A stretch of DNA of 64,000 nucleotides from Modestobacter sp. Leaf380 (GTDB taxonomy: Bacteria; Actinomycetota; Actinomycetes; Mycobacteriales; Geodermatophilaceae): the NCBI RefSeq assembly GCF_001424485.1, contig NZ_LMQC01000019.1:496001-560000 (forward strand), read 5' to 3'. The notes below the pieces were generated by a model, which searched no databases, was not told the DNA's origin, and saw only the letters and a program-made list of their open reading frames with translations. This document shows positions 1 through 64,000 of this stretch, piece by piece; position 1 is the stretch's first letter, and every line of letters begins with the position of its first letter. The position numbers and the translations under genes are program-made.

Positions 1-494
1 CGGGCGTAGGCGATGCCGAAGTCGGTCAGCTTGACCACGCCGTCCGGGCGGACCATCAGGTTGCCCGGCTTGATGTCGCGGTGCACGACGCCGGCCCGGT
101 GCGCGGCCGACAGACCGTCGCCGGCCTGGGCGAGCACGTCCAGGGTCCGGGCCGGGGTGAGCGTGTGCTCGCGCTCGAGCACGCTGACCAGCGGCTCGCC
201 CTCGACGAACTCCATCACCAGGAAGGCCAGGGTCTGACCGTCCTCGACGGTCTCGCCGTAGTCGTAGACCGAGGCGATGTTGGCGTGGGTGAGTGCGGCG
301 GTGTGCCGGGCCTCGTTGCGGAAGCGCTCCAAGAAGCTGCGGTCGCCGGTGTACTCGCTCTTGAGCACCTTGGCGGCCACGGTGCGACCCAGGGTCCGGT
401 CGGTGGCCCGCCAGACCTCCCCCATCCCACCGGTGGCGATGGGGGCGGTGATCTCGTAGCGACCGGCCAGCAGGCTGCCGACCCGCAGGGCCAT
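1..494 (-). CDS. pknA: Ser/Thr protein kinase PknA, N-terminal part (cut by window start)
   Basis: The N-terminal 164 residues of a Hanks-type Ser/Thr kinase that regulates cell division and cell-wall synthesis at the membrane. Visible are the Gly-rich loop GGMGEV, the ATP-binding lysine in VAAKVL, the catalytic loop HRDIKPGN and DFG just before the edge. The rest of the kinase lobe, any transmembrane helix and PASTA domains would lie left of position 1. Its ATG overlaps the pbpA stop by 4 nt (ATGA), so the two are probably translationally coupled. The order kinase-pbpA-rodA-pstP-fhaB-fhaA is the conserved actinobacterial order, which points to PknA, with pknB expected next. PknA versus PknB cannot be settled without the C-terminus. 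Confidence 0.88.
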   Translation of the reverse strand, partial: MALRVGSLLAGRYEITAPIATGGMGEVWRATDRTLGRTVAAKVLKSEYTGDRSFLERFRNEARHTAALTHANIASVYDYGETVEDGQTLAFLVMEFVEGEPLVSVLEREHTLTPARTLDVLAQAGDGLSAAHRAGVVHRDIKPGNLMVRPDGVVKLTDFGIAYA

Positions 495-1945
495 CAGTTG
501 CCGCCCTGTGCGGCCAGGAACGCCGACATGACCTGCTGGGCGATCGGCGCCGACAGGTCACCGCCGGTGCCCTGCCCGCCCTCGATGAACACGGCGACGG
601 CGATCTGGGGTTCTCCCTCGGGTCCGGCGAAGCCGACGAACCACTGGTTCTCGTCGCCGCCCTCGGTGGTCTGGGCGGTGCCGGTCTTGCCGCCGACGGT
701 GACCCCGTCGATCTGGGCCCGTCGGCCCGAGCCGTTCTCCACGACGCTGACCATCATCTGCTGCAGCTGCTCCGCGGTGTCGGCCGAGACGGGTTCACTC
801 ATGACCTCGGGCTCGGTCTGGTCGATGACGGTCAGGTCCGGTGCCTGCACCTGGTCGACCAGGAACGGGGTCATCAGGTCGCCGTCGTTGGCGATGGCCG
901 CGGCGATCATGGCGCCCTGCAGCGGGGTGATCTGGACGTTCTGCTGGCCGATGGAGGCGTTGGCCAGCTGCGCGTTGCCGTCGATGTCACCCACGGTGCT
1001 CTCGGAGACCGCCAGGGGCATCTCGAACCCGCCCTGGTCGAGCCCGAAGGCCTCGGCGGCCTCGCGCACCCGGTCGGCACCCAGGTCGACGCCGAGGCCG
1101 GCGAAGGCGGTGTTGCAGGAGATCGTCAGGGCGTCGATGAGGGACTGCTGACCGCTGGGGTCGCACTCCTCGCGGCCGAAGTTGTACAGCGGCCGGCTGC
1201 TGTCGGAGGCCGTGTAGCTCTGCGGTGCGGGGACGACGCTCTCGGCGGTGTAGCCGTCCTCCAGGGCCGCCGCGGAGACGATCAGCTTGAACACCGACCC
1301 GGGGGAGTACCGCTCGGCGACGGTGGTGTTGACCCGCGGGTCGGGGTCGGCGGCGTCCAGGGAGGCCGAGTAGTCCCGGATGGCCTGCGGGTCGTGGCTG
1401 GACAGCTGCGCCGGGTCGTAGGTCGGCGTGCTGGCCATGGCCAGCACCGCGCCCGTCTCGGGGTCCAGCGCGACGACGGCGCCGTCGACGTCCCCGAGGC
1501 CGGCGACGGCGGCCTGCTGGGCGGCCGGGTCCAGGGTGAGCTCGACGTTGCCGCCGGAGGGGTCGCGGCCGGTGAACAGGTCGGCGATCCGGCGGAAGGT
1601 CAGCCGGGCGTCGGAGCCGGAGAGGATCTCGTTCTCGGCGCGCTCGATGCCGGTGTTGCCGTAGACGAGGGAGTAGTAGCCGGTGACCGTCGAGTACAGC
1701 TCGGCCTGCGGGTAGGTGCGCAGGTAGGTGAGCGTGTCCTCGGTGGGCACCGACTGGGCGACGAGGTCGCCGTCGACGACGATCGAGCCGCGTTCCCGGT
1801 CGTACTCCTCGGCCAGGACCCGGGTGTTGCCGGAGTCCTTGCGCAGCTCGGAGGAGCGGATGACCTGGATGTAGTTGGCGTTGAGGATCAGCAGGGTGAA
1901 GAGCACCAGCACGCTGATCGCGACCTTGCGCAGCGGGGCGTTCAC
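494..1945 (-). CDS. pbpA: Penicillin-binding protein A (class B transpeptidase)
   Basis: A 483-aa class B penicillin-binding protein that cross-links peptidoglycan outside the membrane and partners the SEDS glycosyltransferase encoded just upstream. There is one N-terminal transmembrane helix (about residues 8-25), a dimerisation/pedestal region, then the transpeptidase domain with its three active-site motifs: SVFK (nucleophile Ser near residue 216), SCN (near 276) and KTGT (near 419). The start is a GTG overlapping the rodA stop (GTGA). Length and motifs match mycobacterial PbpA, a known PknB substrate. Confidence 0.95.
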   Translation of the reverse strand: MNAPLRKVAISVLVLFTLLILNANYIQVIRSSELRKDSGNTRVLAEEYDRERGSIVVDGDLVAQSVPTEDTLTYLRTYPQAELYSTVTGYYSLVYGNTGIERAENEILSGSDARLTFRRIADLFTGRDPSGGNVELTLDPAAQQAAVAGLGDVDGAVVALDPETGAVLAMASTPTYDPAQLSSHDPQAIRDYSASLDAADPDPRVNTTVAERYSPGSVFKLIVSAAALEDGYTAESVVPAPQSYTASDSSRPLYNFGREECDPSGQQSLIDALTISCNTAFAGLGVDLGADRVREAAEAFGLDQGGFEMPLAVSESTVGDIDGNAQLANASIGQQNVQITPLQGAMIAAAIANDGDLMTPFLVDQVQAPDLTVIDQTEPEVMSEPVSADTAEQLQQMMVSVVENGSGRRAQIDGVTVGGKTGTAQTTEGGDENQWFVGFAGPEGEPQIAVAVFIEGGQGTGGDLSAPIAQQVMSAFLAAQGGN

Positions 1946-3393
1946 CGCTTCACCACCTCGGTCAGCGCCTCGCCCAGCTTGGGCGGCTGGGGAGCGGGCG
2001 GGGTGGCCGGCCGGCGGGCGGCGTCGCTGATCCGCACCAGCAGCGCGACGAGGGCGAAGTTGGCCACCAGCGAGGACCCGCCGTAGGCGACGAACGGCGT
2101 CGTCAGGCCGGTGAGGGGCAGCAGCCCGGTGACGCCGCCGAGGACGACGAAGACCTGCCAGGCGACGCCGAAGGCCAGCCCGGCGGCCAGCAGCTTGCCG
2201 AACGCGTCCCGGACGACGAGCGAGGTGCGCAGCCCGCGCTCCACGAGCACCAGGTAGACCACCACGATGGCGACCAGGCCGAACAGGCCCAGCTCCTCAC
2301 CGATCGCGGCGGCGATGAAGTCGCTCTTGGCGACCGGCACCTGGTCCGGGCGCCCGCCGCCGAGGCCGGCGCCGAACAGCCCACCGGTGCCGAGCCCGAA
2401 CAGCGACTGCACGATCTGGTAGCCGCCGGTGTCCCGGTAGGCGAAGGGGTCCAGCCAGGTGTCCACCCGGACCCGGACGTGGCCGAAGAGCTGGTAGGCC
2501 ACCGACGACCCGGCGGCGAAGAGCATCACGCCGATGAGCAGCCAGGAGGCGCGCTCGGTGGCCACGTAGAGCATCACCACGAAGATGCCGAACAGCAGCA
2601 GCGAGCTGCCCAGGTCGCGCTCGAAGACCAGCACCAGGATCGACAGGCCCCAGGCCAGCAGCACCGGGCCCAGGTCGCGGGCCCGGGGGATCTCCAGGCC
2701 CAGGACGCGGCGGCTGGCCAGTGCGAGCACGTCGCGCTTGTCGTTGAGGTAGGCCGCGAAGAAGACGACCAGGCAGATCTTGGCGAACTCGCCGGGCTGG
2801 ATGGAGAACCCGGCGACCCGGATCCAGATCTTGGCGCCGTTGACCTCCGACATCGAGGCGGGGAGCAGTGCCGGGATCGCCAGCAGCACCATGCCGACCA
2901 GCCCGATCGTGTAGGCCAGTCGGGACAGTGCCCGGTGGTCGCGCACCACGAGCAGCACGGCGATGAACAGGACCAGCCCGATGGTCGCCCACAGCAGCTG
3001 GGTCGGTGCGTCCTCGCGGGTGGTGGTGGCCTCGCCCAGGGCGTTGGCCGCGATGTCGAGCCGGTGGATCATCGACAGGCCCAGGCCGGTGAGCAGCGCG
3101 ATGCAGGGCAGCAGCAGCGGGTCGGCGTAGGGCGCCCACCTGCGCACCACCAGGTGCGCGCCCAGCCAGATGCCGGAGAACCAGACGCCGAAGGTGGCGA
3201 TCTCCGGGCTGGGGGAGCCGGTGACGGTGATGTCGACGATGGTCTGCGCGGCGAGGGTGATCACCACGGCGAAGGCCAGCATCGCCAGCTCGGTGTTGCG
3301 GCGCTTGGGGGGCGCGGTCACGCCCGGCACGGCCTGGCGCGGGTCGGTGCCCGGGCCGACGCTGAGCGGACCCCCGGGGATGGCGGCGGTCAT
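1942..3393 (-). CDS. rodA: SEDS peptidoglycan glycosyltransferase RodA/FtsW family
   Basis: A 483-aa polytopic membrane protein of the SEDS family, which polymerises lipid II into glycan strands. About ten or more hydrophobic helices are visible. The conserved SEDS stretch INGAKIWI-like (here VNGAKIWIRVAGFSIQPGE) is in the middle, and the C-terminal TPFVAYGGSSL motif is intact. It lies between pstP and pbpA with 4-nt overlaps on both sides, so it is a subunit partner for PbpA. The start ATG overlaps the pstP stop. RodA rather than FtsW is chosen from the operon context. Confidence 0.94.
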   Translation of the reverse strand: MTAAIPGGPLSVGPGTDPRQAVPGVTAPPKRRNTELAMLAFAVVITLAAQTIVDITVTGSPSPEIATFGVWFSGIWLGAHLVVRRWAPYADPLLLPCIALLTGLGLSMIHRLDIAANALGEATTTREDAPTQLLWATIGLVLFIAVLLVVRDHRALSRLAYTIGLVGMVLLAIPALLPASMSEVNGAKIWIRVAGFSIQPGEFAKICLVVFFAAYLNDKRDVLALASRRVLGLEIPRARDLGPVLLAWGLSILVLVFERDLGSSLLLFGIFVVMLYVATERASWLLIGVMLFAAGSSVAYQLFGHVRVRVDTWLDPFAYRDTGGYQIVQSLFGLGTGGLFGAGLGGGRPDQVPVAKSDFIAAAIGEELGLFGLVAIVVVYLVLVERGLRTSLVVRDAFGKLLAAGLAFGVAWQVFVVLGGVTGLLPLTGLTTPFVAYGGSSLVANFALVALLVRISDAARRPATPPAPQPPKLGEALTEVVKR

Positions 3394-4793
3394 CAGCCCG
3401 CCTCCCGGCAGTCCACTCCCGGCTCCTGCGTCCGGGTGGACGTCGTGGTCGTGGGCGCCGTGGTGGTGGGCGCCGTGGTGGTGGTGGGCGCCGCGGTGGG
3501 CGCCGCGGAGGCGTTCGGGTCGACCGGGACGACGGCCGTAGACGGCGCGGCGGTGGTGGTGGGGGCGCTGCTGGTGCTCGGCGCGCTCGCGGTCCGGCAG
3601 ACCGGCAGCCGCTGCTCGAGCAGGTTGGCCAGGATCCGGTCGGCGTCGTCGCGGTCGGCGGCCTCGATCCCGGCGACCACCCGGCTGCGGGCAGCCTGGG
3701 TGAGGTCGGTGAGGGCCAGCTCGGTGGGGGTGTCCAGGCTGAACAGGTCGACGCCCACGATCGAGGCGTTGACCCCGCGGTAGACCCCGACGTCGCCCTC
3801 GTCGACCGAGCGGACGAACCAGTGGTCCATCACGAACAGGTAGGCACCGACCGCGGCGGCGCCCAGCACGACCACGGTGCCCAGCGCGATGAGCGCCGTG
3901 CGCAGCGGCCGACGCCGTTCCACCGGCGGTGCGGAGGCGGTCATCTGCGCGGCCGGCGTCGGCGGGCGGGGGTCGGCCAGCGCGGCGCGGCCGGCCGCGG
4001 ACCGCGGGTCGACCTCGCGCTGGCCGCGGTTGTCCCCGGCCGCGCCGTCGATGACCGGGTCCATCCGGGCACTGCCGTCGTCGTCGACGACGTCGGCCAC
4101 GATCACGGTGATGTTGTCCGGTCCGCCGCTGCGCAGGGCCAGCTCGATCAGCCGGTCGGCGGTGGCCTGCGGGTCCGGGTCGTGCAGGGCGTCGGCCATC
4201 GTCTCGTGGCTGACCACGCCGGACAGGCCGTCGGAGCAGATCAGGTAGCGGTCCCCGGCGCGCGCCTCGCGCATCGACAGGTCCGGCTCGACGTCCTGGC
4301 CGTTGAGGGCGCGCAGCAGCAGCGAGCGCTGCGGGTGGCTGTTGGCCTCGTCGGCGGTGATCCGGCCGTCGTCGATCAGGGTCTGCACGAACGTGTCGTC
4401 GTGGGTGATCTGGGCGAGCTGGCCGTCGCGCACCAGGTAGGCGCGGGAGTCACCGACGTGGCACAGGGCCAGCCGGCCGCCGGCGAACAGGACGGCGGTG
4501 AGCGTGGTGCCCATGCCCTCCAGCTGCGGGGACTCCCGGATGACCTCGCGCAGGTGCTCGCTGCCGTCGAACACGGCGCTGCGCAGCGACTGCAGCATGT
4601 CCCCGGTGGGGGCGTCGTCGTCCAGGTGCTCCAGGGCGGCGATCACCACCTTGCTGGCGACGTCGCCGGCGGCGTGCCCGCCCATCCCGTCGGCGACGGC
4701 CAGCAGCCGGGGCCCGGCGTACACCGAGTCCTGGTTGCTGCCGCGGATGAGGCCGCGGTCCGACCGCGCCGCGTACCGCAGCACCAACGTCAT
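3393..4793 (-). CDS. pstP: PP2C-type Ser/Thr phosphatase PstP
   Basis: A 466-aa protein phosphatase, the cognate phosphatase of PknA/PknB. The N-terminal PP2C domain (about residues 5-235) carries the metal-binding motifs NQDS, ADGMGGH, SDGLSG and GGPDNITV. A linker follows, then one transmembrane helix (near residues 295-318), an extracytoplasmic segment and a Thr/Ala/Pro-rich C-terminal tail. The reading frame stays open upstream into fhaB. The start was placed at the ATG preceding TLVLRYAARSDRG because that is where the PP2C fold begins and it gives an ATGA overlap with the fhaB stop, as at the other junctions. Confidence 0.93.
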   Translation of the reverse strand: MTLVLRYAARSDRGLIRGSNQDSVYAGPRLLAVADGMGGHAAGDVASKVVIAALEHLDDDAPTGDMLQSLRSAVFDGSEHLREVIRESPQLEGMGTTLTAVLFAGGRLALCHVGDSRAYLVRDGQLAQITHDDTFVQTLIDDGRITADEANSHPQRSLLLRALNGQDVEPDLSMREARAGDRYLICSDGLSGVVSHETMADALHDPDPQATADRLIELALRSGGPDNITVIVADVVDDDGSARMDPVIDGAAGDNRGQREVDPRSAAGRAALADPRPPTPAAQMTASAPPVERRRPLRTALIALGTVVVLGAAAVGAYLFVMDHWFVRSVDEGDVGVYRGVNASIVGVDLFSLDTPTELALTDLTQAARSRVVAGIEAADRDDADRILANLLEQRLPVCRTASAPSTSSAPTTTAAPSTAVVPVDPNASAAPTAAPTTTTAPTTTAPTTTTSTRTQEPGVDCREAG

Positions 4794-5251
4794 GAGCGCA
4801 GCTCCAGCACGGTCTGTCCGATCCGGATGGGTTGTCCCGGGGCCACCAGCAGCGGGCCCTGCACGCGCTGCTGGTCCAGGTAGGTGCCGTTGGTCGAACC
4901 GAGGTCCTCGACGTACCACTGTCCACCACGGTTGGTCAGCCGTGCGTGGCGCGAGCTGGCGAAGTCGTCGGTGAGCACCAGGGTGGAGTCGTCGGCGCGG
5001 CCGATGAGGATGGCCTGCTCGCCGAGGGTGATCTTGGTGCCGGACAGCGGTCCGGCGGTGACCACGAGGGTCTTGGGCCCGCGGGGGCCCTTCTTCTTGC
5101 CGGCCTGCGCGCGCGGGGGCACCGAGGAGACCCGACCGGCGCGACCGCCGAGGAGGTCGGCCCGCACGACCCGGAAGGCCGCGAAGACGAACAGCCACAG
5201 CAGCAGCAGGAACCCGAAGCGGAAGACCTGCAGCACGATCTCCGCGGTCAT
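4790..5251 (-). CDS. fhaB: FHA-domain protein FhaB (FipA)
   Basis: A 153-aa protein with one N-terminal transmembrane helix (about residues 5-25), a basic linker containing KKKGPRG, and a C-terminal forkhead-associated domain (about 60-150). The FHA phosphothreonine-binding signature is complete: GRADDS, SSRHARL and the DLGSTNGTYL loop. In mycobacteria FhaB is phosphorylated by the operon kinases and recruited to the septum; this is family knowledge. The start ATG overlaps the fhaA stop by 4 nt. The longer open frame upstream reads through fhaA in another frame and is not used. Confidence 0.93.
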   Translation of the reverse strand: MTAEIVLQVFRFGFLLLLWLFVFAAFRVVRADLLGGRAGRVSSVPPRAQAGKKKGPRGPKTLVVTAGPLSGTKITLGEQAILIGRADDSTLVLTDDFASSRHARLTNRGGQWYVEDLGSTNGTYLDQQRVQGPLLVAPGQPIRIGQTVLELRS

Positions 5252-6126
5252 GCGCCTTCCGCCCGGTAGACCAGCACGGAGTGGCCGATCCGGATGACGT
5301 CGCCGTCGGCCAGCGGCTGGCGGCCGACGCGCCGGCCGTTGACCAGCGTGCCGTTGGTGGACCCCAGGTCCTGCACGGCGGCGGTGCCGCCCTCGAGCTG
5401 GACGTCGACGTGCTTGCGGCTCACGCCGGTGTCGGGCAGCCGGACGTCGGCCTCGGTGCCGCGGCCGATGACGTTGCTGCCCGGCTGCAGGACGTGCCGG
5501 GTGCCCGGGCCGTCGACGACGAGCACGTGGGTGACGCCGGGCCGCGAGCCGGACCGGCCGATGACCGAGGGGCCCGCGGGGGCGGCCGTCTGACCGGTGT
5601 CGGTGCGCCCGCGCAGCGGCGGGAGCGGGGGCAGTGCGGGGCGGCCCGGGGCGGGGACGGGCGGCGGACCGGTGGGGCCGGGGACGGGGCCACCCCAGTC
5701 GTCGTCGAGGCCGGCGTCCAGGCGCGGGCGGGCCTGCGGTGCGGCCGGGCGGCCGGGGTCGGCGACGTGCGAGGCGACCTCGAAGACGCCGGTGTGCAGC
5801 TCGTCGTCGCGCTCGAGCCGGACCTGGACGTCGCCGAAGGTCTGGAAGCCCTCGTCGGAGATGTGCTCCACGACCATGTCGGCGAGCTCGGCGGCCAGCT
5901 GCTCGGACCACTCGGCCAGGTTGTCGTAGTCGGCGGGGCCGAGCCGGACGTCGTAGACGTTGGGCACGAGCACGCGGCCCTCGCCCATGACCTTGCGCTG
6001 CTCGGTGGCCTCGCGTTGCAGGGCCTTGGCGATCTCGGCCGGGTGGACCTTGCCCTTGAAGATCCGGGCGAAGGCCAGACCGACCATGCCCTCCAGGCGT
6101 CGCTCGAAGCGCTGCAGCACACCCAC
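5248..6126 (-). CDS. fhaA: FHA-domain protein FhaA (DUF3662 + FHA)
   Basis: A 292-aa cytoplasmic protein. The N-terminal DUF3662 domain (about residues 1-115) begins MGVLQRFERRLEGMVG as in mycobacterial FhaA. A Pro/Gly-rich linker follows, then a C-terminal FHA domain with VIGRGTEAD, SRKHVDV and DLGSTNGTLVNG. FhaA binds phosphorylated partners of the PknB system, including the MviN pseudokinase in mycobacteria (family knowledge). The start is GTG, with AGGGAG about 8 nt upstream. It is the first gene of the six-gene minus-strand operon, and the promoter should lie between it and the tRNA-Leu gene. Confidence 0.93.
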   Translation of the reverse strand: MGVLQRFERRLEGMVGLAFARIFKGKVHPAEIAKALQREATEQRKVMGEGRVLVPNVYDVRLGPADYDNLAEWSEQLAAELADMVVEHISDEGFQTFGDVQVRLERDDELHTGVFEVASHVADPGRPAAPQARPRLDAGLDDDWGGPVPGPTGPPPVPAPGRPALPPLPPLRGRTDTGQTAAPAGPSVIGRSGSRPGVTHVLVVDGPGTRHVLQPGSNVIGRGTEADVRLPDTGVSRKHVDVQLEGGTAAVQDLGSTNGTLVNGRRVGRQPLADGDVIRIGHSVLVYRAEGA

Positions 6127-6290
6127 AGTCGCTCCCTACCCTCGGCTGACCTCCCACTGACTCCGACGGCGATCGTAACCGGGGACGGACCGGACTCCCG
6201 TGCTGGCGCGTGCGACTCCCCGGGACGATCTCGCCGTCCGGACCCACCCGCGGATGCCGCGTGGGGGGCATGTACTGTTCTCCCTCGCCA

Positions 6291-6376
6291 GGGCAAGTGG
6301 CGGAATGGCAGACGCGCACGGTTCAGGTCCGTGTGTCCGAGAGGACGTGGGGGTTCAACTCCCCCCTTGCCCACCA
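6291..6376 (+). tRNA. tRNA-Leu (anticodon CAG)
   Basis: A class II tRNA with a long variable arm. The acceptor stem GGGCAAG pairs with CTTGCCC and is followed by discriminator A and an encoded CCA. The anticodon stem CACGG/CCGTG encloses loop TTCAGGT, giving anticodon CAG at 6324-6326 for CUG, the dominant Leu codon here. The T-arm GGGGGTTCAACTCCCCC is perfect. Placement beside fhaA is conserved in many actinobacteria. Confidence 0.96.
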
Positions 6377-6378
6377 GC

Positions 6379-6416
6379 ACGAGAGGCCCCACCCGAGTCC
6401 GGGTGGGGCCTCTCGT
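6379..6416 (+). terminator. Strong hairpin after tRNA-Leu
   Basis: A perfect 17-bp stem (left arm 6379-6395, right arm 6400-6416) with a 4-nt loop starts three bases after the tRNA CCA and is followed by a short GTT run. It is symmetric enough to terminate both the tRNA and the minus-strand DUF1707 gene. Confidence 0.85.
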
Positions 6417-6440
6417 CGTTGCTGGGCCGGTACGGGCGGC

Positions 6441-6851
6441 TCAGCCGCGGGACAGCGCGCCGCGGGTGCTCACGGTGCGGGCCACGAGCGCGGCGCCCCA
6501 CGGGCCGACGACCCACACCGGCCACGGGTACTGCCAGTCGCCGGTGCCCAGCACGCTGGCCAGGTAGACCGTGACGACGATGCAGGCGACGGTGAGCCAG
6601 GCCCGCCAGGCGCGGCCCAGGTCCTGACCTCCCGCGGCGCAGCCGGCCGGCGCCGGGGTGGGCGCGGGGACCGGGGCGGGCAGGTCGCCGGTCAGCGGGG
6701 CCAGGTCGCCCAGGGTGCGGGCGCCGTAGGCGGCGGCGAGCCGGTCGTCGTACTCGGCCACCGTCAGCCGTCCGTCGCGCAGGGCCTCGCCCAGCAGCTC
6801 GGCGACCGCGGCCCGGTCGGTGTCGGCGGCGCGGAGCTCGGGCTGGGTCAC
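6441..6851 (-). CDS. DUF1707 SHOCT-like domain membrane protein
   Basis: A 136-aa protein. The N-terminal DUF1707 domain (about residues 5-55) has the typical LRAADTDRAAVAELL and GRLTVAEYDDRLAAAY pattern and is followed by a Pro/Ala linker and two hydrophobic segments. Function is unknown; the family often precedes membrane or sensor modules. The GTG start was chosen because AGGAGG lies 5-6 nt upstream. An in-frame ATG 21 nt earlier has no better ribosome site. Confidence 0.75.
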   Translation of the reverse strand: MTQPELRAADTDRAAVAELLGEALRDGRLTVAEYDDRLAAAYGARTLGDLAPLTGDLPAPVPAPTPAPAGCAAGGQDLGRAWRAWLTVACIVVTVYLASVLGTGDWQYPWPVWVVGPWGAALVARTVSTRGALSRG

Positions 6852-6961
6852 GGTGGCCTCCTGGATCGGCATGCCCCGAGTCTTCGCCCCGGGCCCCGCC
6901 CGGCACCACTGACGCATGTCACCGATGTGGGCTCCCGGCCGTCACCGGGTAGCGCAGGCGC

Positions 6962-7597
6962 ATGAGCGACCGCGACACCGCCGCCCGGGTTCTGGACGAG
7001 CACGGCACGTCCCACGCCGCCGATGCCGGCATCACACTGGCCGACACCCCCGCCCCGCTGTTCCAGCTGCTGGTCCTCGCCGAGCTGCTCTCGGCCCGGA
7101 TCTCGGCCGACATCGCCGTCGCCGCGACCCGGGAGCTGCTCGCCGCCGGTGAGACGACCCCGGCGCACACCCTGGAGGCCAGCTGGCAGGACCGCGTCGA
7201 CGCACTGGGCCGGGGGCACTACCGCCGCTACGACGAGCGCACCGCCCGCCAGCTCGGCGACCTCGCGGCCCAGGTCCGGGACCGCTGGCAGGGTGACCTG
7301 CGCCGGCTGGCCACCGAGGCCGACGGGGACGTCGGTCGCGCCGCGGAGCTGCTGCAGGACTTCCCCGGCATCGGCCCGACCGGGGCCGCGGTGTTCCTCC
7401 GGGAGGTGCAGGCGGTGTGGCCGTGGGTCCGCCCGTACCTGGACGACCGGGCCCTGCGCGGCGCCGACCGGGTGGGCCTGCCGGGGGACGCGGCAGCCCT
7501 GGCCGACCTCGTCGACGGCGACGACCTGGCCCGGTTCGCGGCCGCCCTCGTCCGGGTCTCGCTGCTGCCGGCCTCGGCCGACCCGCTGGCGCGCTGA
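6962..7597 (+). CDS. HhH-GPD-like (endonuclease III-related) protein
   Basis: A 211-aa all-helical protein resembling the helix-hairpin-helix DNA glycosylase fold. The hairpin FPGIGPTGAAVFLRE is near residue 140 and a loop PYLDDRAL follows. In active endonuclease III the hairpin carries a catalytic Lys (LPGVGRKTA-type); here that position is not Lys. The C-terminal 4Fe-4S cysteines are absent. It may be a DNA-binding or divergent repair protein rather than a bifunctional glycosylase. It is transcribed away from the DUF1707 gene, and TAGCGC lies 6 nt before the ATG, suggesting a leaderless start. Confidence 0.7.
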   Translation: MSDRDTAARVLDEHGTSHAADAGITLADTPAPLFQLLVLAELLSARISADIAVAATRELLAAGETTPAHTLEASWQDRVDALGRGHYRRYDERTARQLGDLAAQVRDRWQGDLRRLATEADGDVGRAAELLQDFPGIGPTGAAVFLREVQAVWPWVRPYLDDRALRGADRVGLPGDAAALADLVDGDDLARFAAALVRVSLLPASADPLAR

Positions 7598-7640
7598 CCA
7601 CGGGGTCGCTGGTCGGTCGGCCACGTGGTGAGCTGACCGC

Positions 7641-9521
7641 ATGCCGCTGGACCCGCACTTCCCGCCCTTCCTGGCCCGGCTGACCGAGGCCGGCTGGACC
7701 CCGCTGGTCACCGGCGACGCCGTCGCCGACCGGGACCGGTACCGCCGGCTGTCGCTGGTCCGCCGGGGCGAGGGGTACCGGCCCGAGCCGGTGGCCGACG
7801 TCGAGGACCGCACGATCGAGGGCCCGGCCGGCGACCTGGCGGTCCGGGTCTACCGGTCCGGGCTGGGCCGGGTGCAGGGCGGTCGGACGCCAGGGGCCGC
7901 CCGCCCGGTCGTCGTCTGGCTGCACGGCGGTGGCTGGGCGGTCGGCGACCTGGACACCCACGACCCGGTGTGCCGGGCGGTGGCCAACCGGCTGGGCGCC
8001 ACCGTCGTCGCGGTGGACTACCGGCTGGCCCCCGAGCACCCCCACCCCGCCCCGCTGGAGGACGCGATGGCCGCGCTCCGGTGGGCCGCGCGCCGCTGGC
8101 CGACCGCCCCGCTGGTCGTCGCCGGGGACAGCGCCGGTGCCGCGCTCGCCGCCGGCTGTGCGATCCGGGCCCGGGACGAGGACGGCCCGGTGCTGGCCGC
8201 CCAGCTGCTCGCCTACCCCTGCCTGGACCCCTCGCAGTCGATGCCCTCGGTGGCCGAGAACGGCACCGACCTGTTCCTCGAGGCCTCGGACATGGCGACC
8301 TTCTACGACTGGTACGTCCCCGGCGACCTGGCCCGGGACCCGCTGGTCGCGCCGCTGGGCAGCGACCTGACCGGGCTGCCGCCGGCCGTCGTCGCCACCG
8401 CGGAGTTCGACCCGCTGCGCGACGAGGGCGACACCTACGCCGTCGAGCTGGCCGCGGCCGGGGTGCCCGTCGTGCACCTGCCCGGGCCCGGCCTGGTGCA
8501 CGGGTACTTCGGGCTGACCGAGGTCGCGCCGTCGGCCGCCGTCCGCCGGGCCGAGGTGCTCGACGTGCTCGCCGACCTGCTGGGCACCCCCGGCGGCAGC
8601 CCGGACGGCGAGGCGTGGCCGACGACGGAGCCCCTGGGCGCCTGGCTGGAGCGCGGCGCCGCGCGGGTGGCCGTGGACCTGCGCGGCGGTGGGCTGCGCC
8701 GCCTGGCCGTCGGCGACTGGGACGTGCTGGACGGCTACCCGACCGGCGTGGTCCCCAAGGGCCGCCGGGGCGGACTGCTGCTGCCCTGGCCCAACCGGCT
8801 GCGCGAGGGGCGCTGGAGCTGGGAGGGCGCGGACCTGCAGCTGGACACCGCCGGCCCCGGGGGGCACGCCATGCACGGGCTGCTGTCCTGGCAGCCGTTC
8901 ACCGTGCTGGACCGCACCCAGGACTCCGTCACCGTCGGCACCGTGCTCGAGCCGCGCTCGGGGTACCCGTTCCGGCTGGCCGTCGCGCTGGACTACCGGC
9001 TGGACCCGGGCCGGCTGTCGGTCACCGTCCGGGTGCGCAACGCCGGCACCCACCCGGCGCCGTTCGGGGTCGGCATGCACCCCTACCTGCACGTCGGCGC
9101 GCAGGCCGACGGCGACGTCGGGCTGGCGGAGCTGCACGTGCCGGCGACCACGGCGCTGGACGTCGACGGCGGCCTGCCCACCGGCGGGCGCACCCCCTTC
9201 GACGGCGCGGTCGGCGTCATCGGCGACCGAGAGCTGGACGACCCGCTCACCGACCTGGTGCGCGACGAGGACGGCTGGGCCCGGGTCCGGCTGGCCGGCC
9301 CGGCGGGGTCGCTGGAGCTCGCCGTCGACGAGCAGTGGCCGTGGCTGCAGGTCTACAGCGGCGACACCCTGCCCGAGGGGCAGCGCCGTCGCAGCCTGGC
9401 CGTCGAGCCGATGACCTGCCCGCCCAACGCGCTCGCCGACGACGCCGACCTGGTGGTGCTGGCGCCGGAGGAGACCTGGTCGGGCAGCTGGACGCTGTCC
9501 TGGACGCCCGCGGCGGGCTAG
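7641..9521 (+). CDS. Esterase (HSL family) fused to aldose 1-epimerase
   Basis: A 626-aa two-domain protein in one frame. Residues about 1-315 are an alpha/beta hydrolase of the hormone-sensitive-lipase family: oxyanion-hole motif HGGGW, nucleophile elbow GDSAG, acid in EFDPLRDEG and His in LVHGYFG. Residues about 335-626 are a galactose-mutarotase-like domain with the catalytic histidines in HAMHGLL and HPYLHV and a candidate Glu in AVEPMTCPPNA. Both active sites look complete. Each half has about the length of a stand-alone protein, so this looks like a gene fusion. Its TAG shares CTAG with the stop of the convergent PilZ gene. The combined substrate is unknown; an acylated sugar is a guess. 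Confidence 0.85.
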   Translation: MPLDPHFPPFLARLTEAGWTPLVTGDAVADRDRYRRLSLVRRGEGYRPEPVADVEDRTIEGPAGDLAVRVYRSGLGRVQGGRTPGAARPVVVWLHGGGWAVGDLDTHDPVCRAVANRLGATVVAVDYRLAPEHPHPAPLEDAMAALRWAARRWPTAPLVVAGDSAGAALAAGCAIRARDEDGPVLAAQLLAYPCLDPSQSMPSVAENGTDLFLEASDMATFYDWYVPGDLARDPLVAPLGSDLTGLPPAVVATAEFDPLRDEGDTYAVELAAAGVPVVHLPGPGLVHGYFGLTEVAPSAAVRRAEVLDVLADLLGTPGGSPDGEAWPTTEPLGAWLERGAARVAVDLRGGGLRRLAVGDWDVLDGYPTGVVPKGRRGGLLLPWPNRLREGRWSWEGADLQLDTAGPGGHAMHGLLSWQPFTVLDRTQDSVTVGTVLEPRSGYPFRLAVALDYRLDPGRLSVTVRVRNAGTHPAPFGVGMHPYLHVGAQADGDVGLAELHVPATTALDVDGGLPTGGRTPFDGAVGVIGDRELDDPLTDLVRDEDGWARVRLAGPAGSLELAVDEQWPWLQVYSGDTLPEGQRRRSLAVEPMTCPPNALADDADLVVLAPEETWSGSWTLSWTPAAG

Positions 9522-10165
9522 CCCCGGCGGGCCAGCTCGCGCAGCCGTTCGAAGACCCGGGCGCGCAGCTGGTCCTGCTCCCGTTCGCTCAGGTCGGTGA
9601 AGACGACGGAGGCCTCCAGCCAGCCGTCGCCGCTGCGGAAGGCCCGGCGGACGTCGGCGGTGCCGGTGACCCAGCGGCCCATCGTCAGCTCGACGGTGGC
9701 GGTCACCGTGTCACCGGTGTCCGGCCAGTCGGTGGTGACCGGCCAGCGGCCCCGCAGCCCGGTCTCGCTGAGGTCCAGGGACGTGCCGCGCAGGACCTGG
9801 TCGCCGTCGGCCAATTCGGTGGGCAGGGACAGCGGGGCGCGCACGGCGCCGCGCCGCTGGGCGCTGCGGGAGTGGCCGCGGAAGGCCAGCCGCCAGGTGG
9901 GCTCGGCGCCCAGGTCGACGGCGAGCAGCTCGGCGGTGCGGGCGCGCGGGGTGTCCCGGTCCAGCCAGACCAGCTCCAGCTGGTCGCCCACCGGCACCCG
10001 GACCCGTCGCCCGCCCCGGTCCTGGGCGACGGTGACGACCAGGTCGGGGCCCGCCGTCCCGCCGTCGGGGACGAAGGAGACCAGCAGGTCCTCCCGGTCG
10101 GGCAGTCGTACGTCGACGACGCTGCGCTCCTCGGGGTGGTCCTCGCCGGGCACGCCGTCGGCCAT
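9518..10165 (-). CDS. PilZ-domain c-di-GMP receptor (YcgR-like)
   Basis: A 215-aa protein. The N-terminal half (about residues 15-100) is a beta-rich flagellar-brake-like domain. The C-terminal half is a PilZ domain with the c-di-GMP-binding arginines in QRRGAVRAP and the DLSETGLRG motif (D/NxSxxG). PilZ proteins bind cyclic di-GMP and alter motility, adhesion or polymer synthesis. The start is the ATG before ADGVPGEDHPEE; the frame is open further upstream only as antisense to the MOSC gene. A GGDEF-EAL gene at 54.1 kb supplies the matching second-messenger enzymes. Confidence 0.85.
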   Translation of the reverse strand: MADGVPGEDHPEERSVVDVRLPDREDLLVSFVPDGGTAGPDLVVTVAQDRGGRRVRVPVGDQLELVWLDRDTPRARTAELLAVDLGAEPTWRLAFRGHSRSAQRRGAVRAPLSLPTELADGDQVLRGTSLDLSETGLRGRWPVTTDWPDTGDTVTATVELTMGRWVTGTADVRRAFRSGDGWLEASVVFTDLSEREQDQLRARVFERLRELARRG

Positions 10166-10273
10166 CGGGTCGCTCCTGGGCTGTCGGGCCGTCCCCGGGT
10201 GGGACGACGACCGGCACAGGCTGGCAGCCCGACGGGGCTGACGGCGGCCGCCTCGCCGCGCCACACTGTCCCG

Positions 10274-10978
10274 GTGCGCGTCCTGGAGCTGTGGCGGTAC
10301 CCGGTGAAGTCCCTGCAGGGGGAGCGGTTGACCGCGGCCGACGTCGGTCCGGAGGGCATCGAGGGCGACCGCGCCTGGGCGCTGTTCGACACCGGGACCG
10401 GGTTCGGGCTGACCGCGCGGCGGGTGCCCGACCTGCTGTTCGCCTCCGCACGCACCACCAGTGGGCGGCCGGAGGTGGTGCTGCCCGACGGCACGGTCAC
10501 CGACGACGACGCCGTCCTGTCCGACTGGGTGGGGCGCCCGGTGCAGCTGCGCCCGGCCGCCTTCGAGGGGGAGCGGCTCTACGAGAACCCCGCCGACCTG
10601 GAGACGGAGTCCCGCTGGGACCCCTTCCGGGGGGCCGACGGCGCGTTCCACGACAACGCGACGGCGCGGGTGACGCTGCTGTCCACCGGCTCGACCGGGA
10701 GCTGGGCCCCGCGCCGGTTCCGGGCCAACGTGCTCCTCGACGGTGCCGGGGAGGACGCCCTGGTCGGCACCCGCGTGCGACTCGGCGGTGCCGTGCTCGA
10801 CGTGCTGGACCCGGTGCCGCGCTGCGTCATGACGACGCGGCCCCAGCCCGGCGGGATCGGCCGGGACACCGGCGTCCTGAAGACCATCCACCGCACGCAC
10901 GAGGGCACGCTGTCCGTCGGGGCGATGCCGGTGACCGGCGGGCGGGTCTCCGTGGGCGACGAGCTGCGGGGAGACTGA
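10274..10978 (+). CDS. MOSC-domain protein
   Basis: A 234-aa protein starting with RVLELWRYPVKSLQGERL, the MOSC N-terminal beta-barrel signature, followed by the MOSC domain with its conserved cysteine in PVPRCVMTT (near residue 185). MOSC proteins carry or transfer molybdenum-cofactor sulfur or act as mARC-like N-reductases; the substrate cannot be told from sequence. The GTG was chosen because it gives the canonical family N-terminus. It is followed after 4 nt by the S4 gene. Confidence 0.85.
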   Translation: MRVLELWRYPVKSLQGERLTAADVGPEGIEGDRAWALFDTGTGFGLTARRVPDLLFASARTTSGRPEVVLPDGTVTDDDAVLSDWVGRPVQLRPAAFEGERLYENPADLETESRWDPFRGADGAFHDNATARVTLLSTGSTGSWAPRRFRANVLLDGAGEDALVGTRVRLGGAVLDVLDPVPRCVMTTRPQPGGIGRDTGVLKTIHRTHEGTLSVGAMPVTGGRVSVGDELRGD

Positions 10979-10982
10979 GCCG

Positions 10983-11198
10983 GTGCAGACCATCGAGCTC
11001 CGTGCCGGCGAGGACGTCATCCGGCTCGGCCAGCTGCTCAAGCTGATCGACGCCGTGCCCTCCGGCGCGCAGGTCAAGGACGTGCTGACCAGCGGGGACA
11101 TCACGGTCAACGGCGAGCCCGAGGAGCGCCGGGGCCGCCAGCTGCGCCGCGGGGACGTCGTGGGCGTCGAGGGCCTGGACTCCTTCCGCATCGCCTAG
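10983..11198 (+). CDS. Small S4-domain RNA-binding protein
   Basis: A 71-aa protein that is almost entirely an S4 domain of the YbcJ/RqcP-like class: RLGQLLKLIDAVPSGAQVKDVL, then GDITVNGEPEERRGRQL. Such proteins bind structured RNA, for example on the ribosome. The GTG start lies 4 nt after the MOSC stop, so the two are probably co-transcribed. Confidence 0.85.
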   Translation: MQTIELRAGEDVIRLGQLLKLIDAVPSGAQVKDVLTSGDITVNGEPEERRGRQLRRGDVVGVEGLDSFRIA

Positions 11199-11243
11199 CG
11201 ACCCCGTCGACGCCCACTCCGAGGGGGTCGGGCGGGGTCGTGC

Positions 11244-11451
11244 GGCCCTGCGACGGGGCCGATCAGGTCCCCAGCGGGGCTGTGGAAGGACCCCGTCGCC
11301 CCCCACGGCACGCTCCGCGCGCCGCGGGGCCCTGCGACGGGGCCGATCAGGTCCCTAGCGGGGCTGTGGAAGGACCCCGTCGCCCCCCACGGCACGCTCC
11401 GCGCGCCGCGGGGCCCTGCGACGGGGCCGATCAAGTCCCTAGCGGGGCTGA
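11244..11451. repeat. 84-bp tandem repeat, about 2.5 copies
   Basis: Three successive units start at 11244, 11328 and 11412 with a period of exactly 84 bp. Units 1 and 2 are nearly identical (one CCCAGC/CCTAGC difference) and unit 3 is cut after about 40 bp. Each full unit contains an inverted repeat GCGACGGGG/CCCCGTCGC that can form a hairpin. Unit 3 runs into the end of the Nei-like gene, whose TAG stop lies inside the repeat. Convergent genes flank it, so it may act as a bidirectional terminator. Confidence 0.9.
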
Positions 11452-12284
11452 CAGATGGGGCACCACCAGACCTTGCGGGTGCCCATCTCGGCGACCTGGA
11501 TGGGCGTCCCGCAGCGCAGGCAGGGCTCGCCCTCCCGGCGGAAGACGTAGAACGCGTCGTCCCGGCTGACGTGGCCGTCGGTCTCGGGGCGGTCGGCCGG
11601 GTCGGTGGTGATCTCCGCGCCGCCGCGTTCCACGGCGGCCTCCATCACCCGGCGCAGCTGCGCCCACATGGTCGTGAACTCGTCCTCGGTGACGTCGACG
11701 CCCGGGCGGTGCGGGTCGACGCCGGCCAGGAAGGGCACCTCGGCCCGCCAGATGAGGCCGGCGCCGGCGGTCACCGCCTGGTCCAGCAGCAGCCCGCCGA
11801 TCGGCTTGCGGGACTTCCGCACCTTCGCCCAGGCGAGGCCGGGGTCGGCGTCCTCGCGCAGCGGGTCGGGACCGAGCTTGGCGACGGCGCGGTCCAGGCC
11901 CTCCTCGTCGACGAGGGTGCAGGTGATCGCGCCGCGCAGCTCGGCGCTGCGCTCGGCGTCCCCACGGCCCGTGCGCAGCCGGAGCCGGACGTTGCTGGAG
12001 TCGGCGTTGACCACCGGGCGGCCGGAGAGCTGCCGGTGGTCGGCGTCCCACCAGGTCCAGCCGCCGATCAGGCCCAGGTGCACGTGCAGGTACTGCGGGG
12101 AGTCCCCGGAGAACCGCAGGAACAGGTTCTTGCCCCAGGCCTCGGTGCTGCGCAGGGTGCGGCCGTCCAGCGCGGCGGCGCCCTCGGCGAAACGGCCCTG
12201 CGGGCTGTCGGTGTGCACCACGTGGCCGCCCATCGCCTCGTCGAACCGGCGGGCGTCGACGTGGATCATGTGTCCTTCGGGCAT
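11439..12284 (-). CDS. Fpg/Nei-family DNA glycosylase
   Basis: A 281-aa base-excision-repair enzyme. Mature N-terminal residues PEGH (Pro2 nucleophile, Glu3) mark the Nei/endonuclease VIII branch. The beta-hairpin lysine is in WGKNLF (near residue 52). The H2TH region is near residues 130-210, with the K-x-IGGLLLDQ pattern. The C-terminal zinc finger CLRCG...CPICQPR (Cys4) is intact. It removes oxidised bases and nicks the strand. Mycobacterial Nei2 is the likely counterpart. The start is ATG with the family N-terminus. Confidence 0.9.
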   Translation of the reverse strand: MPEGHMIHVDARRFDEAMGGHVVHTDSPQGRFAEGAAALDGRTLRSTEAWGKNLFLRFSGDSPQYLHVHLGLIGGWTWWDADHRQLSGRPVVNADSSNVRLRLRTGRGDAERSAELRGAITCTLVDEEGLDRAVAKLGPDPLREDADPGLAWAKVRKSRKPIGGLLLDQAVTAGAGLIWRAEVPFLAGVDPHRPGVDVTEDEFTTMWAQLRRVMEAAVERGGAEITTDPADRPETDGHVSRDDAFYVFRREGEPCLRCGTPIQVAEMGTRKVWWCPICQPR

Positions 12285-12374
12285 GGGGCCTGTCTACCTG
12301 CCTGCGCGGTGGCACCCGGCGCCGCGGTCTGCCAGTCTCCGTCTACACGGAATTCCGGATGGACGGAGAACCTG

Positions 12375-13451
12375 GTGCACCGACGACTGCTCACCACCCT
12401 GCCCGCCGGCCTGCTGACGGCCGGGCTCCTGGCCGGCTGCGCGGGGGAGCGACCCGCCCCGGCCGCCGCGACCAGCTCCGCGGGCTGCGCCACCCCGGCC
12501 ACCCCGGCCGCCGCGGACACCTCCACCCCCGAGGGCTTCCTCGGCTGGATGGCCGAACACCCGGACGACGTCTCCCTCGTGCTCGGCGAGGACACCCACC
12601 TCCCCGACGAGCAGCGCCCGCTCGCCTCGGCCCGCAAGGTCGTGCACCTGGCCGCCTGGGCCGCCGCGGTCCAGGACGGCCGGCTGGCTGCGGACCGGAC
12701 CGTCCCGGTCGGGGTGTGGGAGCGCTGGTACCTCCCGGGCACCGACGGCGGCGCGCACCCGGCAGCACTGGCCCGGCTGGGGATCCCGACCGACGGCCTC
12801 CGGGCCGCCGACCCCGCGACGCCGGTGCTGCTGTCCGACGTCGTCTCCGCGATGGTCCAGGAGAGCGACAACGCCGCCCCCGACCTGCTGCGCGAGCTGC
12901 TGGGCCCCGACGCGCTGGCGGCCACCGCAGCCGACCTCGGCTGGGAGGACGCCCCCACCGGCACGCTGCTGGGCGACGTGCTGACCCTGGTCGACCCCGA
13001 CGTGACCGACCCCGACCAGGCCGCCCAGGACTACGCCGACGACCCGGCCGAGGCCACCCGCGTGCAGGCCCTGCCGCTGCCGGACGCCGCCACGCAGGCG
13101 GCCTGGGCAGCGACGACGTCGGCCGGCAGCGCCGCCGGGCTCGCCGCGCTGCACCGGGCCCTCAGCGCCGGCGAGCTGCCCGCGGCACGGGACCAGCTGG
13201 AGTGGCAGGTCCCGCCGCCCGGGTACGCCGGCCTGGGGTTCAAGGGCGGGTCCTTCCTGGGCGTGCTCACCGAGGCGGTCGCGCTGCGCACCGAGGACGG
13301 CGACGTCACCGTCGGCGTGCTGCTCGTCGAGGGCCTCACCGCCGAGGAGACGACGGTCGCGCTCACCTCCGGGCTGCCCCAGCAGCAGGTGCTGCTGGCC
13401 GCGATGACCGACCCGGACGCCGCGGCTGCGCTGGACTGCGTGCTGGGCTGA
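12375..13451 (+). CDS. Beta-lactamase-like serine hydrolase lipoprotein
   Basis: A 358-aa secreted lipoprotein: short basic N-terminus, hydrophobic stretch and lipobox LLAGC (Cys near residue 21). The mature part has the serine beta-lactamase/DD-peptidase motifs in order: SARK (SxxK, near residue 95), ESDN (SDN, near 163) and FKGG (KTG-like, near 290). It resembles class A beta-lactamase-like proteins of actinobacteria. Whether it hydrolyses beta-lactams, is a carboxypeptidase or is only related is not decided by sequence. The GTG start directly precedes the signal sequence, with GGAG a few nt upstream. Confidence 0.85.
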   Translation: MHRRLLTTLPAGLLTAGLLAGCAGERPAPAAATSSAGCATPATPAAADTSTPEGFLGWMAEHPDDVSLVLGEDTHLPDEQRPLASARKVVHLAAWAAAVQDGRLAADRTVPVGVWERWYLPGTDGGAHPAALARLGIPTDGLRAADPATPVLLSDVVSAMVQESDNAAPDLLRELLGPDALAATAADLGWEDAPTGTLLGDVLTLVDPDVTDPDQAAQDYADDPAEATRVQALPLPDAATQAAWAATTSAGSAAGLAALHRALSAGELPAARDQLEWQVPPPGYAGLGFKGGSFLGVLTEAVALRTEDGDVTVGVLLVEGLTAEETTVALTSGLPQQQVLLAAMTDPDAAAALDCVLG

Positions 13452-13474
13452 GCCCCGGGTGTGACGATCAGCGG

Positions 13475-13933
13475 GTGAGCGAGGACGTGGGTGAGCGGCT
13501 GGCTGCCCTGGAGGCCCGGGTCGCCGCGCTCGAGGGCCGTCCACCGGACGAGCCGGCCGGTGCGGCCGGCACGGTCTCCTACAGCGGGCAGGTCCGGCTG
13601 CACGGCGAGGTCTCCTGGGACATCGCCTACGACGCGGCCGCGGTCCTGGACCTCCCGCCGGCCGCCGGCGTGCGGGTGCTCGCCGCGCTGGGGCACACCG
13701 TCCGGCTGGAGCTGGTGCGCCGGTTGCTGCACGGGCCGGCCACGGTCGCCGAGCTGGTCGAGGCGGTGGGCGGGTCGTCGTCCGGGCAGGTCTACCACCA
13801 CCTCGCGACGCTCACCGCCGCCGGCGTGGTCGAGGCCGACGGGCGCGGCCGGCACCGGGTCCCGGCCACCGGTGTCGTCCCCGTGCTGGTGACGCTCCTG
13901 GCTGCTGCCGACCTCGGTGGCAGCCTGCGCTGA
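13475..13933 (+). CDS. ArsR-like winged-helix regulator
   Basis: A 152-aa protein. A short coiled coil (VGERLAALEARVAALEG) at the N-terminus could mediate dimerisation. The winged helix (about residues 65-125) reads LAALGHTVRLELVRRLLHGPATVAELVEAVG, then SSGQVYHHLATLTAAGVV as the recognition helix. No metal-binding Cys pair of classical ArsR is seen. The GTG start is preceded by ACGAT about 7 nt upstream, compatible with a leaderless message. Confidence 0.78.
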   Translation: MSEDVGERLAALEARVAALEGRPPDEPAGAAGTVSYSGQVRLHGEVSWDIAYDAAAVLDLPPAAGVRVLAALGHTVRLELVRRLLHGPATVAELVEAVGGSSSGQVYHHLATLTAAGVVEADGRGRHRVPATGVVPVLVTLLAAADLGGSLR

Positions 13934-13940
13934 CCGGCTC

Positions 13941-13954
13941 GTTCCACGTGGAAC
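13941..13954. promoter_or_regulatory. Putative parS site (ParB binding), perfect palindrome
   Basis: GTTCCACGTGGAAC is a perfect 14-bp palindrome in the short gap between the ArsR-like gene and the RNB gene. It matches the core of the bacterial parS consensus (TGTTTCACGTGAAACA) with the T-to-C change compensated on both arms. An identical copy lies at 47.1 kb, and the window is inferred to be origin-proximal. Confidence 0.8.
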
Positions 13955-13978
13955 CGCGCGCTGTGCCACGGTGGCGCC

Positions 13979-15364
13979 GTGGCTCGCGTGCTGAGGGTGT
14001 CCGGTCCGCTCGACTTCGCCGCGATCAGGGCGGAGGCCGGGGTCCCCGAGGAGTTCCCGGCCGACGTGCTGGCCGAGGCCGACCGGGTGGCGGCCGACCC
14101 GCCGCTGCCCGAGCACGACGCCACCGACCTGCCGCTGGTCACCATCGACCCGCCCGGCGCGCGCGACCTGGACCAGGCCGTGCACCTTGCCCGCACCGAC
14201 GGCGGCTACCGGGTCTCCTACGCGATCGCCGACGTCGGCGCCTTCGTCCCGCTGGGCAGCGCGATGGACGCCGAGGCCCGTCGCCGTGGCCAGACCGTCT
14301 ACTGCCCCGACGGCCGGACGCCGCTGCACCCGCCGCAGCTGTCCGAGGGCGCGGCCAGCCTGCTGCCCGGCGAGCTCCGGCCGGCTGCGCTGTGGACCAT
14401 CGACCTGGACACCGAGGGCGAGGTCACCGCGGTCGACCTGCGCCGGGCCCGGGTCCGCAGCCGGGCCCAGCTGGACTACGAGTCGGTGGGCGCCGACGTG
14501 CCGCCGGAGCTGGAGCTGCTGCCCGAGATCGGCCGCCTGCTGCAGGCCCGGGCCCGCGACCGCGGCGCGATCGAGCTGGGCACGCCGTCCCAGGAGGTCG
14601 AGGCCGGCCCGGACGGCGGGTGGACCGTCGTGTTCCGCGGCCAGTCCGACGTCGAGGGCTGGAACGCGCAGATCTCGCTGCTCACCGGACGCTGCGCGGC
14701 CCGGCTGATGCTCGACGGCGGGGTCGGCGTGCTGCGCACCCTGCCGCCGCCGGACCCGGGCGCGGTGACGGCGCTGCGCCGGCTGGCCCCCGGACTGGGC
14801 GTCGACTGGCCCGCGGGCGCCACCCCCGGTGAGGTCATCGGCGGGCTGGACCCGGCCCAGCCCCGGCAGGCCGCGTTCCTGGACGCCGCTGCCTCGCTGC
14901 TGCGCGGCGCGGCCTACACGGCCTTCGACGGCACCCTGCCGGCCCAGCCCGGGCACGGCGGCGTCGGTGGTGAGTACGCGCACGTGACCGCCCCGCTGCG
15001 TCGGCTGGTCGACCGGTTCGGCACCGAGGTGTGCCTGGCGCTGGCCGCCGGCGAGCAGCCCTCGGCGGAGCTGCGGGCCGCACTGCCCGAGCTGCCCGCG
15101 CTGATGGCCGCCTCGGACCGGCGCACCCACGAGGTGGAGCGCGCCGTCGTCGACCTGGTGGAGGCCACCCTGCTGGCCGGCCGGGTCGGGGAGGTCTTCG
15201 ACGCGGTCGTGCTGGACGCGGAGGAGAAGCGGTCCACCGTGGTGCTCACCGACCTCGCCGTCCAGGCGCGGTGCGACGGGCGGCTGACCCCGGGTGCCGA
15301 GGTCCGGGTGCGGCTGACCGTCGCCGACCCGGCGACCCGGGCGGTCCGCTTCGAGCGGGCGTGA
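13979..15364 (+). CDS. RNB-domain 3'-5' exoribonuclease (RNase II/R-like)
   Basis: A 461-aa protein dominated by the RNB catalytic domain. The metal-binding signature TIDPPGARDLDQAVHL (near residues 58-73) supplies the conserved aspartates, followed by YAIADVGAFV, RGQTVYCPD and the C-terminal GGEYAHVTAPLRRLVDR motif. The usual cold-shock and S1 RNA-binding domains of RNase II/R are missing or reduced, so this is the short actinobacterial form. It degrades RNA 3' to 5'. The start is a GTG 24 nt after the parS-like palindrome. Confidence 0.88.
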   Translation: MARVLRVSGPLDFAAIRAEAGVPEEFPADVLAEADRVAADPPLPEHDATDLPLVTIDPPGARDLDQAVHLARTDGGYRVSYAIADVGAFVPLGSAMDAEARRRGQTVYCPDGRTPLHPPQLSEGAASLLPGELRPAALWTIDLDTEGEVTAVDLRRARVRSRAQLDYESVGADVPPELELLPEIGRLLQARARDRGAIELGTPSQEVEAGPDGGWTVVFRGQSDVEGWNAQISLLTGRCAARLMLDGGVGVLRTLPPPDPGAVTALRRLAPGLGVDWPAGATPGEVIGGLDPAQPRQAAFLDAAASLLRGAAYTAFDGTLPAQPGHGGVGGEYAHVTAPLRRLVDRFGTEVCLALAAGEQPSAELRAALPELPALMAASDRRTHEVERAVVDLVEATLLAGRVGEVFDAVVLDAEEKRSTVVLTDLAVQARCDGRLTPGAEVRVRLTVADPATRAVRFERA

Positions 15365-15579
15365 GCGCGTCGTTCACCGACTACCGGGGCGATCCGATCG
15401 CCGCCGGCGACCGGGTGCGGATCGTCCCCACCCGCACCCGCCGGGGCGTGCCGGCCTACCTCGGCGGTGAGGTCGGCGTGATCGCCTCCCTCGGCCGGAG
15501 CAAGGTCACCGTCGTGCTGGACCGCTACCCCGACCGGCCCTGGGTGGTGCCACCGGACGTGCTGGTGGCCGTGCGGTGA
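15361..15579 (+). CDS. Small beta-rich protein, function unknown
   Basis: A 72-aa protein beginning VSASFTDYRGDPIAAGDRVRI and ending in RPWVVPPDVLVAVR. The pattern of a DRVRI strand, then GGEVGVIASLGRSKVTVVLD, suggests an SH3/KOW-like beta-barrel. The GTG overlaps the RNB stop (GTGA) and its stop is 15 nt before the aminotransferase start, so it is part of the same operon. I do not recognise a named family. Confidence 0.65.
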   Translation: MSASFTDYRGDPIAAGDRVRIVPTRTRRGVPAYLGGEVGVIASLGRSKVTVVLDRYPDRPWVVPPDVLVAVR

Positions 15580-15593
15580 GGGAGGCTCGGGCC

Positions 15594-16766
15594 ATGAGCA
15601 CCCCGCACCTCGCCCAGCGGCTGCAGGGCTTCGGGACGACGGTCTTCGCCGAGATGAGCGCGCTCGCCGTCGCCACCGGGTCGGTCAACCTGGGTCAGGG
15701 CTTCCCGGACACCCCGGGCCCCGCCGAGGTGCTCGACGTCGCCCGGGCCGCGATCGGGACCCCGCTGGACCAGTACCCGCCCGGCCCCGGCCTGCCGGTG
15801 CTGCGCGAGGCGGTGGCGGCGCACGTGCAGCGCTTCCGCGGGCTGTCCTACGACCCGGACACCGAGGTGCTGGTGACCGCCGGGGCGACCGAGGCGCTGG
15901 CCGGGGCGCTGCTGGGGTTGCTGGACCCCGGCGACGAGGTGGTCGTCTTCGAGCCGCTGTACGACTCCTACGCGGCCGGCATCGCGATGGCCGGCGGCGT
16001 CGTCCGCCCGGTGCCGCTGCACCCACCGACGGAGGACGGCGTCAGCACCGACCCGTGGGTCTTCGACGAGGCCGACCTGCGCGCCGCCGTCGGCCCGCGC
16101 ACCACGCTGGTGCTGCTGAACACCCCGCACAACCCGACCGGCAAGGTCTTCTCCCGCGCCGAACTGGAGCTGGTGGCCGAGCTCGCCCACGAGCACGACC
16201 TGCTGGTGCTCACCGACGAGGTCTACGAGCACCTGGTCTTCTCCGGCGCCGAACACGTCTCGCTGGCCGAGCTGCCCGGCATGCGCGAGCGCACCCTGGT
16301 GGTCTCCAGCGGCGGCAAGACCTTCTCCACCACCGGCTGGAAGATCGGCTGGGTCTGCGGCCCGGCCGAGCTCGTCACCTGCGTCCGGACGGCGAAGCAG
16401 TTCCTCACCTACGTCAACGGCGGGCCGTTCCAGCCGGCGATCGCCGTCGGGCTGGGGCTGCCCGACGCGTACTTCCACGCGCTGGCCGCGGACCTGGAGC
16501 GCAAGCGGGACCTGCTGGTCGCCGGGCTGGCCGCTGCCGGGCTGCCGGTGGTCCGCCCGCAGGCCACCTACTTCGCCACCGTCCGGGTCCCCGGGGACGG
16601 GCTGGCGTTCTGCCGGGAGCTGCCGCACCGGGTGGGCGTCGTCGCCGTCCCCAGCTCGGCGTTCTACACACCCGAGCACGCGGACCTGGGCCGGCACCTG
16701 GTCCGGTTCGCGTTCTGCAAGCGCGACGAGGTGCTCACCGAGGCCGTGGGGAGGCTGACCGCGTGA
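15594..16766 (+). CDS. PLP-dependent class I/II aminotransferase (YbdL/DapC-like)
   Basis: A 390-aa fold-type I aminotransferase. The PLP-binding lysine is in SSGGKTFSTTGWKIGW (near residue 240). Other conserved elements are TAGATEAL, NTPHNPTGKVF and LTDEVYEHLVF. The family includes methionine/glutamine aminotransferase (YbdL, KAT) and N-succinyldiaminopimelate aminotransferase. Because an omega-amidase-type nitrilase follows with a GTGA overlap, glutamine or methionine transamination coupled to omega-amidase is favoured over DapC. ATG start chosen for its GGAGG about 8 nt upstream. Confidence 0.85.
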   Translation: MSTPHLAQRLQGFGTTVFAEMSALAVATGSVNLGQGFPDTPGPAEVLDVARAAIGTPLDQYPPGPGLPVLREAVAAHVQRFRGLSYDPDTEVLVTAGATEALAGALLGLLDPGDEVVVFEPLYDSYAAGIAMAGGVVRPVPLHPPTEDGVSTDPWVFDEADLRAAVGPRTTLVLLNTPHNPTGKVFSRAELELVAELAHEHDLLVLTDEVYEHLVFSGAEHVSLAELPGMRERTLVVSSGGKTFSTTGWKIGWVCGPAELVTCVRTAKQFLTYVNGGPFQPAIAVGLGLPDAYFHALAADLERKRDLLVAGLAAAGLPVVRPQATYFATVRVPGDGLAFCRELPHRVGVVAVPSSAFYTPEHADLGRHLVRFAFCKRDEVLTEAVGRLTA

Positions 16767-17521
16767 GGATCGCCGTCGTCCAGCACGACATCGCCTGGGA
16801 GGACCGGGCCGCCAATCACGCCCGGCTGGCCGACCACGTCGCGCGAGCGGCCGCTGCAGGCGGCCAGCTGGTGCTGCTCAGCGAGACCTTCTCCACCGGG
16901 TTCTCCATGACCGAGGGCATCGGCGAACCCGAGGGCGGCTCGTCGGCGCAGTGGCTCACCGCGCAGGCGCAGCAGCACGGCGTCTGGGTCGGCGGCTCGT
17001 GCGCCGAGGTCGCGGCCGACGACCCGCGGCCCTACAACTCCTTCGTGCTGGCCGGGCCCGACGGCACCGTGCACCGGTACCGGAAGCTGCACCCGTTCAC
17101 TCACGCCGGTGAGCACGAGCGCTTCCGGGCGGGCTCCGCGCCGGTGACCGTGCAGGTCGGGGACCTGCGGGTGAGCCTGTTCGTCTGCTACGACCTGCGC
17201 TTCGCCGACGATTTCTGGGCCCTCGCCCCGGACACCGACGTCTACCTGGTGCCGGCCAACTGGCCCGCGGCTCGGCGGCTGCACTGGCAGACCCTGCTGC
17301 AGGCCCGGGCCATCGAGAACCAGGCCTACGTCGTGGGCTGCAACCGGGTGGGCACCGCCGGCGACGGCACCGAGCACGTGGGGGACAGCCGGATCGTCAG
17401 CCCGCTGGGCGAGCTGCTGGCCACGGCGGCGGGGGGCGAGACGATCCTGCTCGCCGACGTCGACCCCGCCGAGGTCGCCCGCGTCCGGGCCCGGTTCCCC
17501 TTCCAGGCCGACCGCCGCTGA
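16763..17521 (+). CDS. Nitrilase-superfamily amidohydrolase (omega-amidase-like)
   Basis: A 252-aa carbon-nitrogen hydrolase with the catalytic triad in place: Glu in LLSETFSTGF, Lys in YRKLHPF and Cys in VCYDLRF (near residue 137). The next segment, PANWPAARRLHWQTLLQARAIENQAYV, is typical of the Nit2/YafV omega-amidase branch, which hydrolyses 2-oxoglutaramate or 2-oxosuccinamate. It is coupled to the preceding aminotransferase, which would produce such ketoacid amides. Confidence 0.85.
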   Translation: MRIAVVQHDIAWEDRAANHARLADHVARAAAAGGQLVLLSETFSTGFSMTEGIGEPEGGSSAQWLTAQAQQHGVWVGGSCAEVAADDPRPYNSFVLAGPDGTVHRYRKLHPFTHAGEHERFRAGSAPVTVQVGDLRVSLFVCYDLRFADDFWALAPDTDVYLVPANWPAARRLHWQTLLQARAIENQAYVVGCNRVGTAGDGTEHVGDSRIVSPLGELLATAAGGETILLADVDPAEVARVRARFPFQADRR

Positions 17522-17529
17522 CCCGCCCC

Positions 17530-17588
17530 GGCATGGGATCCCCCGCATACGGCAGAGGGCCCACGCCGTATGCGGGGGATCCCATGCC
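17530..17588. terminator. Perfect 24-bp inverted repeat between convergent genes
   Basis: Left arm 17530-17553 and right arm 17565-17588 are exact reverse complements, separated by 11 nt. Each arm contains GGGATCCCCCGCATACGG. It begins 9 nt after the omega-amidase stop and lies about 140 bp before the convergent EEP gene's stop, so a bidirectional terminator is likely. The long perfect arms could also belong to a dispersed repeat family. Confidence 0.8.
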
Positions 17589-17727
17589 AGGTCGGCCCCG
17601 GGTGGGACGAGAGTTCACCGGGAAGCAACACGGCGCAGGTGCAGGCCGGCACCGGGCTGGGCAGTGAGCGCCTGCCCGGGCGGCGGTGTGCGCACCCGCC
17701 GCCCGGGGCGCCTCCCCCGGGCGCCGG

Positions 17728-18687
17728 TCAGGCGGTCGGCAGCACCAGCTCGGCGACGACGGCCCGGTGGTCGCTGCCGGCGACGCGGCGGACCCGGACC
17801 GAGCGGACGCCGACCCGGGCGTCGACGAGGACGTGGTCGATGACCAGCCGGGGCTGCGGCACGGACTGCGGGCTCCAGGTGGTGGTCAGGGCCTCGCCGG
17901 CGGCACGGGCGGCGTCCACGTACCCGCGGCCCAGCAGTCGGCGGAAGGCGGCGTGGTCCAGCGTGCCGTTGTAGTCCCCGGCCAGCACCCGGACGACGTC
18001 GGGCGCGGGGTCGGGGAGCTCGTGCAGGTCGGCCTCCCAGCGGGCGACGTCGCGCCGGGACCGGGCCGGCGGCTGGGTGTGCACGGCGGTGAGGTCGACG
18101 GGCGGTCCACCGGGCACGGCGAGGAGGGCGCGGGGCTGGTCGAACCGGCCGGGCACCCGGCCGCGCCGGGTGAGCGGGTGCCGGGACCAGACCGCGCCAC
18201 CGGCGCCGGGCGGGTTGCCGGGGCGGGCGTGCAGCACGTGGTCGTGGGGGAGCAGGTCGCCGATGCCGGCGGCCCGCAGCGCGGCCTCGGCCTCGGGGGT
18301 GACCTCCTGCAGGGCCAGGGCGTCCAGGTCGTGGTCCCGGACCAGGGCGACGAGGCCGCCGGCGTCGGCCCGGCCGTGCAGCATGTTCACGGTGGCCAGC
18401 CGGAACGGGCGGCCGCCCTCGGTGGGTGTGGGGCAGGTGCCCCGACGGCCGAGGACGGCGGCGCCCAGCGCCCCGGTGGCGAGGGCGGCGAGCGCCGTCC
18501 CGGGGGCCGACCGGCGGGCCAGCGCGACGCCCAGGGGGAGCACCGAGGTGACCGCCGCGTAGGGGGTGAAGGACATCGCCGGCACCCACGGGAAGCCCCG
18601 TTCGGCACCGGTCGCGCGGAGCCCGGCCCACACCGCCCAGGGGGTCGCCAGGGCCAGGGGCAGCAGGTCACGCGGTCGCCGTCGCAT
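17728..18687 (-). CDS. Endonuclease/exonuclease/phosphatase (EEP) family membrane protein
   Basis: A 319-aa protein. The first about 85 residues hold two or three hydrophobic helices. The rest is an EEP (DNase I-like) domain: RLATVNMLHGRAD (Asn, metal site), LALQEVTPE (Glu), GDYNGTLDH (Asp/Asn) and GSDHRAVVAEL (Asp-His). All catalytic motifs are present, so it is probably an active membrane-anchored phosphodiesterase acting outside the cell; the substrate is not known. The start ATG is followed by RRRPRD before the first helix. Confidence 0.85.
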   Translation of the reverse strand: MRRRPRDLLPLALATPWAVWAGLRATGAERGFPWVPAMSFTPYAAVTSVLPLGVALARRSAPGTALAALATGALGAAVLGRRGTCPTPTEGGRPFRLATVNMLHGRADAGGLVALVRDHDLDALALQEVTPEAEAALRAAGIGDLLPHDHVLHARPGNPPGAGGAVWSRHPLTRRGRVPGRFDQPRALLAVPGGPPVDLTAVHTQPPARSRRDVARWEADLHELPDPAPDVVRVLAGDYNGTLDHAAFRRLLGRGYVDAARAAGEALTTTWSPQSVPQPRLVIDHVLVDARVGVRSVRVRRVAGSDHRAVVAELVLPTA

Positions 18688-18707
18688 CGTCGGCCACGGT
18701 AGGCGCC

Positions 18708-18725
18708 GTCGATCCCAAGATCGAC
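18708..18725. promoter_or_regulatory. Small palindrome in divergent intergenic region
   Basis: GTCGATC-CCAA-GATCGAC is a 7-bp perfect inverted repeat in the 126-bp gap between the divergent EEP and CYTH-CHAD genes. It is a candidate operator or a chance hairpin; no regulator is assigned. Confidence 0.35.
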
Positions 18726-18813
18726 TCGACGGTTGCCGTTCACCTGGATGCGGTATCAAGCCCCTGACATCCGCCCAGGTCCGGGCGGACCGACGAGCAG
18801 GGGTGTGTGCACC

Positions 18814-20682
18814 GTGGCGACCGAACACGTGGAGATCGAGCGGAAGTTCGACGTCGAGGAGGCGTTCGCACTGCCCGACCTCAGCGGGGTCCCGGGGGTC
18901 GCCTCGGTGGGTGCGCCGGTGGTGCACGAGCTGGCCGCCACCTACTACGACACCGCCGACCTGCGGCTGGCCCGCGCGCACGTCACGCTGCGCCGCCGGC
19001 TGGGTGGCACCGACGCCGGCTGGCACCTCAAGCTGCCCGTGGCGGCCGGTGCCCGCCGGGAGTTCCACTCCCCGCTGGGCCGCGCCGTCAAGGCGCCGCC
19101 GCGCGCGGTGATCACCCCCGTGCTCGGCATCGTCCGGCGTGCGTCCGCGGCCGCCGTCGCCACGCTGGCCACCCGGCGGACCGTCGTGACCCTGCTGGCC
19201 GAGGACGGCCGGGTGCTGGCCGAGGTGGCCGACGACCTGGTCACCGGCACCCAGCTGCCCGCGGGCCCGGGCCAGGCCGCCGTCGTCACCACGTGGCGCG
19301 AGGTGGAGGTCGAGCTGGTGGACGGCGACGAGGAGCTGCTGTCCGCCGTCGGCGCCGAGCTGGTCGTCTCCGGGGCCCGCGCCTCGGCCTCGCAGTCGAA
19401 GCTGGCGACGGTGCTGGCCGGGCGGCTGGCGCCGCAGCCCACCGAGCCCGACGACGAGGACGACGACGTGTCCCCGGTCGGGGAGCCCGAGGACGCCGAG
19501 GACGCCGTCCAGGAGCCGACCGCGCAGGAGACCGAGCCGGCCGAGGAGGAGCCGCTGCCCGAGGGCAAGAAGGCCCGGGCCGCGGAGCTCGCCCGCCGGG
19601 CCGCGGAGGCCAAGGCGGCCGCCAAGGCCGCGGCGAAGGCCGAGAAGCAGCGTGCCGCCGAGGAGAAGGCGGCTGCCAAGGCCGCGAAGAAGGCCCGCAA
19701 GGAGGCCGAGGCGGCCGCCGCCGAGGAGGCCCGACTGGCCGCGGTGCCCCAGGCCGGTGACGTCGTCGTCGCTGCGGTGGCCGCGCAGCTGGCCGCCCTG
19801 CAGCGGGCCGACCTGATGGTCCGCACCGACGTGCCGGACGGCGTGCACCAGGTCCGGGTCGCCAGCCGCCGGCTGCGCAGCATCCTGGCCGCCTACCGGC
19901 CGGTGCTGGTCCGGGAGCAGACCGACCCGGTCCGCGCCGAGCTGCAGTGGCTGGGTCAGGAGCTGTCGGGGACCCGGGACGCCGAGGTGTCCCTCGAGCA
20001 CCTGCGGGCACTGGTCGCCGCGCAGCCGCCCGAGCTGGTGCTGGGCCCGGTCGCGGCCCGGCTGCAGCAGGCCGAGCTGCAGGGCGAGGCCGCCGGCGGG
20101 GACCGGGCGGGCGCCGTGCTGGGCACCGCCCGCTACCTGACCCTGCTGGACACCCTGTTCGAGCTGGTCGAGCACCCGCCGCTCACCGAGCGGGCCGGCG
20201 AGCCCGCCGAGGACGTGCTGCGGGAGGTGCTCAGGCACACCGTGAAGCGGATGCGCCGCCAGGTCGAGACCGCCGAGGACGCCGAGCGCGGGGGCGCCCC
20301 GATCGGCACCACCCCGCCCGCCGAGTCCCCGGGTGCGGTCGAGTCGCCCTACGAGCTGGCGCTGCACGAGGTGCGCAAGTCCGGCAAGCGGGTCCGCTAC
20401 ACCGCCGAGGTCGCAGCGCCGGTGCTCGGCGGGTCCGTGATGGGCCTGGTCGACGCCATGAAGAAGGTGCAGGACGTCCTCGGTGACATGCAGGACACCG
20501 TCGTCACCCGGGAGCAGTGCCGCCAGCTGGGCATCGCCGCGTTCGGGGCCGGGGAGAACGCCTGGACCTTCGGCCGCCTGCACGCCCTGGAGGAGGCCCG
20601 CGCACTGCGCGCCGAGGAGGACTTCTGGGAGCTGTGGCCGACCATCGGCCCGGTGCTGAACGGGGCTGTCGGGAAGCGCTGA
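18814..20682 (+). CDS. CYTH-CHAD protein with long charged linker
   Basis: A 622-aa protein. The N-terminal CYTH domain (about residues 1-205) has the diagnostic EIERKF (ExExK) motif and is a triphosphate tunnel fold that hydrolyses triphosphates. Residues about 210-315 are acidic (EPDDEDDD) and then strongly Ala/Lys/Glu-rich, forming a probable helix or coiled coil. The C-terminal CHAD domain (about 320-620) has the basic helices HQVRVASRRLRSIL and HEVRKSGKRVRY that bind polyphosphate. CYTH-CHAD proteins act on inorganic polyphosphate or triphosphate. The linker is unusually long. The GTG gives the family N-terminus; another GTG 9 nt earlier is possible. Confidence 0.88.
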   Translation: MATEHVEIERKFDVEEAFALPDLSGVPGVASVGAPVVHELAATYYDTADLRLARAHVTLRRRLGGTDAGWHLKLPVAAGARREFHSPLGRAVKAPPRAVITPVLGIVRRASAAAVATLATRRTVVTLLAEDGRVLAEVADDLVTGTQLPAGPGQAAVVTTWREVEVELVDGDEELLSAVGAELVVSGARASASQSKLATVLAGRLAPQPTEPDDEDDDVSPVGEPEDAEDAVQEPTAQETEPAEEEPLPEGKKARAAELARRAAEAKAAAKAAAKAEKQRAAEEKAAAKAAKKARKEAEAAAAEEARLAAVPQAGDVVVAAVAAQLAALQRADLMVRTDVPDGVHQVRVASRRLRSILAAYRPVLVREQTDPVRAELQWLGQELSGTRDAEVSLEHLRALVAAQPPELVLGPVAARLQQAELQGEAAGGDRAGAVLGTARYLTLLDTLFELVEHPPLTERAGEPAEDVLREVLRHTVKRMRRQVETAEDAERGGAPIGTTPPAESPGAVESPYELALHEVRKSGKRVRYTAEVAAPVLGGSVMGLVDAMKKVQDVLGDMQDTVVTREQCRQLGIAAFGAGENAWTFGRLHALEEARALRAEEDFWELWPTIGPVLNGAVGKR

Positions 20683-20686
20683 GGAC

Positions 20687-21535
20687 GTGCTCGACGGCCA
20701 CCGTCTCGTCGACGCGCACGTGCACGCGGCCCGACTGCCCACGCTGAAGCCGGCGTTCGCGCAGTGGGCGGACCGGTTCGGCGACCCCGCCGTGCTGGGC
20801 CGCGTGTACGACGCCGACGGGACGGTGCGCCCGGCGCAGCTCGACGCCCTCTTCGCCGCCGAGGGCGTCGACGTCGCCCTGCTGTTCACCGAGCACAGCC
20901 CCAAGGCCACCGGCATCCAGCCCGCCGAGGACGTGCTGCCGGTGGTGGCCGCGAACCCCGACCGGTTCAAGCTGGTCGGCAACGTCAACCCGCACCTGCA
21001 CTTCCCGATCGGGGAGGAGGTCGAGCGGCAGCTGGACCTGGGTGCGGTGGCGCTCAAGCTGCACCCGGTGCACGGCGGGTTCGCCTGCAACGACCGGGCG
21101 CTCTACCCGGCCTACGAGGTGTGCCGGGCCCGCGGCGTCCCCGTGGTGGTGCACTGCGGCACCAGCTCGTTCCCGGGCTCGATGAACCGGTTCGCCGACC
21201 CGGTGCTGCTCGACGAGGTCGTCGGGGACTTCCCCGCCATGGACGTCGTGCTGGCCCACGGCGGGCGTGGCTGGTGGTACGACGCCGCGGCGTTCATGGC
21301 GCTGGCCAGGGAGAACGTCTGGCTGGAGCTGTCCGGGCTGCCGCCACACCGGCTGCCCGGGTACTACGCCGGGCACTCCTGGGCCCGGCTGACCCGCAGG
21401 ATGGTCTTCGGCACCGACTGGCCCGGCGTCCCCGGTGTCGCGGCCAACGCGCGCGCCGTCGCGGCACTGCTGCCCGACGAGGAGACGGTCGGGCTGGTGC
21501 TCGGCGGGAACGCCGCGCGCGTCTTCGGCGTCTGA
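20687..21535 (+). CDS. Amidohydrolase family (TIM-barrel) hydrolase
   Basis: A 282-aa metal-dependent hydrolase of the amidohydrolase-2 type. The first strand carries DAHVHAA (HxH), KLHPVHGGF and VHCGTSSFPG supply further metal ligands, and FGTDWPGVPG gives the catalytic Asp. The family includes decarboxylases (ACMSD-like) and lactonases; the substrate is not predictable. The GTG start is 4 nt after the CYTH-CHAD stop with GAGGAC just before it, so both are in one operon. Confidence 0.82.
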   Translation: MLDGHRLVDAHVHAARLPTLKPAFAQWADRFGDPAVLGRVYDADGTVRPAQLDALFAAEGVDVALLFTEHSPKATGIQPAEDVLPVVAANPDRFKLVGNVNPHLHFPIGEEVERQLDLGAVALKLHPVHGGFACNDRALYPAYEVCRARGVPVVVHCGTSSFPGSMNRFADPVLLDEVVGDFPAMDVVLAHGGRGWWYDAAAFMALARENVWLELSGLPPHRLPGYYAGHSWARLTRRMVFGTDWPGVPGVAANARAVAALLPDEETVGLVLGGNAARVFGV

Positions 21536-21596
21536 CTCACGACCCCTCTGACTGGAGCACCCCCTGTCCCTGATCGCCCTGCTGGGCTTCGGCTCC

Positions 21597-22850
21597 GTGG
21601 TCCTGCTCGCGATGCTGCTGCTGCACGCGTTCCTCTGGCTGCGGCTGGTCCGCAGCACGACTCGCCCGGGTCGGCTGCGCCGCTGGCTCACCGTGCTGAC
21701 CGTCGTCCTCGCAGTGCTGCCCACGGCAGCGGTGGTCGGCCGCCGGTCGTTGCCGTTCTCCGTGCAGGGGCCGCTGGACTGGGTGGGCTACAGCTGGCTG
21801 GGGGTGGCGTTCTACGCCTTCCTGGCGCTGCTGGTGCTGGAGCCGGTCCGCTGGGTGCTGCGGGCGGTGCAGCGCCGCCGTGCCCCCGCCCCCGCCCCCG
21901 CCCCCGCCGCGGAGCCGGCCACCGCGCCGGGTCCCGAGCCCGACGCCGAGCCGACCGCCGAGCCGACCGCCGAGCCGACCGCAGTGCCGGCCGCAGCGCC
22001 GGCCGACGTCTCCCGGCGGTTGTTCCTGGCCCGCTCGCTGGCGGTGACCGCGGGCGTCGCGGCACTGAGCACCGCCGGCTACGGCGCGTGGGCGGCGAAC
22101 TCGGCACCGGTGGTGCGCCGGGTGCCGATCCGGATCGCCGGGCTGGCCCCGGAGCTGGCCGGCTACACGGTCGTCACCTTCTCCGACGGGCACCTGTCCG
22201 CGACCTACGGCGGACGCCGGTTCGAGCGGCTGGTGGAGACGGTCAACGCCCAGCAGCCCGACGTCGTCGCGATCGTCGGGGACCTGGTGGACGGGTCGCT
22301 GTCCGAGCTGCGTGAGGACGTCGCGCCGCTGGGTGACCTGGTCAGCCGGCAGGGCGCGTTCTTCGTGACCGGCAACCACGAGTACTTCGTGCCCGACACC
22401 GAGGACTGGCTGCGGCACCTGCCCACCCTGGGTGTGGACGTGCTGCGCAACGAGCGGGTCGAGCTGGGCCGGTCGGGGGCCTCCTTCGACCTGGCCGGCA
22501 TCGACGACCGGACGGCCGCGGAGTCCGGGCTGCCCGGCCACGGCGCCGACCTGGACGCGGCGCTGGACGGCCGGGACGACAGCCGCCCGGTGGTGCTGCT
22601 GGCCCACCAGCCGGTGCAGGTCGAGCAGGCCCGGGCCGCCGGGGTGGACCTGCAGCTGTCCGGGCACACCCACGGCGGGCAGCTGTGGCCCTTCGACTAC
22701 GCGGTGCTGCTGGACCAGCCGGCCGTGGAGGGGCTGTCCCGGCAGGGCGACACCCAGCTCTACGTGACGGCCGGGGCCGGGTACTGGGGTCCGCCGATGC
22801 GGGTCGGCGCCCGGCCGGAGGTCACCGTCATCGAGCTGCAGCCGGCCTGA
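21597..22850 (+). CDS. Membrane metallophosphoesterase with Tat-like motif
   Basis: About 417 aa. The N-terminus has two or three transmembrane helices. A Pro/Ala/Glu repeat region (EPTAEPTAEPTA) follows, then SRRLFLARSLAVTAG, a twin-arginine-like motif heading a further hydrophobic stretch (near residue 140). The C-terminal 260 residues are a YkuE-like calcineurin phosphoesterase with FSDGHLS, VGDLVDGS, GNHEYF and SGHTHGGQ, all metal ligands present. An upstream CTG at 21564 has a better-spaced GGAG and would add 11 hydrophobic residues; it may be the true start. Probably exported domain acting on phosphodiesters outside the cell. Confidence 0.83.
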   Translation: MVLLAMLLLHAFLWLRLVRSTTRPGRLRRWLTVLTVVLAVLPTAAVVGRRSLPFSVQGPLDWVGYSWLGVAFYAFLALLVLEPVRWVLRAVQRRRAPAPAPAPAAEPATAPGPEPDAEPTAEPTAEPTAVPAAAPADVSRRLFLARSLAVTAGVAALSTAGYGAWAANSAPVVRRVPIRIAGLAPELAGYTVVTFSDGHLSATYGGRRFERLVETVNAQQPDVVAIVGDLVDGSLSELREDVAPLGDLVSRQGAFFVTGNHEYFVPDTEDWLRHLPTLGVDVLRNERVELGRSGASFDLAGIDDRTAAESGLPGHGADLDAALDGRDDSRPVVLLAHQPVQVEQARAAGVDLQLSGHTHGGQLWPFDYAVLLDQPAVEGLSRQGDTQLYVTAGAGYWGPPMRVGARPEVTVIELQPA

Positions 22851-22853
22851 GGC

Positions 22854-23429
22854 TCAGATCGAGCGGAGCGCCTCGAAGGCCTCGTCGACCAGCTCGCCGA
22901 GGTCCCGTTCGCCGTCGGTGGCGGCCCAGCGCAGGAACGCCGTCGTCGAGGCCGCCATGCACGCCCCGATGACGACGACCTGGGCGGCGCCCTCGGAGGT
23001 GGACAGGTCGATGCCCAGCACGTCGACCAGCGCCGCGGTGGACGCGGTCTCCCGGTCGGCCCCGCGGGAGCGCAGCGCCGGGACGGTGAGGGCGAGCCGC
23101 CAGCGGTGCAGCAGGGCCTGCGCGTCGCTCTCGGTGAGCTGGGCGACCAGGCGCTGCAGACCGCGGCGGACGCGCTCGGGCAGCGGCAGGTCCGCGGGCT
23201 GCTCGGTGAGCAGGCCGGCGATCCAGGCGCCGTCCTGGTCGGGGAACACGACGTGCTCCTTGGTGCGGAAGTAGGCGTAGAAGGTCGGCACCGACACGTC
23301 GGCGGCGGTGGCGATGTCCCCGACCGAGGTGGCCTCGTACCCGTCCCGCTCGAAGAGGGCGAAGGCAGCCTGGGAGAGGCGCAGGCGGGTGGCGCCGCGC
23401 TTCTTCTCCCGCCAGTCCTCCCTGGTCAC
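22854..23429 (-). CDS. TetR-family transcriptional regulator
   Basis: A 191-aa regulator. The helix-turn-helix is at about residues 12-60: LRLSQAAFALFERDGYEATSV, then VSVPTFYAYFRTKEHVVF as the recognition helix. The C-terminal ligand domain is all-helical and unassigned. The start GTG precedes TREDWREKKRG; no strong ribosome site is seen. It converges with the metallophosphoesterase gene (3-nt gap). Target genes are not evident. Confidence 0.85.
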   Translation of the reverse strand: MTREDWREKKRGATRLRLSQAAFALFERDGYEATSVGDIATAADVSVPTFYAYFRTKEHVVFPDQDGAWIAGLLTEQPADLPLPERVRRGLQRLVAQLTESDAQALLHRWRLALTVPALRSRGADRETASTAALVDVLGIDLSTSEGAAQVVVIGACMAASTTAFLRWAATDGERDLGELVDEAFEALRSI

Positions 23430-23506
23430 GGTGGCATGGTGACAGGTGGCCGCCGGAGCGGCCGAGCCGGGTCGGGCCCCACGGGTCTCGGTATCCCCGC
23501 AGTGGG

Positions 23507-24106
23507 TCAGGCGGTCGCCAGGTGGGGGACGACGAGGGCCTCGACGAGCTGGTCGACGAGGGCCTCGTCGGGCGTGCCGACGTGCATCAGCCACCGCTGG
23601 GTCACCAGGGCGGAGGCGGCGCGCAGGGCGAGCACCGGGAAGGCGCCGGGGGCCACCTCGCCGCGGGCCTCCGCCCGGGCGAGGACGTCGTCCATCGCCT
23701 GGGTCCAGGCCCCGGCGAAGCGCGTTCGGTAGACCTCGGCGATCTCGGGGTGGCTGGCCAGCATCGGCATCAGCTGTCGGGTGGCCAGCGCGAGCGGGGT
23801 CTCCAGCGACGCGACCAGGCCGGCGAGCAGTGCGCGGGCGTCGGCGGCCAGGCTGCCCTGGTCCGTGCTGGGGACCTCCATGGGCGGGGAGTACCGGAAG
23901 GCGTCGACGACGAGGGCGTCCTTGCTGGCCCAGCGCCGGTAGATGGTCGCCTTGCCGACGCCGGCCCGGCGGGCCACCTCGTCCAGGGCGCACGCCTCGA
24001 TGCCGCCCTCACCGATGAGCTCGATGGCGGCGGTGCGGATGGCGATGTCGAGGCCGGGGTCGCGGGGTCGACCGGCCGGCCGGGGGGTGGCCTGCTGGGG
24101 GTCCAT
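23507..24106 (-). CDS. TetR-family transcriptional regulator
   Basis: A 199-aa regulator with the N-terminal helix-turn-helix ACALDEVARRAGVGKATIYRRWASKDALV (near residues 32-60) and a C-terminal domain of the TetR_C_11/AcrR type. The ATG before DPQQATPRPAGRP was chosen because AGGA lies about 8 nt upstream; a GTG 18 nt earlier is also in frame. It is adjacent to a second TetR gene in the same direction but not closely similar to it, and is transcribed away from the GntR gene. Confidence 0.85.
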   Translation of the reverse strand: MDPQQATPRPAGRPRDPGLDIAIRTAAIELIGEGGIEACALDEVARRAGVGKATIYRRWASKDALVVDAFRYSPPMEVPSTDQGSLAADARALLAGLVASLETPLALATRQLMPMLASHPEIAEVYRTRFAGAWTQAMDDVLARAEARGEVAPGAFPVLALRAASALVTQRWLMHVGTPDEALVDQLVEALVVPHLATA

Positions 24107-24277
24107 CGAGGCGTCCTGACGCACGTGGGGGCGGGGCGCGTCGCAGGGTAGACCCGTGCTCGGCCTGCGTCACAGCCGCATGGCATCGATCCCAGGTGCG
24201 TTGTGCGCGATCCTGTTCCGCTTCCTGGTGACGGGATCGGTACCGAAACGGATCCCTCCTGCCCTCAAATGCCGTGC

Positions 24278-24299
24278 GACGTCATGACGTCTAGACGTC
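24278..24299. promoter_or_regulatory. Triple GACGTC operator upstream of GntR gene
   Basis: Three GACGTC hexamers spaced by 2 bp (AT, then TA) create two overlapping perfect 14-bp palindromes, GACGTCATGACGTC and GACGTCTAGACGTC. The second contains GTCTAGAC, the core bound by HutC/DasR-type GntR regulators. It ends 23 nt before the GntR start codon, so autoregulation is likely. Confidence 0.75.
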
Positions 24300-24322
24300 T
24301 CCTGATCGAGTACCTTTCGGTC

Positions 24323-25063
24323 GTGGCGAGCCCGGAAGCAGGTCCCAAGTACCTCGCGGTCCGAGAGCACCTGCGCCGACGGGTCGCCGGACTGCCCGAG
24401 CACGCCCTGCTGCCGCCGGAGCCCGTGCTCTGCGAGGAGTACGGCGTCAGCCGGATCACCCTGCGCCGGGCCGTCGACGGCCTCGTGGCCGACGGCCACC
24501 TGGTGCGCGAGCAGGGGCGCGGCACCTACGTGACCCGGCCGGGCATCCGCCACGAGTACCGCGAGAGCTTCGTCCACCGGATCGCCGGGTTCCACTCCGT
24601 GATGACCGAGCAGGGCGCCCAGGTGGGGACGACGGTGCTCCAGCAGCACGTCGTCCCCGCGCCCGTCCCGGTGGCCACCGAGCTGCTGCTGGACCCGGCC
24701 GACGAGGTCGTGGAGCTGGTGCGCCTGCGGTCGGTGGACGGGCTGCCCAACCACGTGGTGCGCTCCTTCCTGCCCGCCGAGGCCTACCCCAAGGCCGCCA
24801 CCGAGGACTTCGGGCACGGCTCGCTCTACGAGTTCCTCCGCCGCGAGTACGAGGCCGACCTCGCCCACGCACGCCTGGTCGTCGACGTCGGCACCGCCGG
24901 GGTCGAGGAGGCCGACGTGCTGCAGGTCGTCGCCGGCTCCCCGCTGCTCGTCGTCCGCACGACGGTGCGCGACACCGCGGGCCGGCCGCTGGTGCACTCG
25001 TTCTCCCGGCTGCGGCCCGACGTCAGCCAGGTCGAGTTCGAGGTGTCGGTCAACGGTCGCTGA
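24323..25063 (+). CDS. GntR-family (HutC/UTRA) transcriptional regulator
   Basis: A 246-aa regulator. The N-terminal winged helix (about residues 8-75) reads YLAVREHLRRRVAG, then CEEYGVSRITLRRAVDGLVADGHLVREQGRGTYV. The C-terminal UTRA ligand-binding domain (about 95-240) is typical of the HutC subfamily, which senses small metabolites such as urocanate or phosphosugars. The GTG was preferred to an in-frame ATG at 24284, because that ATG lies inside the palindromic operator. TACCTT sits 6 nt before the GTG, consistent with a leaderless transcript. Confidence 0.87.
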   Translation: MASPEAGPKYLAVREHLRRRVAGLPEHALLPPEPVLCEEYGVSRITLRRAVDGLVADGHLVREQGRGTYVTRPGIRHEYRESFVHRIAGFHSVMTEQGAQVGTTVLQQHVVPAPVPVATELLLDPADEVVELVRLRSVDGLPNHVVRSFLPAEAYPKAATEDFGHGSLYEFLRREYEADLAHARLVVDVGTAGVEEADVLQVVAGSPLLVVRTTVRDTAGRPLVHSFSRLRPDVSQVEFEVSVNGR

Positions 25064-25175
25064 GCGGCACCGGCCGGCCCACCGCCCACCCGCCGCCCAC
25101 CGCGGACGCGAGGCAGGTCACCCAGCCAGGCCGGATACCGTCGGGGACGCCGCCGCACCCGACGTCTGGAGCCGC

Positions 25176-25649
25176 ATGACCACCGCCAGCGGTACCCGCC
25201 GCGTGCCCGACCGCCGCGAGGACGTCTGGCGCGCGCTCGCCGTCCTGCACCCCTACTGCGCGGTCTGCGACGTCTCCTACGTCGCCGACGGCCCGGCCGG
25301 CACCGGGACGACGTTCGTCTGCGCGCCCGGCCGGCTCGACGAGGGGCGCGCGCCGGACGAGGGAGCGCCGAAGGGCACCATCGTCGAGTGGACGCCGGCC
25401 CGGGTCGTCGTCACCAGGCTGGACCTCACGCCGGAGACCTGGACGACGAAGATCGAGCTCGCCGACGCCGGCAAGGGCGGCAGCGAGGGCACCGACGTCA
25501 CCATCACCGTCACCCACCAGCCCCGCGGCGGCTCGGGGCTGGTCCGCTTCGTGCAGAGGAACGCCACCCGGCGCATGGTCCAGCGCACCGTGGACGGCGA
25601 GCTCGCCAAGCTGCCCGAGCACATCGCCCAGGTGGACGGTCGGGGCTGA
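25176..25649 (+). CDS. SRPBCC-family (polyketide cyclase-like) protein
   Basis: A 157-aa single-domain protein of the START/SRPBCC helix-grip type: an N-terminal PDRREDVWRALAVL helix, repeated beta strands (GTTFVCAPG, GTIVEWTPARVVVTRLDL, TDVTITVTHQPRG) and a long C-terminal helix. Members bind hydrophobic ligands; the specific role is unknown. ATG start. A poor Cys content apart from YCAVCDV near residue 30 is noted. Confidence 0.7.
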   Translation: MTTASGTRRVPDRREDVWRALAVLHPYCAVCDVSYVADGPAGTGTTFVCAPGRLDEGRAPDEGAPKGTIVEWTPARVVVTRLDLTPETWTTKIELADAGKGGSEGTDVTITVTHQPRGGSGLVRFVQRNATRRMVQRTVDGELAKLPEHIAQVDGRG

Positions 25650-25763
25650 ACCCGGCGGGAACCCTGCGTCAGCTCTACCGTTGACCAGGAGAGGGTCGAG
25701 TGACGCGGCCCGCCCCGAGGAGGACGGCGTGAGCCCCGCAGCACCCCGCACGAGCGTGCCCCG

Positions 25764-26873
25764 ATGAGCGCCGTCGTCCAGGCCGTCGAGTGGCAGGCCG
25801 CCGCCGCGGCGCTGATCCGCGCGATGCCCCGCCACCGGATGGTCGGCAACGGCATGCAGGCCGGGGACGCCGACGCCCTGCACGCCGGGGTGTCCGCCGG
25901 CTCCGCGTGGTCCGACGTCGCCGGCAGGCTCGCCGCCCGGCAGACCCGCGCCGCCGTCGCCGCGATGGAGGTCGGGGACACCGCCACCGCCCGGGACAGG
26001 TTCCTGCGTGCGGCGGCCTGCTACAGCTTCGGCCAGATCCCGCTGGAGGACGGCCCCGCCAAGCAGGCGCTGTACCGCGACCTGGTCGACTCCTTCGGCG
26101 CCGCCGGCGCGCTGCTGGACCCACCGGCCGAGCACGTCGAGGTGCCGTGGGCCGGGAAGAGCCTGCGCGGCTGGCTGCTGCGCCCGCACGGCGCCGTCCG
26201 GCCACCGGTCGTCATGGTGCTGGGCGGCATGGACGCCTGGCGCGAGGAGTACGCCGCCGGTGCCGAGCTGGTCCGCGACCGCGGGGTCGCGCTGTTCCTG
26301 CTGGACGCCCCCGGCCAGGGCGAGACCCGGGTGCTGGGTGGCCTGCACCTGGACCGCGACGTCCAGCTCGCGCTGTCCGCCGCCGTGAGCCACGTGCTGG
26401 CCGACGACCGGCTCGGGGACCGGGTCGCCGTCTGGGGCAACAGCATGGGCGGCCACCTCGCCGCCCTGCTCGCCGCCCGGGACGACCGGATCGCCGCCTG
26501 CGTGGTCACCGGCGGCACCGTGCGGCCCAGCGAGACGCACACCCGCTTCCCGCGGTTCCTGTCCAAGGTGCAGGCGATGCTCGGCATGGCCGACGACGCC
26601 GACGGCGCGAAGACCCTGATGGACGACCTCGAGCTGGACGCCGCGACGCTGGCCGGGCTGACCTGCCCGCTGCTGGTCCAGCACGGCAAGCGGGACGCCG
26701 TCTTCAAGATCGCCAACGCCCGGCCCATCCACGACCTGTCCGCCTCGACGGACAAGACGTGGCAGGAGTGGGCCGACGGCGACCACTGCGTCGACAACCA
26801 CGCCGACGAGAAGTACCTCGCCGTCGCCCGCTGGCTGGCACCCCGGCTGACCGGGGTGCCCAGCACCCTCTGA
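25764..26873 (+). CDS. Alpha/beta hydrolase (FrsA/DHPON hydrolase-like)
   Basis: A 369-aa serine hydrolase with an N-terminal helical cap (about residues 1-125) and a C-terminal alpha/beta fold. Motifs: GGMDAWREE (oxyanion-hole region), DAPGQGE, nucleophile elbow GNSMGG (near residue 230), acid in QHGKRDAVF and His in GDHCVDNH. The closest described relatives are 2,6-dihydropseudooxynicotine hydrolase-like C-C hydrolases and FrsA. Substrate unknown. Confidence 0.78.
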   Translation: MSAVVQAVEWQAAAAALIRAMPRHRMVGNGMQAGDADALHAGVSAGSAWSDVAGRLAARQTRAAVAAMEVGDTATARDRFLRAAACYSFGQIPLEDGPAKQALYRDLVDSFGAAGALLDPPAEHVEVPWAGKSLRGWLLRPHGAVRPPVVMVLGGMDAWREEYAAGAELVRDRGVALFLLDAPGQGETRVLGGLHLDRDVQLALSAAVSHVLADDRLGDRVAVWGNSMGGHLAALLAARDDRIAACVVTGGTVRPSETHTRFPRFLSKVQAMLGMADDADGAKTLMDDLELDAATLAGLTCPLLVQHGKRDAVFKIANARPIHDLSASTDKTWQEWADGDHCVDNHADEKYLAVARWLAPRLTGVPSTL

Positions 26874-26918
26874 CCCAGCACCCTCTGACCCCGGTCCCGC
26901 GGGCACCGGGGCGACGGC

Positions 26919-27209
26919 TCAGCTGGAGACGGCGTCCTCGTAGTCGTCGTAGCTGGCCAGCAGGTCCTCGATCTCGACGATGTCGGGGAAGTCCGCGACG
27001 TCCTGGTGCTTCTTCAGGAAGTCCACGGTCCGGGCGACGAGGTCCTCCTCGTCGTCCTCGCTGACCCCGAGCCGGTCCAGAGCGGCCGGGCTCAGCCGGA
27101 ACCAGGTCTCGACGGTCTCTCCCTGGTCCACGAGCCGCACGACGTACTCGTGGTCGCCCTGCTCCTCGATGTCGTAGTCCTCACGGGCGTCCTCAGCTGG
27201 CATGTGCAC
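26919..27209 (-). CDS. Small acidic protein, function unknown
   Basis: A 96-aa, strongly acidic protein (DDEEDLV, ASYDDYEDAVSS) with a central beta-rich segment HEYVVRLVDQGETVETWFRL and the helix TVDFLKKHQ. No named family recognised; similar acidic proteins are common in actinobacteria. The GTG has GGGGTAG upstream; an ATG two codons later would give 94 aa. It converges with the alpha/beta hydrolase gene. Confidence 0.7.
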   Translation of the reverse strand: MHMPAEDAREDYDIEEQGDHEYVVRLVDQGETVETWFRLSPAALDRLGVSEDDEEDLVARTVDFLKKHQDVADFPDIVEIEDLLASYDDYEDAVSS

Positions 27210-27251
27210 GGTCTACCCCACGCGCACCGACGACGAAGCGTGGGCCTGCAC

Positions 27252-27887
27252 TCAGACCGTCACGGACTCCCCGGGCGCGATCCGGGTGACCGTCGTCGGG
27301 GTGCCCGGACCGCGCTCGCCGACCATCCCGGTGATGGCGCCGAGACCGGTGTCGTTCAGCAGCCCGTCGTGCACGGCGTAGGCCTGCGGGGCGGCCACCT
27401 GGCGCAGGTAGTCGATCAGCTCCCCGGTCTTCGACCAGGGCGCGTGCAGGGGCAGCAGCAGCGTCGGGACGGCGACGCCGGGGTCGGTGAGCGCGTCACC
27501 GGGGTGGAACACCTGCCCGTCGACGAGGAAGCCGACGTTGGCGATCCGCGGGATGTCGGGGTGGATGACGGCGTGGAACTCGCCGTGGGCCTGCACGTCG
27601 AAGCCGGCGGCGGTGAAGGCGTCCCCGTGGCCGACGACGTGCACCCGGTCACCGGCGTCCAGCTGCTCGGCGACCGAGCGGTTGGTCCAGACCTCCAGGG
27701 CCGGGTCGTCGGCGAGGGCCTGCTTCGTGCGGCTGACGTCGAGGTGGTCGACGTGCTCGTGGGTGATGAGCACCGCCGTGGCGCCGGCCCAGGCGCTCTC
27801 CTCGGTGAGGGACCCGGGGTCCAGGACCAGGCGCCGGTCGCCGTCGGAGAGGACGACGCAGGCGTGACCGTGCTTGGTGAGCTGCAT
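27252..27887 (-). CDS. MBL-fold metal-dependent hydrolase
   Basis: A 211-aa metallo-beta-lactamase-fold protein of the UPF0173-like branch. It begins QLTKHGHACVVLSDG. The metal motif is THEHVDHLD (HxHxDH, near residues 43-50), with further ligands in EFHAVIHPD and HPGDALTD and a final AVHDG. The family hydrolyses phosphodiester- or lactone-type substrates; the function here is not known. Its start lies 74 bp from the divergent aldo/keto reductase gene. Confidence 0.83.
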   Translation of the reverse strand: MQLTKHGHACVVLSDGDRRLVLDPGSLTEESAWAGATAVLITHEHVDHLDVSRTKQALADDPALEVWTNRSVAEQLDAGDRVHVVGHGDAFTAAGFDVQAHGEFHAVIHPDIPRIANVGFLVDGQVFHPGDALTDPGVAVPTLLLPLHAPWSKTGELIDYLRQVAAPQAYAVHDGLLNDTGLGAITGMVGERGPGTPTTVTRIAPGESVTV

Positions 27888-27960
27888 GCGCCCGACGCTA
27901 TGTCGGTCCGCGCCGGTCCGCTGGGTTTCCCCGGACGACCGGACGGGGCAGGAGGGGACG

Positions 27961-28803
27961 GTGACGACACCCACCCCCACCGTCCGGCTGGACAACGGCG
28001 TCGAGATCCCGCAGCTGGGCCTGGGCACCGCCCGGGTCGGCGACGAGGAGATCCGCCGCATCGTCCGCGAGGCCCTCGCCGTCGGATACCGGTTCGTCGA
28101 CACCGCGGCCGAGTACGAGAACGAGGTGGGCGTGGGGCAGGGCCTGCGCGACGCCGGCCTGCCGCGGGGGGAGGTGTTCGTCTCCACCAAGCTGCGCGGC
28201 GCCGACCAGGGGTACGCCCAGGCCAAGCAGGCCCTCACCGACAGCCTGCGCCGCCTGCAGCTCGACCACGTGGACCTGTACATCGTGCACTGGCCGTTGC
28301 CCCGGCTGGACCGCTACGTGGAGTCCTGGCAGGCCCTGCAGGAGCTGGCCGCCGAAGGACTGACCCGGGCGGTCGGCGTCTCCAACTTCCTGCCCGAGCA
28401 CCTGGCCCGCCTGGGCGAGGAGGCCAGCACCGTCCCGGCGGTCAACCAGATCGAGGTGCACCCCCGGCTGCCCCAGCGTGAGCTGCGCGCCGAGAACGAC
28501 CGGCGCGGCATCGTCACCGAGTCCTGGTCCCCGCTGGCCAACGGCGGCGACCTGCTCACCGACGACGTCGTCACCGGGATCGCCGCCGAGCACGGCGTCA
28601 CCCCGGCCCAGGTGGTGCTGCGCTGGCACGTCCAGCAGGGTCTGGTGACCTTCCCCAAGGCCAGCTCGGTGGAGCGGCTGCGGGAGAACCTCGACGTCTT
28701 CGGGTTCGCCCTCGGCGAGGACGACCTGGCCCGGATGGACACCCTGGCGACCGGTGAGCGGACCGATCCCCGGCAGGACCCGGCCACCTGGGAGGAGTTC
28801 TGA
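27961..28803 (+). CDS. Aldo/keto reductase (NADPH-dependent)
   Basis: A 280-aa TIM-barrel oxidoreductase close to 2,5-diketo-D-gluconate reductase. Motifs: GLGTARVGDEE, the catalytic tetrad region FVDTAAEYENE (Asp and Tyr), STKLRG (Lys) and IVHWPLPR (His), plus the cofactor-binding TFPKASSVERLRENLDVFGF. All four catalytic residues are present. GTG start with AGGAGGGG 4-5 nt upstream. It reduces aldehydes or ketones; the physiological substrate is unknown. Confidence 0.9.
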   Translation: MTTPTPTVRLDNGVEIPQLGLGTARVGDEEIRRIVREALAVGYRFVDTAAEYENEVGVGQGLRDAGLPRGEVFVSTKLRGADQGYAQAKQALTDSLRRLQLDHVDLYIVHWPLPRLDRYVESWQALQELAAEGLTRAVGVSNFLPEHLARLGEEASTVPAVNQIEVHPRLPQRELRAENDRRGIVTESWSPLANGGDLLTDDVVTGIAAEHGVTPAQVVLRWHVQQGLVTFPKASSVERLRENLDVFGFALGEDDLARMDTLATGERTDPRQDPATWEEF

Positions 28804-28930
28804 GGGTCGCGGACACGCATGCACACCTGCGCGTTCCCGGCCTTGAGGGCGAGATCCTGACCAACCCGTCCGGGTGAGTTCGTCAGTGACGCGGCTGCAC
28901 ATCACCCGCGCAGACGCCGACGGTGGGGTC

Positions 28931-29140
28931 ATGACCAGCGAACTCGTCCTCACCCTCGCCGCCGCCCAGGGCCGCACCTCGGGCCTGTGGCACGCCGTCG
29001 AACTGCACCGCAGCCCCTCCGAGGTCGACGGCGCCTGCGAGGTCGCCGTCTGTGGCGCCCTGGCCCGCGTCGACGTCGAGCAGCGCTGGGACGGCGCCGA
29101 CGCCGAGTCCTGCGAGGCCTGCGCGGACCTCCTGTACTGA
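28931..29140 (+). CDS. Small cysteine-containing protein, function unknown
   Basis: A 69-aa protein starting MTSELVLTLAAAQGR. Four cysteines (CEVAVC near residues 34-39 and CEAC near 61-64) suggest a small zinc-binding fold. ATG chosen for its position after GGTGGGG; an upstream GTG at 28874 is in frame and would add 19 residues. No named family recognised. Confidence 0.6.
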   Translation: MTSELVLTLAAAQGRTSGLWHAVELHRSPSEVDGACEVAVCGALARVDVEQRWDGADAESCEACADLLY

Positions 29141-29175
29141 CCCCGACCAGGACGGACCGACCCGGCCGACCCGGG

Positions 29176-29847
29176 TCAGACCGGCGGCGCCACCGTGGTG
29201 TCGACGGCGCGGAAGGGCGGCACGTGCGGGCCGTAGCGCTCGCAGACCCACCCCTGCGCGCCGACCGGCGCCAGGACCACCAGCTCGGTGTTCGCCAGGT
29301 GCGTGGACACCGCGAACGCCGCGGGCACGTCGGACACCGACGTGGTGACCCACCGGATCGCCGCCCCGTGGCTGACCAGCACCACCGACCGCTGCGGATC
29401 GGCCTCCAGCCGCGCGCGCAGGTGCGCCACCACGGGCAGGTACCGGTCCAGCACCTCCGTGCCGCTCTCGCCCCCGGGCGGGCGGACACCCGGGCTGCCG
29501 GCGAACCACTGGCCGTAGGCCCGGTCGTACTCCTCCAGCACCGGCCACCCGGCCCGTCCCTCGAGGTCGCCGACGAACGTCTCCTGGACGCCGTCGACCA
29601 CCTCGACGTCCAGCCCGAGCGCCGCTGCCAGGGGGGCCGCCGTCTGTTGCGCCCGGGTCGCCCGGGAGGCCAGCACGGCCGACACCGGCGTGTCCGCCAG
29701 CGTCTCCACCAGCACCCGGGCCTGCTCCTGTCCGTCGCCGGTCAGCGGGGCACCCGGCGGCAGCGAGTCCAGCCGCAGGGCCACGTTGGCCTCGGACTGG
29801 CCGTGCCGGACCAGCAGCAGCCGGCCCGCGGGCAGCGGACCGGTCAC
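29176..29847 (-). CDS. Histidine phosphatase family protein
   Basis: A 223-aa phosphoglycerate-mutase-like phosphatase. The catalytic RHGQSE motif is near residue 15, the second arginine in SRATRAQQT, the second histidine in VSHGAAIRW, and the acid near QETFVGDLEG. The GTG overlaps the stop of the paaG-like gene (GTGA), so it belongs to that operon; no functional link to CoA-ester catabolism is obvious. Substrate unknown. Confidence 0.85.
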   Translation of the reverse strand: MTGPLPAGRLLLVRHGQSEANVALRLDSLPPGAPLTGDGQEQARVLVETLADTPVSAVLASRATRAQQTAAPLAAALGLDVEVVDGVQETFVGDLEGRAGWPVLEEYDRAYGQWFAGSPGVRPPGGESGTEVLDRYLPVVAHLRARLEADPQRSVVLVSHGAAIRWVTTSVSDVPAAFAVSTHLANTELVVLAPVGAQGWVCERYGPHVPPFRAVDTTVAPPV

Positions 29848-30626
29848 CGGCCGGTGAAGTCCGGGGCCCGCTTGGCCAGGAACGCCTCGACCGCCTCGAT
29901 GTGGTCGTGCGTCTGCCCCAGGGCCTTCTGCAGCCGCCCCTCCAGCGCCAGGGTGTCCTCCAGGGAGTCGGTGGCCGCCGTCGCCAGGACCTCCTTGATC
30001 GCCCGGTAGGCCGCCGTCGGGCCGGCCGCCAGCCGCCCCGCCAGCTGCTGGGCGGTGGCCAGCACGTCCTCGGCGGGCACCACGTGGTGCACCAGGCCCC
30101 ACTCGCCGGCCGTCTCCGCGGTGAAGGTGTCCGGGAAGAGCAGGAGCTCGGTGGCCCGCGAGCCGCCCACCGAGTGCACCAGCGCCGAGGCCAGCGCGGA
30201 GTCGCTGCCCAGCCCGATGCCGGCGAACGCGGTGCCGAACTTGGCCCCGGCGGCGGCGACCCGCAGGTCACCGCGCAGCGCCAGGCCCAGCCCGGCGCCC
30301 ACGCACGCGCCGTTGACCGCGACCACGGTGGGCACCCGCAGCGCGGCGAACGCCAGCACCATCGGGTTGTAGGAGTCCGCGACGACGTCCAGGGAGGTGC
30401 TGGCGTCCCCGCGCAGCGCCTGGACGTGCTCGGCCAGGTCCTGCCCGACGCAGAACGCCCGGCCCGAGCCGGTGAGCACCACCGCGCGCACCGACTCGTC
30501 CGCAGCGACCGCCCGGATCGTCTCGGTCAGGTCGGCCCGGGACTGCCGGGACAGGCCCGGCACCAGCAGCGTGATCGTGGCGACGCCGTCGGCGTCCGTG
30601 CGCGTGACGGTCTGGCTCTGAGACAT
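29844..30626 (-). CDS. paaG: Enoyl-CoA hydratase/isomerase (PaaG-like)
   Basis: A 260-aa crotonase-fold protein. The oxyanion hole is in GRAFCVGQDLAEH (near residue 60) and VNGACVGAGLGLAL (near 105). The YNPMV stretch and the Asp in GLGSDSALA resemble PaaG, the ring-1,2-epoxyphenylacetyl-CoA isomerase, rather than a standard hydratase. It lies 10 nt downstream of the hydroxyacyl-CoA dehydrogenase in a minus-strand operon, and phenylacetate catabolism is inferred. ATG start; GAGG about 10 nt upstream. Confidence 0.78.
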   Translation of the reverse strand: MSQSQTVTRTDADGVATITLLVPGLSRQSRADLTETIRAVAADESVRAVVLTGSGRAFCVGQDLAEHVQALRGDASTSLDVVADSYNPMVLAFAALRVPTVVAVNGACVGAGLGLALRGDLRVAAAGAKFGTAFAGIGLGSDSALASALVHSVGGSRATELLLFPDTFTAETAGEWGLVHHVVPAEDVLATAQQLAGRLAAGPTAAYRAIKEVLATAATDSLEDTLALEGRLQKALGQTHDHIEAVEAFLAKRAPDFTGR

Positions 30627-30636
30627 CGTCGTCCCC

Positions 30637-31485
30637 TCAGGAGTAGTCGTGGAACCCGCGGCCGGTCTTGCGGCCCAGGTCACCGGCGGCCACCTTGTCA
30701 CGCAGCAGCTGCGGCGGGGCGAAGCGGTCGCCCAGCTCCCCGGCCAGGTACTCGGCGATCGCCAGCCGCACGTCCAGCCCGACCAGGTCGGTCGAGCGCA
30801 GCGGGCCCATGGGGTGCCGGTAGCCCAGCTCCATGGCCTGGTCGATGGCCTCCGCGGAGGCCACGCCCTCCTCCAGCATCCGGATCGCCTCCAGGCCCAG
30901 CAGCACACCCAGCCGGGAGGAGGCGAACCCGGGGGAGTCCCGGACGACGACGTCGGTCTTGCCCAGCTCGCGCACCCACGCCTGCGCGGTCGCGACGACG
31001 TCGTCGGCGGTCTCGGCGGCCACGACGACCTCGACCAGCTTCGACGCCGGGACCGGGTTGAAGAAGTGCATGCCGACGAGCCGGGCCGGGCGCTGCAGGG
31101 CCGCGGCCAGCTCGGTCACCGACAGCGAGCTGGTGTTGGTGGCCAGCACCGCGTCCGGGCCGATCGCGGCCTCGGCGGCGCGCAGCACCTCGATCTTCAG
31201 CGCCGGCACCTCGGGCACCGCCTCGACCACCAGCGACAGGCCCGGCGGCAGGTCGGCGGGGGTGTCCACCAGGACCAGCCGGGACAGCGACTCCTCGACG
31301 GTCCCGGTGAGCTTGCCGCGCCGGTCGGCCTCCTCGAGCCCGGCGGCGATCCGGGCCCGCGCGGCCTCGGCCGCCTCGTCCCCGGCCTCGACGACGTGGA
31401 CCTGCGCGCCGGTGCCCAGCAGGCCCTGGGCGATCCCGCCGCCCATCCGCCCGCCGCCGACGACGCCGACCTGCCGCGGGGTCAC
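30637..31485 (-). CDS. paaH: 3-hydroxyacyl-CoA dehydrogenase (PaaH-like)
   Basis: A 282-aa NAD-dependent dehydrogenase. The Rossmann motif [11 protein letters not shown] starts at residue 10. The catalytic His is in MHFFNPVP (near residue 140), NTSSLS and [10 protein letters not shown] are the conserved loops, and the C-terminal domain ends [12 protein letters not shown]. It oxidises 3-hydroxyacyl-CoA, probably 3-hydroxyadipyl-CoA given its neighbours. The GTG overlaps the thiolase stop by 4 nt. Confidence 0.85.
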
Positions 31486-32723
31486 ACCCGCTCCACGAGC
31501 ATCGACACGCCCTGGCCGACGCCGACGCACAGCGTGGCCAGCCCGCGCCGGCCGCCCTCGCGCTCCAGGCGGCCCATCAGGGTGACCAGCAGTCGGGCGC
31601 CGGAGCAGCCCAGCGGGTGGCCCAGGGCGATCGCGCCACCGTCGGCGTTGACGACCTCCTCGTCGATCCCCAGGCGCCTCAGCACCCCGAGGGACTGGGC
31701 GGCGAAGGCCTCGTTGAGCTCGACGGCGTCCAGGTCGGCGACGGTCCAGCCGGCCTTGGCCAGTGCCTTCTCGGTCGCGGGCACCGGTCCCAGGCCCATC
31801 ACGTTCGGCGCGACGCCGGCGCTGGCCGAGACCACGACCCGGGCGCGCGGGGTCAGCCCGTGCCGCTCGACGGCGTCGGCGCTGGCCAGCACCAGGGCGG
31901 CGGCGCCGTCCGAGAGCGGGGAGCTGTTGCCCGCGGTGACCACGCCGCCGGTGCGGAAGACCGGCTTGAGCGTGGCGAGGGACTCCATCGAGGAGCCCGG
32001 GCGGGGGCCCTCGTCGGCGCTGACGGTGGTGCTGCCCTTCCTGCCGGGCACCTCCACGGCGAGCACCTCGGCGTCGAACCGTCCGGCCTCCTGGGCGGCG
32101 ACCGCGCGGGTGTGGCTGCGGACGGCGAAGGCGTCGCAGTCGTCCCGGGTCCAGCCGTCCAGCGCGGCGATCTCCTCGGCGGTCTCGCCCATCGACAGCG
32201 TCACCTTGCGGGTGGCCGGGTCCTCCGGGTGCTCGACGGCGCGGTCGGCGGCGGCGAAGACCGGGTTGGTGAACCGCCAGCCCAGCGAGGTGTCCACGAC
32301 CTCGCCCGGGCGGGCCCACGGGGTGCCCGGCTTGGCCATCACCCAGGGCGCCCGGGTCATCGACTCGACGCCGCCGGCGATCGCCAGGTCCAGCTCGCCG
32401 GCCCGGATCGACGCCGCGGCCGAGGCGGTGGCGGTCAGCCCCGAGGCGCACAGCCGGTTGGTCGTGTAGCCGGGCACGGTGTCGGGCAGCCCGGCCAGCA
32501 GCACGGCCATCCGGGCGACGTCCCGGTTGTCCTCGCCGGCCTGGTTGGCCGCGCCCAGCACGACCTCCTCGACGGCGTCGGCGGGCGCGCCCGAGCGGCG
32601 CAGCACCTCGGCGACCACCAGCGCGGCCAGGTCGTCGGGCCGGATGCCGGCCAGTGCGCCGCCGTAGCGGCCCTGGGGTGTGCGCACCCCGTCGACCAGG
32701 AAGACCTCGCGGGTGGACGCCAT
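31482..32723 (-). CDS. paaJ: Acetyl-CoA acyltransferase / 3-oxoadipyl-CoA thiolase
   Basis: A 413-aa thiolase with the nucleophilic Cys in NRLCASGL (near residue 90), His in [11 protein letters not shown] and the second Cys in [10 protein letters not shown]. The segments [24 protein letters not shown] and LGWRFTNP are characteristic of the PcaF/PaaJ 3-oxoadipyl-CoA thiolase branch. It is the first gene of the four-gene minus-strand operon, with GAGGAG 5 nt before the ATG. A TetR/PaaR-like palindrome is about 25 nt upstream. Confidence 0.85.
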
Positions 32724-32745
32724 CGTCGCTCCTCAGGACCGGTTC

Positions 32746-32763
32746 ACTGACCGTGCGGTCAGT
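32746..32763. promoter_or_regulatory. PaaR/TetR-like operator upstream of thiolase operon
   Basis: ACTGACCG-TG-CGGTCAGT is a perfect 18-bp palindrome just upstream of the thiolase gene. Its half-site ACTGACCG matches half-sites described for the TetR-type repressor PaaR of phenylacetate operons, though the spacer is 2 bp rather than the 6 bp reported for Corynebacterium. No tetR gene is adjacent, so the regulator would act from elsewhere. Confidence 0.65.
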
Positions 32764-33001
32764 AATGCCCACCCTCGTGCAGGACGACGGGCCGGGCAAG
32801 TCCCCGCTCCCGTCCAGCGGGACCGGGGGAGCGGGGACCGTGGGCGCGTCGGCGACCTGCCCCGTCGCCGCCGACCCCTGCCGGGGACACGGCGTCCGGA
32901 GGCGGGCCGCGGTCCCCGTGTCGCGGACACCGTGGCGACCGGCCCCCGCGCTGTCAACGGGTCCTGCCCCGTCCCGTCGTCCGGCGGCCACCCGGTCTTT
33001 C
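32764..33001. other. Intergenic stretch between thiolase operon and furA
   Basis: About 240 bp without a supported gene between the operator of the minus-strand operon and the furA promoter. It is very GC-rich, lacks start-proximal ribosome sites, and the frames across it resemble neither flanking protein. I see no RNA gene. Confidence 0.5.
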
Positions 33002-33031
33002 CTTGACTCGTTCAAGAACAACCGGCATGCT
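33002..33031 (+). promoter_or_regulatory. furA promoter with overlapping palindrome
   Basis: TTGACT (33003-33008) and CATGCT (33026-33031) are separated by 17 bp, a good sigma-A-type promoter. The -35 overlaps the palindrome CTTGA-N5-TCAAG, a likely FurA autoregulatory site. The -10 ends 6 nt before a GTG, so the message would start at or near the furA start codon, as reported for mycobacterial furA. Confidence 0.75.
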
Positions 33032-33037
33032 CGGGTG

Positions 33038-33504
33038 GTGCCCACGACGTCCGAGCTCGAGCAGTCGCTGCGCGGGGTCGCCCTGCGCGTGACCCGCCCG
33101 CGCCTGGCCGTGCTCGCCGTCGTCCGGGAGAACCCGCACGCCAGCACCGACACCGTCATCCGGCGGGTCCGGGAGCAGCTGCCCGAGGTCTCCCACCAGG
33201 CCGTCTACGACGTCCTCAAGGTGCTGACCGGCTCCGGCCTGGTGCGGCGCATCGAGCCCTCCGGCTCGGTGGCCCGCTACGAGGCCCGCGTCGGGGACAA
33301 CCACCACCACGTCGTCTGCCGCTCCTGCGGCGTCATCGCCGACGTCGACTGCGCCGTCGGCGAGGCGCCCTGCCTGAGCCCCTCCCAGGACCACGGCTTC
33401 GTCATCGACGAGGCCGAGGTCATCTACTGGGGCCGGTGCCCCTCGTGCTCCGCCGCACCGATCGAACCGCTCCCGCTCGACCGTCCCGAAGAGAGAGGCA
33501 CTCC

Positions 33505-33508
<4 letters not shown>
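33038..33508 (+). CDS. furA: Fur-family peroxide regulator FurA
   Basis: A 156-aa metalloregulator. The winged helix is at about residues 15-75 with [21 protein letters not shown] and [12 protein letters not shown]. The metal-binding dimerisation domain has [12 protein letters not shown] and the closing CPSC pair. The central stretch [16 protein letters not shown] is nearly identical to mycobacterial FurA, which represses katG. Two adjacent GTG codons could start it; the second fits the predicted transcription start. Its stop overlaps katG. Confidence 0.92.
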
Positions 33509-35769
<2,261 letters not shown>

Positions 35770-35803
35770 CCGTCGGGTAAACCGCGGTTACCCAGCTCCA
35801 CCC

Positions 35804-35850
35804 ACGACGCCCGGGTCGGTCCTCACCAGGACCGGCCCGGGCGCCGTCGT
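35804..35850 (+). terminator. Hairpin downstream of katG
   Basis: Arms 35804-35823 and 35828-35850 form a long GC-rich stem with small bulges around a CACC loop, including CGGTCCT/AGGACCG and CCCGGG/CCCGGG. It lies about 35 bp after the katG stop and probably ends the furA-katG transcript. A further near-palindrome GGTAAACCGCGGTTACC precedes it. Confidence 0.65.
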
Positions 35851-35907
35851 GACCAGGGTCCCGCTGGGAACTGTCTGGCAGGCCTGTACGTACCGGCAGA
35901 CGGCGCC

Positions 35908-35926
35908 TAAGGTCAGCCTGCCCTCA
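35908..35926. promoter_or_regulatory. Putative IdeR/DtxR iron box upstream of efeUOB
   Basis: TAAGGTCAGCCTGCCCTCA matches 13 of 19 positions of the actinobacterial iron-box consensus TTAGGTTAGGCTAACCTAA. It lies 44 nt before the efeU start, where an operator for iron-dependent repression would be expected. The match was scored by eye. Confidence 0.55.
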
Positions 35927-35969
35927 GTCGGACCGGCCGGGGGCGTCGTCGTGCCAGGAGGTGTGTCCC

Positions 35970-36842
35970 GTGGGATCGGTGTTCTTCCCCAGCTACCTCA
36001 TCGGTCTGCGTGAGGGCCTGGAGATGGTCCTCATCGTCTCGGTCCTGGTCGCCTACCTGGTCAAGACCGGCCGTCGGCAGCACCTGCTCCCGGTCTGGGG
36101 CGGGGTCGCCGCGGCCGTGGTGCTGTCGGTCGGGTTCGGCGCCGCGCTGTCCTACGTGTCGACGACGGTGCTCGGCGGGCCCGGTCAGGAGCTCTTCGAC
36201 GCGATCACCTCGGTCATCGCCGTCGCGCTGGTGACCTGGATGGTCTTCTGGATGCGCCGCACCGCCCGGAAGCTGTCCGGTGAGCTGCGCGGCCGGCTCG
36301 ACGACGCCGTCGGCCTGGGGCTGGGCGCCGTCGTGGGCATCGCGTTCGCCTCGGTGGTCCGGGAGGGCCTGGAGACGACGCTGCTCTTCTTCGCCTCCGC
36401 GCAGGGCGCGGTCAGCTCCACCCCGCTGGTCGGCCTGCTCGCGGGCCTGGCCACCGCCGTCGTGCTGGGCTTCGCCCTCTACGCCGGTGCGGTGCGGATC
36501 AACCTGTCCCGGTTCTTCACCGTCTCGGGTGTGCTGCTGATCTTCATCGCGGCCGGGATCTTCAAGTACGGCGTGCACGACTTCCAGGAGGCCGGCGTGC
36601 TGCCCGGCCTCACCACCTACGCCTACGACGCCTCCGGCTGGCTGGACCCCGGCAGCTGGTGGGGCGCGGTCCTCGACGGCGTCTTCCACGTCTCGGCGCA
36701 GCCCACGGTGCTGGAGATGGTGGCCTACGTGGCCTACCTCGTGCCGGTGCTCGCCCTGTTCCTCCTGCCCGGCCGCTCGGCCGCCCAGGCACCCCGCACG
36801 ACCACCCCGGAGAGCACCCAGCATGTCGACGCCCCTGCGTAA
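35970..36842 (+). CDS. efeU: Ferrous/ferric iron permease EfeU (FTR1 family)
   Basis: A 290-aa integral membrane protein with about seven helices. Two REGLE iron-translocation motifs are present, in LREGLEMVL (near residue 13) and VREGLETTL (near residue 130). GTG was chosen over an in-frame GTG 9 nt earlier because AGGAGG lies 8 nt upstream. The last 20 nt overlap efeO. It imports iron with EfeO and EfeB. Confidence 0.92.
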   Translation: MGSVFFPSYLIGLREGLEMVLIVSVLVAYLVKTGRRQHLLPVWGGVAAAVVLSVGFGAALSYVSTTVLGGPGQELFDAITSVIAVALVTWMVFWMRRTARKLSGELRGRLDDAVGLGLGAVVGIAFASVVREGLETTLLFFASAQGAVSSTPLVGLLAGLATAVVLGFALYAGAVRINLSRFFTVSGVLLIFIAAGIFKYGVHDFQEAGVLPGLTTYAYDASGWLDPGSWWGAVLDGVFHVSAQPTVLEMVAYVAYLVPVLALFLLPGRSAAQAPRTTTPESTQHVDAPA

Positions 36843-37968
36843 CGCCCTCGCCGCGACCTCCCTCGCGACCCTCACCCTGCTCGCCGCCTGCGGCGGGGGG
36901 TCCACCGACTCCGGGTCCACGGCGGGGGAGGCCAGCGACGACATCGCCGTCGCCGCCAGCGACGACACCTGCGACGTCGCGACCAGCGAGCTCGAGGCCG
37001 GCACCCACCAGTTCACGGTGACCAACTCCGGCAGCAAGGTCACCGAGTTCTACGTCTACGCCGAGGGCGACCGGGTGATGGCCGAGGTCGAGAACATCGC
37101 CCCCGGGGTCGCCCGCGAGCTGCTCGTGGAGCTGCCCGCCGGGGACTACGAGACCGTCTGCAAGCCCGGCATGGTCGGCGACGGCATCCGCAACGCCCTG
37201 GTCGTGAGCGGCGAGGCCGCGCAGCTGTCCGAGGACGAGAACCTGCAGCAGGCCGGCGAGGACTACCAGCGCTACGTGCAGAGCCAGACCGGCGCCCTGC
37301 TGGAGCAGACCACCGCGTTCGTCGAGGCCGTCAAGGCCGGTGACGTCCCGGCCGCGCAGGCGCTGTTCCCGGTCGCCCGCACCTACTGGGAGCGGATCGA
37401 GCCGGTCGCCGAGAGCTTCGGTGACCTGGACCCGCTGATCGACGGCCGCGAGGGCGACCAGGCCGAGGGCGAGGACTTCACCGGCTTCCACCGCATCGAG
37501 CAGGCGCTGTGGGAGACCGGCGACGTCTCGGACATGGGCCCCTACGCCGACGACCTGCTGGCCAACGTGCAGGAGATCGTCGCCCGGGCCAACGAGGTCA
37601 CCCTGGACCCGCTGCAGCTGGCCAACGGCGCCAAGGCCCTGCTCGACGAGATCGCCACCGGCAAGATCACCGGCGAGGAGGACCGCTACTCGCACACCGA
37701 CCTGTGGGACTTCGCGGCCAACCTCGAGGGCTCCGAGGCCGCCGTCCAGGCGCTGCGTCCCTTCCTGGAGGAGGCCGACCCCGAGCTGGTGGGCGAGATC
37801 GACGAGCGCTTCGCCGCCACGGAGGCCGAGCTGGAGCAGTACCGTCAGGGTGACGGATGGGCGTTGCACGACACGCTCACCGAGGACCAGCTGCGCGGTC
37901 TCAGCGACAGCATCACCGCGCTGAGCGAGTCCGTGAGCCAGGTGGCGGCAGTCGTCGCCGACCAGTGA
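36823..37968 (+). CDS. efeO: Iron uptake lipoprotein EfeO (cupredoxin-imelysin)
   Basis: A 381-aa secreted lipoprotein with lipobox LLAAC (Cys near residue 23). An N-terminal cupredoxin-like domain (about 40-135) precedes a peptidase M75/imelysin domain with the metal-binding HRIEQALW (HxxE, near residue 224). EfeO delivers iron to the permease. ATG start inside the end of efeU. Confidence 0.92.
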   Translation: MSTPLRNALAATSLATLTLLAACGGGSTDSGSTAGEASDDIAVAASDDTCDVATSELEAGTHQFTVTNSGSKVTEFYVYAEGDRVMAEVENIAPGVARELLVELPAGDYETVCKPGMVGDGIRNALVVSGEAAQLSEDENLQQAGEDYQRYVQSQTGALLEQTTAFVEAVKAGDVPAAQALFPVARTYWERIEPVAESFGDLDPLIDGREGDQAEGEDFTGFHRIEQALWETGDVSDMGPYADDLLANVQEIVARANEVTLDPLQLANGAKALLDEIATGKITGEEDRYSHTDLWDFAANLEGSEAAVQALRPFLEEADPELVGEIDERFAATEAELEQYRQGDGWALHDTLTEDQLRGLSDSITALSESVSQVAAVVADQ

Positions 37969-38002
37969 CCCGACCGGTGAGTTGACGGGCAGAGGAGCAG
38001 TC

Positions 38003-39274
38003 GTGGGTGCCGAGCAGGGCGGGTTGTCCCGTCGACGGTTCTTCGGCGTCGCCGGCGCGGGCACCGCAGGGGTGCTCGCCGCCGGCGCGGCCGGCGGGGT
38101 GATCGGGCGGGCCACCGCCGACGAGCCGGCCGCCGCCGGTGCGGGCGTCACCGAGGCGGTGGCGTTCCAGGGCGCCCACCAGGCCGGGATCGTCACCCCG
38201 GCCCAGGACCGGCTGCACTTCGTGGCCTTCGACGTCCTCACCGACGACCGGGACGCCCTGGTCGAGGTGCTGCAGGCCTGGACCGCCGCCGCCCGGCGGA
38301 TGACCCAGGGCCAGGACGCCGGCCCCATCGGGGCCACCGCGGGCAGCGAGTACGCCCCGCCGGACGACACCGGCGAGGCCATCGACCTGCCCCCGGCCGG
38401 GCTCACCCTGACCGTCGGGTTCGGCCCCACCCTCTTCCGCACCGCCGAGGGCGTCGACCGCTTCGGCCTCGCGGACCGACAGCCCGCCGAGCTCACCGAG
38501 CTCCCCGCGTTCCCCGGCGACGCCCTCGACCCGGCGATCAGCGGCGGCGACGTCTGCGTGCAGGCCTGCGCCAACGACCCCCAGGTCGCGGTGCACGCCA
38601 TCCGCAACCTGTCCCGGCTGGCCGCCGGCGTGCTCGGCGTCCGCTGGTCGCAGCTCGGCTTCGGCCGGACGTCGTCCACCTCCTCGGCCCAGGCGACCCC
38701 GCGCAACCTGTTCGGCTTCAAGGACGGCACCGACAACCTCAAGGCCGAGCAGCCCGAGACCCTGGACCGGTTCGTCTGGGTGTCGGGGACCGGGTCCTGG
38801 ATGGACGGCGGCTCCTACCTGGTCAGCCGCCGCATCCGGATGCGGATCGAGCCCTGGGACACCTCCACGCTCATCGAGCAGGAGCAGACCATCGGCCGGA
38901 AGAAGGGCAGCGGCGCGCCGCTGGGCCAGCGCGGGGAGTTCGACCCGGTCGACTTCACCGCCCAGGTCGACGGCGAGTTCGCCGTCCCGGAGACCTCGCA
39001 CGTCTTCCTGGCCCACCCCACCAACTCGGGGACGGCGATCCTGCGCCGCGGCTACAGCTTCGTCGACGGCTCCGACGGCCTGGGCCGCCTCGACGCCGGG
39101 CTGTTCTTCATCTGCTACCAGTCGGCGCCGGAGACCGGGTTCGTCCAGGTGCAGCGCAACCTGCGGCTGGACGCGATGAACGAGTACGTCCAGCACACCT
39201 CCTCGGCGGTCTTCGCCTGCCCGCCGGGCGTCCAGGGCCCCGACGACTGGTGGGGGCGCGCGCTCTTCGGCTGA
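38003..39274 (+). CDS. efeB: Tat-exported DyP-type haem peroxidase EfeB
   Basis: A 423-aa protein with a twin-arginine signal (SRRRFFGVAGAGTAG, within the first 30 residues). The DyP domain has the diagnostic GFKDGTDN (GxxDG, near residue 240), and the remaining conserved segments FLAHPTNSG and ILRRGYSF match the EfeB branch. It oxidises substrates during ferrous iron import or haem iron release. The GTG, preceded by GAGGAG 6 nt upstream, is preferred to a TTG 21 nt earlier. Confidence 0.92.
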   Translation: MGAEQGGLSRRRFFGVAGAGTAGVLAAGAAGGVIGRATADEPAAAGAGVTEAVAFQGAHQAGIVTPAQDRLHFVAFDVLTDDRDALVEVLQAWTAAARRMTQGQDAGPIGATAGSEYAPPDDTGEAIDLPPAGLTLTVGFGPTLFRTAEGVDRFGLADRQPAELTELPAFPGDALDPAISGGDVCVQACANDPQVAVHAIRNLSRLAAGVLGVRWSQLGFGRTSSTSSAQATPRNLFGFKDGTDNLKAEQPETLDRFVWVSGTGSWMDGGSYLVSRRIRMRIEPWDTSTLIEQEQTIGRKKGSGAPLGQRGEFDPVDFTAQVDGEFAVPETSHVFLAHPTNSGTAILRRGYSFVDGSDGLGRLDAGLFFICYQSAPETGFVQVQRNLRLDAMNEYVQHTSSAVFACPPGVQGPDDWWGRALFG

Positions 39275-39317
39275 GCGGTCCGTCGACGTCCCCGGGGCCA
39301 CCGGGCACCATGGGCGG

Positions 39318-40898
39318 GTGGACCCAGCGACCCGCGTCTTCGGTGACCGGTACGAACTCCGGTCGCTGATCGCCACCGGCGGCATGGGCCGGGTCTGGCG
39401 GGCGCACGACCAGCGGCTGGGCCGCCCGGTCGCGGTCAAGGTGCTGCGCAGCGAGTACGCCGGGGACGAGGGGTTCCTGGCCCGCTTCCGCGCCGAGGCC
39501 CGGCACACCGCGCTGCTGCACCACCGCAACGTCGTCGCCGTCTTCGACTACGGCGAGACCGAGGCGACCGACGGCGAGCACCTGGCCTACCTGGTGATGG
39601 AGCTGGTCGTCGGGGAGTCCCTGGCCGACGTCGTCCGGCGGGAGGGGGCGCTGCCGGCCGACCAGGTGCTGGAGGTGGTCGCCCAGACCGCGGCCGGGTT
39701 GGCCGCCGCGCACGAGGTCGGCATCGTGCACCGCGACGTGAAGCCGGGCAACGTGCTGGTCCGCTACGACGGGTCGGTCGCGGTCACCGACTTCGGCATC
39801 GCCTGGTCTGCGGAGAGCGTCTCGCTGACCCTCACCGGCCAGGTCATCGGCACCGCGCACTACCTCTCGCCCGAGCAGGCCGAGGGCCGCGCGGCCACGC
39901 CGGCCAGCGACGTCTACGCCCTGGGCATGGTCGCCTACGAGCTGCTCGCCGGCCGCCGCGCCTTCGAGGGCGAGAGCTCTGTGGCGGTGGCGCTGAGCCA
40001 GATCCGGGACGAGCCGCCGGCGCTGCCGTCCTCGGTGCCCGCGCCGGTCCGCGACCTGGTGGCCGCGATGCTGGTGAAGGACCCGCACCGGCGGCTCGCC
40101 GACGGCGACGCCGTCGTCGCCGCGGTGGCCCGGGCCCGTGCGGGCGACCCCTCCACCGCCGGCACCGAGCTGCTGGACCTGGTGCCCCCGGCCGGGGTGA
40201 CGGCGCTGCTGGACCCGGGTCTGGTGTCGGGGGAGACCCCGCTGCCCGGCCACGGGCCCGGTGACGAGGGTCCCGATGACGAGGGTCCCGAGGACGCCGG
40301 GCCCGACGACGACGGGCCCCGTGGACGGCGCCGGCCGCTGCTGCTGGCCGGTGTCCTGGGCGCGCTGGTCCTGGTGGGGGTGGGCGTCGCGCTGCTGCTG
40401 GGCATCGGCCGGGACACCGAGGAGCCGGTGACCGCAGCCGGGCCGACCACCACGTCGGCGGCCCCCGCCGAGACCGAGCCGACGGTGACCCTGGACCCGG
40501 CGGCCTACGTGGGCCGGCCGCTGGCCGACGTGACCGCGGAGCTGACCGCGCTGGGTCTCACCGTCGTCTCCGTGGAGACGGCCGCGGGCGACGCGGCAGC
40601 GGGGGTCGTGGTCGAGGTGGCGCCCGCCGGGACGCCGCTGGCGCCCGGTGCCGAGGTCACCGTCACCCACACCGGTGAACCGGTGCCCGCACCGGCGACC
40701 ACGGTGGGCGCGCCCGCGCCGACCGTCGGCGAGCTGCCACTGCCCGCCCCCGAGCCCACCGTCGCCCCGGCCCCCACCCAGGACCGGCCCGGCGGCAGCG
40801 GGAACGGCGGTGGGAACGGGAACGGCGGGGGGAACGGGAACGGCGGTGGGAACGGCAACGGGAACGGCGGCGGTCGGGACGACGAGGACGACGACTGA
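39318..40898 (+). CDS. Ser/Thr protein kinase with one PASTA-like domain
   Basis: A 526-aa membrane kinase. The kinase domain (about residues 10-270) is complete: GGMGRVW, VAVKVL, HRDVKPGN, DFGIAW, GTAHYLSPEQ. An acidic linker leads to one transmembrane helix (near 338-360), then an extracellular PASTA-like domain (AYVGRPLADVTAELTALGL...) and a Pro-rich segment. The tail is a Gly/Asn repeat (GGGNGNGGGNGN). It is a paralogue of the PknA at the window start. CACCAT lies 6 nt before the GTG start, so it may be leaderless. Confidence 0.9.
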   Translation: MDPATRVFGDRYELRSLIATGGMGRVWRAHDQRLGRPVAVKVLRSEYAGDEGFLARFRAEARHTALLHHRNVVAVFDYGETEATDGEHLAYLVMELVVGESLADVVRREGALPADQVLEVVAQTAAGLAAAHEVGIVHRDVKPGNVLVRYDGSVAVTDFGIAWSAESVSLTLTGQVIGTAHYLSPEQAEGRAATPASDVYALGMVAYELLAGRRAFEGESSVAVALSQIRDEPPALPSSVPAPVRDLVAAMLVKDPHRRLADGDAVVAAVARARAGDPSTAGTELLDLVPPAGVTALLDPGLVSGETPLPGHGPGDEGPDDEGPEDAGPDDDGPRGRRRPLLLAGVLGALVLVGVGVALLLGIGRDTEEPVTAAGPTTTSAAPAETEPTVTLDPAAYVGRPLADVTAELTALGLTVVSVETAAGDAAAGVVVEVAPAGTPLAPGAEVTVTHTGEPVPAPATTVGAPAPTVGELPLPAPEPTVAPAPTQDRPGGSGNGGGNGNGGGNGNGGGNGNGNGGGRDDEDDD

Positions 40899-41028
40899 CC
40901 CGTCCCGTCGCGCCCCGGGCCCTGCTGGCGTGCCCCGGTCGTCGTTCTCCCCGGGAGTGTCGGTGACCCGGGCTAACCTCTGCGGGACCGCCCGGACCCG
41001 GGTCCGGGCGAGGCGAGGGGGTGGGACG

Positions 41029-43401
41029 GTGGCCGGCGCAGCAGCCGAGGTCGACTTCGAGGCCGTCTTCCGGGCCATCCCCACGCCCTACCTGGTGATG
41101 GACGCCGGTCTCACGATCGTCGACGCCAACCCCTCCTACCTCGCCACCACCGGGCGGGTCCGGGACGAGCTGGTCGGTCGGCACGTCTTCGACGCGTTCC
41201 CGGCCGGGCCCAGCGACTCCGAGGCCGACGGCGGTGTCAGCAAGGTGCAGGCCTCCTTCGAGCGGGCCCGCGACACCCGGGTCCCCGACGTGATGCCGCT
41301 GCAGGAGTACGCCATCCCCGACGGCAGGGGTGGGTTCTCCCAGCGCTTCTGGAGCCTGATAAGCACCCCGGTCCTCGACGCCGGGGGCACGTGCACCCAC
41401 GTGGTGCAGCGCGCCGAGGACGTCACCGACTACGTGCTGGAGCAGCGCCGGGCCCAGGCCGAGGGCCACTCCAGCGAGGACTGGCAGCGGCGGGTGCTGG
41501 AGGTCGAGTCCGACCTGTACGCCCGCGGTGTCGAGCTGACCGCGGCACGGGACGCCGAGGCGCTGAGCGCCAGCCGGCTGGCCGCGCTGAGCACCGTCGC
41601 GCTGCGGCTGGCCGGGGCCGAGACCGTCGACCAGCTGCTGGCCACCGTCACCGGTGAGGGCATGGCCGTCTTCGGCTCCCCCGGGGGCGCGGTAGCGGTC
41701 CGGGACGGCGACGTGCTGCGCTCGCTCATCTCCTCGGAGCTCGGTGGTGCGGCCACGCAGCGCACCTACGGCGAGGTCCCGCTCGACGGCCCGCTGCCGG
41801 TCAGCGTGGCCACCCGCACCGGGCAGCCGGTGCTGTTGGCCGACCGGGCGGCCTGCCTGGCGTTCACCCCGGAGATGGCCGGCGTCGTCGAGGCCACCGG
41901 TTCGGTCGCGTTCGCCAGCCTGCCGCTGGCCTCCGGCGGCCGGGTGACCGGGTGCCTCACCGTCTCCTGGGCGCAGCCGCGGACCTTCCTGCCCGCGGAG
42001 GTCGAGGTGCTCGTCGCGTTCGCGGCGCAGTGCGCGCAGGCGCTGGACCGGATCCAGACCCGCGAGGCCGAGCTGCGCAGCGCCCGCCGGCTGGCCACCA
42101 TCGCCGAGGTCGCCATCGCGCTGTCCCGCACCGAGGACGTCGTCGCGCTGACCCGCGTCGTCGTCGAGCAGGGACTGTCGGCGCTGGGTGCCGACGGTGG
42201 TGCCGTCGCGGTCCTGGACGAGGAGGAGCAGGAGCTCCGGCTGGCCATCACCGACGGGCTGGGCGAGGGCACCCAGGACCAGTACGGCGTGCTGCCGCTC
42301 GACGGCCCGCTGCCGGCCTGCGTGGCCGCCCGGGAGGGCCGCACGGTGGTGCTGCACGACGCCGCGGAGTCCCTCGCGTTCACCGCCGACATGGGCCCGG
42401 TCGTGGAGCAGACCGGGGCGCAGGCCTGGGTGGCACTGCCGCTGCGCACCGGCGGCCGCATCCGCGGCTCGCTCACCGTGGGGTGGGCGCACCCGCAGGC
42501 CTTCACCGCCGAGGAGTTCGAGGTCGTCACCGCCTTCGCCGCACAGTGCGCGCAGGCCCTGGACCGGGTGCTCACCCGGCAGGCCGAGCGGACCGCGCTG
42601 CGGGCGCTGGCCGGCACCGTCGAGGCGCTGCAGCGCAGCCTGCTGTCCGAGCCCCCGGAGCCCGACCACCTGCAGGTCTCCGTCCGCTACCTGCCGGCCG
42701 CGCGTCAGGCCCAGGTCGGCGGCGACTGGTACGACAGCTTCCTGCTCGGCGACGGCCGCACGGTGCTGGTCATCGGCGACGTCACCGGGCACGACTCCTA
42801 CGCCGCGGCCGCCATGGCCCAGGTGCGCAACGTGCTCCGCGGGGTCGCGCACAGCCGTGGCGGGACGCCGGCGGAGATCGTCACCGGCCTGGACCGCGCC
42901 ATGCGCGACCTGGACGTCGGCACGCTGGCCACCGCCGTGCTGGCGACGGTCGAGCAGACCCCGGACGACGCCGCCCGCGGGGAGCGGGTGCTGCGCTGGA
43001 CCAACGCCGGGCACCCCCCGCCGCTGCTGCTGCACCCCGACGGCCGGGTCGAGCTGCTGGAGGCCCGCCCCGACCTGCTGCTGGGCGTGGACCCGGAGCG
43101 GTCCCGCGGCGACCACGAGCGGGTGCTCGAGCCCGGGGCGACCGTGCTGCTCTACACCGACGGCCTGGTCGAGCGCCGCGGCGTCGCCATCGACGAGGGC
43201 ATCACCTGGCTGTCGGAGCTGCTGGCGGGGCTGCGCCACCTGCCGCTGGAGGACCTCTGCGACCGGGTGCTCGCCGAGCTGTCCGGCCGGGTCGACGACG
43301 ACGTGGCCCTGCTGGCCATCCGGGCGCACCCCGAGGACCAGCCGCGGCCCGCATCGGCCGGTCCCGAGCTGGTCCCTGTCGGGCACAGCGCACTCGTCTG
43401 A
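41029..43401 (+). CDS. PAS-GAF-GAF-SpoIIE Ser/Thr phosphatase
   Basis: A 790-aa cytoplasmic sensor-phosphatase: PAS domain (about residues 10-140), two tandem GAF domains (about 185-340 and 355-520) and a C-terminal SpoIIE/RsbU-type PP2C phosphatase (about 560-775). Phosphatase motifs: GGDWYDSF, VIGDVTGHD, TNAGHPPPLLL and LYTDGLVE. The two GAF units share YG-x-x-PLDGPLP and FAAQCAQALDR, indicating duplication. Such enzymes usually dephosphorylate anti-sigma-factor antagonists. GTG start with GAGGGGG upstream. Confidence 0.9.
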   Translation: MAGAAAEVDFEAVFRAIPTPYLVMDAGLTIVDANPSYLATTGRVRDELVGRHVFDAFPAGPSDSEADGGVSKVQASFERARDTRVPDVMPLQEYAIPDGRGGFSQRFWSLISTPVLDAGGTCTHVVQRAEDVTDYVLEQRRAQAEGHSSEDWQRRVLEVESDLYARGVELTAARDAEALSASRLAALSTVALRLAGAETVDQLLATVTGEGMAVFGSPGGAVAVRDGDVLRSLISSELGGAATQRTYGEVPLDGPLPVSVATRTGQPVLLADRAACLAFTPEMAGVVEATGSVAFASLPLASGGRVTGCLTVSWAQPRTFLPAEVEVLVAFAAQCAQALDRIQTREAELRSARRLATIAEVAIALSRTEDVVALTRVVVEQGLSALGADGGAVAVLDEEEQELRLAITDGLGEGTQDQYGVLPLDGPLPACVAAREGRTVVLHDAAESLAFTADMGPVVEQTGAQAWVALPLRTGGRIRGSLTVGWAHPQAFTAEEFEVVTAFAAQCAQALDRVLTRQAERTALRALAGTVEALQRSLLSEPPEPDHLQVSVRYLPAARQAQVGGDWYDSFLLGDGRTVLVIGDVTGHDSYAAAAMAQVRNVLRGVAHSRGGTPAEIVTGLDRAMRDLDVGTLATAVLATVEQTPDDAARGERVLRWTNAGHPPPLLLHPDGRVELLEARPDLLLGVDPERSRGDHERVLEPGATVLLYTDGLVERRGVAIDEGITWLSELLAGLRHLPLEDLCDRVLAELSGRVDDDVALLAIRAHPEDQPRPASAGPELVPVGHSALV

Positions 43402-43415
43402 CGCATGATCGCCGG

Positions 43416-44321
43416 GTGCCCGCACCCGTGCTGCCCGACCTGACCGACCGCACCGTGCTGGTGACCGGCGCGAACGCCGGGCTCGGCTACTGGGCCACCG
43501 AGCAGCTGGCCGCGCGCGGGGCGCGGGTGCTGCTGGCCTGCCGGTCGGCGTCCCGGGCCGCCGCGGCCGTGGCCGCCGTCCGGGAGCGGGTGCCGGGCGC
43601 CCGGCTGGACGTGCTGTCCCTCGACGTCGCCGACCTGGCCTCGGTCGCCGCCTGCGCGGCCGCCGTCGACGTCGGGCTGGACGCCGTGCTGTGCAACGCC
43701 GGGGTGACCGAGACCCGCGGTCGGCAGACCACCGCCGACGGGTTCGAGCTGATGATGGGCGGCAACGCGCTGGGGCACGTGGCGCTGGTCGCGGCCCTGC
43801 TGGACCGGTTGCGTCCCGGCGGCCGCGTGGTCACCGTCGGTTCCATCGCCCACCGGTGGTCGCCGCTGGACCCCGCCGACCTGCAGGCCGAGCGTGGGTT
43901 CCGGTCCTTCCGGCAGTACGGCCGGTCCAAGACCGCGGCCATGGCGTTCGCGTTCGAGCTGGACCGCCGGTTCCGGGCCGTCGGGCGCGATGCCCTGGCC
44001 CTGGCCGCCCACCCCGGCTTCGCGCTGGACTCGTCGACACCGCAGCGCAGCGGCGTCAACGAGGTCGCGGTGCCGCTGCGGGTGGTCGCGCAGCCGGCCC
44101 GGGCCTTCGCCCAGGGCAAGGACGCCGGCGCCTGGCCGCTGGTGCACGCCTGCGTCGGGGACGGCGTCCGCGGCGGGGAGTACTGGGGTCCCGGCGGCTG
44201 GCAGGAGATGACCGGCCGCCCGGCACCGAGCCGCGCCCGCGCCCACGTGCGCGACGAGGTCGCCGGGGCGCGGTTCGTGGCCGCCGCCGAGCGGGCCACC
44301 GGGGTGCGGCTAGGCCTCTGA
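43416..44321 (+). CDS. Short-chain dehydrogenase/reductase
   Basis: A 301-aa SDR. The nucleotide-binding TGANAGLG motif is near residue 17 and NAG at CNAGV near 95. A catalytic Ser is in VGSIAHRW and the YxxxK motif is YGRSK (near 168). It resembles the retinol-dehydrogenase/WWOX-like branch; substrate unknown. The GTG start is preceded by CATGAT 7 nt upstream, suggesting leaderless expression. Its end overlaps the convergent membrane-protein gene by 12 nt. Confidence 0.85.
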   Translation: MPAPVLPDLTDRTVLVTGANAGLGYWATEQLAARGARVLLACRSASRAAAAVAAVRERVPGARLDVLSLDVADLASVAACAAAVDVGLDAVLCNAGVTETRGRQTTADGFELMMGGNALGHVALVAALLDRLRPGGRVVTVGSIAHRWSPLDPADLQAERGFRSFRQYGRSKTAAMAFAFELDRRFRAVGRDALALAAHPGFALDSSTPQRSGVNEVAVPLRVVAQPARAFAQGKDAGAWPLVHACVGDGVRGGEYWGPGGWQEMTGRPAPSRARAHVRDEVAGARFVAAAERATGVRLGL

Positions 44322-44690
44322 GCAGGCCTCTGAGCGGGTTTCTGAGCGGGCCTCTGGGGCCGCAGCCGGGGACCGCTCGGCCAGTGCGGCGAGGACCAGG
44401 CAGGCGACGGCACCGGCCAGGGCCAGCCGGCCGGGGGTCGCGTCCAGACCGCCCAGCAGGACGCCCACCGCGCCGACGGCCGCAGCCGCGGTGAGCAGCC
44501 GGGCGCGGCCGGTGCGCAGGGCCAGCGCGGCCAGCACCGCCGCACCCAGGACGGCGACCCGGGCCGGGTGGGCGGTCCCGGGCAGCACACCCCAGGGCAG
44601 GCCCGGGGACAGCACGCCGAGCACCCCGGCGACGGCGAGCAGCAGCCGGGCGCGCGGCCCGGCCGGGGCGTGACCCGCGGTGTCCGTCAC
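44310..44690 (-). CDS. Small membrane protein with four-residue C-terminal repeats
   Basis: A 126-aa protein with about four hydrophobic helices and a C-terminal tail EARSETRSEACSEA encoded by 12-bp repeats. No family recognised. The GTG overlaps the stop of the upstream gene (GTGA), so both form an operon. Confidence 0.65.
   Translation of the reverse strand: MTDTAGHAPAGPRARLLLAVAGVLGVLSPGLPWGVLPGTAHPARVAVLGAAVLAALALRTGRARLLTAAAAVGAVGVLLGGLDATPGRLALAGAVACLVLAALAERSPAAAPEARSETRSEACSEA
44312..44359. repeat. 12-bp tandem repeat, four units, across two stop codons
   Basis: Four 12-bp units (AGGCCTCTGAGC twice exactly, then GGGTTTCTGAGC and GGGCCTCTGGGG) cover the overlap of convergent genes. 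On the minus strand they encode a four-residue repeat; the SDR stop lies in the first unit. Confidence 0.8.
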
Positions 44691-45550
44691 TTCCGGCGGT
44701 CGTGCACCAGCCAGAGCGCACCGGCCGACAGCGCCACCCCGGCGGTCAACACGAAGCCCTGGTCGGTGGCCACGCCCGGGAGCACGACGAGCACCCAGAA
44801 CAGCAGCAGCCCGGCGCCGCCGGCCGCGCCGACCTGCCAGGCCTGGCGGCGGCTGAGCCCACCGCGGCTGGGCACGAACGGCACCAGGGCGACCAGCGCC
44901 GCCAGGGTCGCGAACCCCGACCAGGTGGGCAGCGCCGACCAGACCGAGGACCCGAGGCCGAAGGACAGCGACAGGCCCAGCTCCAGGACGACGAGACCCA
45001 GCACCCCGAGCACGGTGGCGGTCAGCGTGGCCCGGTCGGCTGGGGTGCGCTGCGAGGCGCTGACCCGGGGGGCGCGGCCGGTGTCGTGAGCCTGACCCTG
45101 GGCGCTGCCGACCGGGGCGCTGGGGTGCGGCGGGGGCTGCTCGCCCGGGAAGCCGGGGACCCAGTCCATCGGGCCGGTCGGCGCGGCCGGGTAGGCCGGG
45201 TCGTAGCCCTGCGGCAGCCGGTACTCCTGGGGCCCGGTCATCCCGGGCGGCGGACCCTGCGGACCGGTCGCGTGCGGGCCGGTCGCCTGCGGGCCGGGCG
45301 GGACGTGTCCCTGCGGGCCGGTGTGCTGCTGCCCCTGCCCCTGCCCCTGCCCCTGCTGACCGGGCCGCTGGCCCTGGTGTGCGGCGGGCTGCGGCGGCGG
45401 GCCCTGCGGGGGCAGGCCCTGGTGGAAGACCGGCTGCGAGGGCTGGTGCGGGTGCGCGCCGGTGGACGGGCCCTGGGCTGCGGGCAGCTGCGCGGTGCGC
45501 GGGTCCTGCGGCCCGTCGGCCGGCGGGGGCGGGTAGGGCGGCTGGCTCAC
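44687..45550 (-). CDS. Pro/Gln-rich membrane protein, function unknown
   Basis: A 287-aa protein. The first about 160 residues are low-complexity Pro/Gln/Gly (GQQGQGQGQGQQ, PPQGPPPQP), and the last about 110 form four transmembrane helices. Such architecture is common in actinobacterial envelope proteins of unknown role. GTG start with GAGGAG 5-6 nt upstream. Confidence 0.75.
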   Translation of the reverse strand: MSQPPYPPPPADGPQDPRTAQLPAAQGPSTGAHPHQPSQPVFHQGLPPQGPPPQPAAHQGQRPGQQGQGQGQGQQHTGPQGHVPPGPQATGPHATGPQGPPPGMTGPQEYRLPQGYDPAYPAAPTGPMDWVPGFPGEQPPPHPSAPVGSAQGQAHDTGRAPRVSASQRTPADRATLTATVLGVLGLVVLELGLSLSFGLGSSVWSALPTWSGFATLAALVALVPFVPSRGGLSRRQAWQVGAAGGAGLLLFWVLVVLPGVATDQGFVLTAGVALSAGALWLVHDRRK

Positions 45551-45847
45551 GGTTCTCCTCGGTGCGGTCGGGCAGCGGTCGGTCGACGGGGCAGGTCGGC
45601 GGGGTGGCCGACGGGTCGGTCGGACGGTCCCCCGTGGACACCGGCGCCCGGACCGGGTCGTCGGCCACCGTATCGGCGGGCTGGTGGGGGTCGGGGGACC
45701 CGCCGGGGTGGGTCGCCCGAGCCCCCGGCCTGCCGTGGCCCGCCGGGCACCCCGGCCGTCACCCCGACAGCCACCCCGACCGCCAGACCCCACCGGCCGG
45801 CCCGCGCGACCGGGCGGGACCCCGTGCACCCGCCTAGGGTCGCCGAC
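45551..45847. other. Divergent intergenic region upstream of cinA
   Basis: About 300 bp between the divergent membrane-protein and cinA genes. Apart from a TAGGGT hexamer (45835-45840) 7 nt before the cinA GTG, a leaderless-type -10, I see no gene, RNA or palindrome of note. Confidence 0.5.
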
Positions 45848-47125
45848 GTGGGAGCGCGCGCGGGCATCGTGGTCACCGGCACCGAGGTGCTCACCGGGCG
45901 GGTGACCGACCGCAACGGCCCCTGGCTGGCCGAGCAGCTGCGCACCCTGGGCGTCGACGTCGGCCAGGTGGTGGTGGTCGGCGACCGGCCCGAGGACCTG
46001 GCCTCCGCGCTGCGGTTCCTGGCCGCCACCAACGACCTCGTCTTCACCTCCGGGGGGCTCGGTCCGACCGCCGACGACCTCACCGCCCAGGTCGTGGGCG
46101 ACACCCAGGGCCGGCCCAGCGCGGTCGACGAGGCCCTGGCCGACCGGATCGGCGCCATCGTCGACCGGCTGATGGCCCGCCGCGGCTGGCGGGTCGACCC
46201 GGAGGCGACGCTGGCCGGCACCCGCAAGCAGGCGCAGGTGCCCCACGGAGCACTGGTGCTCGAACCGGTCGGCACGGCGCCCGGTCTCGTCGTCCCTCCC
46301 GCCGAGGGTGACGGCCCGCCGGTGGTCGTGCTGCCCGGCCCGCCGCCGGAGCTGCAGGCCATGTGGCCCGCCGCCCTGGCGGCCGAGCCGGTCCGCGCCG
46401 TGCTGGCCCGGGCCACCGAGCTCCGCCAGGACACCCTGCGGCTGTGGGGCACCCCGGAGTCCGAGCTGGCCGCCACCCTGCGCCGGATCGACGACCAGCT
46501 CACCGGCCTGGAGGTCACCACGTGCCTGCGGGACGGCGAGCTGGAGATCGTCACCCGCTACGCCCCCGACGCCGCCGACGCCTACGCCCGGCTGGTGGAC
46601 GCCGTCCGCGGTGACTTCGGCGGCACGCTGTTCAGCGAGGGCGAGGACGTCGACACCCTGGTCACCCGCGCGCTGGCCGACCACGGCTGGACCGTCGCCA
46701 CCGCCGAGTCCTGCACCGGCGGCCTGCTCGCCGCCCGGCTCACCGGCCGTCCCGGCGCCTCGTCGGCCGTGCTCGGCGGGGTGGTCGCCTACGCGAACAC
46801 CGCCAAGGAGCAGCTGCTCGACGTCCCGGTGGCGCTGCTGGAGGCGCACGGTGCGGTCAGCCCCGAGGTGGCCCGCGCCCTCGCCGAGGGTGCCCGCTCC
46901 CGGTTCGGTGCCGACGTCGGCATCGGCGTCACCGGAATCGCCGGCCCCGGCGGTGGGACGGCGGACAAGCCCGTCGGCACCGTCCACCTGGTCGCGGTCG
47001 GCCCGGACGGCGTCGCCTCCCGCTCGCTGGTCGTGCCCGGGGACCGCACCGCCTTCCGCACCCGCACGGTCACCGTGGGCATGCAGGTGCTGCGCTCGCT
47101 CCTGCTCGGCGGTCCGCCGGCATGA
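45848..47125 (+). CDS. cinA: CinA-family protein (CinA/PncC two-domain)
   Basis: A 425-aa protein with an N-terminal molybdopterin-binding-like (COG1058) domain, GIVVTGTEVLTGRVTDRNG and FTSGGLGPTADD, and a C-terminal nicotinamide-nucleotide amidohydrolase domain with TAESCTGGLLAARLT and GIAGPGGGTADKPVGTV. CinA participates in NMN/ADP-ribose salvage and, in some bacteria, competence. The start GTG is preceded by TAGGGT at a leaderless-promoter distance. Confidence 0.93.
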   Translation: MGARAGIVVTGTEVLTGRVTDRNGPWLAEQLRTLGVDVGQVVVVGDRPEDLASALRFLAATNDLVFTSGGLGPTADDLTAQVVGDTQGRPSAVDEALADRIGAIVDRLMARRGWRVDPEATLAGTRKQAQVPHGALVLEPVGTAPGLVVPPAEGDGPPVVVLPGPPPELQAMWPAALAAEPVRAVLARATELRQDTLRLWGTPESELAATLRRIDDQLTGLEVTTCLRDGELEIVTRYAPDAADAYARLVDAVRGDFGGTLFSEGEDVDTLVTRALADHGWTVATAESCTGGLLAARLTGRPGASSAVLGGVVAYANTAKEQLLDVPVALLEAHGAVSPEVARALAEGARSRFGADVGIGVTGIAGPGGGTADKPVGTVHLVAVGPDGVASRSLVVPGDRTAFRTRTVTVGMQVLRSLLLGGPPA

Positions 47126-47129
47126 CCGC

Positions 47130-47143
47130 GTTCCACGTGGAAC
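47130..47143. promoter_or_regulatory. Putative parS site (ParB binding), perfect palindrome
   Basis: Second exact GTTCCACGTGGAAC, in the 40-bp gap between cinA and the SRPBCC gene, 33.2 kb from the first copy. Intergenic placement of both copies supports a selected function. Confidence 0.8.
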
Positions 47144-47165
47144 CGACCCGGGCACAGCACCGGTC

Positions 47166-47555
47166 ATGACGACGCTGAGCACCCACGCGACCGGCACCGT
47201 GGACCCCGACGAGGCCTGGTCGCGGTACCTGCTGCCCGCCCGCTGGTCGGAGTGGTCCCCGCAGATCCGCTCCGTGGACGCCACCGCCGACCAGATCGCC
47301 CCCGGGGTGACCGGCCGGGTGCACGGGCCGCTGGGTGTGGCCGTGCCCTTCGTCGTCGACTCGGTCGACGAGGCGGCCCGCGAGTGGGTGTGGACCGTCC
47401 GCGTCGGCCCGACGTCGATGACGCTGGTGCACTGGGTCCGCCCCGGCCCCGGCGGTGGGACGACGACCGGCCTGCGGGCCAGCGGCCCCGCCCCGCTGAT
47501 CGTGGGCTACCTGCCGCTGGCCCAGCTGGCGCTGCAGAAGCTGGTCCGCAGCTGA
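47166..47555 (+). CDS. SRPBCC-family protein
   Basis: A 129-aa single-domain START-like protein: ATGTVDPDEAWSRYLLPARWSEWSPQI at the N-terminus (the typical SRPBCC helix with W-x-x-WSP), a beta sheet, and a C-terminal helix LAQLALQKLV. Ligand unknown. Its TGA is inside CTGA, and the lycopene-cyclase frame begins directly there, suggesting an operon with that gene. Confidence 0.8.
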   Translation: MTTLSTHATGTVDPDEAWSRYLLPARWSEWSPQIRSVDATADQIAPGVTGRVHGPLGVAVPFVVDSVDEAAREWVWTVRVGPTSMTLVHWVRPGPGGGTTTGLRASGPAPLIVGYLPLAQLALQKLVRS

Positions 47556-48736
47556 ACCCGCCCGACGTCCTGGTGCTGGGGGCCGGTCCTGCCGGCCTGG
47601 CCACCGCCGTCGCCTGTGCTGCGCGCGGGCTGACCACGACGGTGCTGGCGCCGTCGTCCCGACCGTGGACGCCGACCTACGGCGCCTGGGCCGATGAGCT
47701 GGAGCCCGCACTGGACCGGTTGGGCGTCGTCCCCGGGGACGCGGCCCGGGTGTACGACGCGACGGTCGTGCGCACCCGGCGGGCCGGCGAGCAGCGACTG
47801 GGCCGGCGCTACGCCCGGCTGCGGGAGGGCGTGCTGCACGCCGAGCTGACCCGCCGGGCCGAGGAGCTGGGCGTGGTCCGGGAGACCGGCAGCGCCCGGG
47901 GCGTGGACGCCGACGGCGACCCGGCCACCGTCTGGCTCGCCGACGGCCGACGGCTGACCGCTCGGGTGGTGGTCGACGCCCGCGGCTCGCTGCCCGGCAC
48001 CGCCCAGCAGCGCGCGTGGGGGGAGCTGGTCGCAGGTCCCGCCGAGGAGCTGGTGCCCGCGGGGACGGCACTGCTGATGGACTGGTCGGCTCTGCGTGGC
48101 GACGACGAGCGCGTGCCGCTGTTCCTCTACGGGCTGCCCCGGGAGGACGGCACCACGCTGCTGGAGGCCACCTCGCTGGCCGCCCGGCCCCCGGTGTCGC
48201 TGGAGCGGCTGCGTCTGGCACTGCACCGGGTGCTCGACCGGGCGGGGCTGCGGGTGGTGGGGGAGCCGGAGCGGGTGGCGATCGCGCTGGACGCCCCGGC
48301 CCGGTCGCACTCCGACGCGGTGCCGGTGGGTGCGGCCGCCGGGATGGTGCACCCGGCGACGGGCTACAGCGTGGCGTCGTCCCTGGCGCTGGCGCCGGTG
48401 GTGGCTGCGGCGCTGGCCTCCGGCGGGCTGGACGCCGTGCGGCGCGCCGTCCGGACGCCCCGGCGGCGGGCGACCGCGGCCCTGCTGGCGGCGGGCCGGG
48501 AGGCGTTGCTGCCGTTGGACGCCGGGGCCACCGACGACTTCTTCGCCGGCTTCTTCGCCCTGCCCGAGGACGCCTGGGCCGCCTACCTGTCGACCGACTC
48601 CGGGCCCGGTGCGGTGGCGGCGGCGATGGCCCGCTCCTTCACCGGTGCGGCCCCGGCGATGCGGCTGCACCTGGTGGCCAGCACGGTGTCGACCGCGACA
48701 CGACCGGCCCGCCGGGCCCTGCGCCGTCGGGGTTGA
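47552..48736 (+). CDS. Lycopene cyclase family protein (CrtL-like)
   Basis: About 394 aa, FAD/NAD-binding. Motifs: VLGAGPAGLA, PTYGAWADEL, MDWS, LEATSLA, PVGAAAGMVHPATGYSV and FFAGFFALPEDAW, the diagnostic set of CrtL/CrtY lycopene beta-cyclases. It would close the ionone ring of carotenoids. No ATG, GTG or TTG lies before the first beta-strand: the first GTG (47573) removes part of it, whereas a CTG at 47552 overlaps the upstream stop as CTGA. I favour the CTG. No other carotenoid gene is in the window. Confidence 0.85.
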   Translation: MNPPDVLVLGAGPAGLATAVACAARGLTTTVLAPSSRPWTPTYGAWADELEPALDRLGVVPGDAARVYDATVVRTRRAGEQRLGRRYARLREGVLHAELTRRAEELGVVRETGSARGVDADGDPATVWLADGRRLTARVVVDARGSLPGTAQQRAWGELVAGPAEELVPAGTALLMDWSALRGDDERVPLFLYGLPREDGTTLLEATSLAARPPVSLERLRLALHRVLDRAGLRVVGEPERVAIALDAPARSHSDAVPVGAAAGMVHPATGYSVASSLALAPVVAAALASGGLDAVRRAVRTPRRRATAALLAAGREALLPLDAGATDDFFAGFFALPEDAWAAYLSTDSGPGAVAAAMARSFTGAAPAMRLHLVASTVSTATRPARRALRRRG

Positions 48737-48764
48737 GCGGGCGACGCTCCGTACGGTGCAGGGC

Positions 48765-50414
48765 ATGAGCAGCGCCCCCGCGGACACGCACGAGGTCACC
48801 AACCAGGTGCCGCCACTGGTCGGGCACGACCCCATCGCCGGGGACACCGTGCTGGTCGAGGCGTGCCTGCGGCACGCCGACGCGCTGACCCTGGACTCGC
48901 TGGAGGACCTGGGGACGGTCGCGGGCAGCGAGCAGGCCCAGGAGTGGGGTCGGCTGGCGAACGAGAACCCGCCGCGGCTGCGCACCCACGACCGCACCGG
49001 CCACCGGGTCGACGAGGTCGAGTTCCACCCGGCCTGGCACGAGCTGATGCGCACCGCGGTCGAGCACGGCCTGGCCGGGGCGCCGTGGGCGTTGGCGTCG
49101 GACGCCGAGCACCCGGACCCGCACGCCCACGTGCGCCGCGCGGTGGGCTACCTGGGCTGGACCCAGGTCGACATGGGGCACGGCTGCCCGGTGACGATGA
49201 CGTACGCCGCCGTCCCCGCGGTGCGGCGGGCGCCCGAGCTGGCCGCGGTGTTCGAGGCGGGGCTGACCAGCACCGCCTACGAGCCCGGGCTGGTCGACCC
49301 CCGGCTGAAGGCGGGCCTGGTGGCCGGGATGGGGATGACGGAGAAGCAGGGCGGCTCCGACGTCCGGGTCAACACCACCCGCGCGGTCGCCAACAGCGAC
49401 GGCACCTACTCCCTGACCGGGCACAAGTGGTTCACCTCGGCGCCGATGAGCGACGTCTTCCTGGTGCTCGGGCAGCTGGAGGAGGGTGTGTCCTGCTTCC
49501 TGGTGCCGCGGATGCTGCCCGACGGTGACCGCAACGTGTTCCGGCTGCAGCGGCTCAAGGACAAGCTGGGCGACCGGTCCAACGCCAGCAGCGAGGTCGA
49601 GTTCGCCGGCACGACCGGCTGGCTGCTGGGGGAGCCGGGTCGGGGGGTGCCGGCGATCCTGGAGATGGTCAACACGACCCGGTTGGACTGCGTGCTCGGC
49701 TCGGCGGCCACGGTGCGGGCGTCGCTGACCCAGGCGCTGCACCACGCCCGGCACCGGTCGGCGTTCGGTGCCCGGCTGGTGGACCAGCCGCTGATGCAGA
49801 ACGTGCTGGCCGACCTGGCGGTGGAGAGCGAGGCCGCGACGGCGCTGGCGGTCCGGCTGGCTGCTGCGCAGGACGCCGGGGAGACCGACTTCCTGCGGCT
49901 GGCCGGGGCGGCGGCGAAGTTCTTCGTCTGCAAGCGCACCCCCGGCGTCGTCGCGGAGGCCCTGGAGGTGCTGGGTGGCAACGGCTACGTGGAGGAGTCG
50001 CTGATGCCGCGGCTGTACCGGCAGGCGCCGCTGAACTCGATCTGGGAGGGCTCGGGCAACGTCATCGCGCTGGACGTGCTGCGCGCGATGGACCGCCGCT
50101 CGGAGTCCGCCGCCGCGGTGCTGGCCGAGGTCGAGGCCGCCGTCGGCGCGGACGACCGGTACGACGCCGCGGTCGCCCGGTTGCACGCCGAGCTCGCCGA
50201 CCACGAGCAGATGGAGGTGCGCGCCCGCCGGATCGCCGGCCTGCTGGCCCAGTGCCTGCAGGGCTCGCTGCTGCTGCAGCACGCCCCCGGCTCCGTCGCA
50301 GATGCGTTCTGCGCCACCCGCCTGGGCGGCGACTGGGGCTCGGTGCTGGGCACGCTGCCCGCCGGGACGGCGGTCGCGGAGATCGTGGACCGCGCGGTGG
50401 TCGCCCCGGCCTGA
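48765..50414 (+). CDS. Acyl-CoA dehydrogenase, AidB-like
   Basis: A 549-aa flavoprotein matching the AidB branch in length and order: GCPVTMTYAAVPA, GMGMTEKQGGSDVR, TGHKWFTSAP, then the helical domain with VLGGNGYVEES and SIWEGSGNVIALDVLR, where the catalytic Glu of the family sits. AidB protects against alkylation damage or oxidises acyl-CoA. TACGGT lies 7 nt upstream of the ATG. Confidence 0.88.
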   Translation: MSSAPADTHEVTNQVPPLVGHDPIAGDTVLVEACLRHADALTLDSLEDLGTVAGSEQAQEWGRLANENPPRLRTHDRTGHRVDEVEFHPAWHELMRTAVEHGLAGAPWALASDAEHPDPHAHVRRAVGYLGWTQVDMGHGCPVTMTYAAVPAVRRAPELAAVFEAGLTSTAYEPGLVDPRLKAGLVAGMGMTEKQGGSDVRVNTTRAVANSDGTYSLTGHKWFTSAPMSDVFLVLGQLEEGVSCFLVPRMLPDGDRNVFRLQRLKDKLGDRSNASSEVEFAGTTGWLLGEPGRGVPAILEMVNTTRLDCVLGSAATVRASLTQALHHARHRSAFGARLVDQPLMQNVLADLAVESEAATALAVRLAAAQDAGETDFLRLAGAAAKFFVCKRTPGVVAEALEVLGGNGYVEESLMPRLYRQAPLNSIWEGSGNVIALDVLRAMDRRSESAAAVLAEVEAAVGADDRYDAAVARLHAELADHEQMEVRARRIAGLLAQCLQGSLLLQHAPGSVADAFCATRLGGDWGSVLGTLPAGTAVAEIVDRAVVAPA

Positions 50415-50421
50415 GCCCGGG

Positions 50422-51816
50422 TCAGCCCAGCAGGGCAGTACGGGGCCACCCGACGACGATCTCGCTCCCGCCCTCGCGGCGGGTCCGCCATCGGTGGTCG
50501 TCGGGGTCCCAGGTGACGGAGAACCCGTGGTGCACCTTGGTGTGGTGCCGCTCGCACAGCAACGCGGTGTTCTCGACCGACGTCTCCCCGTGGTCGGCCA
50601 CCCACTCGCGGACGTGGTGGGCGTCGCACCACCAGGTGGGTGCGTGGCAGCCGGCGAAGACGCAGCCGCCGTCGCGGGCCTCGGCCGCCTTCCGGATGTG
50701 CGCGGGCACCAGGCGCTGGGCCCGTCCCACGTTCAGCGGCATCCCGTCGGGTCCGAAGAGGACCCGGGTGACGATCGAGTCGCAGGACAGCTGCTGGACG
50801 ACGGTGTTCGACACCGTCTGCCCGGAGCCGAGCCGGGCGGCGTCGCGGACCAGGTCGGTGTCGAGCAGGTCCTCGGCGGAGACGGTGGCGGCGACCTGGG
50901 CGCGGTGCTTGCGCAGCACCGGGACGTCGTCGCTGCACGCGAGCTGGACGTCGGCCAGCTGGACGAGGGCGTCGCCCATCTGCTGGGCGTGGCTGCGGTC
51001 GTCGTCGGCGACCCGGCCGGCCTGCTGGAAGGCGGTCAGCACGGTGGCCACCTTCTCGAAGCCGAGGGCGTCCAGGCGGCCGTGGATGCTGCCGCCGCCG
51101 CCGGGCGAGGGGGTCAGGTGCAGCTCGCGCTGCCGGGTGGGGTCGGGCTCGGGGCCGTCCGGGTCGATCCAGTCGAGCAGCCGCCTGGTGACGGCGGTGA
51201 GCGTTCCTGGTGCGGTGCCGGTGGCGGTCCCGAGCAGGGTGCGCTCGACCGCGGTGACGTCGGCGCCCATGGCCTCCGCGGCCGACAGCCGGGCGGGCGT
51301 GGCCACCGCGGCGACGACCGCGGTCTGGTCGGGGGTGACCCGGCCCTCCGCGGCGGCCGCGGCCCAGTCCGCCAGCCGTTCCAGGGTGCGGCCGGCCCGG
51401 ACGGTGCGCGCCGCGGTGGCCGGTGAGACGTTGAGGTGGCCGACCTGCCAGGCGGCCATCGACCGGTGGCCGTCGAACTCGGCGGCCTGGGCGCACTCGG
51501 CGGCACGCACGGCCCGGGCCCGGGCGGTGTCGATGACGCTCTGCAACCTGGTGAGCCCGCGCACCCGGGCGAGCAGCGCCGGCGCCTCCAGGGCGGGACC
51601 ACCGACCGGTGGCTCAGGGTCCACCAGGCCCAGCGCGCCGGCCAGGACGGCGGCGACGTCGGCCGGGAGCTCGAGCGACAGCTGCCGGGCTGCGTCGCGG
51701 GCGGCCGCCCGCTCGGTCGCCCGCCGCTCGGCCAGCGCCACATCGTCCTCACCCCACGGCTGCCAGACGTCGGGGGAGGTGTCCGGGGCGGTGCTGCAGC
51801 TCTGGTCCAGACCCAC
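50422..51816 (-). CDS. DUF222 + HNH endonuclease (13E12-type repeat protein)
   Basis: A 464-aa protein: an N-terminal DUF222 region (about residues 40-320) and a C-terminal HNH nuclease (WWCDAHHVREW, ENTALLCERHHTKVHHG) with its zinc-binding Cys pair in GCVFAGC. Such proteins occur in many copies in actinobacterial genomes (mycobacterial 13E12 family) and may be selfish elements or phage/plasmid-related nucleases; no inverted repeats or transposase are visible. It converges with the AidB gene. Confidence 0.88.
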   Translation of the reverse strand: MGLDQSCSTAPDTSPDVWQPWGEDDVALAERRATERAAARDAARQLSLELPADVAAVLAGALGLVDPEPPVGGPALEAPALLARVRGLTRLQSVIDTARARAVRAAECAQAAEFDGHRSMAAWQVGHLNVSPATAARTVRAGRTLERLADWAAAAAEGRVTPDQTAVVAAVATPARLSAAEAMGADVTAVERTLLGTATGTAPGTLTAVTRRLLDWIDPDGPEPDPTRQRELHLTPSPGGGGSIHGRLDALGFEKVATVLTAFQQAGRVADDDRSHAQQMGDALVQLADVQLACSDDVPVLRKHRAQVAATVSAEDLLDTDLVRDAARLGSGQTVSNTVVQQLSCDSIVTRVLFGPDGMPLNVGRAQRLVPAHIRKAAEARDGGCVFAGCHAPTWWCDAHHVREWVADHGETSVENTALLCERHHTKVHHGFSVTWDPDDHRWRTRREGGSEIVVGWPRTALLG

Positions 51817-52260
51817 CGCTCCGCCTCCTCCTCAACTCGAACACCTGTACGAAGAGTACCGCGTCCGGAGCGGCGGGACAAGACGAAATGCCAGCTCAGA
51901 GCCCTGTCACGCTCGACCAGGCAGGCGTGGGACCGCGCTCCGAGACGCCGTGCGTGACGCTCGGGTCGGGTCGGGTCGGGTCGGGTCGGTGCTGTGGGGT
52001 CGGCCCCGGCCACCCAGCGCATCAGCCGTTCGTCACCGAGACCGGCGCCGCTCGTCACCGACCGGCCTGGCCTGTGACCTCCGGGGCGGACCATCGGTCC
52101 TGAACGGCCGGATCGCGCGCGGCGGGGTGGGCAGGGCGAGGGTCTGGCCGGCGGCGCCGGCGGTGCGGCCCCACAGCGAGCCCCGCCTAGCAGGAGGGCA
52201 GCGGCGGGGGTCACGCCCGCGAGGCGGTCGTCCCGCCCCTCGGCTGGGAACCTGGAGCGG
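51817..52260. other. 444-bp intergenic region, no gene seen
   Basis: Between the divergent HNH gene and DUF1992 gene. It holds a TCGGG tandem repeat (see next entry) and TA-containing hexamers near 51845-51870 that could be the HNH promoter. Open frames across it have no recognisable protein. I see no RNA gene. Confidence 0.6.
51961..51989. repeat. TCGGG tandem repeat (five and a partial sixth)
   Basis: Five exact TCGGG units and a partial sixth. The five GGG runs with 2-nt loops form a classical G-quadruplex pattern on the plus strand. Confidence 0.8.
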
Positions 52261-52737
52261 GTGACGCAGCGCAAGCCGGAGGGCATGCCCTTCGAGACCT
52301 GGGTGGAGCACCAGATCCGCACGGCCGCCGAGCGCGGCGACCTGACCGACCTGCCGCTGTCGGGCAAGCCGCTGCCGCGCCGGGACGGGCCGGAGGACTC
52401 CTACGCCTGGGCGCTGTCCTGGGCGCGTCGGCAGGAGCCGGACGCGAACTTCCTGCCGCCGTCCCTGGCGCTGCGCCGGGAGTACGACGACCTGCCCGCG
52501 CGCCTGCTGGAGCTGACCAGCGAGGAGCGGGTCCGGGCCGCGATCGGTGAGTTCAACGACCGGGTGGCGGCGGCCTGGCGGCAGCCGCTGGACGGGCCGC
52601 CGATCGTCGTCCCGATGCGGGAGGAGGAGCCCGCGGTGGAGGCCTGGCGGGCCTCGCGCCCCCCGGAGCCCGAGCCGGTACCGGCACCGGTCGACCCGCC
52701 TCGCCGGGTCTCCCGGTGGCGCCGCCGACCCCGGTGA
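52261..52737 (+). CDS. DUF1992 (DnaJC28-like) protein
   Basis: A 158-aa protein with the DUF1992 signature near the N-terminus: WVEHQIRTAAERGDLTDLPLSGKPLP, then a helical segment with LPPSLALRREYDDLPARL. The tail is Pro/Arg-rich. The role in bacteria is unknown; in eukaryotes the domain occurs with J-proteins. GTG start. Confidence 0.83.
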   Translation: MTQRKPEGMPFETWVEHQIRTAAERGDLTDLPLSGKPLPRRDGPEDSYAWALSWARRQEPDANFLPPSLALRREYDDLPARLLELTSEERVRAAIGEFNDRVAAAWRQPLDGPPIVVPMREEEPAVEAWRASRPPEPEPVPAPVDPPRRVSRWRRRPR

Positions 52738-52800
52738 CGGAGGACGACGCGCTGGTCGGGCTCACGGCTCTCAGCGGCGTCGCGGTCTAGCGTGGTCGTG

Positions 52801-53466
52801 ATGGCGATCGACGGACGGTGGCGTCTCAGCGCCCCGCAGCTCCCCGCGCAGGGGCCCGTCGTCCCCCCGGTGGTGACCCCGCGGCTGCGGCTGCGTCCGG
52901 TCCGCCCCGCGGACGGGGACGACGTCGTCGCGCTGCACGGGGACCCCGAGGTCATGCGCCACCTGGGCGGCGGCCGGCCGGTGCCCCCGGCCCGGGTCCG
53001 CGGCCTGGACCTGCCCCGGCTGCTGGCCGACTACGGCCCGGTGCCGCTGGGCTGCTGGGCCGCCGAGGACCGGGCCACCGACGAGTTCGTCGGCTGGTTC
53101 GAGCTGCGCCCCATGGTCGGCGGCAGCGCCGACGCCGTGGAGCTGGGCTACCGGCTGCGCCGTTCCGCCTGGGGGCGTGGGCTGGCCACCGAGGGCGCCC
53201 GCGCGCTGGTGGACGCCGTCTTCACCGCCACCGACGTCGACGAGGTCGTGGCCACCACGATGGCGGTCAACACCGGCTCCCGGCGGGTGATGGAGAAGGT
53301 CGGCCTGACCTGGCGCCGCACCTACACCGAGGAGTCCCCGGACCAGATCCCGGGGGCCGAGCACGGCGAGGTCGAGTACGCCCTCTCCCGGGAGGACTGG
53401 CGGCCGCTGCGCCCGCAGGCCTTCCACCGTCGCCAGCCCCGCCGCTGGCCCCCGCGCCGCGGCTGA
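52801..53466 (+). CDS. GNAT N-acetyltransferase (RimJ/RimL-like)
   Basis: A 221-aa acetyltransferase. The domain starts at TPRLRLRPVRPADGDDVVALHGD, the acetyl-CoA loop is in RRSAWGRGLATEGARALVD (near residue 120) and MAVNTGSRRVMEKVGL follows. Target unknown. ATG start; TAGCGT about 8 nt upstream. Confidence 0.85.
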   Translation: MAIDGRWRLSAPQLPAQGPVVPPVVTPRLRLRPVRPADGDDVVALHGDPEVMRHLGGGRPVPPARVRGLDLPRLLADYGPVPLGCWAAEDRATDEFVGWFELRPMVGGSADAVELGYRLRRSAWGRGLATEGARALVDAVFTATDVDEVVATTMAVNTGSRRVMEKVGLTWRRTYTEESPDQIPGAEHGEVEYALSREDWRPLRPQAFHRRQPRRWPPRRG

Positions 53467-53475
53467 GCGGACCGC

Positions 53476-54006
53476 TCAGCCGCGCCGGTGCAGCCCGACG
53501 ACGGCCCAGGCCGCCAGGGACGGCGCGTCGGTGAACCGGCCGTCGAGGACCCGGGCCACCAGCTCGGCCTCGGTGACGAAGGCGTGCACCATGTCGGCCT
53601 CGCTGGCCTCCCGGGCGGTCGGGCCCGGGGTCAGGTCGGTGGCCAGCCACACGTCGAACTGCTGGGTCATGATCCCCGGCGCCAGGTCCAGGTGGGCCAG
53701 GTGCTCCAGGCGCCCGGCCCGCAGCCCGGTCTCCTCGGCCAGCTCCGCGCGCGCCAGGTCCTCGGCGGTGCCCGAGGCGCCCGCCGGCCAGCCGCCCTGC
53801 GGGAACTCCCAGGTCCGCCGGTCCACCGGGTGGCGGTGCTGCTCGACCAGCCAGAAGCCGTCCCGCTCGGCCGGCACGACCATCGCGAAGTCCGGCCGCT
53901 CCACCACCCCGTAGACGCTCGTGGACCCGTCGGCCAGCTCGACGACGTCCTCCCGGACCGTCGTCCAGGGGTTCCGGTAGACCTCGCGACTGCTCGTGGT
54001 GCGCAC
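53476..54006 (-). CDS. NUDIX hydrolase (ADP-ribose pyrophosphatase-like)
   Basis: A 176-aa NUDIX protein. Conserved region WEFPQGGWPAGASGTAEDLARAELAEETG contains the core EExG metal-binding helix, although the usual Arg of the REL triad is Ala. It hydrolyses nucleoside-diphosphate derivatives, ADP-ribose being the common substrate. The GTG start precedes RTTSSREVYRNPW. Convergent with the GNAT gene. Confidence 0.85.
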   Translation of the reverse strand: MRTTSSREVYRNPWTTVREDVVELADGSTSVYGVVERPDFAMVVPAERDGFWLVEQHRHPVDRRTWEFPQGGWPAGASGTAEDLARAELAEETGLRAGRLEHLAHLDLAPGIMTQQFDVWLATDLTPGPTAREASEADMVHAFVTEAELVARVLDGRFTDAPSLAAWAVVGLHRRG

Positions 54007-54147
54007 CTGGCCATCCTCCCGGGGCGCACGGACGGTGTGCGCGCTGACCCGCTCGGGTGACGACGCGGCCACTGGCTGCGCAAACGTACGATCCTGATCC
54101 GTAAGGTCCTGGGTGAGGTCCAGGAACGGCCGACGACGGGGCGAGAC

Positions 54148-55887
54148 ATGCGCGGGCTGGCAGGGGACGGGTCCTTCGACGACCTGGCAGGGGTGCTGGA
54201 CGCTGTCCCGGCCGCGACCGTGGTGCTCGACGCCGGGCTGACGATCCTCGCGGTCAACCGGTCGTGGCGGGAGAACGGCGGCCGGATGCTCGCCCCGGGA
54301 CTGGTGCCCTCCCGCACCGGGGCCTCCTACCTGGGTGCGCTGGGCAGGCTGGTCTCCGCGGACGACCAGGCCGCGGTGCTCGCCGGGCTCCGCCGGGTGG
54401 TCGACCACGGCGAGGTCCCGCCGGCCCTGCGGATCTGCGTGCGCGGCTCCCGCCGCACGGTCTGGGTGCAGTGGCAGGCCGCCCCGCTGGACCACGGGAC
54501 CACCGGGCCGGCGGTCGTCGTGACCCACACCGACGTGACCGCGCTCGTGCACCGGGAACAGCAGCTGGCCTGGCAGGCCGACCACGACCCGCTGACCTCG
54601 CTGCCCGGCCGGGCCCGGATGCACAGCCTGGTCGCCGACGCCGTGCACGGCCGGGACCGCACGGCCCTGCTCTTCCTCGACGTCGACGGCTTCAAGACCG
54701 TGAACGACTCCCTGGGCCACCGGGTCGGGGACCAGCTGCTCACCCAGGTCGCGGCCCGGCTCGCCGCCCGCACCCGCCCCTCGGACACCATCGGCCGGCT
54801 CGGCGGGGACGAGTTCCTGGTGATCGCCCGCGACTGCGACGCCGAGGGCGCGCTGGCCGTCGCCGAACGACTGCGCGAGGCCTTCAGCGAGCCGTTCACC
54901 GCCGGCGGGGTCCGGCTGGTGCTCACCGCCAGCACCGGCATCGCGGTCAGTCCGGTGGCCACCGGGGTCCGCGACCCCGACGGCGTCATCGCCGACGCCG
55001 ACGCCGCCCTCTACGCGGCCAAGGCCGCCGGCCGGGACCGCGCCGTCGTGTTCACCAGCGCCCTGCGCGACGCCGCCCGCTGGCGCCTGGAGGTGTCCGG
55101 CCGGATGCAGGAGCTGACCACCTACGAGGAGCTGGAGGTGCACTACCAACCGGTCGTGCACCTGCCCTCCGACCGGGTCACCGGGGTGGAGGCCCTCGTC
55201 CGCTGGCGGCACCCCGAGCGCGGCCTGCTCTACCCCGACGCGTTCGTGCCGGTCGCCGAGGAGACCGGCGCCGTGGTGCCGATGACCCGCTGGCTGCTCG
55301 GTGAGGTGTGCCGGCAGGCCGCGGTCTGGGCCGCCGCCGGCACCCCGGTCGTCGTGGGCGTCAACATCAGCGCCCGGCACTTCTGCGGCGGCACCCTGGT
55401 CGAGGACGTCGTCACGGCGCTGGACGCGGCCGGCCTGCCCGCCGGTCAGCTGGTGCTGGAGCTGACCGAGACCGCCCTGGCCGACGACGCCAGCCGGGTC
55501 GCCGACCAGCTGCGGGAGATCGACGCCCTGGGGGTCGGCATCGCCGTCGACGACTTCGGCACCGGCTGGTCCACGCTGGCCCGGCTGCTCGCGCTGCCGC
55601 TGGACACCCTCAAGATCGACCGGTCGCTGCTGGCGGCGGTGGACGGGCCGGAGGCGGGGAAGGCGCAGGCGGTGCTCGCCGCCATCGTCGCCCTGGCCGA
55701 GACGCTGGACATCCGGGCCCTGGCCGAGGGCGTGGAGACCGCCGAGCAGCTGGCCCGGGTGCGGGCCGCGGGCTGCGTCTTCGCCCAGGGCTGGCTGTTC
55801 GGCCGGCCTGCCCCGGCCGCCGAGCTGGGCCCGCGGCTGGCCCGGCTGACCGGTCGACGACCGCACGGTGCGGCAGCCGCCGGGTGA
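54148..55887 (+). CDS. PAS-GGDEF-EAL cyclic di-GMP enzyme
   Basis: A 579-aa protein. An N-terminal PAS-like sensor (about residues 10-130) precedes a GGDEF domain with LGGDEF intact (near residue 218) and an EAL domain with EALVRWRHP (near residue 347), DDFGTGWS and AEGVETAEQ. Both active sites look intact, so it may make and degrade c-di-GMP. It fits with the PilZ receptor at 9.5 kb. No transmembrane helix seen. ATG start. Confidence 0.9.
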   Translation: MRGLAGDGSFDDLAGVLDAVPAATVVLDAGLTILAVNRSWRENGGRMLAPGLVPSRTGASYLGALGRLVSADDQAAVLAGLRRVVDHGEVPPALRICVRGSRRTVWVQWQAAPLDHGTTGPAVVVTHTDVTALVHREQQLAWQADHDPLTSLPGRARMHSLVADAVHGRDRTALLFLDVDGFKTVNDSLGHRVGDQLLTQVAARLAARTRPSDTIGRLGGDEFLVIARDCDAEGALAVAERLREAFSEPFTAGGVRLVLTASTGIAVSPVATGVRDPDGVIADADAALYAAKAAGRDRAVVFTSALRDAARWRLEVSGRMQELTTYEELEVHYQPVVHLPSDRVTGVEALVRWRHPERGLLYPDAFVPVAEETGAVVPMTRWLLGEVCRQAAVWAAAGTPVVVGVNISARHFCGGTLVEDVVTALDAAGLPAGQLVLELTETALADDASRVADQLREIDALGVGIAVDDFGTGWSTLARLLALPLDTLKIDRSLLAAVDGPEAGKAQAVLAAIVALAETLDIRALAEGVETAEQLARVRAAGCVFAQGWLFGRPAPAAELGPRLARLTGRRPHGAAAAG

Positions 55888-56044
55888 GCCGGCCGTCCGC
55901 CGGGCTGGGATCATCGCCGGCGTGGACAGCAGCCCGCCCCGTCGCCGCTCGCGGCGGGCGACGTCACCGGCCGGGCCCCCCAGCCGGGTGGTCCTCCCGG
56001 ACTCGGGACACGCGCCGGTCCCGCCCACCCGGCACACTGCGGGG

Positions 56045-56758
56045 GTGACGGTGACCGCTGACCCCGACGTGCAGCCCGACGCAGACCCCGTCGTCCTCGA
56101 CGCGACAGCCCCCGGCGCGGCCGGTCGCCCGGCCCTGGACCTGCTGGTCTGGGACGCCCCGAACATCGACATGACGCTGGCCACCGTGATCGGTGCCCGG
56201 CCGACCGCCGCCTCCCGCCCGCGCTTCGACGCGATCGCCGCCTGGTTCGTCGGCGGTGCCGGGGAGGCCGGTGCCGGCGGCGCCGACGACGTCGAGGCCT
56301 GTGTCTTCGCCAACGTCCCCCCGCAGCACGTCACCACCCTGCGCGGCTGGGTCGAGGCCCTGCGCAGCTTCGGCTACTCGGTCTTCGCCCGACCCAAGAG
56401 CCGCCCGGACGACGACATCGACCAGTCGATGCTCGACCACATCGAGGTCCGCGCCCACAGCCACCAGCTGCGCCGCCTCGTCGTGTTCTCCGGTGACGGC
56501 CGCAACTTCCGCGAGCCGCTGGAGGAGCTGGCCCGGGCCGGCACCGAGGTCGTCGTCGTCGCCTTCTCCGAGGTCGCCGGCTACGCCAGCACCTCGGACC
56601 TGCTGCACTTCGTGGACATCGAGGACGTGCCCGGCGCGTTCGCCGCCCCGCTGGACCGGGTCCGGCTGGACTCGCTGCCCGTGGACGGTGCCTGGCTGCG
56701 CCCGACCAAGAGCCTGCGGGACGCGGCCGCCACGTTCGCCAGCAAGCGCACCGCGTGA
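56045..56758 (+). CDS. NYN-domain putative nuclease
   Basis: A 237-aa PIN-like (NYN) domain protein. LLVWDAPNIDMTLATV supplies the first metal-binding Asp/Asn, DDDIDQSMLDHI the middle acidic residues and FSGDGRNFREPL the last. The NYN fold cleaves RNA; the first 30 residues are low-complexity acidic. GTG start (another GTG two codons later). Its stop overlaps the phospholipase D gene (GTGA). Confidence 0.82.
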   Translation: MTVTADPDVQPDADPVVLDATAPGAAGRPALDLLVWDAPNIDMTLATVIGARPTAASRPRFDAIAAWFVGGAGEAGAGGADDVEACVFANVPPQHVTTLRGWVEALRSFGYSVFARPKSRPDDDIDQSMLDHIEVRAHSHQLRRLVVFSGDGRNFREPLEELARAGTEVVVVAFSEVAGYASTSDLLHFVDIEDVPGAFAAPLDRVRLDSLPVDGAWLRPTKSLRDAAATFASKRTA

Positions 56759-58365
56759 GCGACCAGGAGGCCGTGGACGCCGACAACACCGGCGACGACA
56801 CCGGCGACGGCACCGCCGACGGCACCGGCACCCGCACCGACCCGGACACCGACGGCTTCTCCGCCGTCGTCCCCAGCCCGCGGGAGCCGGTGGACCCCGA
56901 CCCGGTCCGCGGCAGCGTGCTGGTGCCGGGGGAGACGGTCTGGCGGATCGAGCGCGCCGACCAGCACGCCGTCTTCGTCGACGCCGCGGACTACTTCGCC
57001 ACCCTCAAGCAGGTCGTGATGCGGGCCCGCCGGCAGGTGCTGTTCATCGGCTGGGACTTCGACCCGCGCATCCGGCTGGACCCCCGCACCCCCGGCAAGG
57101 GCCGCGACGACCGCGTCGGCCGGGTGCTGGAGGCCGCCGTCCAGCGCAACCCGGATCTGTTCGTCGGCGTCCTGCAGTGGGACCTGGGCATGCTCGAGGC
57201 GTTGGGCCGCGGCCTGGTGCCGATCGTGCTGCTCAACCGACGGACGTCGGACCGGTTCCAGATGAAGGTCGACGCGCACCACCCCCTCGGCGGCGCGCAC
57301 CACCAGAAGATCGTCGTCGTCGACGACAGCCTGGCCTTCGCCGGCGGCATCGACGTCACCGCCGACCGGTGGGACGACTCCGAGCACCTGGACCGCAACC
57401 GGTACCGGCACCGCCCGCGGTCCCGTCGCGCCACCCAGCCCTGGCACGACGTCACCAGCCTGGTGTCCGGCCCGGCCGCCAAGGCACTGGGCGACCTGGC
57501 CCGGCGCCGCTGGGCCGCCGGCACCGGCGAGCAGCTGGACCCGGTCGACGACGTCACCCACGAGTGGCCCGAGCAGGTGCCGGTGCTGCTGCACGACGTG
57601 GACGTCGCGATCTCCCGCACCCGGCCGGAGTTCCGGCAGTGGGAGCTGGTGCACGAGATCGAGGACCTGTGGCTGGCGATGATCGCCAGCGCACAGACCT
57701 GCGTCTACATCGAGAGCCAGTACTTCGCCAACCGCCGGGTCGCCGAGGCGATCGCCGTGCGGCTGGGCGAGGAGGACGGGCCGGAGTTCGTCGTCGTCAA
57801 CCCCGAGACGGCCGACGGCTGGCTCGAGGAGAAGGCCATGGGCACCGCCCGGGCCAAGCTGCTGGCGAAGGTCCGCGAGTCCGACGTGCACGGCCGGTTC
57901 CGGCTCTACGTGCCGGTCACCGCCTCCCGCACGCCGATCTACGTGCACGCCAAGGTCTGCGTCGTCGACGACCGGCTGCTGCGGATCGGGTCCTCCAACC
58001 TGAACAACCGCTCGATGGGCATGGACACCGAGTGCGACCTGACGATCGAGGCGACCGCGGACGACCCGCGCCGCGAGGAGATCGCCGGATCGGTGCTGGG
58101 CATGCGCGACCGGCTCCTCGCCGAGCACCTCGGGGTCGGTCCGGACGACGTCGCCGCCGCGATCGCGGCACACGACGGGTCGCTGGTGGCCGCCGTCGAG
58201 TCGCTGGTGCGCCCGGAGGGCCGGTCGCTGCAGCCCTTCGAGATCCCCGAGCAGGGGATCATCGACACGGTGCTGGCCGACACCGAGCTGCTGGACCCCG
58301 AGCACACGCCCAACCGCACCCAGCGGGTCGTCGCCCGGTTCCAGCGCCGCGGGCACCACGGCTGA
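56755..58365 (+). CDS. Phospholipase D family protein
   Basis: A 536-aa cardiolipin-synthase/PLD-like protein. Both HKD motifs are intact: HHQKIVVVDD (near residue 181) and VHAKVCVVDD followed by IGSSNLNNRS (near 396). The acidic N-terminal 50 residues (DGTADGTGTRTDPDTDG) are low-complexity. No signal peptide is evident. It may act on phospholipids or nucleic acids; pairing with a NYN nuclease makes the latter worth testing. Confidence 0.88.
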   Translation: MSDQEAVDADNTGDDTGDGTADGTGTRTDPDTDGFSAVVPSPREPVDPDPVRGSVLVPGETVWRIERADQHAVFVDAADYFATLKQVVMRARRQVLFIGWDFDPRIRLDPRTPGKGRDDRVGRVLEAAVQRNPDLFVGVLQWDLGMLEALGRGLVPIVLLNRRTSDRFQMKVDAHHPLGGAHHQKIVVVDDSLAFAGGIDVTADRWDDSEHLDRNRYRHRPRSRRATQPWHDVTSLVSGPAAKALGDLARRRWAAGTGEQLDPVDDVTHEWPEQVPVLLHDVDVAISRTRPEFRQWELVHEIEDLWLAMIASAQTCVYIESQYFANRRVAEAIAVRLGEEDGPEFVVVNPETADGWLEEKAMGTARAKLLAKVRESDVHGRFRLYVPVTASRTPIYVHAKVCVVDDRLLRIGSSNLNNRSMGMDTECDLTIEATADDPRREEIAGSVLGMRDRLLAEHLGVGPDDVAAAIAAHDGSLVAAVESLVRPEGRSLQPFEIPEQGIIDTVLADTELLDPEHTPNRTQRVVARFQRRGHHG

Positions 58366-58390
58366 CGCACAGCTGACCGACCCCGCGGGT

Positions 58391-58404
58391 TAGGGTCCCC
58401 TCAC
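58391..58404 (+). promoter_or_regulatory. Leaderless-type -10 before the ABC exporter operon
   Basis: TAGGGT (58391-58396) lies 8 nt before the ATG of the exporter. The -35 is poor. Similar TANNNT hexamers precede cinA and the AidB-like gene at 7 nt. Confidence 0.45.
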
Positions 58405-60051
58405 ATGGACGGGGACCCGCGCACCGCCGGTGCGCTGCTGCGACGTGCTCTGCGGCGGCACCCCCGCCGGCTGGGCTGGTCGACTCTGCTGCTGTCGTTG
58501 CACCAGGCCTGCGAGGCGCTGGTGCCGGTGGCCATCGGGGTCACGATCGACCGCGCGGTGTCGACCGGGTCGGTGCCGGCGCTACTGGCCTCCCTCGGCG
58601 GCACGGCGCTGCTGTTCCTGGTGCTGTCCCAGGCCTACCGCTACGGCGCGCGGCACGTGGTGACCGGCTGGTTCACCGAGACCCACCAGCTGCGGGTCGA
58701 GGTCGCCGCCCGGGTGCTGGACCCGCACGGGATCACCGACGCCCCGCCGACCGGCGAGCTGCTGTCCATCGCCACCTCGGACGCGGAGAAGGCCGGCCGG
58801 GTCATCGAGGCCGCCTCCATCGTCGTCGCCGGCACCACCGCGCTGGTCGTCTCGGCGGTCAGCCTGCTCACCATCAGCGTCCCGCTGGGCATCGGCGTGC
58901 TGGTCGGGACGCCGCTGCTGGTGGGCGCGCTCCAGCTGCTCTCGCCCTGGCTGACCCGGCGCACCGCCACCCAGCAGCGTGACGTCGCCCGCACCGCGGG
59001 CCTGGCCACCGACCTGGTCCGCGGCGTCCGGGTGCTGCGCGGCATCGGCGCCGAGGACGCCGCCACCGAGCGGTACCGGCGCACCAGCGGCGTCGCGCTG
59101 GCCTCCACGCTCCGCTCGGCCGGGGCCATCGGCACCTACCGCGGCGCCACCGTGCTCGGCAGTGGGCTGTTCCTGGCCGCCGTGGCCGGGGTCGCTGGGG
59201 CGCTCGCGCTGGACGGGCGGATGTCGGTCGGCGAGCTGGTCACCGTCGTCGGGCTGGCCCAGTTCCTGGCCGAGCCGGTCGGGCTGCTCGGCTTCGCCGG
59301 GCAGAAGGTCGCCGAGGCCCGCGCCTCCGCCGCCCGGGTCGTCGGCGTGCTCACCGCCCCGCCGCTGCACCCGCCGGGTGCGCAGCCCGGGTCCGGCCCC
59401 GGCGCGCTCGCGCTCCCGGGCCTGGGGTTCCATGTGGAACCGGGCAGCACCGTCGGTGTCGTCGCCCCCGAGCCGGCGGATGCGGAGGCGCTGGTCGCCC
59501 TGCTGGCCGGCCGCCGCCCTGCCGCGCCCGGTGAGCTGCTGCTCGACGGGCAGGACGTCGCCGGGCTGGACCCGGCCGCCGTCCGGGCGCGGGTGCTGGT
59601 CGAGCCGCACGCGGTCGTGCTCTTCGAGGGCACCTTGCGCTCCGCCGTCGACCCGGCCGGTGCCGCCGACGACGACGCGCTGACCGCCGCGCTCACCGCC
59701 GCCGGCGCGGCCGACCTCGCCGACCTGGAGCTGCCGGTCGCCGACCGTGGCCGCTCGCTGTCCGGCGGGCAGCGCCAGCGGGTCGGCCTGGCCCGCGCCC
59801 TGCTGGCCCGCCCCGACGTGCTGGTCCTGCACGACCCGACCACCGCCGTGGACGCGGTCACCGAGGAGGAGATCGCCGCCGGGCTGACCGGCCTGCGGCA
59901 CGGTCGGACGACGGTGCTGGTCTCCAGCAGTCCCTCGCTGCTGGGTCGCTGCGACCGGGTGGTCGTCCTCCGCGAGGGCGCCGTGGACGCCGCCGGCACC
60001 CACGCCGAGCTCACCGCCCACCCCGCCTACGCCGCGGCGGTGCTCCGGTGA
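58405..60051 (+). CDS. ABC exporter half-transporter with degenerate Walker A
   Basis: A 548-aa protein with an N-terminal six-helix exporter domain (about residues 20-310) and a C-terminal nucleotide-binding domain. The P-loop position reads VGVVAPEPADAE without GxxGxGK(S/T), so ATP cannot bind canonically. In contrast the signature LSGGQRQRVGLAR is intact, and the Walker B is LVLHDPTTAVD. Its stop overlaps the next gene by 4 nt, so the two form a heterodimer. Substrate unknown. Confidence 0.9.
   Translation: MDGDPRTAGALLRRALRRHPRRLGWSTLLLSLHQACEALVPVAIGVTIDRAVSTGSVPALLASLGGTALLFLVLSQAYRYGARHVVTGWFTETHQLRVEVAARVLDPHGITDAPPTGELLSIATSDAEKAGRVIEAASIVVAGTTALVVSAVSLLTISVPLGIGVLVGTPLLVGALQLLSPWLTRRTATQQRDVARTAGLATDLVRGVRVLRGIGAEDAATERYRRTSGVALASTLRSAGAIGTYRGATVLGSGLFLAAVAGVAGALALDGRMSVGELVTVVGLAQFLAEPVGLLGFAGQKVAEARASAARVVGVLTAPPLHPPGAQPGSGPGALALPGLGFHVEPGSTVGVVAPEPADAEALVALLAGRRPAAPGELLLDGQDVAGLDPAAVRARVLVEPHAVVLFEGTLRSAVDPAGAADDDALTAALTAAGAADLADLELPVADRGRSLSGGQRQRVGLARALLARPDVLVLHDPTTAVDAVTEEEIAAGLTGLRHGRTTVLVSSSPSLLGRCDRVVVLREGAVDAAGTHAELTAHPAYAAAVLR
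59427..59440. promoter_or_regulatory. parS-like palindrome with one mismatch, inside a gene
   Basis: GTTCCATGTGGAAC differs by one base from the two perfect copies and lies within the NBD coding region of the ABC exporter (encoding FHVEP). A weaker ParB site or chance. Confidence 0.5.
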
Positions 60052-61787
60052 GCGCGGTCGAGGTCGACCCGGTGCTGCTGCCGATCGCCACCGGCCGGCG
60101 CGCGGGCCGGGTCGTCTGGGAGCACCTGCGGGCCCGTCCCGTCGTCACCGCGCTCACCGCGCTGTCCGCCGTCGCCGCCTCGGCCGCCGGGCTGATCGCC
60201 CCAGCCGTGCTGGGTGCCCTGGTCGACGCGGTCACCGCGGCCCAGGGGCGCTCGGTCTGGCCGTTCGTCTGGGCGCTGCTGGGGTCCGCGCTGCTGGTCG
60301 CCGTCCTCACCGGACTGTCCGCGGTGCTCATCGGCCGGCTGGGGGAGACCGTGCTGGCCCGGCTGCGCGAGTCCGTCGTGGACCGCGCGCTGCACCTGTC
60401 CTCGGCCCGGCTGGACGCCGTCCGCGGCGGGGACCTCCTCTCCCGCGTCGGGGACGACGTCGCCAAGGTCGCCGACGCGGTCACCGGCGCGCTGCCCCAG
60501 GTGGCCGGCGCCGGGCTCACCGTTCTGCTGACGGTGGTCGGGCTGGGCGCCCTGGACTGGCGGCTGGCGCTGGCCGGGCTGGTCGCCATCCCGCTCTACG
60601 TGCTCGCGTTGCGCTGGTACCTGCCGCGCTCGGCCCCGCGGTACGCCGCCGAGCGGGTGGCGATGGGCGAGCGCTCGCAGGCCCTGGTCAGCTCGGTGCA
60701 AGGCGTGGAGACGGTGCACGCCTACGCCGACGAGCAGCGCCACCGCGACGTCGTCACCGACCGCTCGGCACGGTCGCTGGGCCTCACGCTCGGGGTGTTC
60801 CGGCTGTTCACCGACTTCGGCTGGCGGATGAACCGGGCCGAGTACGTCGGCCTGGCCGCCGTCCTCGGGGTTGGGTTCTGGCTGGTCCGGGACGACGCCG
60901 TCACCGTCGGTGCGGTGACCACGGCGGCGCTGCTGTTCCACCGGCTCTTCGGCCCACTGGGGCTGCTGCTGTTCACCTTCGACGACGTGCAGTCCGCCGG
61001 CGCCTCGCTGGTGCGGATGGTCGGGGTGGCGGACCTGCCGGCCGGCCCGGAGCGGGAGGTCCCGCGGACGCCGGACCGCCCGGCGGTCCAGCTGCGCGGG
61101 GTCTGGCACTCCTACGGCGGCCCCACCGTCCTCACCGACGTCGACCTGACGCTGGCGCCGGGCGAGCGGGTCGCCCTGGTCGGTGCCTCCGGTGCCGGCA
61201 AGACCACCCTGGCCGGGGTGCTGGCCGGCGGCCTGGAACCCACCGCGGGCACCGTGCTGCTGGACGGCCGGGCCGTCGAGGACCTGCGCGACCACGTCGG
61301 GCTGGTCAGCCAGGAGGTGCACGTGTTCGCCGGTCCGCTGGTCGACGACGTGCGGCTGGCCCGGCCCGACGCCACCGACGCCGAGGTCGCCGCGGCGCTG
61401 GCGGTCGTCGGGGCCGGCTGGGTGACCGCGCTGCCCGAGGGCCTGCACACCCTGGTCGGGGAGGGCGGCCGCGAGCTGACCGCCCCGCAGGCCCAGCAGC
61501 TCGCCCTGGCCCGCCTCGTGCTCGCCGACCCGCCGGTGGCCGTGCTCGACGAGGCCACCGCCGAGGCGGGCAGCGCCGGCGCCCGGGACCTGGAGGACGC
61601 CGCGCTGGCCGCCACCGCCGGCCGCACCACGCTGGTCGTCGCGCACCGGCTCACCCAGGCCGCCCGTGCCGACCGGGTGGTGGTGCTGGCCGCCGGCCGG
61701 GTCGTGGAGCAGGGCACCCACGCCGAGCTGGTCGCCGCCGGCGGCCGCTACGCCCGGCTCTGGTCGGCCTGGAGCGCCCGGGGCTGA
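60048..61787 (+). CDS. ABC exporter half-transporter with degenerate signature motif
   Basis: A 579-aa partner of the preceding protein. Six-helix domain, then a nucleotide-binding domain with intact Walker A GASGAGKTT (near residue 382) and Walker B AVLDEATAE with the catalytic Glu. The signature motif, however, is LTAPQAQQLALAR instead of LSGGQ. Combined with its partner, one ATP site has all motifs and the other none. GTG start overlapping the upstream stop. Confidence 0.9.
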   Translation: MSAVEVDPVLLPIATGRRAGRVVWEHLRARPVVTALTALSAVAASAAGLIAPAVLGALVDAVTAAQGRSVWPFVWALLGSALLVAVLTGLSAVLIGRLGETVLARLRESVVDRALHLSSARLDAVRGGDLLSRVGDDVAKVADAVTGALPQVAGAGLTVLLTVVGLGALDWRLALAGLVAIPLYVLALRWYLPRSAPRYAAERVAMGERSQALVSSVQGVETVHAYADEQRHRDVVTDRSARSLGLTLGVFRLFTDFGWRMNRAEYVGLAAVLGVGFWLVRDDAVTVGAVTTAALLFHRLFGPLGLLLFTFDDVQSAGASLVRMVGVADLPAGPEREVPRTPDRPAVQLRGVWHSYGGPTVLTDVDLTLAPGERVALVGASGAGKTTLAGVLAGGLEPTAGTVLLDGRAVEDLRDHVGLVSQEVHVFAGPLVDDVRLARPDATDAEVAAALAVVGAGWVTALPEGLHTLVGEGGRELTAPQAQQLALARLVLADPPVAVLDEATAEAGSAGARDLEDAALAATAGRTTLVVAHRLTQAARADRVVVLAAGRVVEQGTHAELVAAGGRYARLWSAWSARG

Positions 61788-61813
61788 GCGACCCGCACGC
61801 GACGCTGCACGCG

Positions 61814-61855
61814 ACGACGGCCGTGGTCCCCGGGTGCGGGGGCCACGGCCGTCGT
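61814..61855. terminator. Bidirectional terminator after ABC exporter
   Basis: A 13-bp perfect stem (61814-61826 with 61843-61855), extended by five further pairs around a 6-nt loop, separates the convergent exporter operon and the surface protein gene. Confidence 0.8.
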
Positions 61856-61863
61856 GTGTGTGC

Positions 61864-61890
61864 GGGTGCGGTGCGGTGCGGTGCGGTGCG
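61864..61890. repeat. GGTGC tandem repeat
   Basis: Five GGTGC units just before the stop of the surface-protein gene. A short microsatellite-like run with no assigned role. Confidence 0.6.
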
Positions 61891-61899
61891 AGCGCAGCG

Positions 61900-64000
61900 T
61901 CAGGCGCGGCGACGCCCCGCGACGACCGCGCCGGCCCCGGTGAGCACCAGCAGGCCGGCCAGTGCGGCCCAGGTGCCGATCTCGGCGCCGGTGCTGGCCA
62001 GCGCCGCCGGGGTGCCCGGACGGGGTCCGGCGACAGGCTGGGTCGCCGGCCGGGTGACCGGCGGGGTCACCGGCTGCACCGGCGCAGGCTGCACCGTGCC
62101 CGGCTGGCTCGTGCCCGGCTGGGGCGTGCCCGGCTGGGTCGGGCCGGGGTGCGTCGGGCCGGGGTGCGTCGGGCCGGGCTGCGTCGGGCCGGGGCCGGGC
62201 GGGGTGCCCGGTCCGCCGGCGCCCGGCTGCTCACCAGGGGGGCCCTCGCCCCCGGGGTGCTCACCGCCGGGGTTCTCACCGCCCTCGTCGACGCAGGACA
62301 GCGTGCCGGTGCGCAGCGAGAAGCCGTCGGTGTCCGCGTCGTCGGCGTAGAACGTCGTCCGGACGCCGTCGACGCAGGTCGCCTCGGTGTCGACCGCGAA
62401 GCCCTCGTTGGCCAGCCCCGGGTCGGCGTCGGCCGGCGGGAGGAACTGGGCGGCCTCGGTGAACGCGCCGTCCGTCAGCTCGAAGAGCGCCGTGCGCCCG
62501 CCGCACGCCTCGTCGCAGACCACCCACAGGGCGCCCAGGTCGGCGTCGAACTGGACGTCGGCGACCAGGTCGAAGCCGGTCGGGACGGTGGCGACCCGGT
62601 CGGCCGAGCCGTCCTCGGACAGTGCGTAGGCGTACACGGCGGCGGTGCCCTCGACGCCCACCAGGAACAGCCCGTCCCCGTGGCCGGGGTACCGGGCCGG
62701 GTCGTAGGCGGCGCCGGTGGAGGCGTCCAGCAGACCGCCGGCCGTCAGGAACGAGTCCGGCACCCAGGTGATGCCCTCCAGGCCCGCGTTGGCGCCCAGT
62801 CCGGGGAAGTCCGGGGCCAGCGCCCACTCCCGGGTGGCGGTCAGCGTGCCGCCGACGCCGGTGGGCTCGTAGCGCAGCACCGAGGGCCGGCTGACCGAGC
62901 CGACCGAGTTGTCCCGCTCGCTGGAGACGTAGACCCCGCCCGCAGCGGAGTCGTCGGCGACGGTGACGCCCTCGGCGTCGACCACGCCCGCGCCGCCGCC
63001 GGGGTAGGCCAGCGTCCACGGCTCGCCGACCGTCCAGCCGCCCGCGCCGTCGGAGACCGCCCGGTAGAGCAGGCCGTCGCCGTTCTGCACCGCCCACAGC
63101 GTGCCCGGCGCGGCGGTGCCCGAGGGCTCGACGTCCAGGCCGCTCAGGTCACCGGCGAAGGTGTCCTCCGCGTCGACCGGGGTCTCCTCCGGGCCGCCGG
63201 GCCAGGGCAGCGGCGCGCCCTCGCAGGCGTTCGCGGTGCCCTTGGTCGGGGCCAGCGTCGTGCCGAGGTCGCCGGTGCCGTCCGGGCAGCGGCCCCAGGT
63301 GGTGGTCGCGTGCGCCGTCCAGGCGTAGGAGTCGACCTCGGTGCCGGCGGCGTCGGTGAGCGTCACCGAGTCCGCACCGCCCAGGCCGTAGCCCAGCTGG
63401 TCCAGCACCAGGAACCCGCCCGGGGCGAGGGTGCTGCCGGCCGGGAGCACGGAGCGCCCGCCGCCGGCGTCGGTCAGCGCGTAGCCCGAGACGTCGACCG
63501 CGGTGGCGCCGATCGAGGTCAGCTCCACCCAGTCGCCGGGCTCGCCGTCCTGGGACTCGACCTCGTTGACCCGGACCGGCGAGGAGCAGTCGTTCGCCTC
63601 GCCCTTGGTCGAGCGGGTGGTGTCGACCAGGTCGCCGGTCCCGTCGGGGCAGCGGCCCCAGCTCACCGTGGCGTGCGCCGGCCACGAGTACGAGGCGGCC
63701 GGCGCGCCGGTGCGGTCGAACAGGCGGGCGGAGTCGGCGTTGCCCAGCCCGAAGTCGAAGCCGGCCGGGTTCGAGCCGCTGGCCTGGTCGACGACGAGGA
63801 AGCCGCCGGGGGTGACCACGGAGCCGGCCGGGAGGGTGTACGGCACCCGGCTGTCGTCGTCGTCGCGGAAGGTGAAGCCGCTGACGTCCACCGGGCTGTC
63901 CCCGGTGGTGGTCAGCTCCACCCAGTCGGTGTCGTCGCCGTTGGACTCGACCTCGTTGACCACCAGCGCGCCGGGCACGGCGGGCACGGTGGGCGGGGTG
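61900..64000 (-). CDS. Cell-wall-anchored lamin-tail-domain protein (5' end beyond window)
   Basis: At least 700 aa, open to the window end; a signal peptide is expected outside. Two lamin-tail domains are visible (about residues 5-130 and 135-250 of the visible part), each with NEVES, DWVELT and SWGRCPDGTGD or TWGRCPDGTGD. A phytase-like/SdiA-regulated beta-propeller region follows (about 255-560). Next comes a Pro/Gly/Thr repeat (QPGPTHPGPTHPGPTQPG). The C-terminus has LASTG, a hydrophobic helix and RRRA, a class E sortase (LAxTG) sorting signal. Probably surface-displayed; function unknown. Confidence 0.85.
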   Translation of the reverse strand, partial: TPPTVPAVPGALVVNEVESNGDDTDWVELTTTGDSPVDVSGFTFRDDDDSRVPYTLPAGSVVTPGGFLVVDQASGSNPAGFDFGLGNADSARLFDRTGAPAASYSWPAHATVSWGRCPDGTGDLVDTTRSTKGEANDCSSPVRVNEVESQDGEPGDWVELTSIGATAVDVSGYALTDAGGGRSVLPAGSTLAPGGFLVLDQLGYGLGGADSVTLTDAAGTEVDSYAWTAHATTTWGRCPDGTGDLGTTLAPTKGTANACEGAPLPWPGGPEETPVDAEDTFAGDLSGLDVEPSGTAAPGTLWAVQNGDGLLYRAVSDGAGGWTVGEPWTLAYPGGGAGVVDAEGVTVADDSAAGGVYVSSERDNSVGSVSRPSVLRYEPTGVGGTLTATREWALAPDFPGLGANAGLEGITWVPDSFLTAGGLLDASTGAAYDPARYPGHGDGLFLVGVEGTAAVYAYALSEDGSADRVATVPTGFDLVADVQFDADLGALWVVCDEACGGRTALFELTDGAFTEAAQFLPPADADPGLANEGFAVDTEATCVDGVRTTFYADDADTDGFSLRTGTLSCVDEGGENPGGEHPGGEGPPGEQPGAGGPGTPPGPGPTQPGPTHPGPTHPGPTQPGTPQPGTSQPGTVQPAPVQPVTPPVTRPATQPVAGPRPGTPAALASTGAEIGTWAALAGLLVLTGAGAVVAGRRRA

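What the first reader, a model, noticed from the sequence alone, without database searches (positions are those of the whole stretch)
13941..47143. Two perfect GTTCCACGTGGAAC palindromes, probable parS sites
Identical 14-bp perfect palindromes occur at 13941-13954 and 47130-47143, both in short intergenic gaps. Two exact copies in gaps of about 45 and 40 bp are unlikely by chance, even at this GC content. They match the parS core with symmetric T-to-C changes. The neighbouring pknA-fhaA block is normally near oriC, where actinobacterial parS sites cluster. This would set the parS variant of this lineage and the position of the window relative to oriC.
Basis: partly seen in the sequence, partly recalled or inferred. 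Interest (0 to 1): 0.7.

Follow-up and report, generated by a model that had tools for sequence, protein, structure and literature searches.

The report
Origin-clustered parS sites in Klenkia
The two palindromes are almost certainly parS sites, the DNA tags that the ParB protein grips to pull apart newly copied chromosomes; here they belong to a set scattered around the replication origin, in a spelling already known from other bacteria.

Summary
GTTCCACGTGGAAC lies at 13941-13954 and 47130-47143. The window's genome (Klenkia, Geodermatophilaceae) holds 12 exact copies, all on the one contig of 25 that carries dnaA and parAB, from -409 to +78 kb of dnaA; about 0.008 would be expected by chance genome-wide. 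One copy, with a mixed C4/T4 copy 33 bp away, sits just upstream of parA. The window starts about 31 kb from dnaA.

Ten of the 12 sites have a parS at the matching place in K. terrae and/or K. taihuensis. A third window site, 59427-59440, is one synonymous base away from a parS that both relatives keep.

The spelling is not new: it is an established parS in Pseudomonas and Myxococcus. It is abundant in 31 of 35 sampled family genomes (6-15 exact copies), whereas 92 of 118 genomes sampled across the class hold the T4 form. A changed ParB recognition-helix serine was tested as the cause and rejected. Drift at a tolerated base in very G+C-rich genomes fits better but is not sufficient. New member of a known kind.

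The parts
13941..13954 (.). parS site 1, GTTCCACGTGGAAC; +44.5 kb from the dnaA start
   Evidence: exact match; same gap carries parS in K. terrae and K. taihuensis although the upstream sequence differs
47130..47143 (.). parS site 2, GTTCCACGTGGAAC, 4 bases after the cinA stop; +77.7 kb from the dnaA start
   Evidence: exact match; perfect copy 4-5 bases after the cinA stop in 5 of 6 same-genus genomes, the window's own included
59427..59440 (.). probable decayed parS, GTTCCATGTGGAAC, inside an ABC-transporter gene; +90.0 kb from the dnaA start
   Evidence: one mismatch; orthologous position is a perfect parS in K. terrae and K. taihuensis, the difference being a synonymous His codon
13475..13933 (+). 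ArsR-like HTH gene upstream of site 1
   Evidence: own gene call, Pfam HTH_20/HTH_5
13988..15364 (+). RNB-domain (RNase II type) gene downstream of site 1; start may be 13979
   Evidence: own gene call, ORF list, Pfam RNB
45848..47125 (+). cinA, upstream of site 2
   Evidence: own gene call, Pfam CinA and MoCF_biosynth
47166..47555 (+). Polyketide_cyc2 gene downstream of site 2
   Evidence: own gene call, Pfam
58405..60051 (+). ABC-transporter gene that contains the decayed site
   Evidence: own gene call, Pfam ABC_membrane and ABC_tran

Best explanation
The palindromes are chromosomal parS sites of the ParABS segregation system of a Klenkia (Geodermatophilaceae). Shown by sequence: 12 identical sites spread over about 490 kb on both sides of dnaA, one of them (with a mixed C4/T4 copy 33 bp away) just upstream of the called parA; one ParB with ParB_N, HTH and dimerisation domains, and a ParA-type ATPase next to it; site positions matched between species. 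Inferred from the known family: ParB dimers load at each site as CTP-bound clamps, slide onto flanking DNA, form the origin complex that ParA moves, and recruit SMC. The two window sites would be the two exact loading points on the right side of the origin. The change T4 to C4 would be drift at a base that ParB tolerates, pushed by very high G+C content and then spread through the array in one clade of the family.
For: 12 of 12 exact copies lie on the 614-kb contig C19 and none on the other 24 contigs; chance 2e-11 if placement were even. dnaA and the only TIGR00180 match are on C19. dnaA is flanked by gaps of 946 and 986 bp, between genes that I name rpmH and dnaN from their sequence by recall. 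Pair upstream of parA, a neighbourhood that carries parS, mainly T4, in most of the 80 named loci. ParB and ParA domains. 10 of 12 sites have a parS at the matching position in K. terrae and/or K. taihuensis; three of them (C19 414704, 446013, 460891) also in one Modestobacter and one Blastococcus. The same 14-mer is an experimentally studied parS elsewhere. For drift: sites near parB are C4-majority in 10 of 17 genomes with local GC of 0.73 or more, 2 of 35 at 0.70-0.73 and 0 of 54 below 0.70; published consensus sequences have N at position 4.
Against: No binding data for this organism. Two of 12 sites (C19 184303, 338558) have no counterpart among the relatives' sites compared. A perfect parS lies within 1.5 kb downstream of cinA in only 13 of 30 family loci examined. 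The flanking T...A of the 16-bp consensus is absent at the two window sites. Four of 12 sites fall inside predicted genes and one is borderline. The longest ParA reading frame runs over the parA pair; that the pair is upstream rests on the shorter start. High G+C alone does not explain C4: 7 of 17 genomes with local GC of 0.73 or more are not C4-majority. The assembly is in 25 contigs, so what lies beyond C19's right end is unknown.
Confidence: 0.95

Rival explanations
1. The palindrome is the operator of a transcription factor (an E-box-like CACGTG dyad) that controls genes near the origin.
For: It is a perfect dyad, often in short intergenic gaps.
Against: Strict clustering around dnaA; four copies inside genes by my calls; site 1 is kept while the sequence upstream of it differs between species; a copy sits beside parA, where most relatives carry parS.
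Confidence: 0.03
2. The sites are parS, but the C4 spelling reflects a new binding specificity of the Geodermatophilaceae ParB, which prefers C4 over T4.
For: The C4 genera form one ParB clade with 100/100 support and a stem of 0.26. Three ParB positions (214, 217, 243 here) are the same in all 8 family C4 genomes and found in 3%, 2% and 7% of the 94 other genomes. Position 214 shows the strongest link overall: any residue seen in C4-majority genomes occurs in 16% of the others.
Against: No position from 153 to 265 fully separates the 12 C4-majority genomes from the 94 others. The recognition-helix serine is shared with many T4 users, and the four C4-majority genomes of family f37 have proline there. 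Mixed C4/T4 copies are kept beside parA in 7 of 10 named family loci with sites.
Confidence: 0.15
3. Chance repeats of a short palindrome.
For: Only 14 bp; two copies in 64 kb.
Against: Expected 0.008 genome-wide, found 12, all on the dnaA/parAB contig, 10 of them matched in relatives.
Confidence: 0.005

Closest known systems
parS of Pseudomonas aeruginosa (parS1-parS4, TGTTCCACGTGGAACA/C)
   Same: Identical 14-bp core with C4 (one passage of PMC4368675).
   Different: A cluster of four such sites close to oriC there (title of PMC4368675); here 12 over about 490 kb, and C...C instead of T...A/C outside the core at the two window sites.
parS of Myxococcus xanthus (consensus TGTTCCACGTGGAACG)
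   Same: Identical core; ParB binds it in gel shift (passages of PMC3899335).
   Different: 22 repeats packed in 3 kb; here single dispersed sites apart from the parA pair.
parS sets of Streptomyces
   Same: Many sites near oriC: 16 in S. venezuelae with a 17th by ChIP-seq, 21 in S. coelicolor (review table).
   Different: T4 spelling in the review table; nine sampled genomes of one genus with 8-23 exact T4 and no exact C4 copies are probably Streptomyces (name inferred).
parS of Corynebacterium glutamicum and mycobacteria
   Same: Actinobacterial ParABS; in C. glutamicum 9 of 10 sites are intergenic.
   Different: N4/T4 consensus; ten sites in 35 kb in C. glutamicum, three sites in M. smegmatis.

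Membership tests
chromosomal parS | 14-16 bp inverted repeat around CACGTG matching the parS consensus | tested here: met
   GTTCCACGTGGAAC; identical core to P. aeruginosa and M. xanthus parS
chromosomal parS | Clustering near the replication origin | tested here: met
   12 of 12 on the dnaA contig, -409 to +78 kb; origin placed by dnaA and gene order, not by DnaA boxes
chromosomal parS | A copy beside parAB | tested here: met
   C19 460891 and mixed copy 460924, next to the called parA start
chromosomal parS | Cognate ParB and ParA encoded in the genome | tested here: met
   one ParB; Pfam ParB_N, HTH_ParB, ParB_C, and AAA_31/CbiA for ParA
chromosomal parS | Sites maintained in related species | tested here: met
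   10 of 12 with a counterpart in K. terrae and/or K. taihuensis; cinA gap 5 of 6 same-genus genomes, own included
chromosomal parS | ParB binds the site in vitro or in vivo | not testable with these tools
   needs ChIP-seq or gel shift
parS as 16-mer TGTTNCACGTGAAACA | Flanking T and A outside the 14-bp core | tested here: not met
   window sites read C-core-C; the last base is also not A in P. aeruginosa parS1 and parS4, so I do not take this as defining

The most novel reading that the evidence does not exclude
Within Geodermatophilaceae a clade switched its whole origin array from the canonical T4 parS to the C4 form while the array grew from 1-2 sites beside parA to 8-23 sites spread over hundreds of kilobases. 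Site positions are partly conserved between genera, which makes the family a natural experiment on how a bacterial centromere is re-spelled and enlarged without an obvious change in the ParB recognition helix.
Probability: 0.5. Interest if true: 0.4.

Novelty: new member of a known kind. Interest (0 to 1): 0.27.

Why it matters
It gives the parS spelling and places the window relative to the origin for a member of Geodermatophilaceae; a library search for that family name with parS found 0 papers, and a looser one showed none on the subject in the 10 listed of 75. It also warns that scans with the exact T4 palindrome alone would miss the parS set of this genome, which has 0 exact T4 copies. 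Conserved, slowly decaying positions allow study of gain and loss of centromere sites.

Tried and rejected
Recognition-helix hypothesis: the family has a serine where most of the other ParBs have proline (GRSRS against GRSRP), and I suspected that this reads C4. Tested on 106 genomes with a parS near parB: 37 have S, of which 8 are C4-majority; 67 have P, of which 4 are C4-majority. A scan of ParB positions 153-265 found none that fully separates C4-majority genomes from the rest; position 214 comes closest. The serine idea is rejected; a wider change in ParB is kept as a rival.

G+C content as sole cause: C4-majority genomes all have local GC of about 0.725 or more, but 7 of 17 genomes at 0.73 or more are not C4-majority. 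Kept as necessary at most. GC was measured on the 3-6 kb loci only, and related genomes are not independent.

One-mismatch copies as parS: 12 in the genome, 9 on C19, more than an even spread gives (1.5e-6). Of the 8 on C19 outside the parA pair, only 2 (320142 and 555427) had a perfect parS at the matching place in the Klenkia relatives. Relatives' loci were fetched only where they hold GTTYCACGTGRAAC, so shared variants would be missed. The other 6 remain undecided.

DnaA boxes: the TTGTCCACA/TTATCCACA consensus (recalled) gave no dense cluster in the gaps beside dnaA, and GC skew over those 40 kb was noisy. The origin therefore rests on gene order.

Gene calls are from my own codon-usage script, not a standard annotator; the 7 of 12 intergenic count depends on it.
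Full report
OBSERVATION. GTTCCACGTGGAAC occurs exactly at 13941-13954 and 47130-47143; a one-mismatch copy is at 59427-59440. With up to two mismatches 3 matches stand against 0.17 expected, and 0 of 100 shuffles reach 3. Among 29 distinct 14-bp perfect palindromes in the window it is the only repeated one, and a first-order Markov model expects 0.0001 exact copies in the window. Site 1 begins 7 bases after the stop of an ArsR-like HTH gene, upstream of an RNB gene. Site 2 begins 4 bases after the cinA stop, upstream of a Polyketide_cyc2 gene.

WHOLE GENOME. The window is G000:C19:496001-560000 of a 4.76-Mb genome in 25 contigs. Exact copies: 12, all on C19 (614,046 bp), none elsewhere. Even placement would give this with probability 2e-11, and the expected number genome-wide is 0.008. 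The only DnaA match and the only TIGR00180 (ParB) match are on C19. Distances from the called dnaA start are -409.4, -296.4, -281.1, -126.9, -110.2, -84.4, -67.9, -50.7, -19.4, -4.5, +44.5 and +77.7 kb; the last two are the window sites. The window therefore covers about +31 to +95 kb. The -4.5 kb site and a mixed copy GTTCCACGTGAAAC 33 bp away lie in the 219-bp gap upstream of the called parA; the longest ParA frame, with an earlier start, would run over them. dnaA is flanked by gaps of 946 and 986 bp, with a small minus-strand gene (rpmH by recall) on one side and a gene starting MKFRVAREVL (dnaN by recall) on the other. No exact T4 copy GTTTCACGTGAAAC exists.

ORGANISM. The ParB is 90% identical to those of Klenkia terrae and K. 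taihuensis and 75-82% to those of Modestobacter and Blastococcus. The tool's genus g1 is Klenkia: G002 has cinA at the contig and place where K. taihuensis (G060) has its parS. In the same way G011 (g5) matches Modestobacter sp. VKM Ac-2977 (G061), and G033 (g11) has the same site coordinates as Blastococcus sp. DSM 46786 (G062). Family f1 is therefore Geodermatophilaceae.

CONSERVED POSITIONS. 3-kb stretches around 22 window-genome sites (12 perfect, 10 imperfect) were compared with 45 stretches around sites of K. terrae, K. taihuensis, one Modestobacter and one Blastococcus. Ten of 12 perfect sites have a parS at the matching place in one or both Klenkia species; C19 184303 and 338558 have none. 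C19 414704, 446013 and 460891 are matched in Modestobacter and Blastococcus too; site 2 is matched in the same neighbourhood in Modestobacter. Of the 10 imperfect sites, 2 (320142, 555427) are matched by perfect sites in both Klenkia species. Downstream of cinA, a perfect parS lies 4-5 bases after the stop in 5 of 6 same-genus genomes (the window's own included), and the sixth has a two-mismatch remnant. It lies at 588 bases in 4 of 4 genomes of g5 (Modestobacter), at 386-398 in 3 of 3 of g2, at 711 in one of g4, and not within 1.5 kb in the other 16 of 30 loci examined; 33 genomes matched and 3 had no locus. G002 and G011 repeat genomes already used. At site 1 the RNB side is conserved while the upstream sequence differs, and K. 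taihuensis lacks about 26 bases just after the palindrome, yet the palindrome is kept. At 59427 both relatives have the perfect site; the window's difference is synonymous (CAT against CAC, His). That is what loss of a parS inside a kept protein would look like.

INTERGENIC BIAS. By my own gene of 12 perfect sites are intergenic, 1 overlaps a gene end by 7 bases, and 4 are inside genes. The window is 7.6% intergenic, so 7 or more of 12 has probability 8e-6.

HOW COMMON THE C4 SPELLING IS. Exact C4 palindromes: 31 of 35 sampled Geodermatophilaceae have 6-15 and 4 (genera g7, g9) have none; 6 of 24 genomes from other families of the order have 1-2. In a class-wide sample of 118, 19 of 117 other genomes have 1-5, while 92 of 118 have the T4 palindrome. 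With position 4 left open, the 31 genomes have 8-23 sites, the four g7/g9 genomes 1-2 and the 24 others 1-8. The four g7/g9 genomes carry T4 sites beside parB. On a ParB tree of 45 rows the C4 genera form a clade of 12 rows with 100/100 support, apart from g7/g9. g7 and g9 are fragmented assemblies, and the ParB tree does not show f1 as one clade, so the order of events is inferred.

WHY C4. Of 106 genomes with sites near parB, C4-majority is seen in 10 of 17 with local GC of at least 0.73, 2 of 35 at 0.70-0.73 and 0 of 54 below. Spearman 0.43, without correction for kinship. A changed recognition-helix residue was tested and rejected, and no ParB position from 153 to 265 fully separates the two groups, although three are special to the family. 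Published consensus sequences with N at position 4 and mixed C4/T4 sites beside parA in 7 of 10 named family loci with sites fit a tolerated position. The best account is drift at a tolerated base in G+C-rich genomes, plus lineage history; G+C content is not sufficient.

MECHANISM. From established knowledge of ParABS: CTP-bound ParB dimers load at parS, close and slide, and the complex is moved by ParA and recruits SMC (introduction passages of PMC12511625). In C. glutamicum a single parS allows growth and division like wild type, with some differences in chromosome folding, and the authors suggest that extra sites add robustness (passages of PMC7083940). The same is likely here but untested. 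SMC and ScpAB were not searched for.

COMPARISON WITH THE KNOWN. The exact 14-mer is a studied parS in P. aeruginosa (PMC4368675, passage) and in M. xanthus, where ParB binds it (PMC3899335, passages). A review table lists it for P. putida and M. xanthus and lists T4 or N4 forms for the three actinobacteria named (PMC7022226, passages). A full-text search for the 14-mer found 9 papers; by title none is devoted to an actinobacterium; I saw passages of 3 and did not open the other 6. The residues that read parS bases 1 and 6 are known from Caulobacter ParB (PMC7383237, passages and section 9); base 4 is not treated in what I saw. A search for Geodermatophilaceae with parS found 0 papers. A looser search found 75; the 10 listed have no 'ParB', and one has the word 'pars' once, in a mouse gut study. 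The library lacks most subscription journals, so absence from print is not claimed.

VERDICT. Real, correctly interpreted, ordinary in kind. What is added: the full array, position conservation, the decayed third site, and the family-wide C4 spelling.

Noticed in passing
59427-59440: A parS apparently decaying by a synonymous substitution inside an ABC-transporter gene; perfect in two relatives.
   Followed up: partly
L018 with L019 (C19 464475-465420 and 467200-468185): The two gaps beside dnaA, about 950 bp each, have no dense cluster of canonical DnaA boxes; a GGCAC tandem run lies just upstream of dnaA.
   Followed up: partly
C19 449174-449682 (in L018): A 509-bp stretch without a called gene and with 85% G+C.
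   Followed up: no
G000 contig C2 (106,563 bp), 19232, 78660 and 90682: Three imperfect parS-like sites on a short contig; it may adjoin the right end of C19, but this was not tested.
   Followed up: no
class sample, family f37 (G085, G100, G115, G127, G140): A second actinobacterial family with C4 parS (1-5 exact copies; exact T4 copies 0 in four of the five), with proline in the ParB recognition helix in the four ParBs read.
   Followed up: partly
L048 and L090 (Actinomycetospora): A C4 and a mixed parS beside parA in both loci, which are 74-75% G+C and belong to another family.
   Followed up: no
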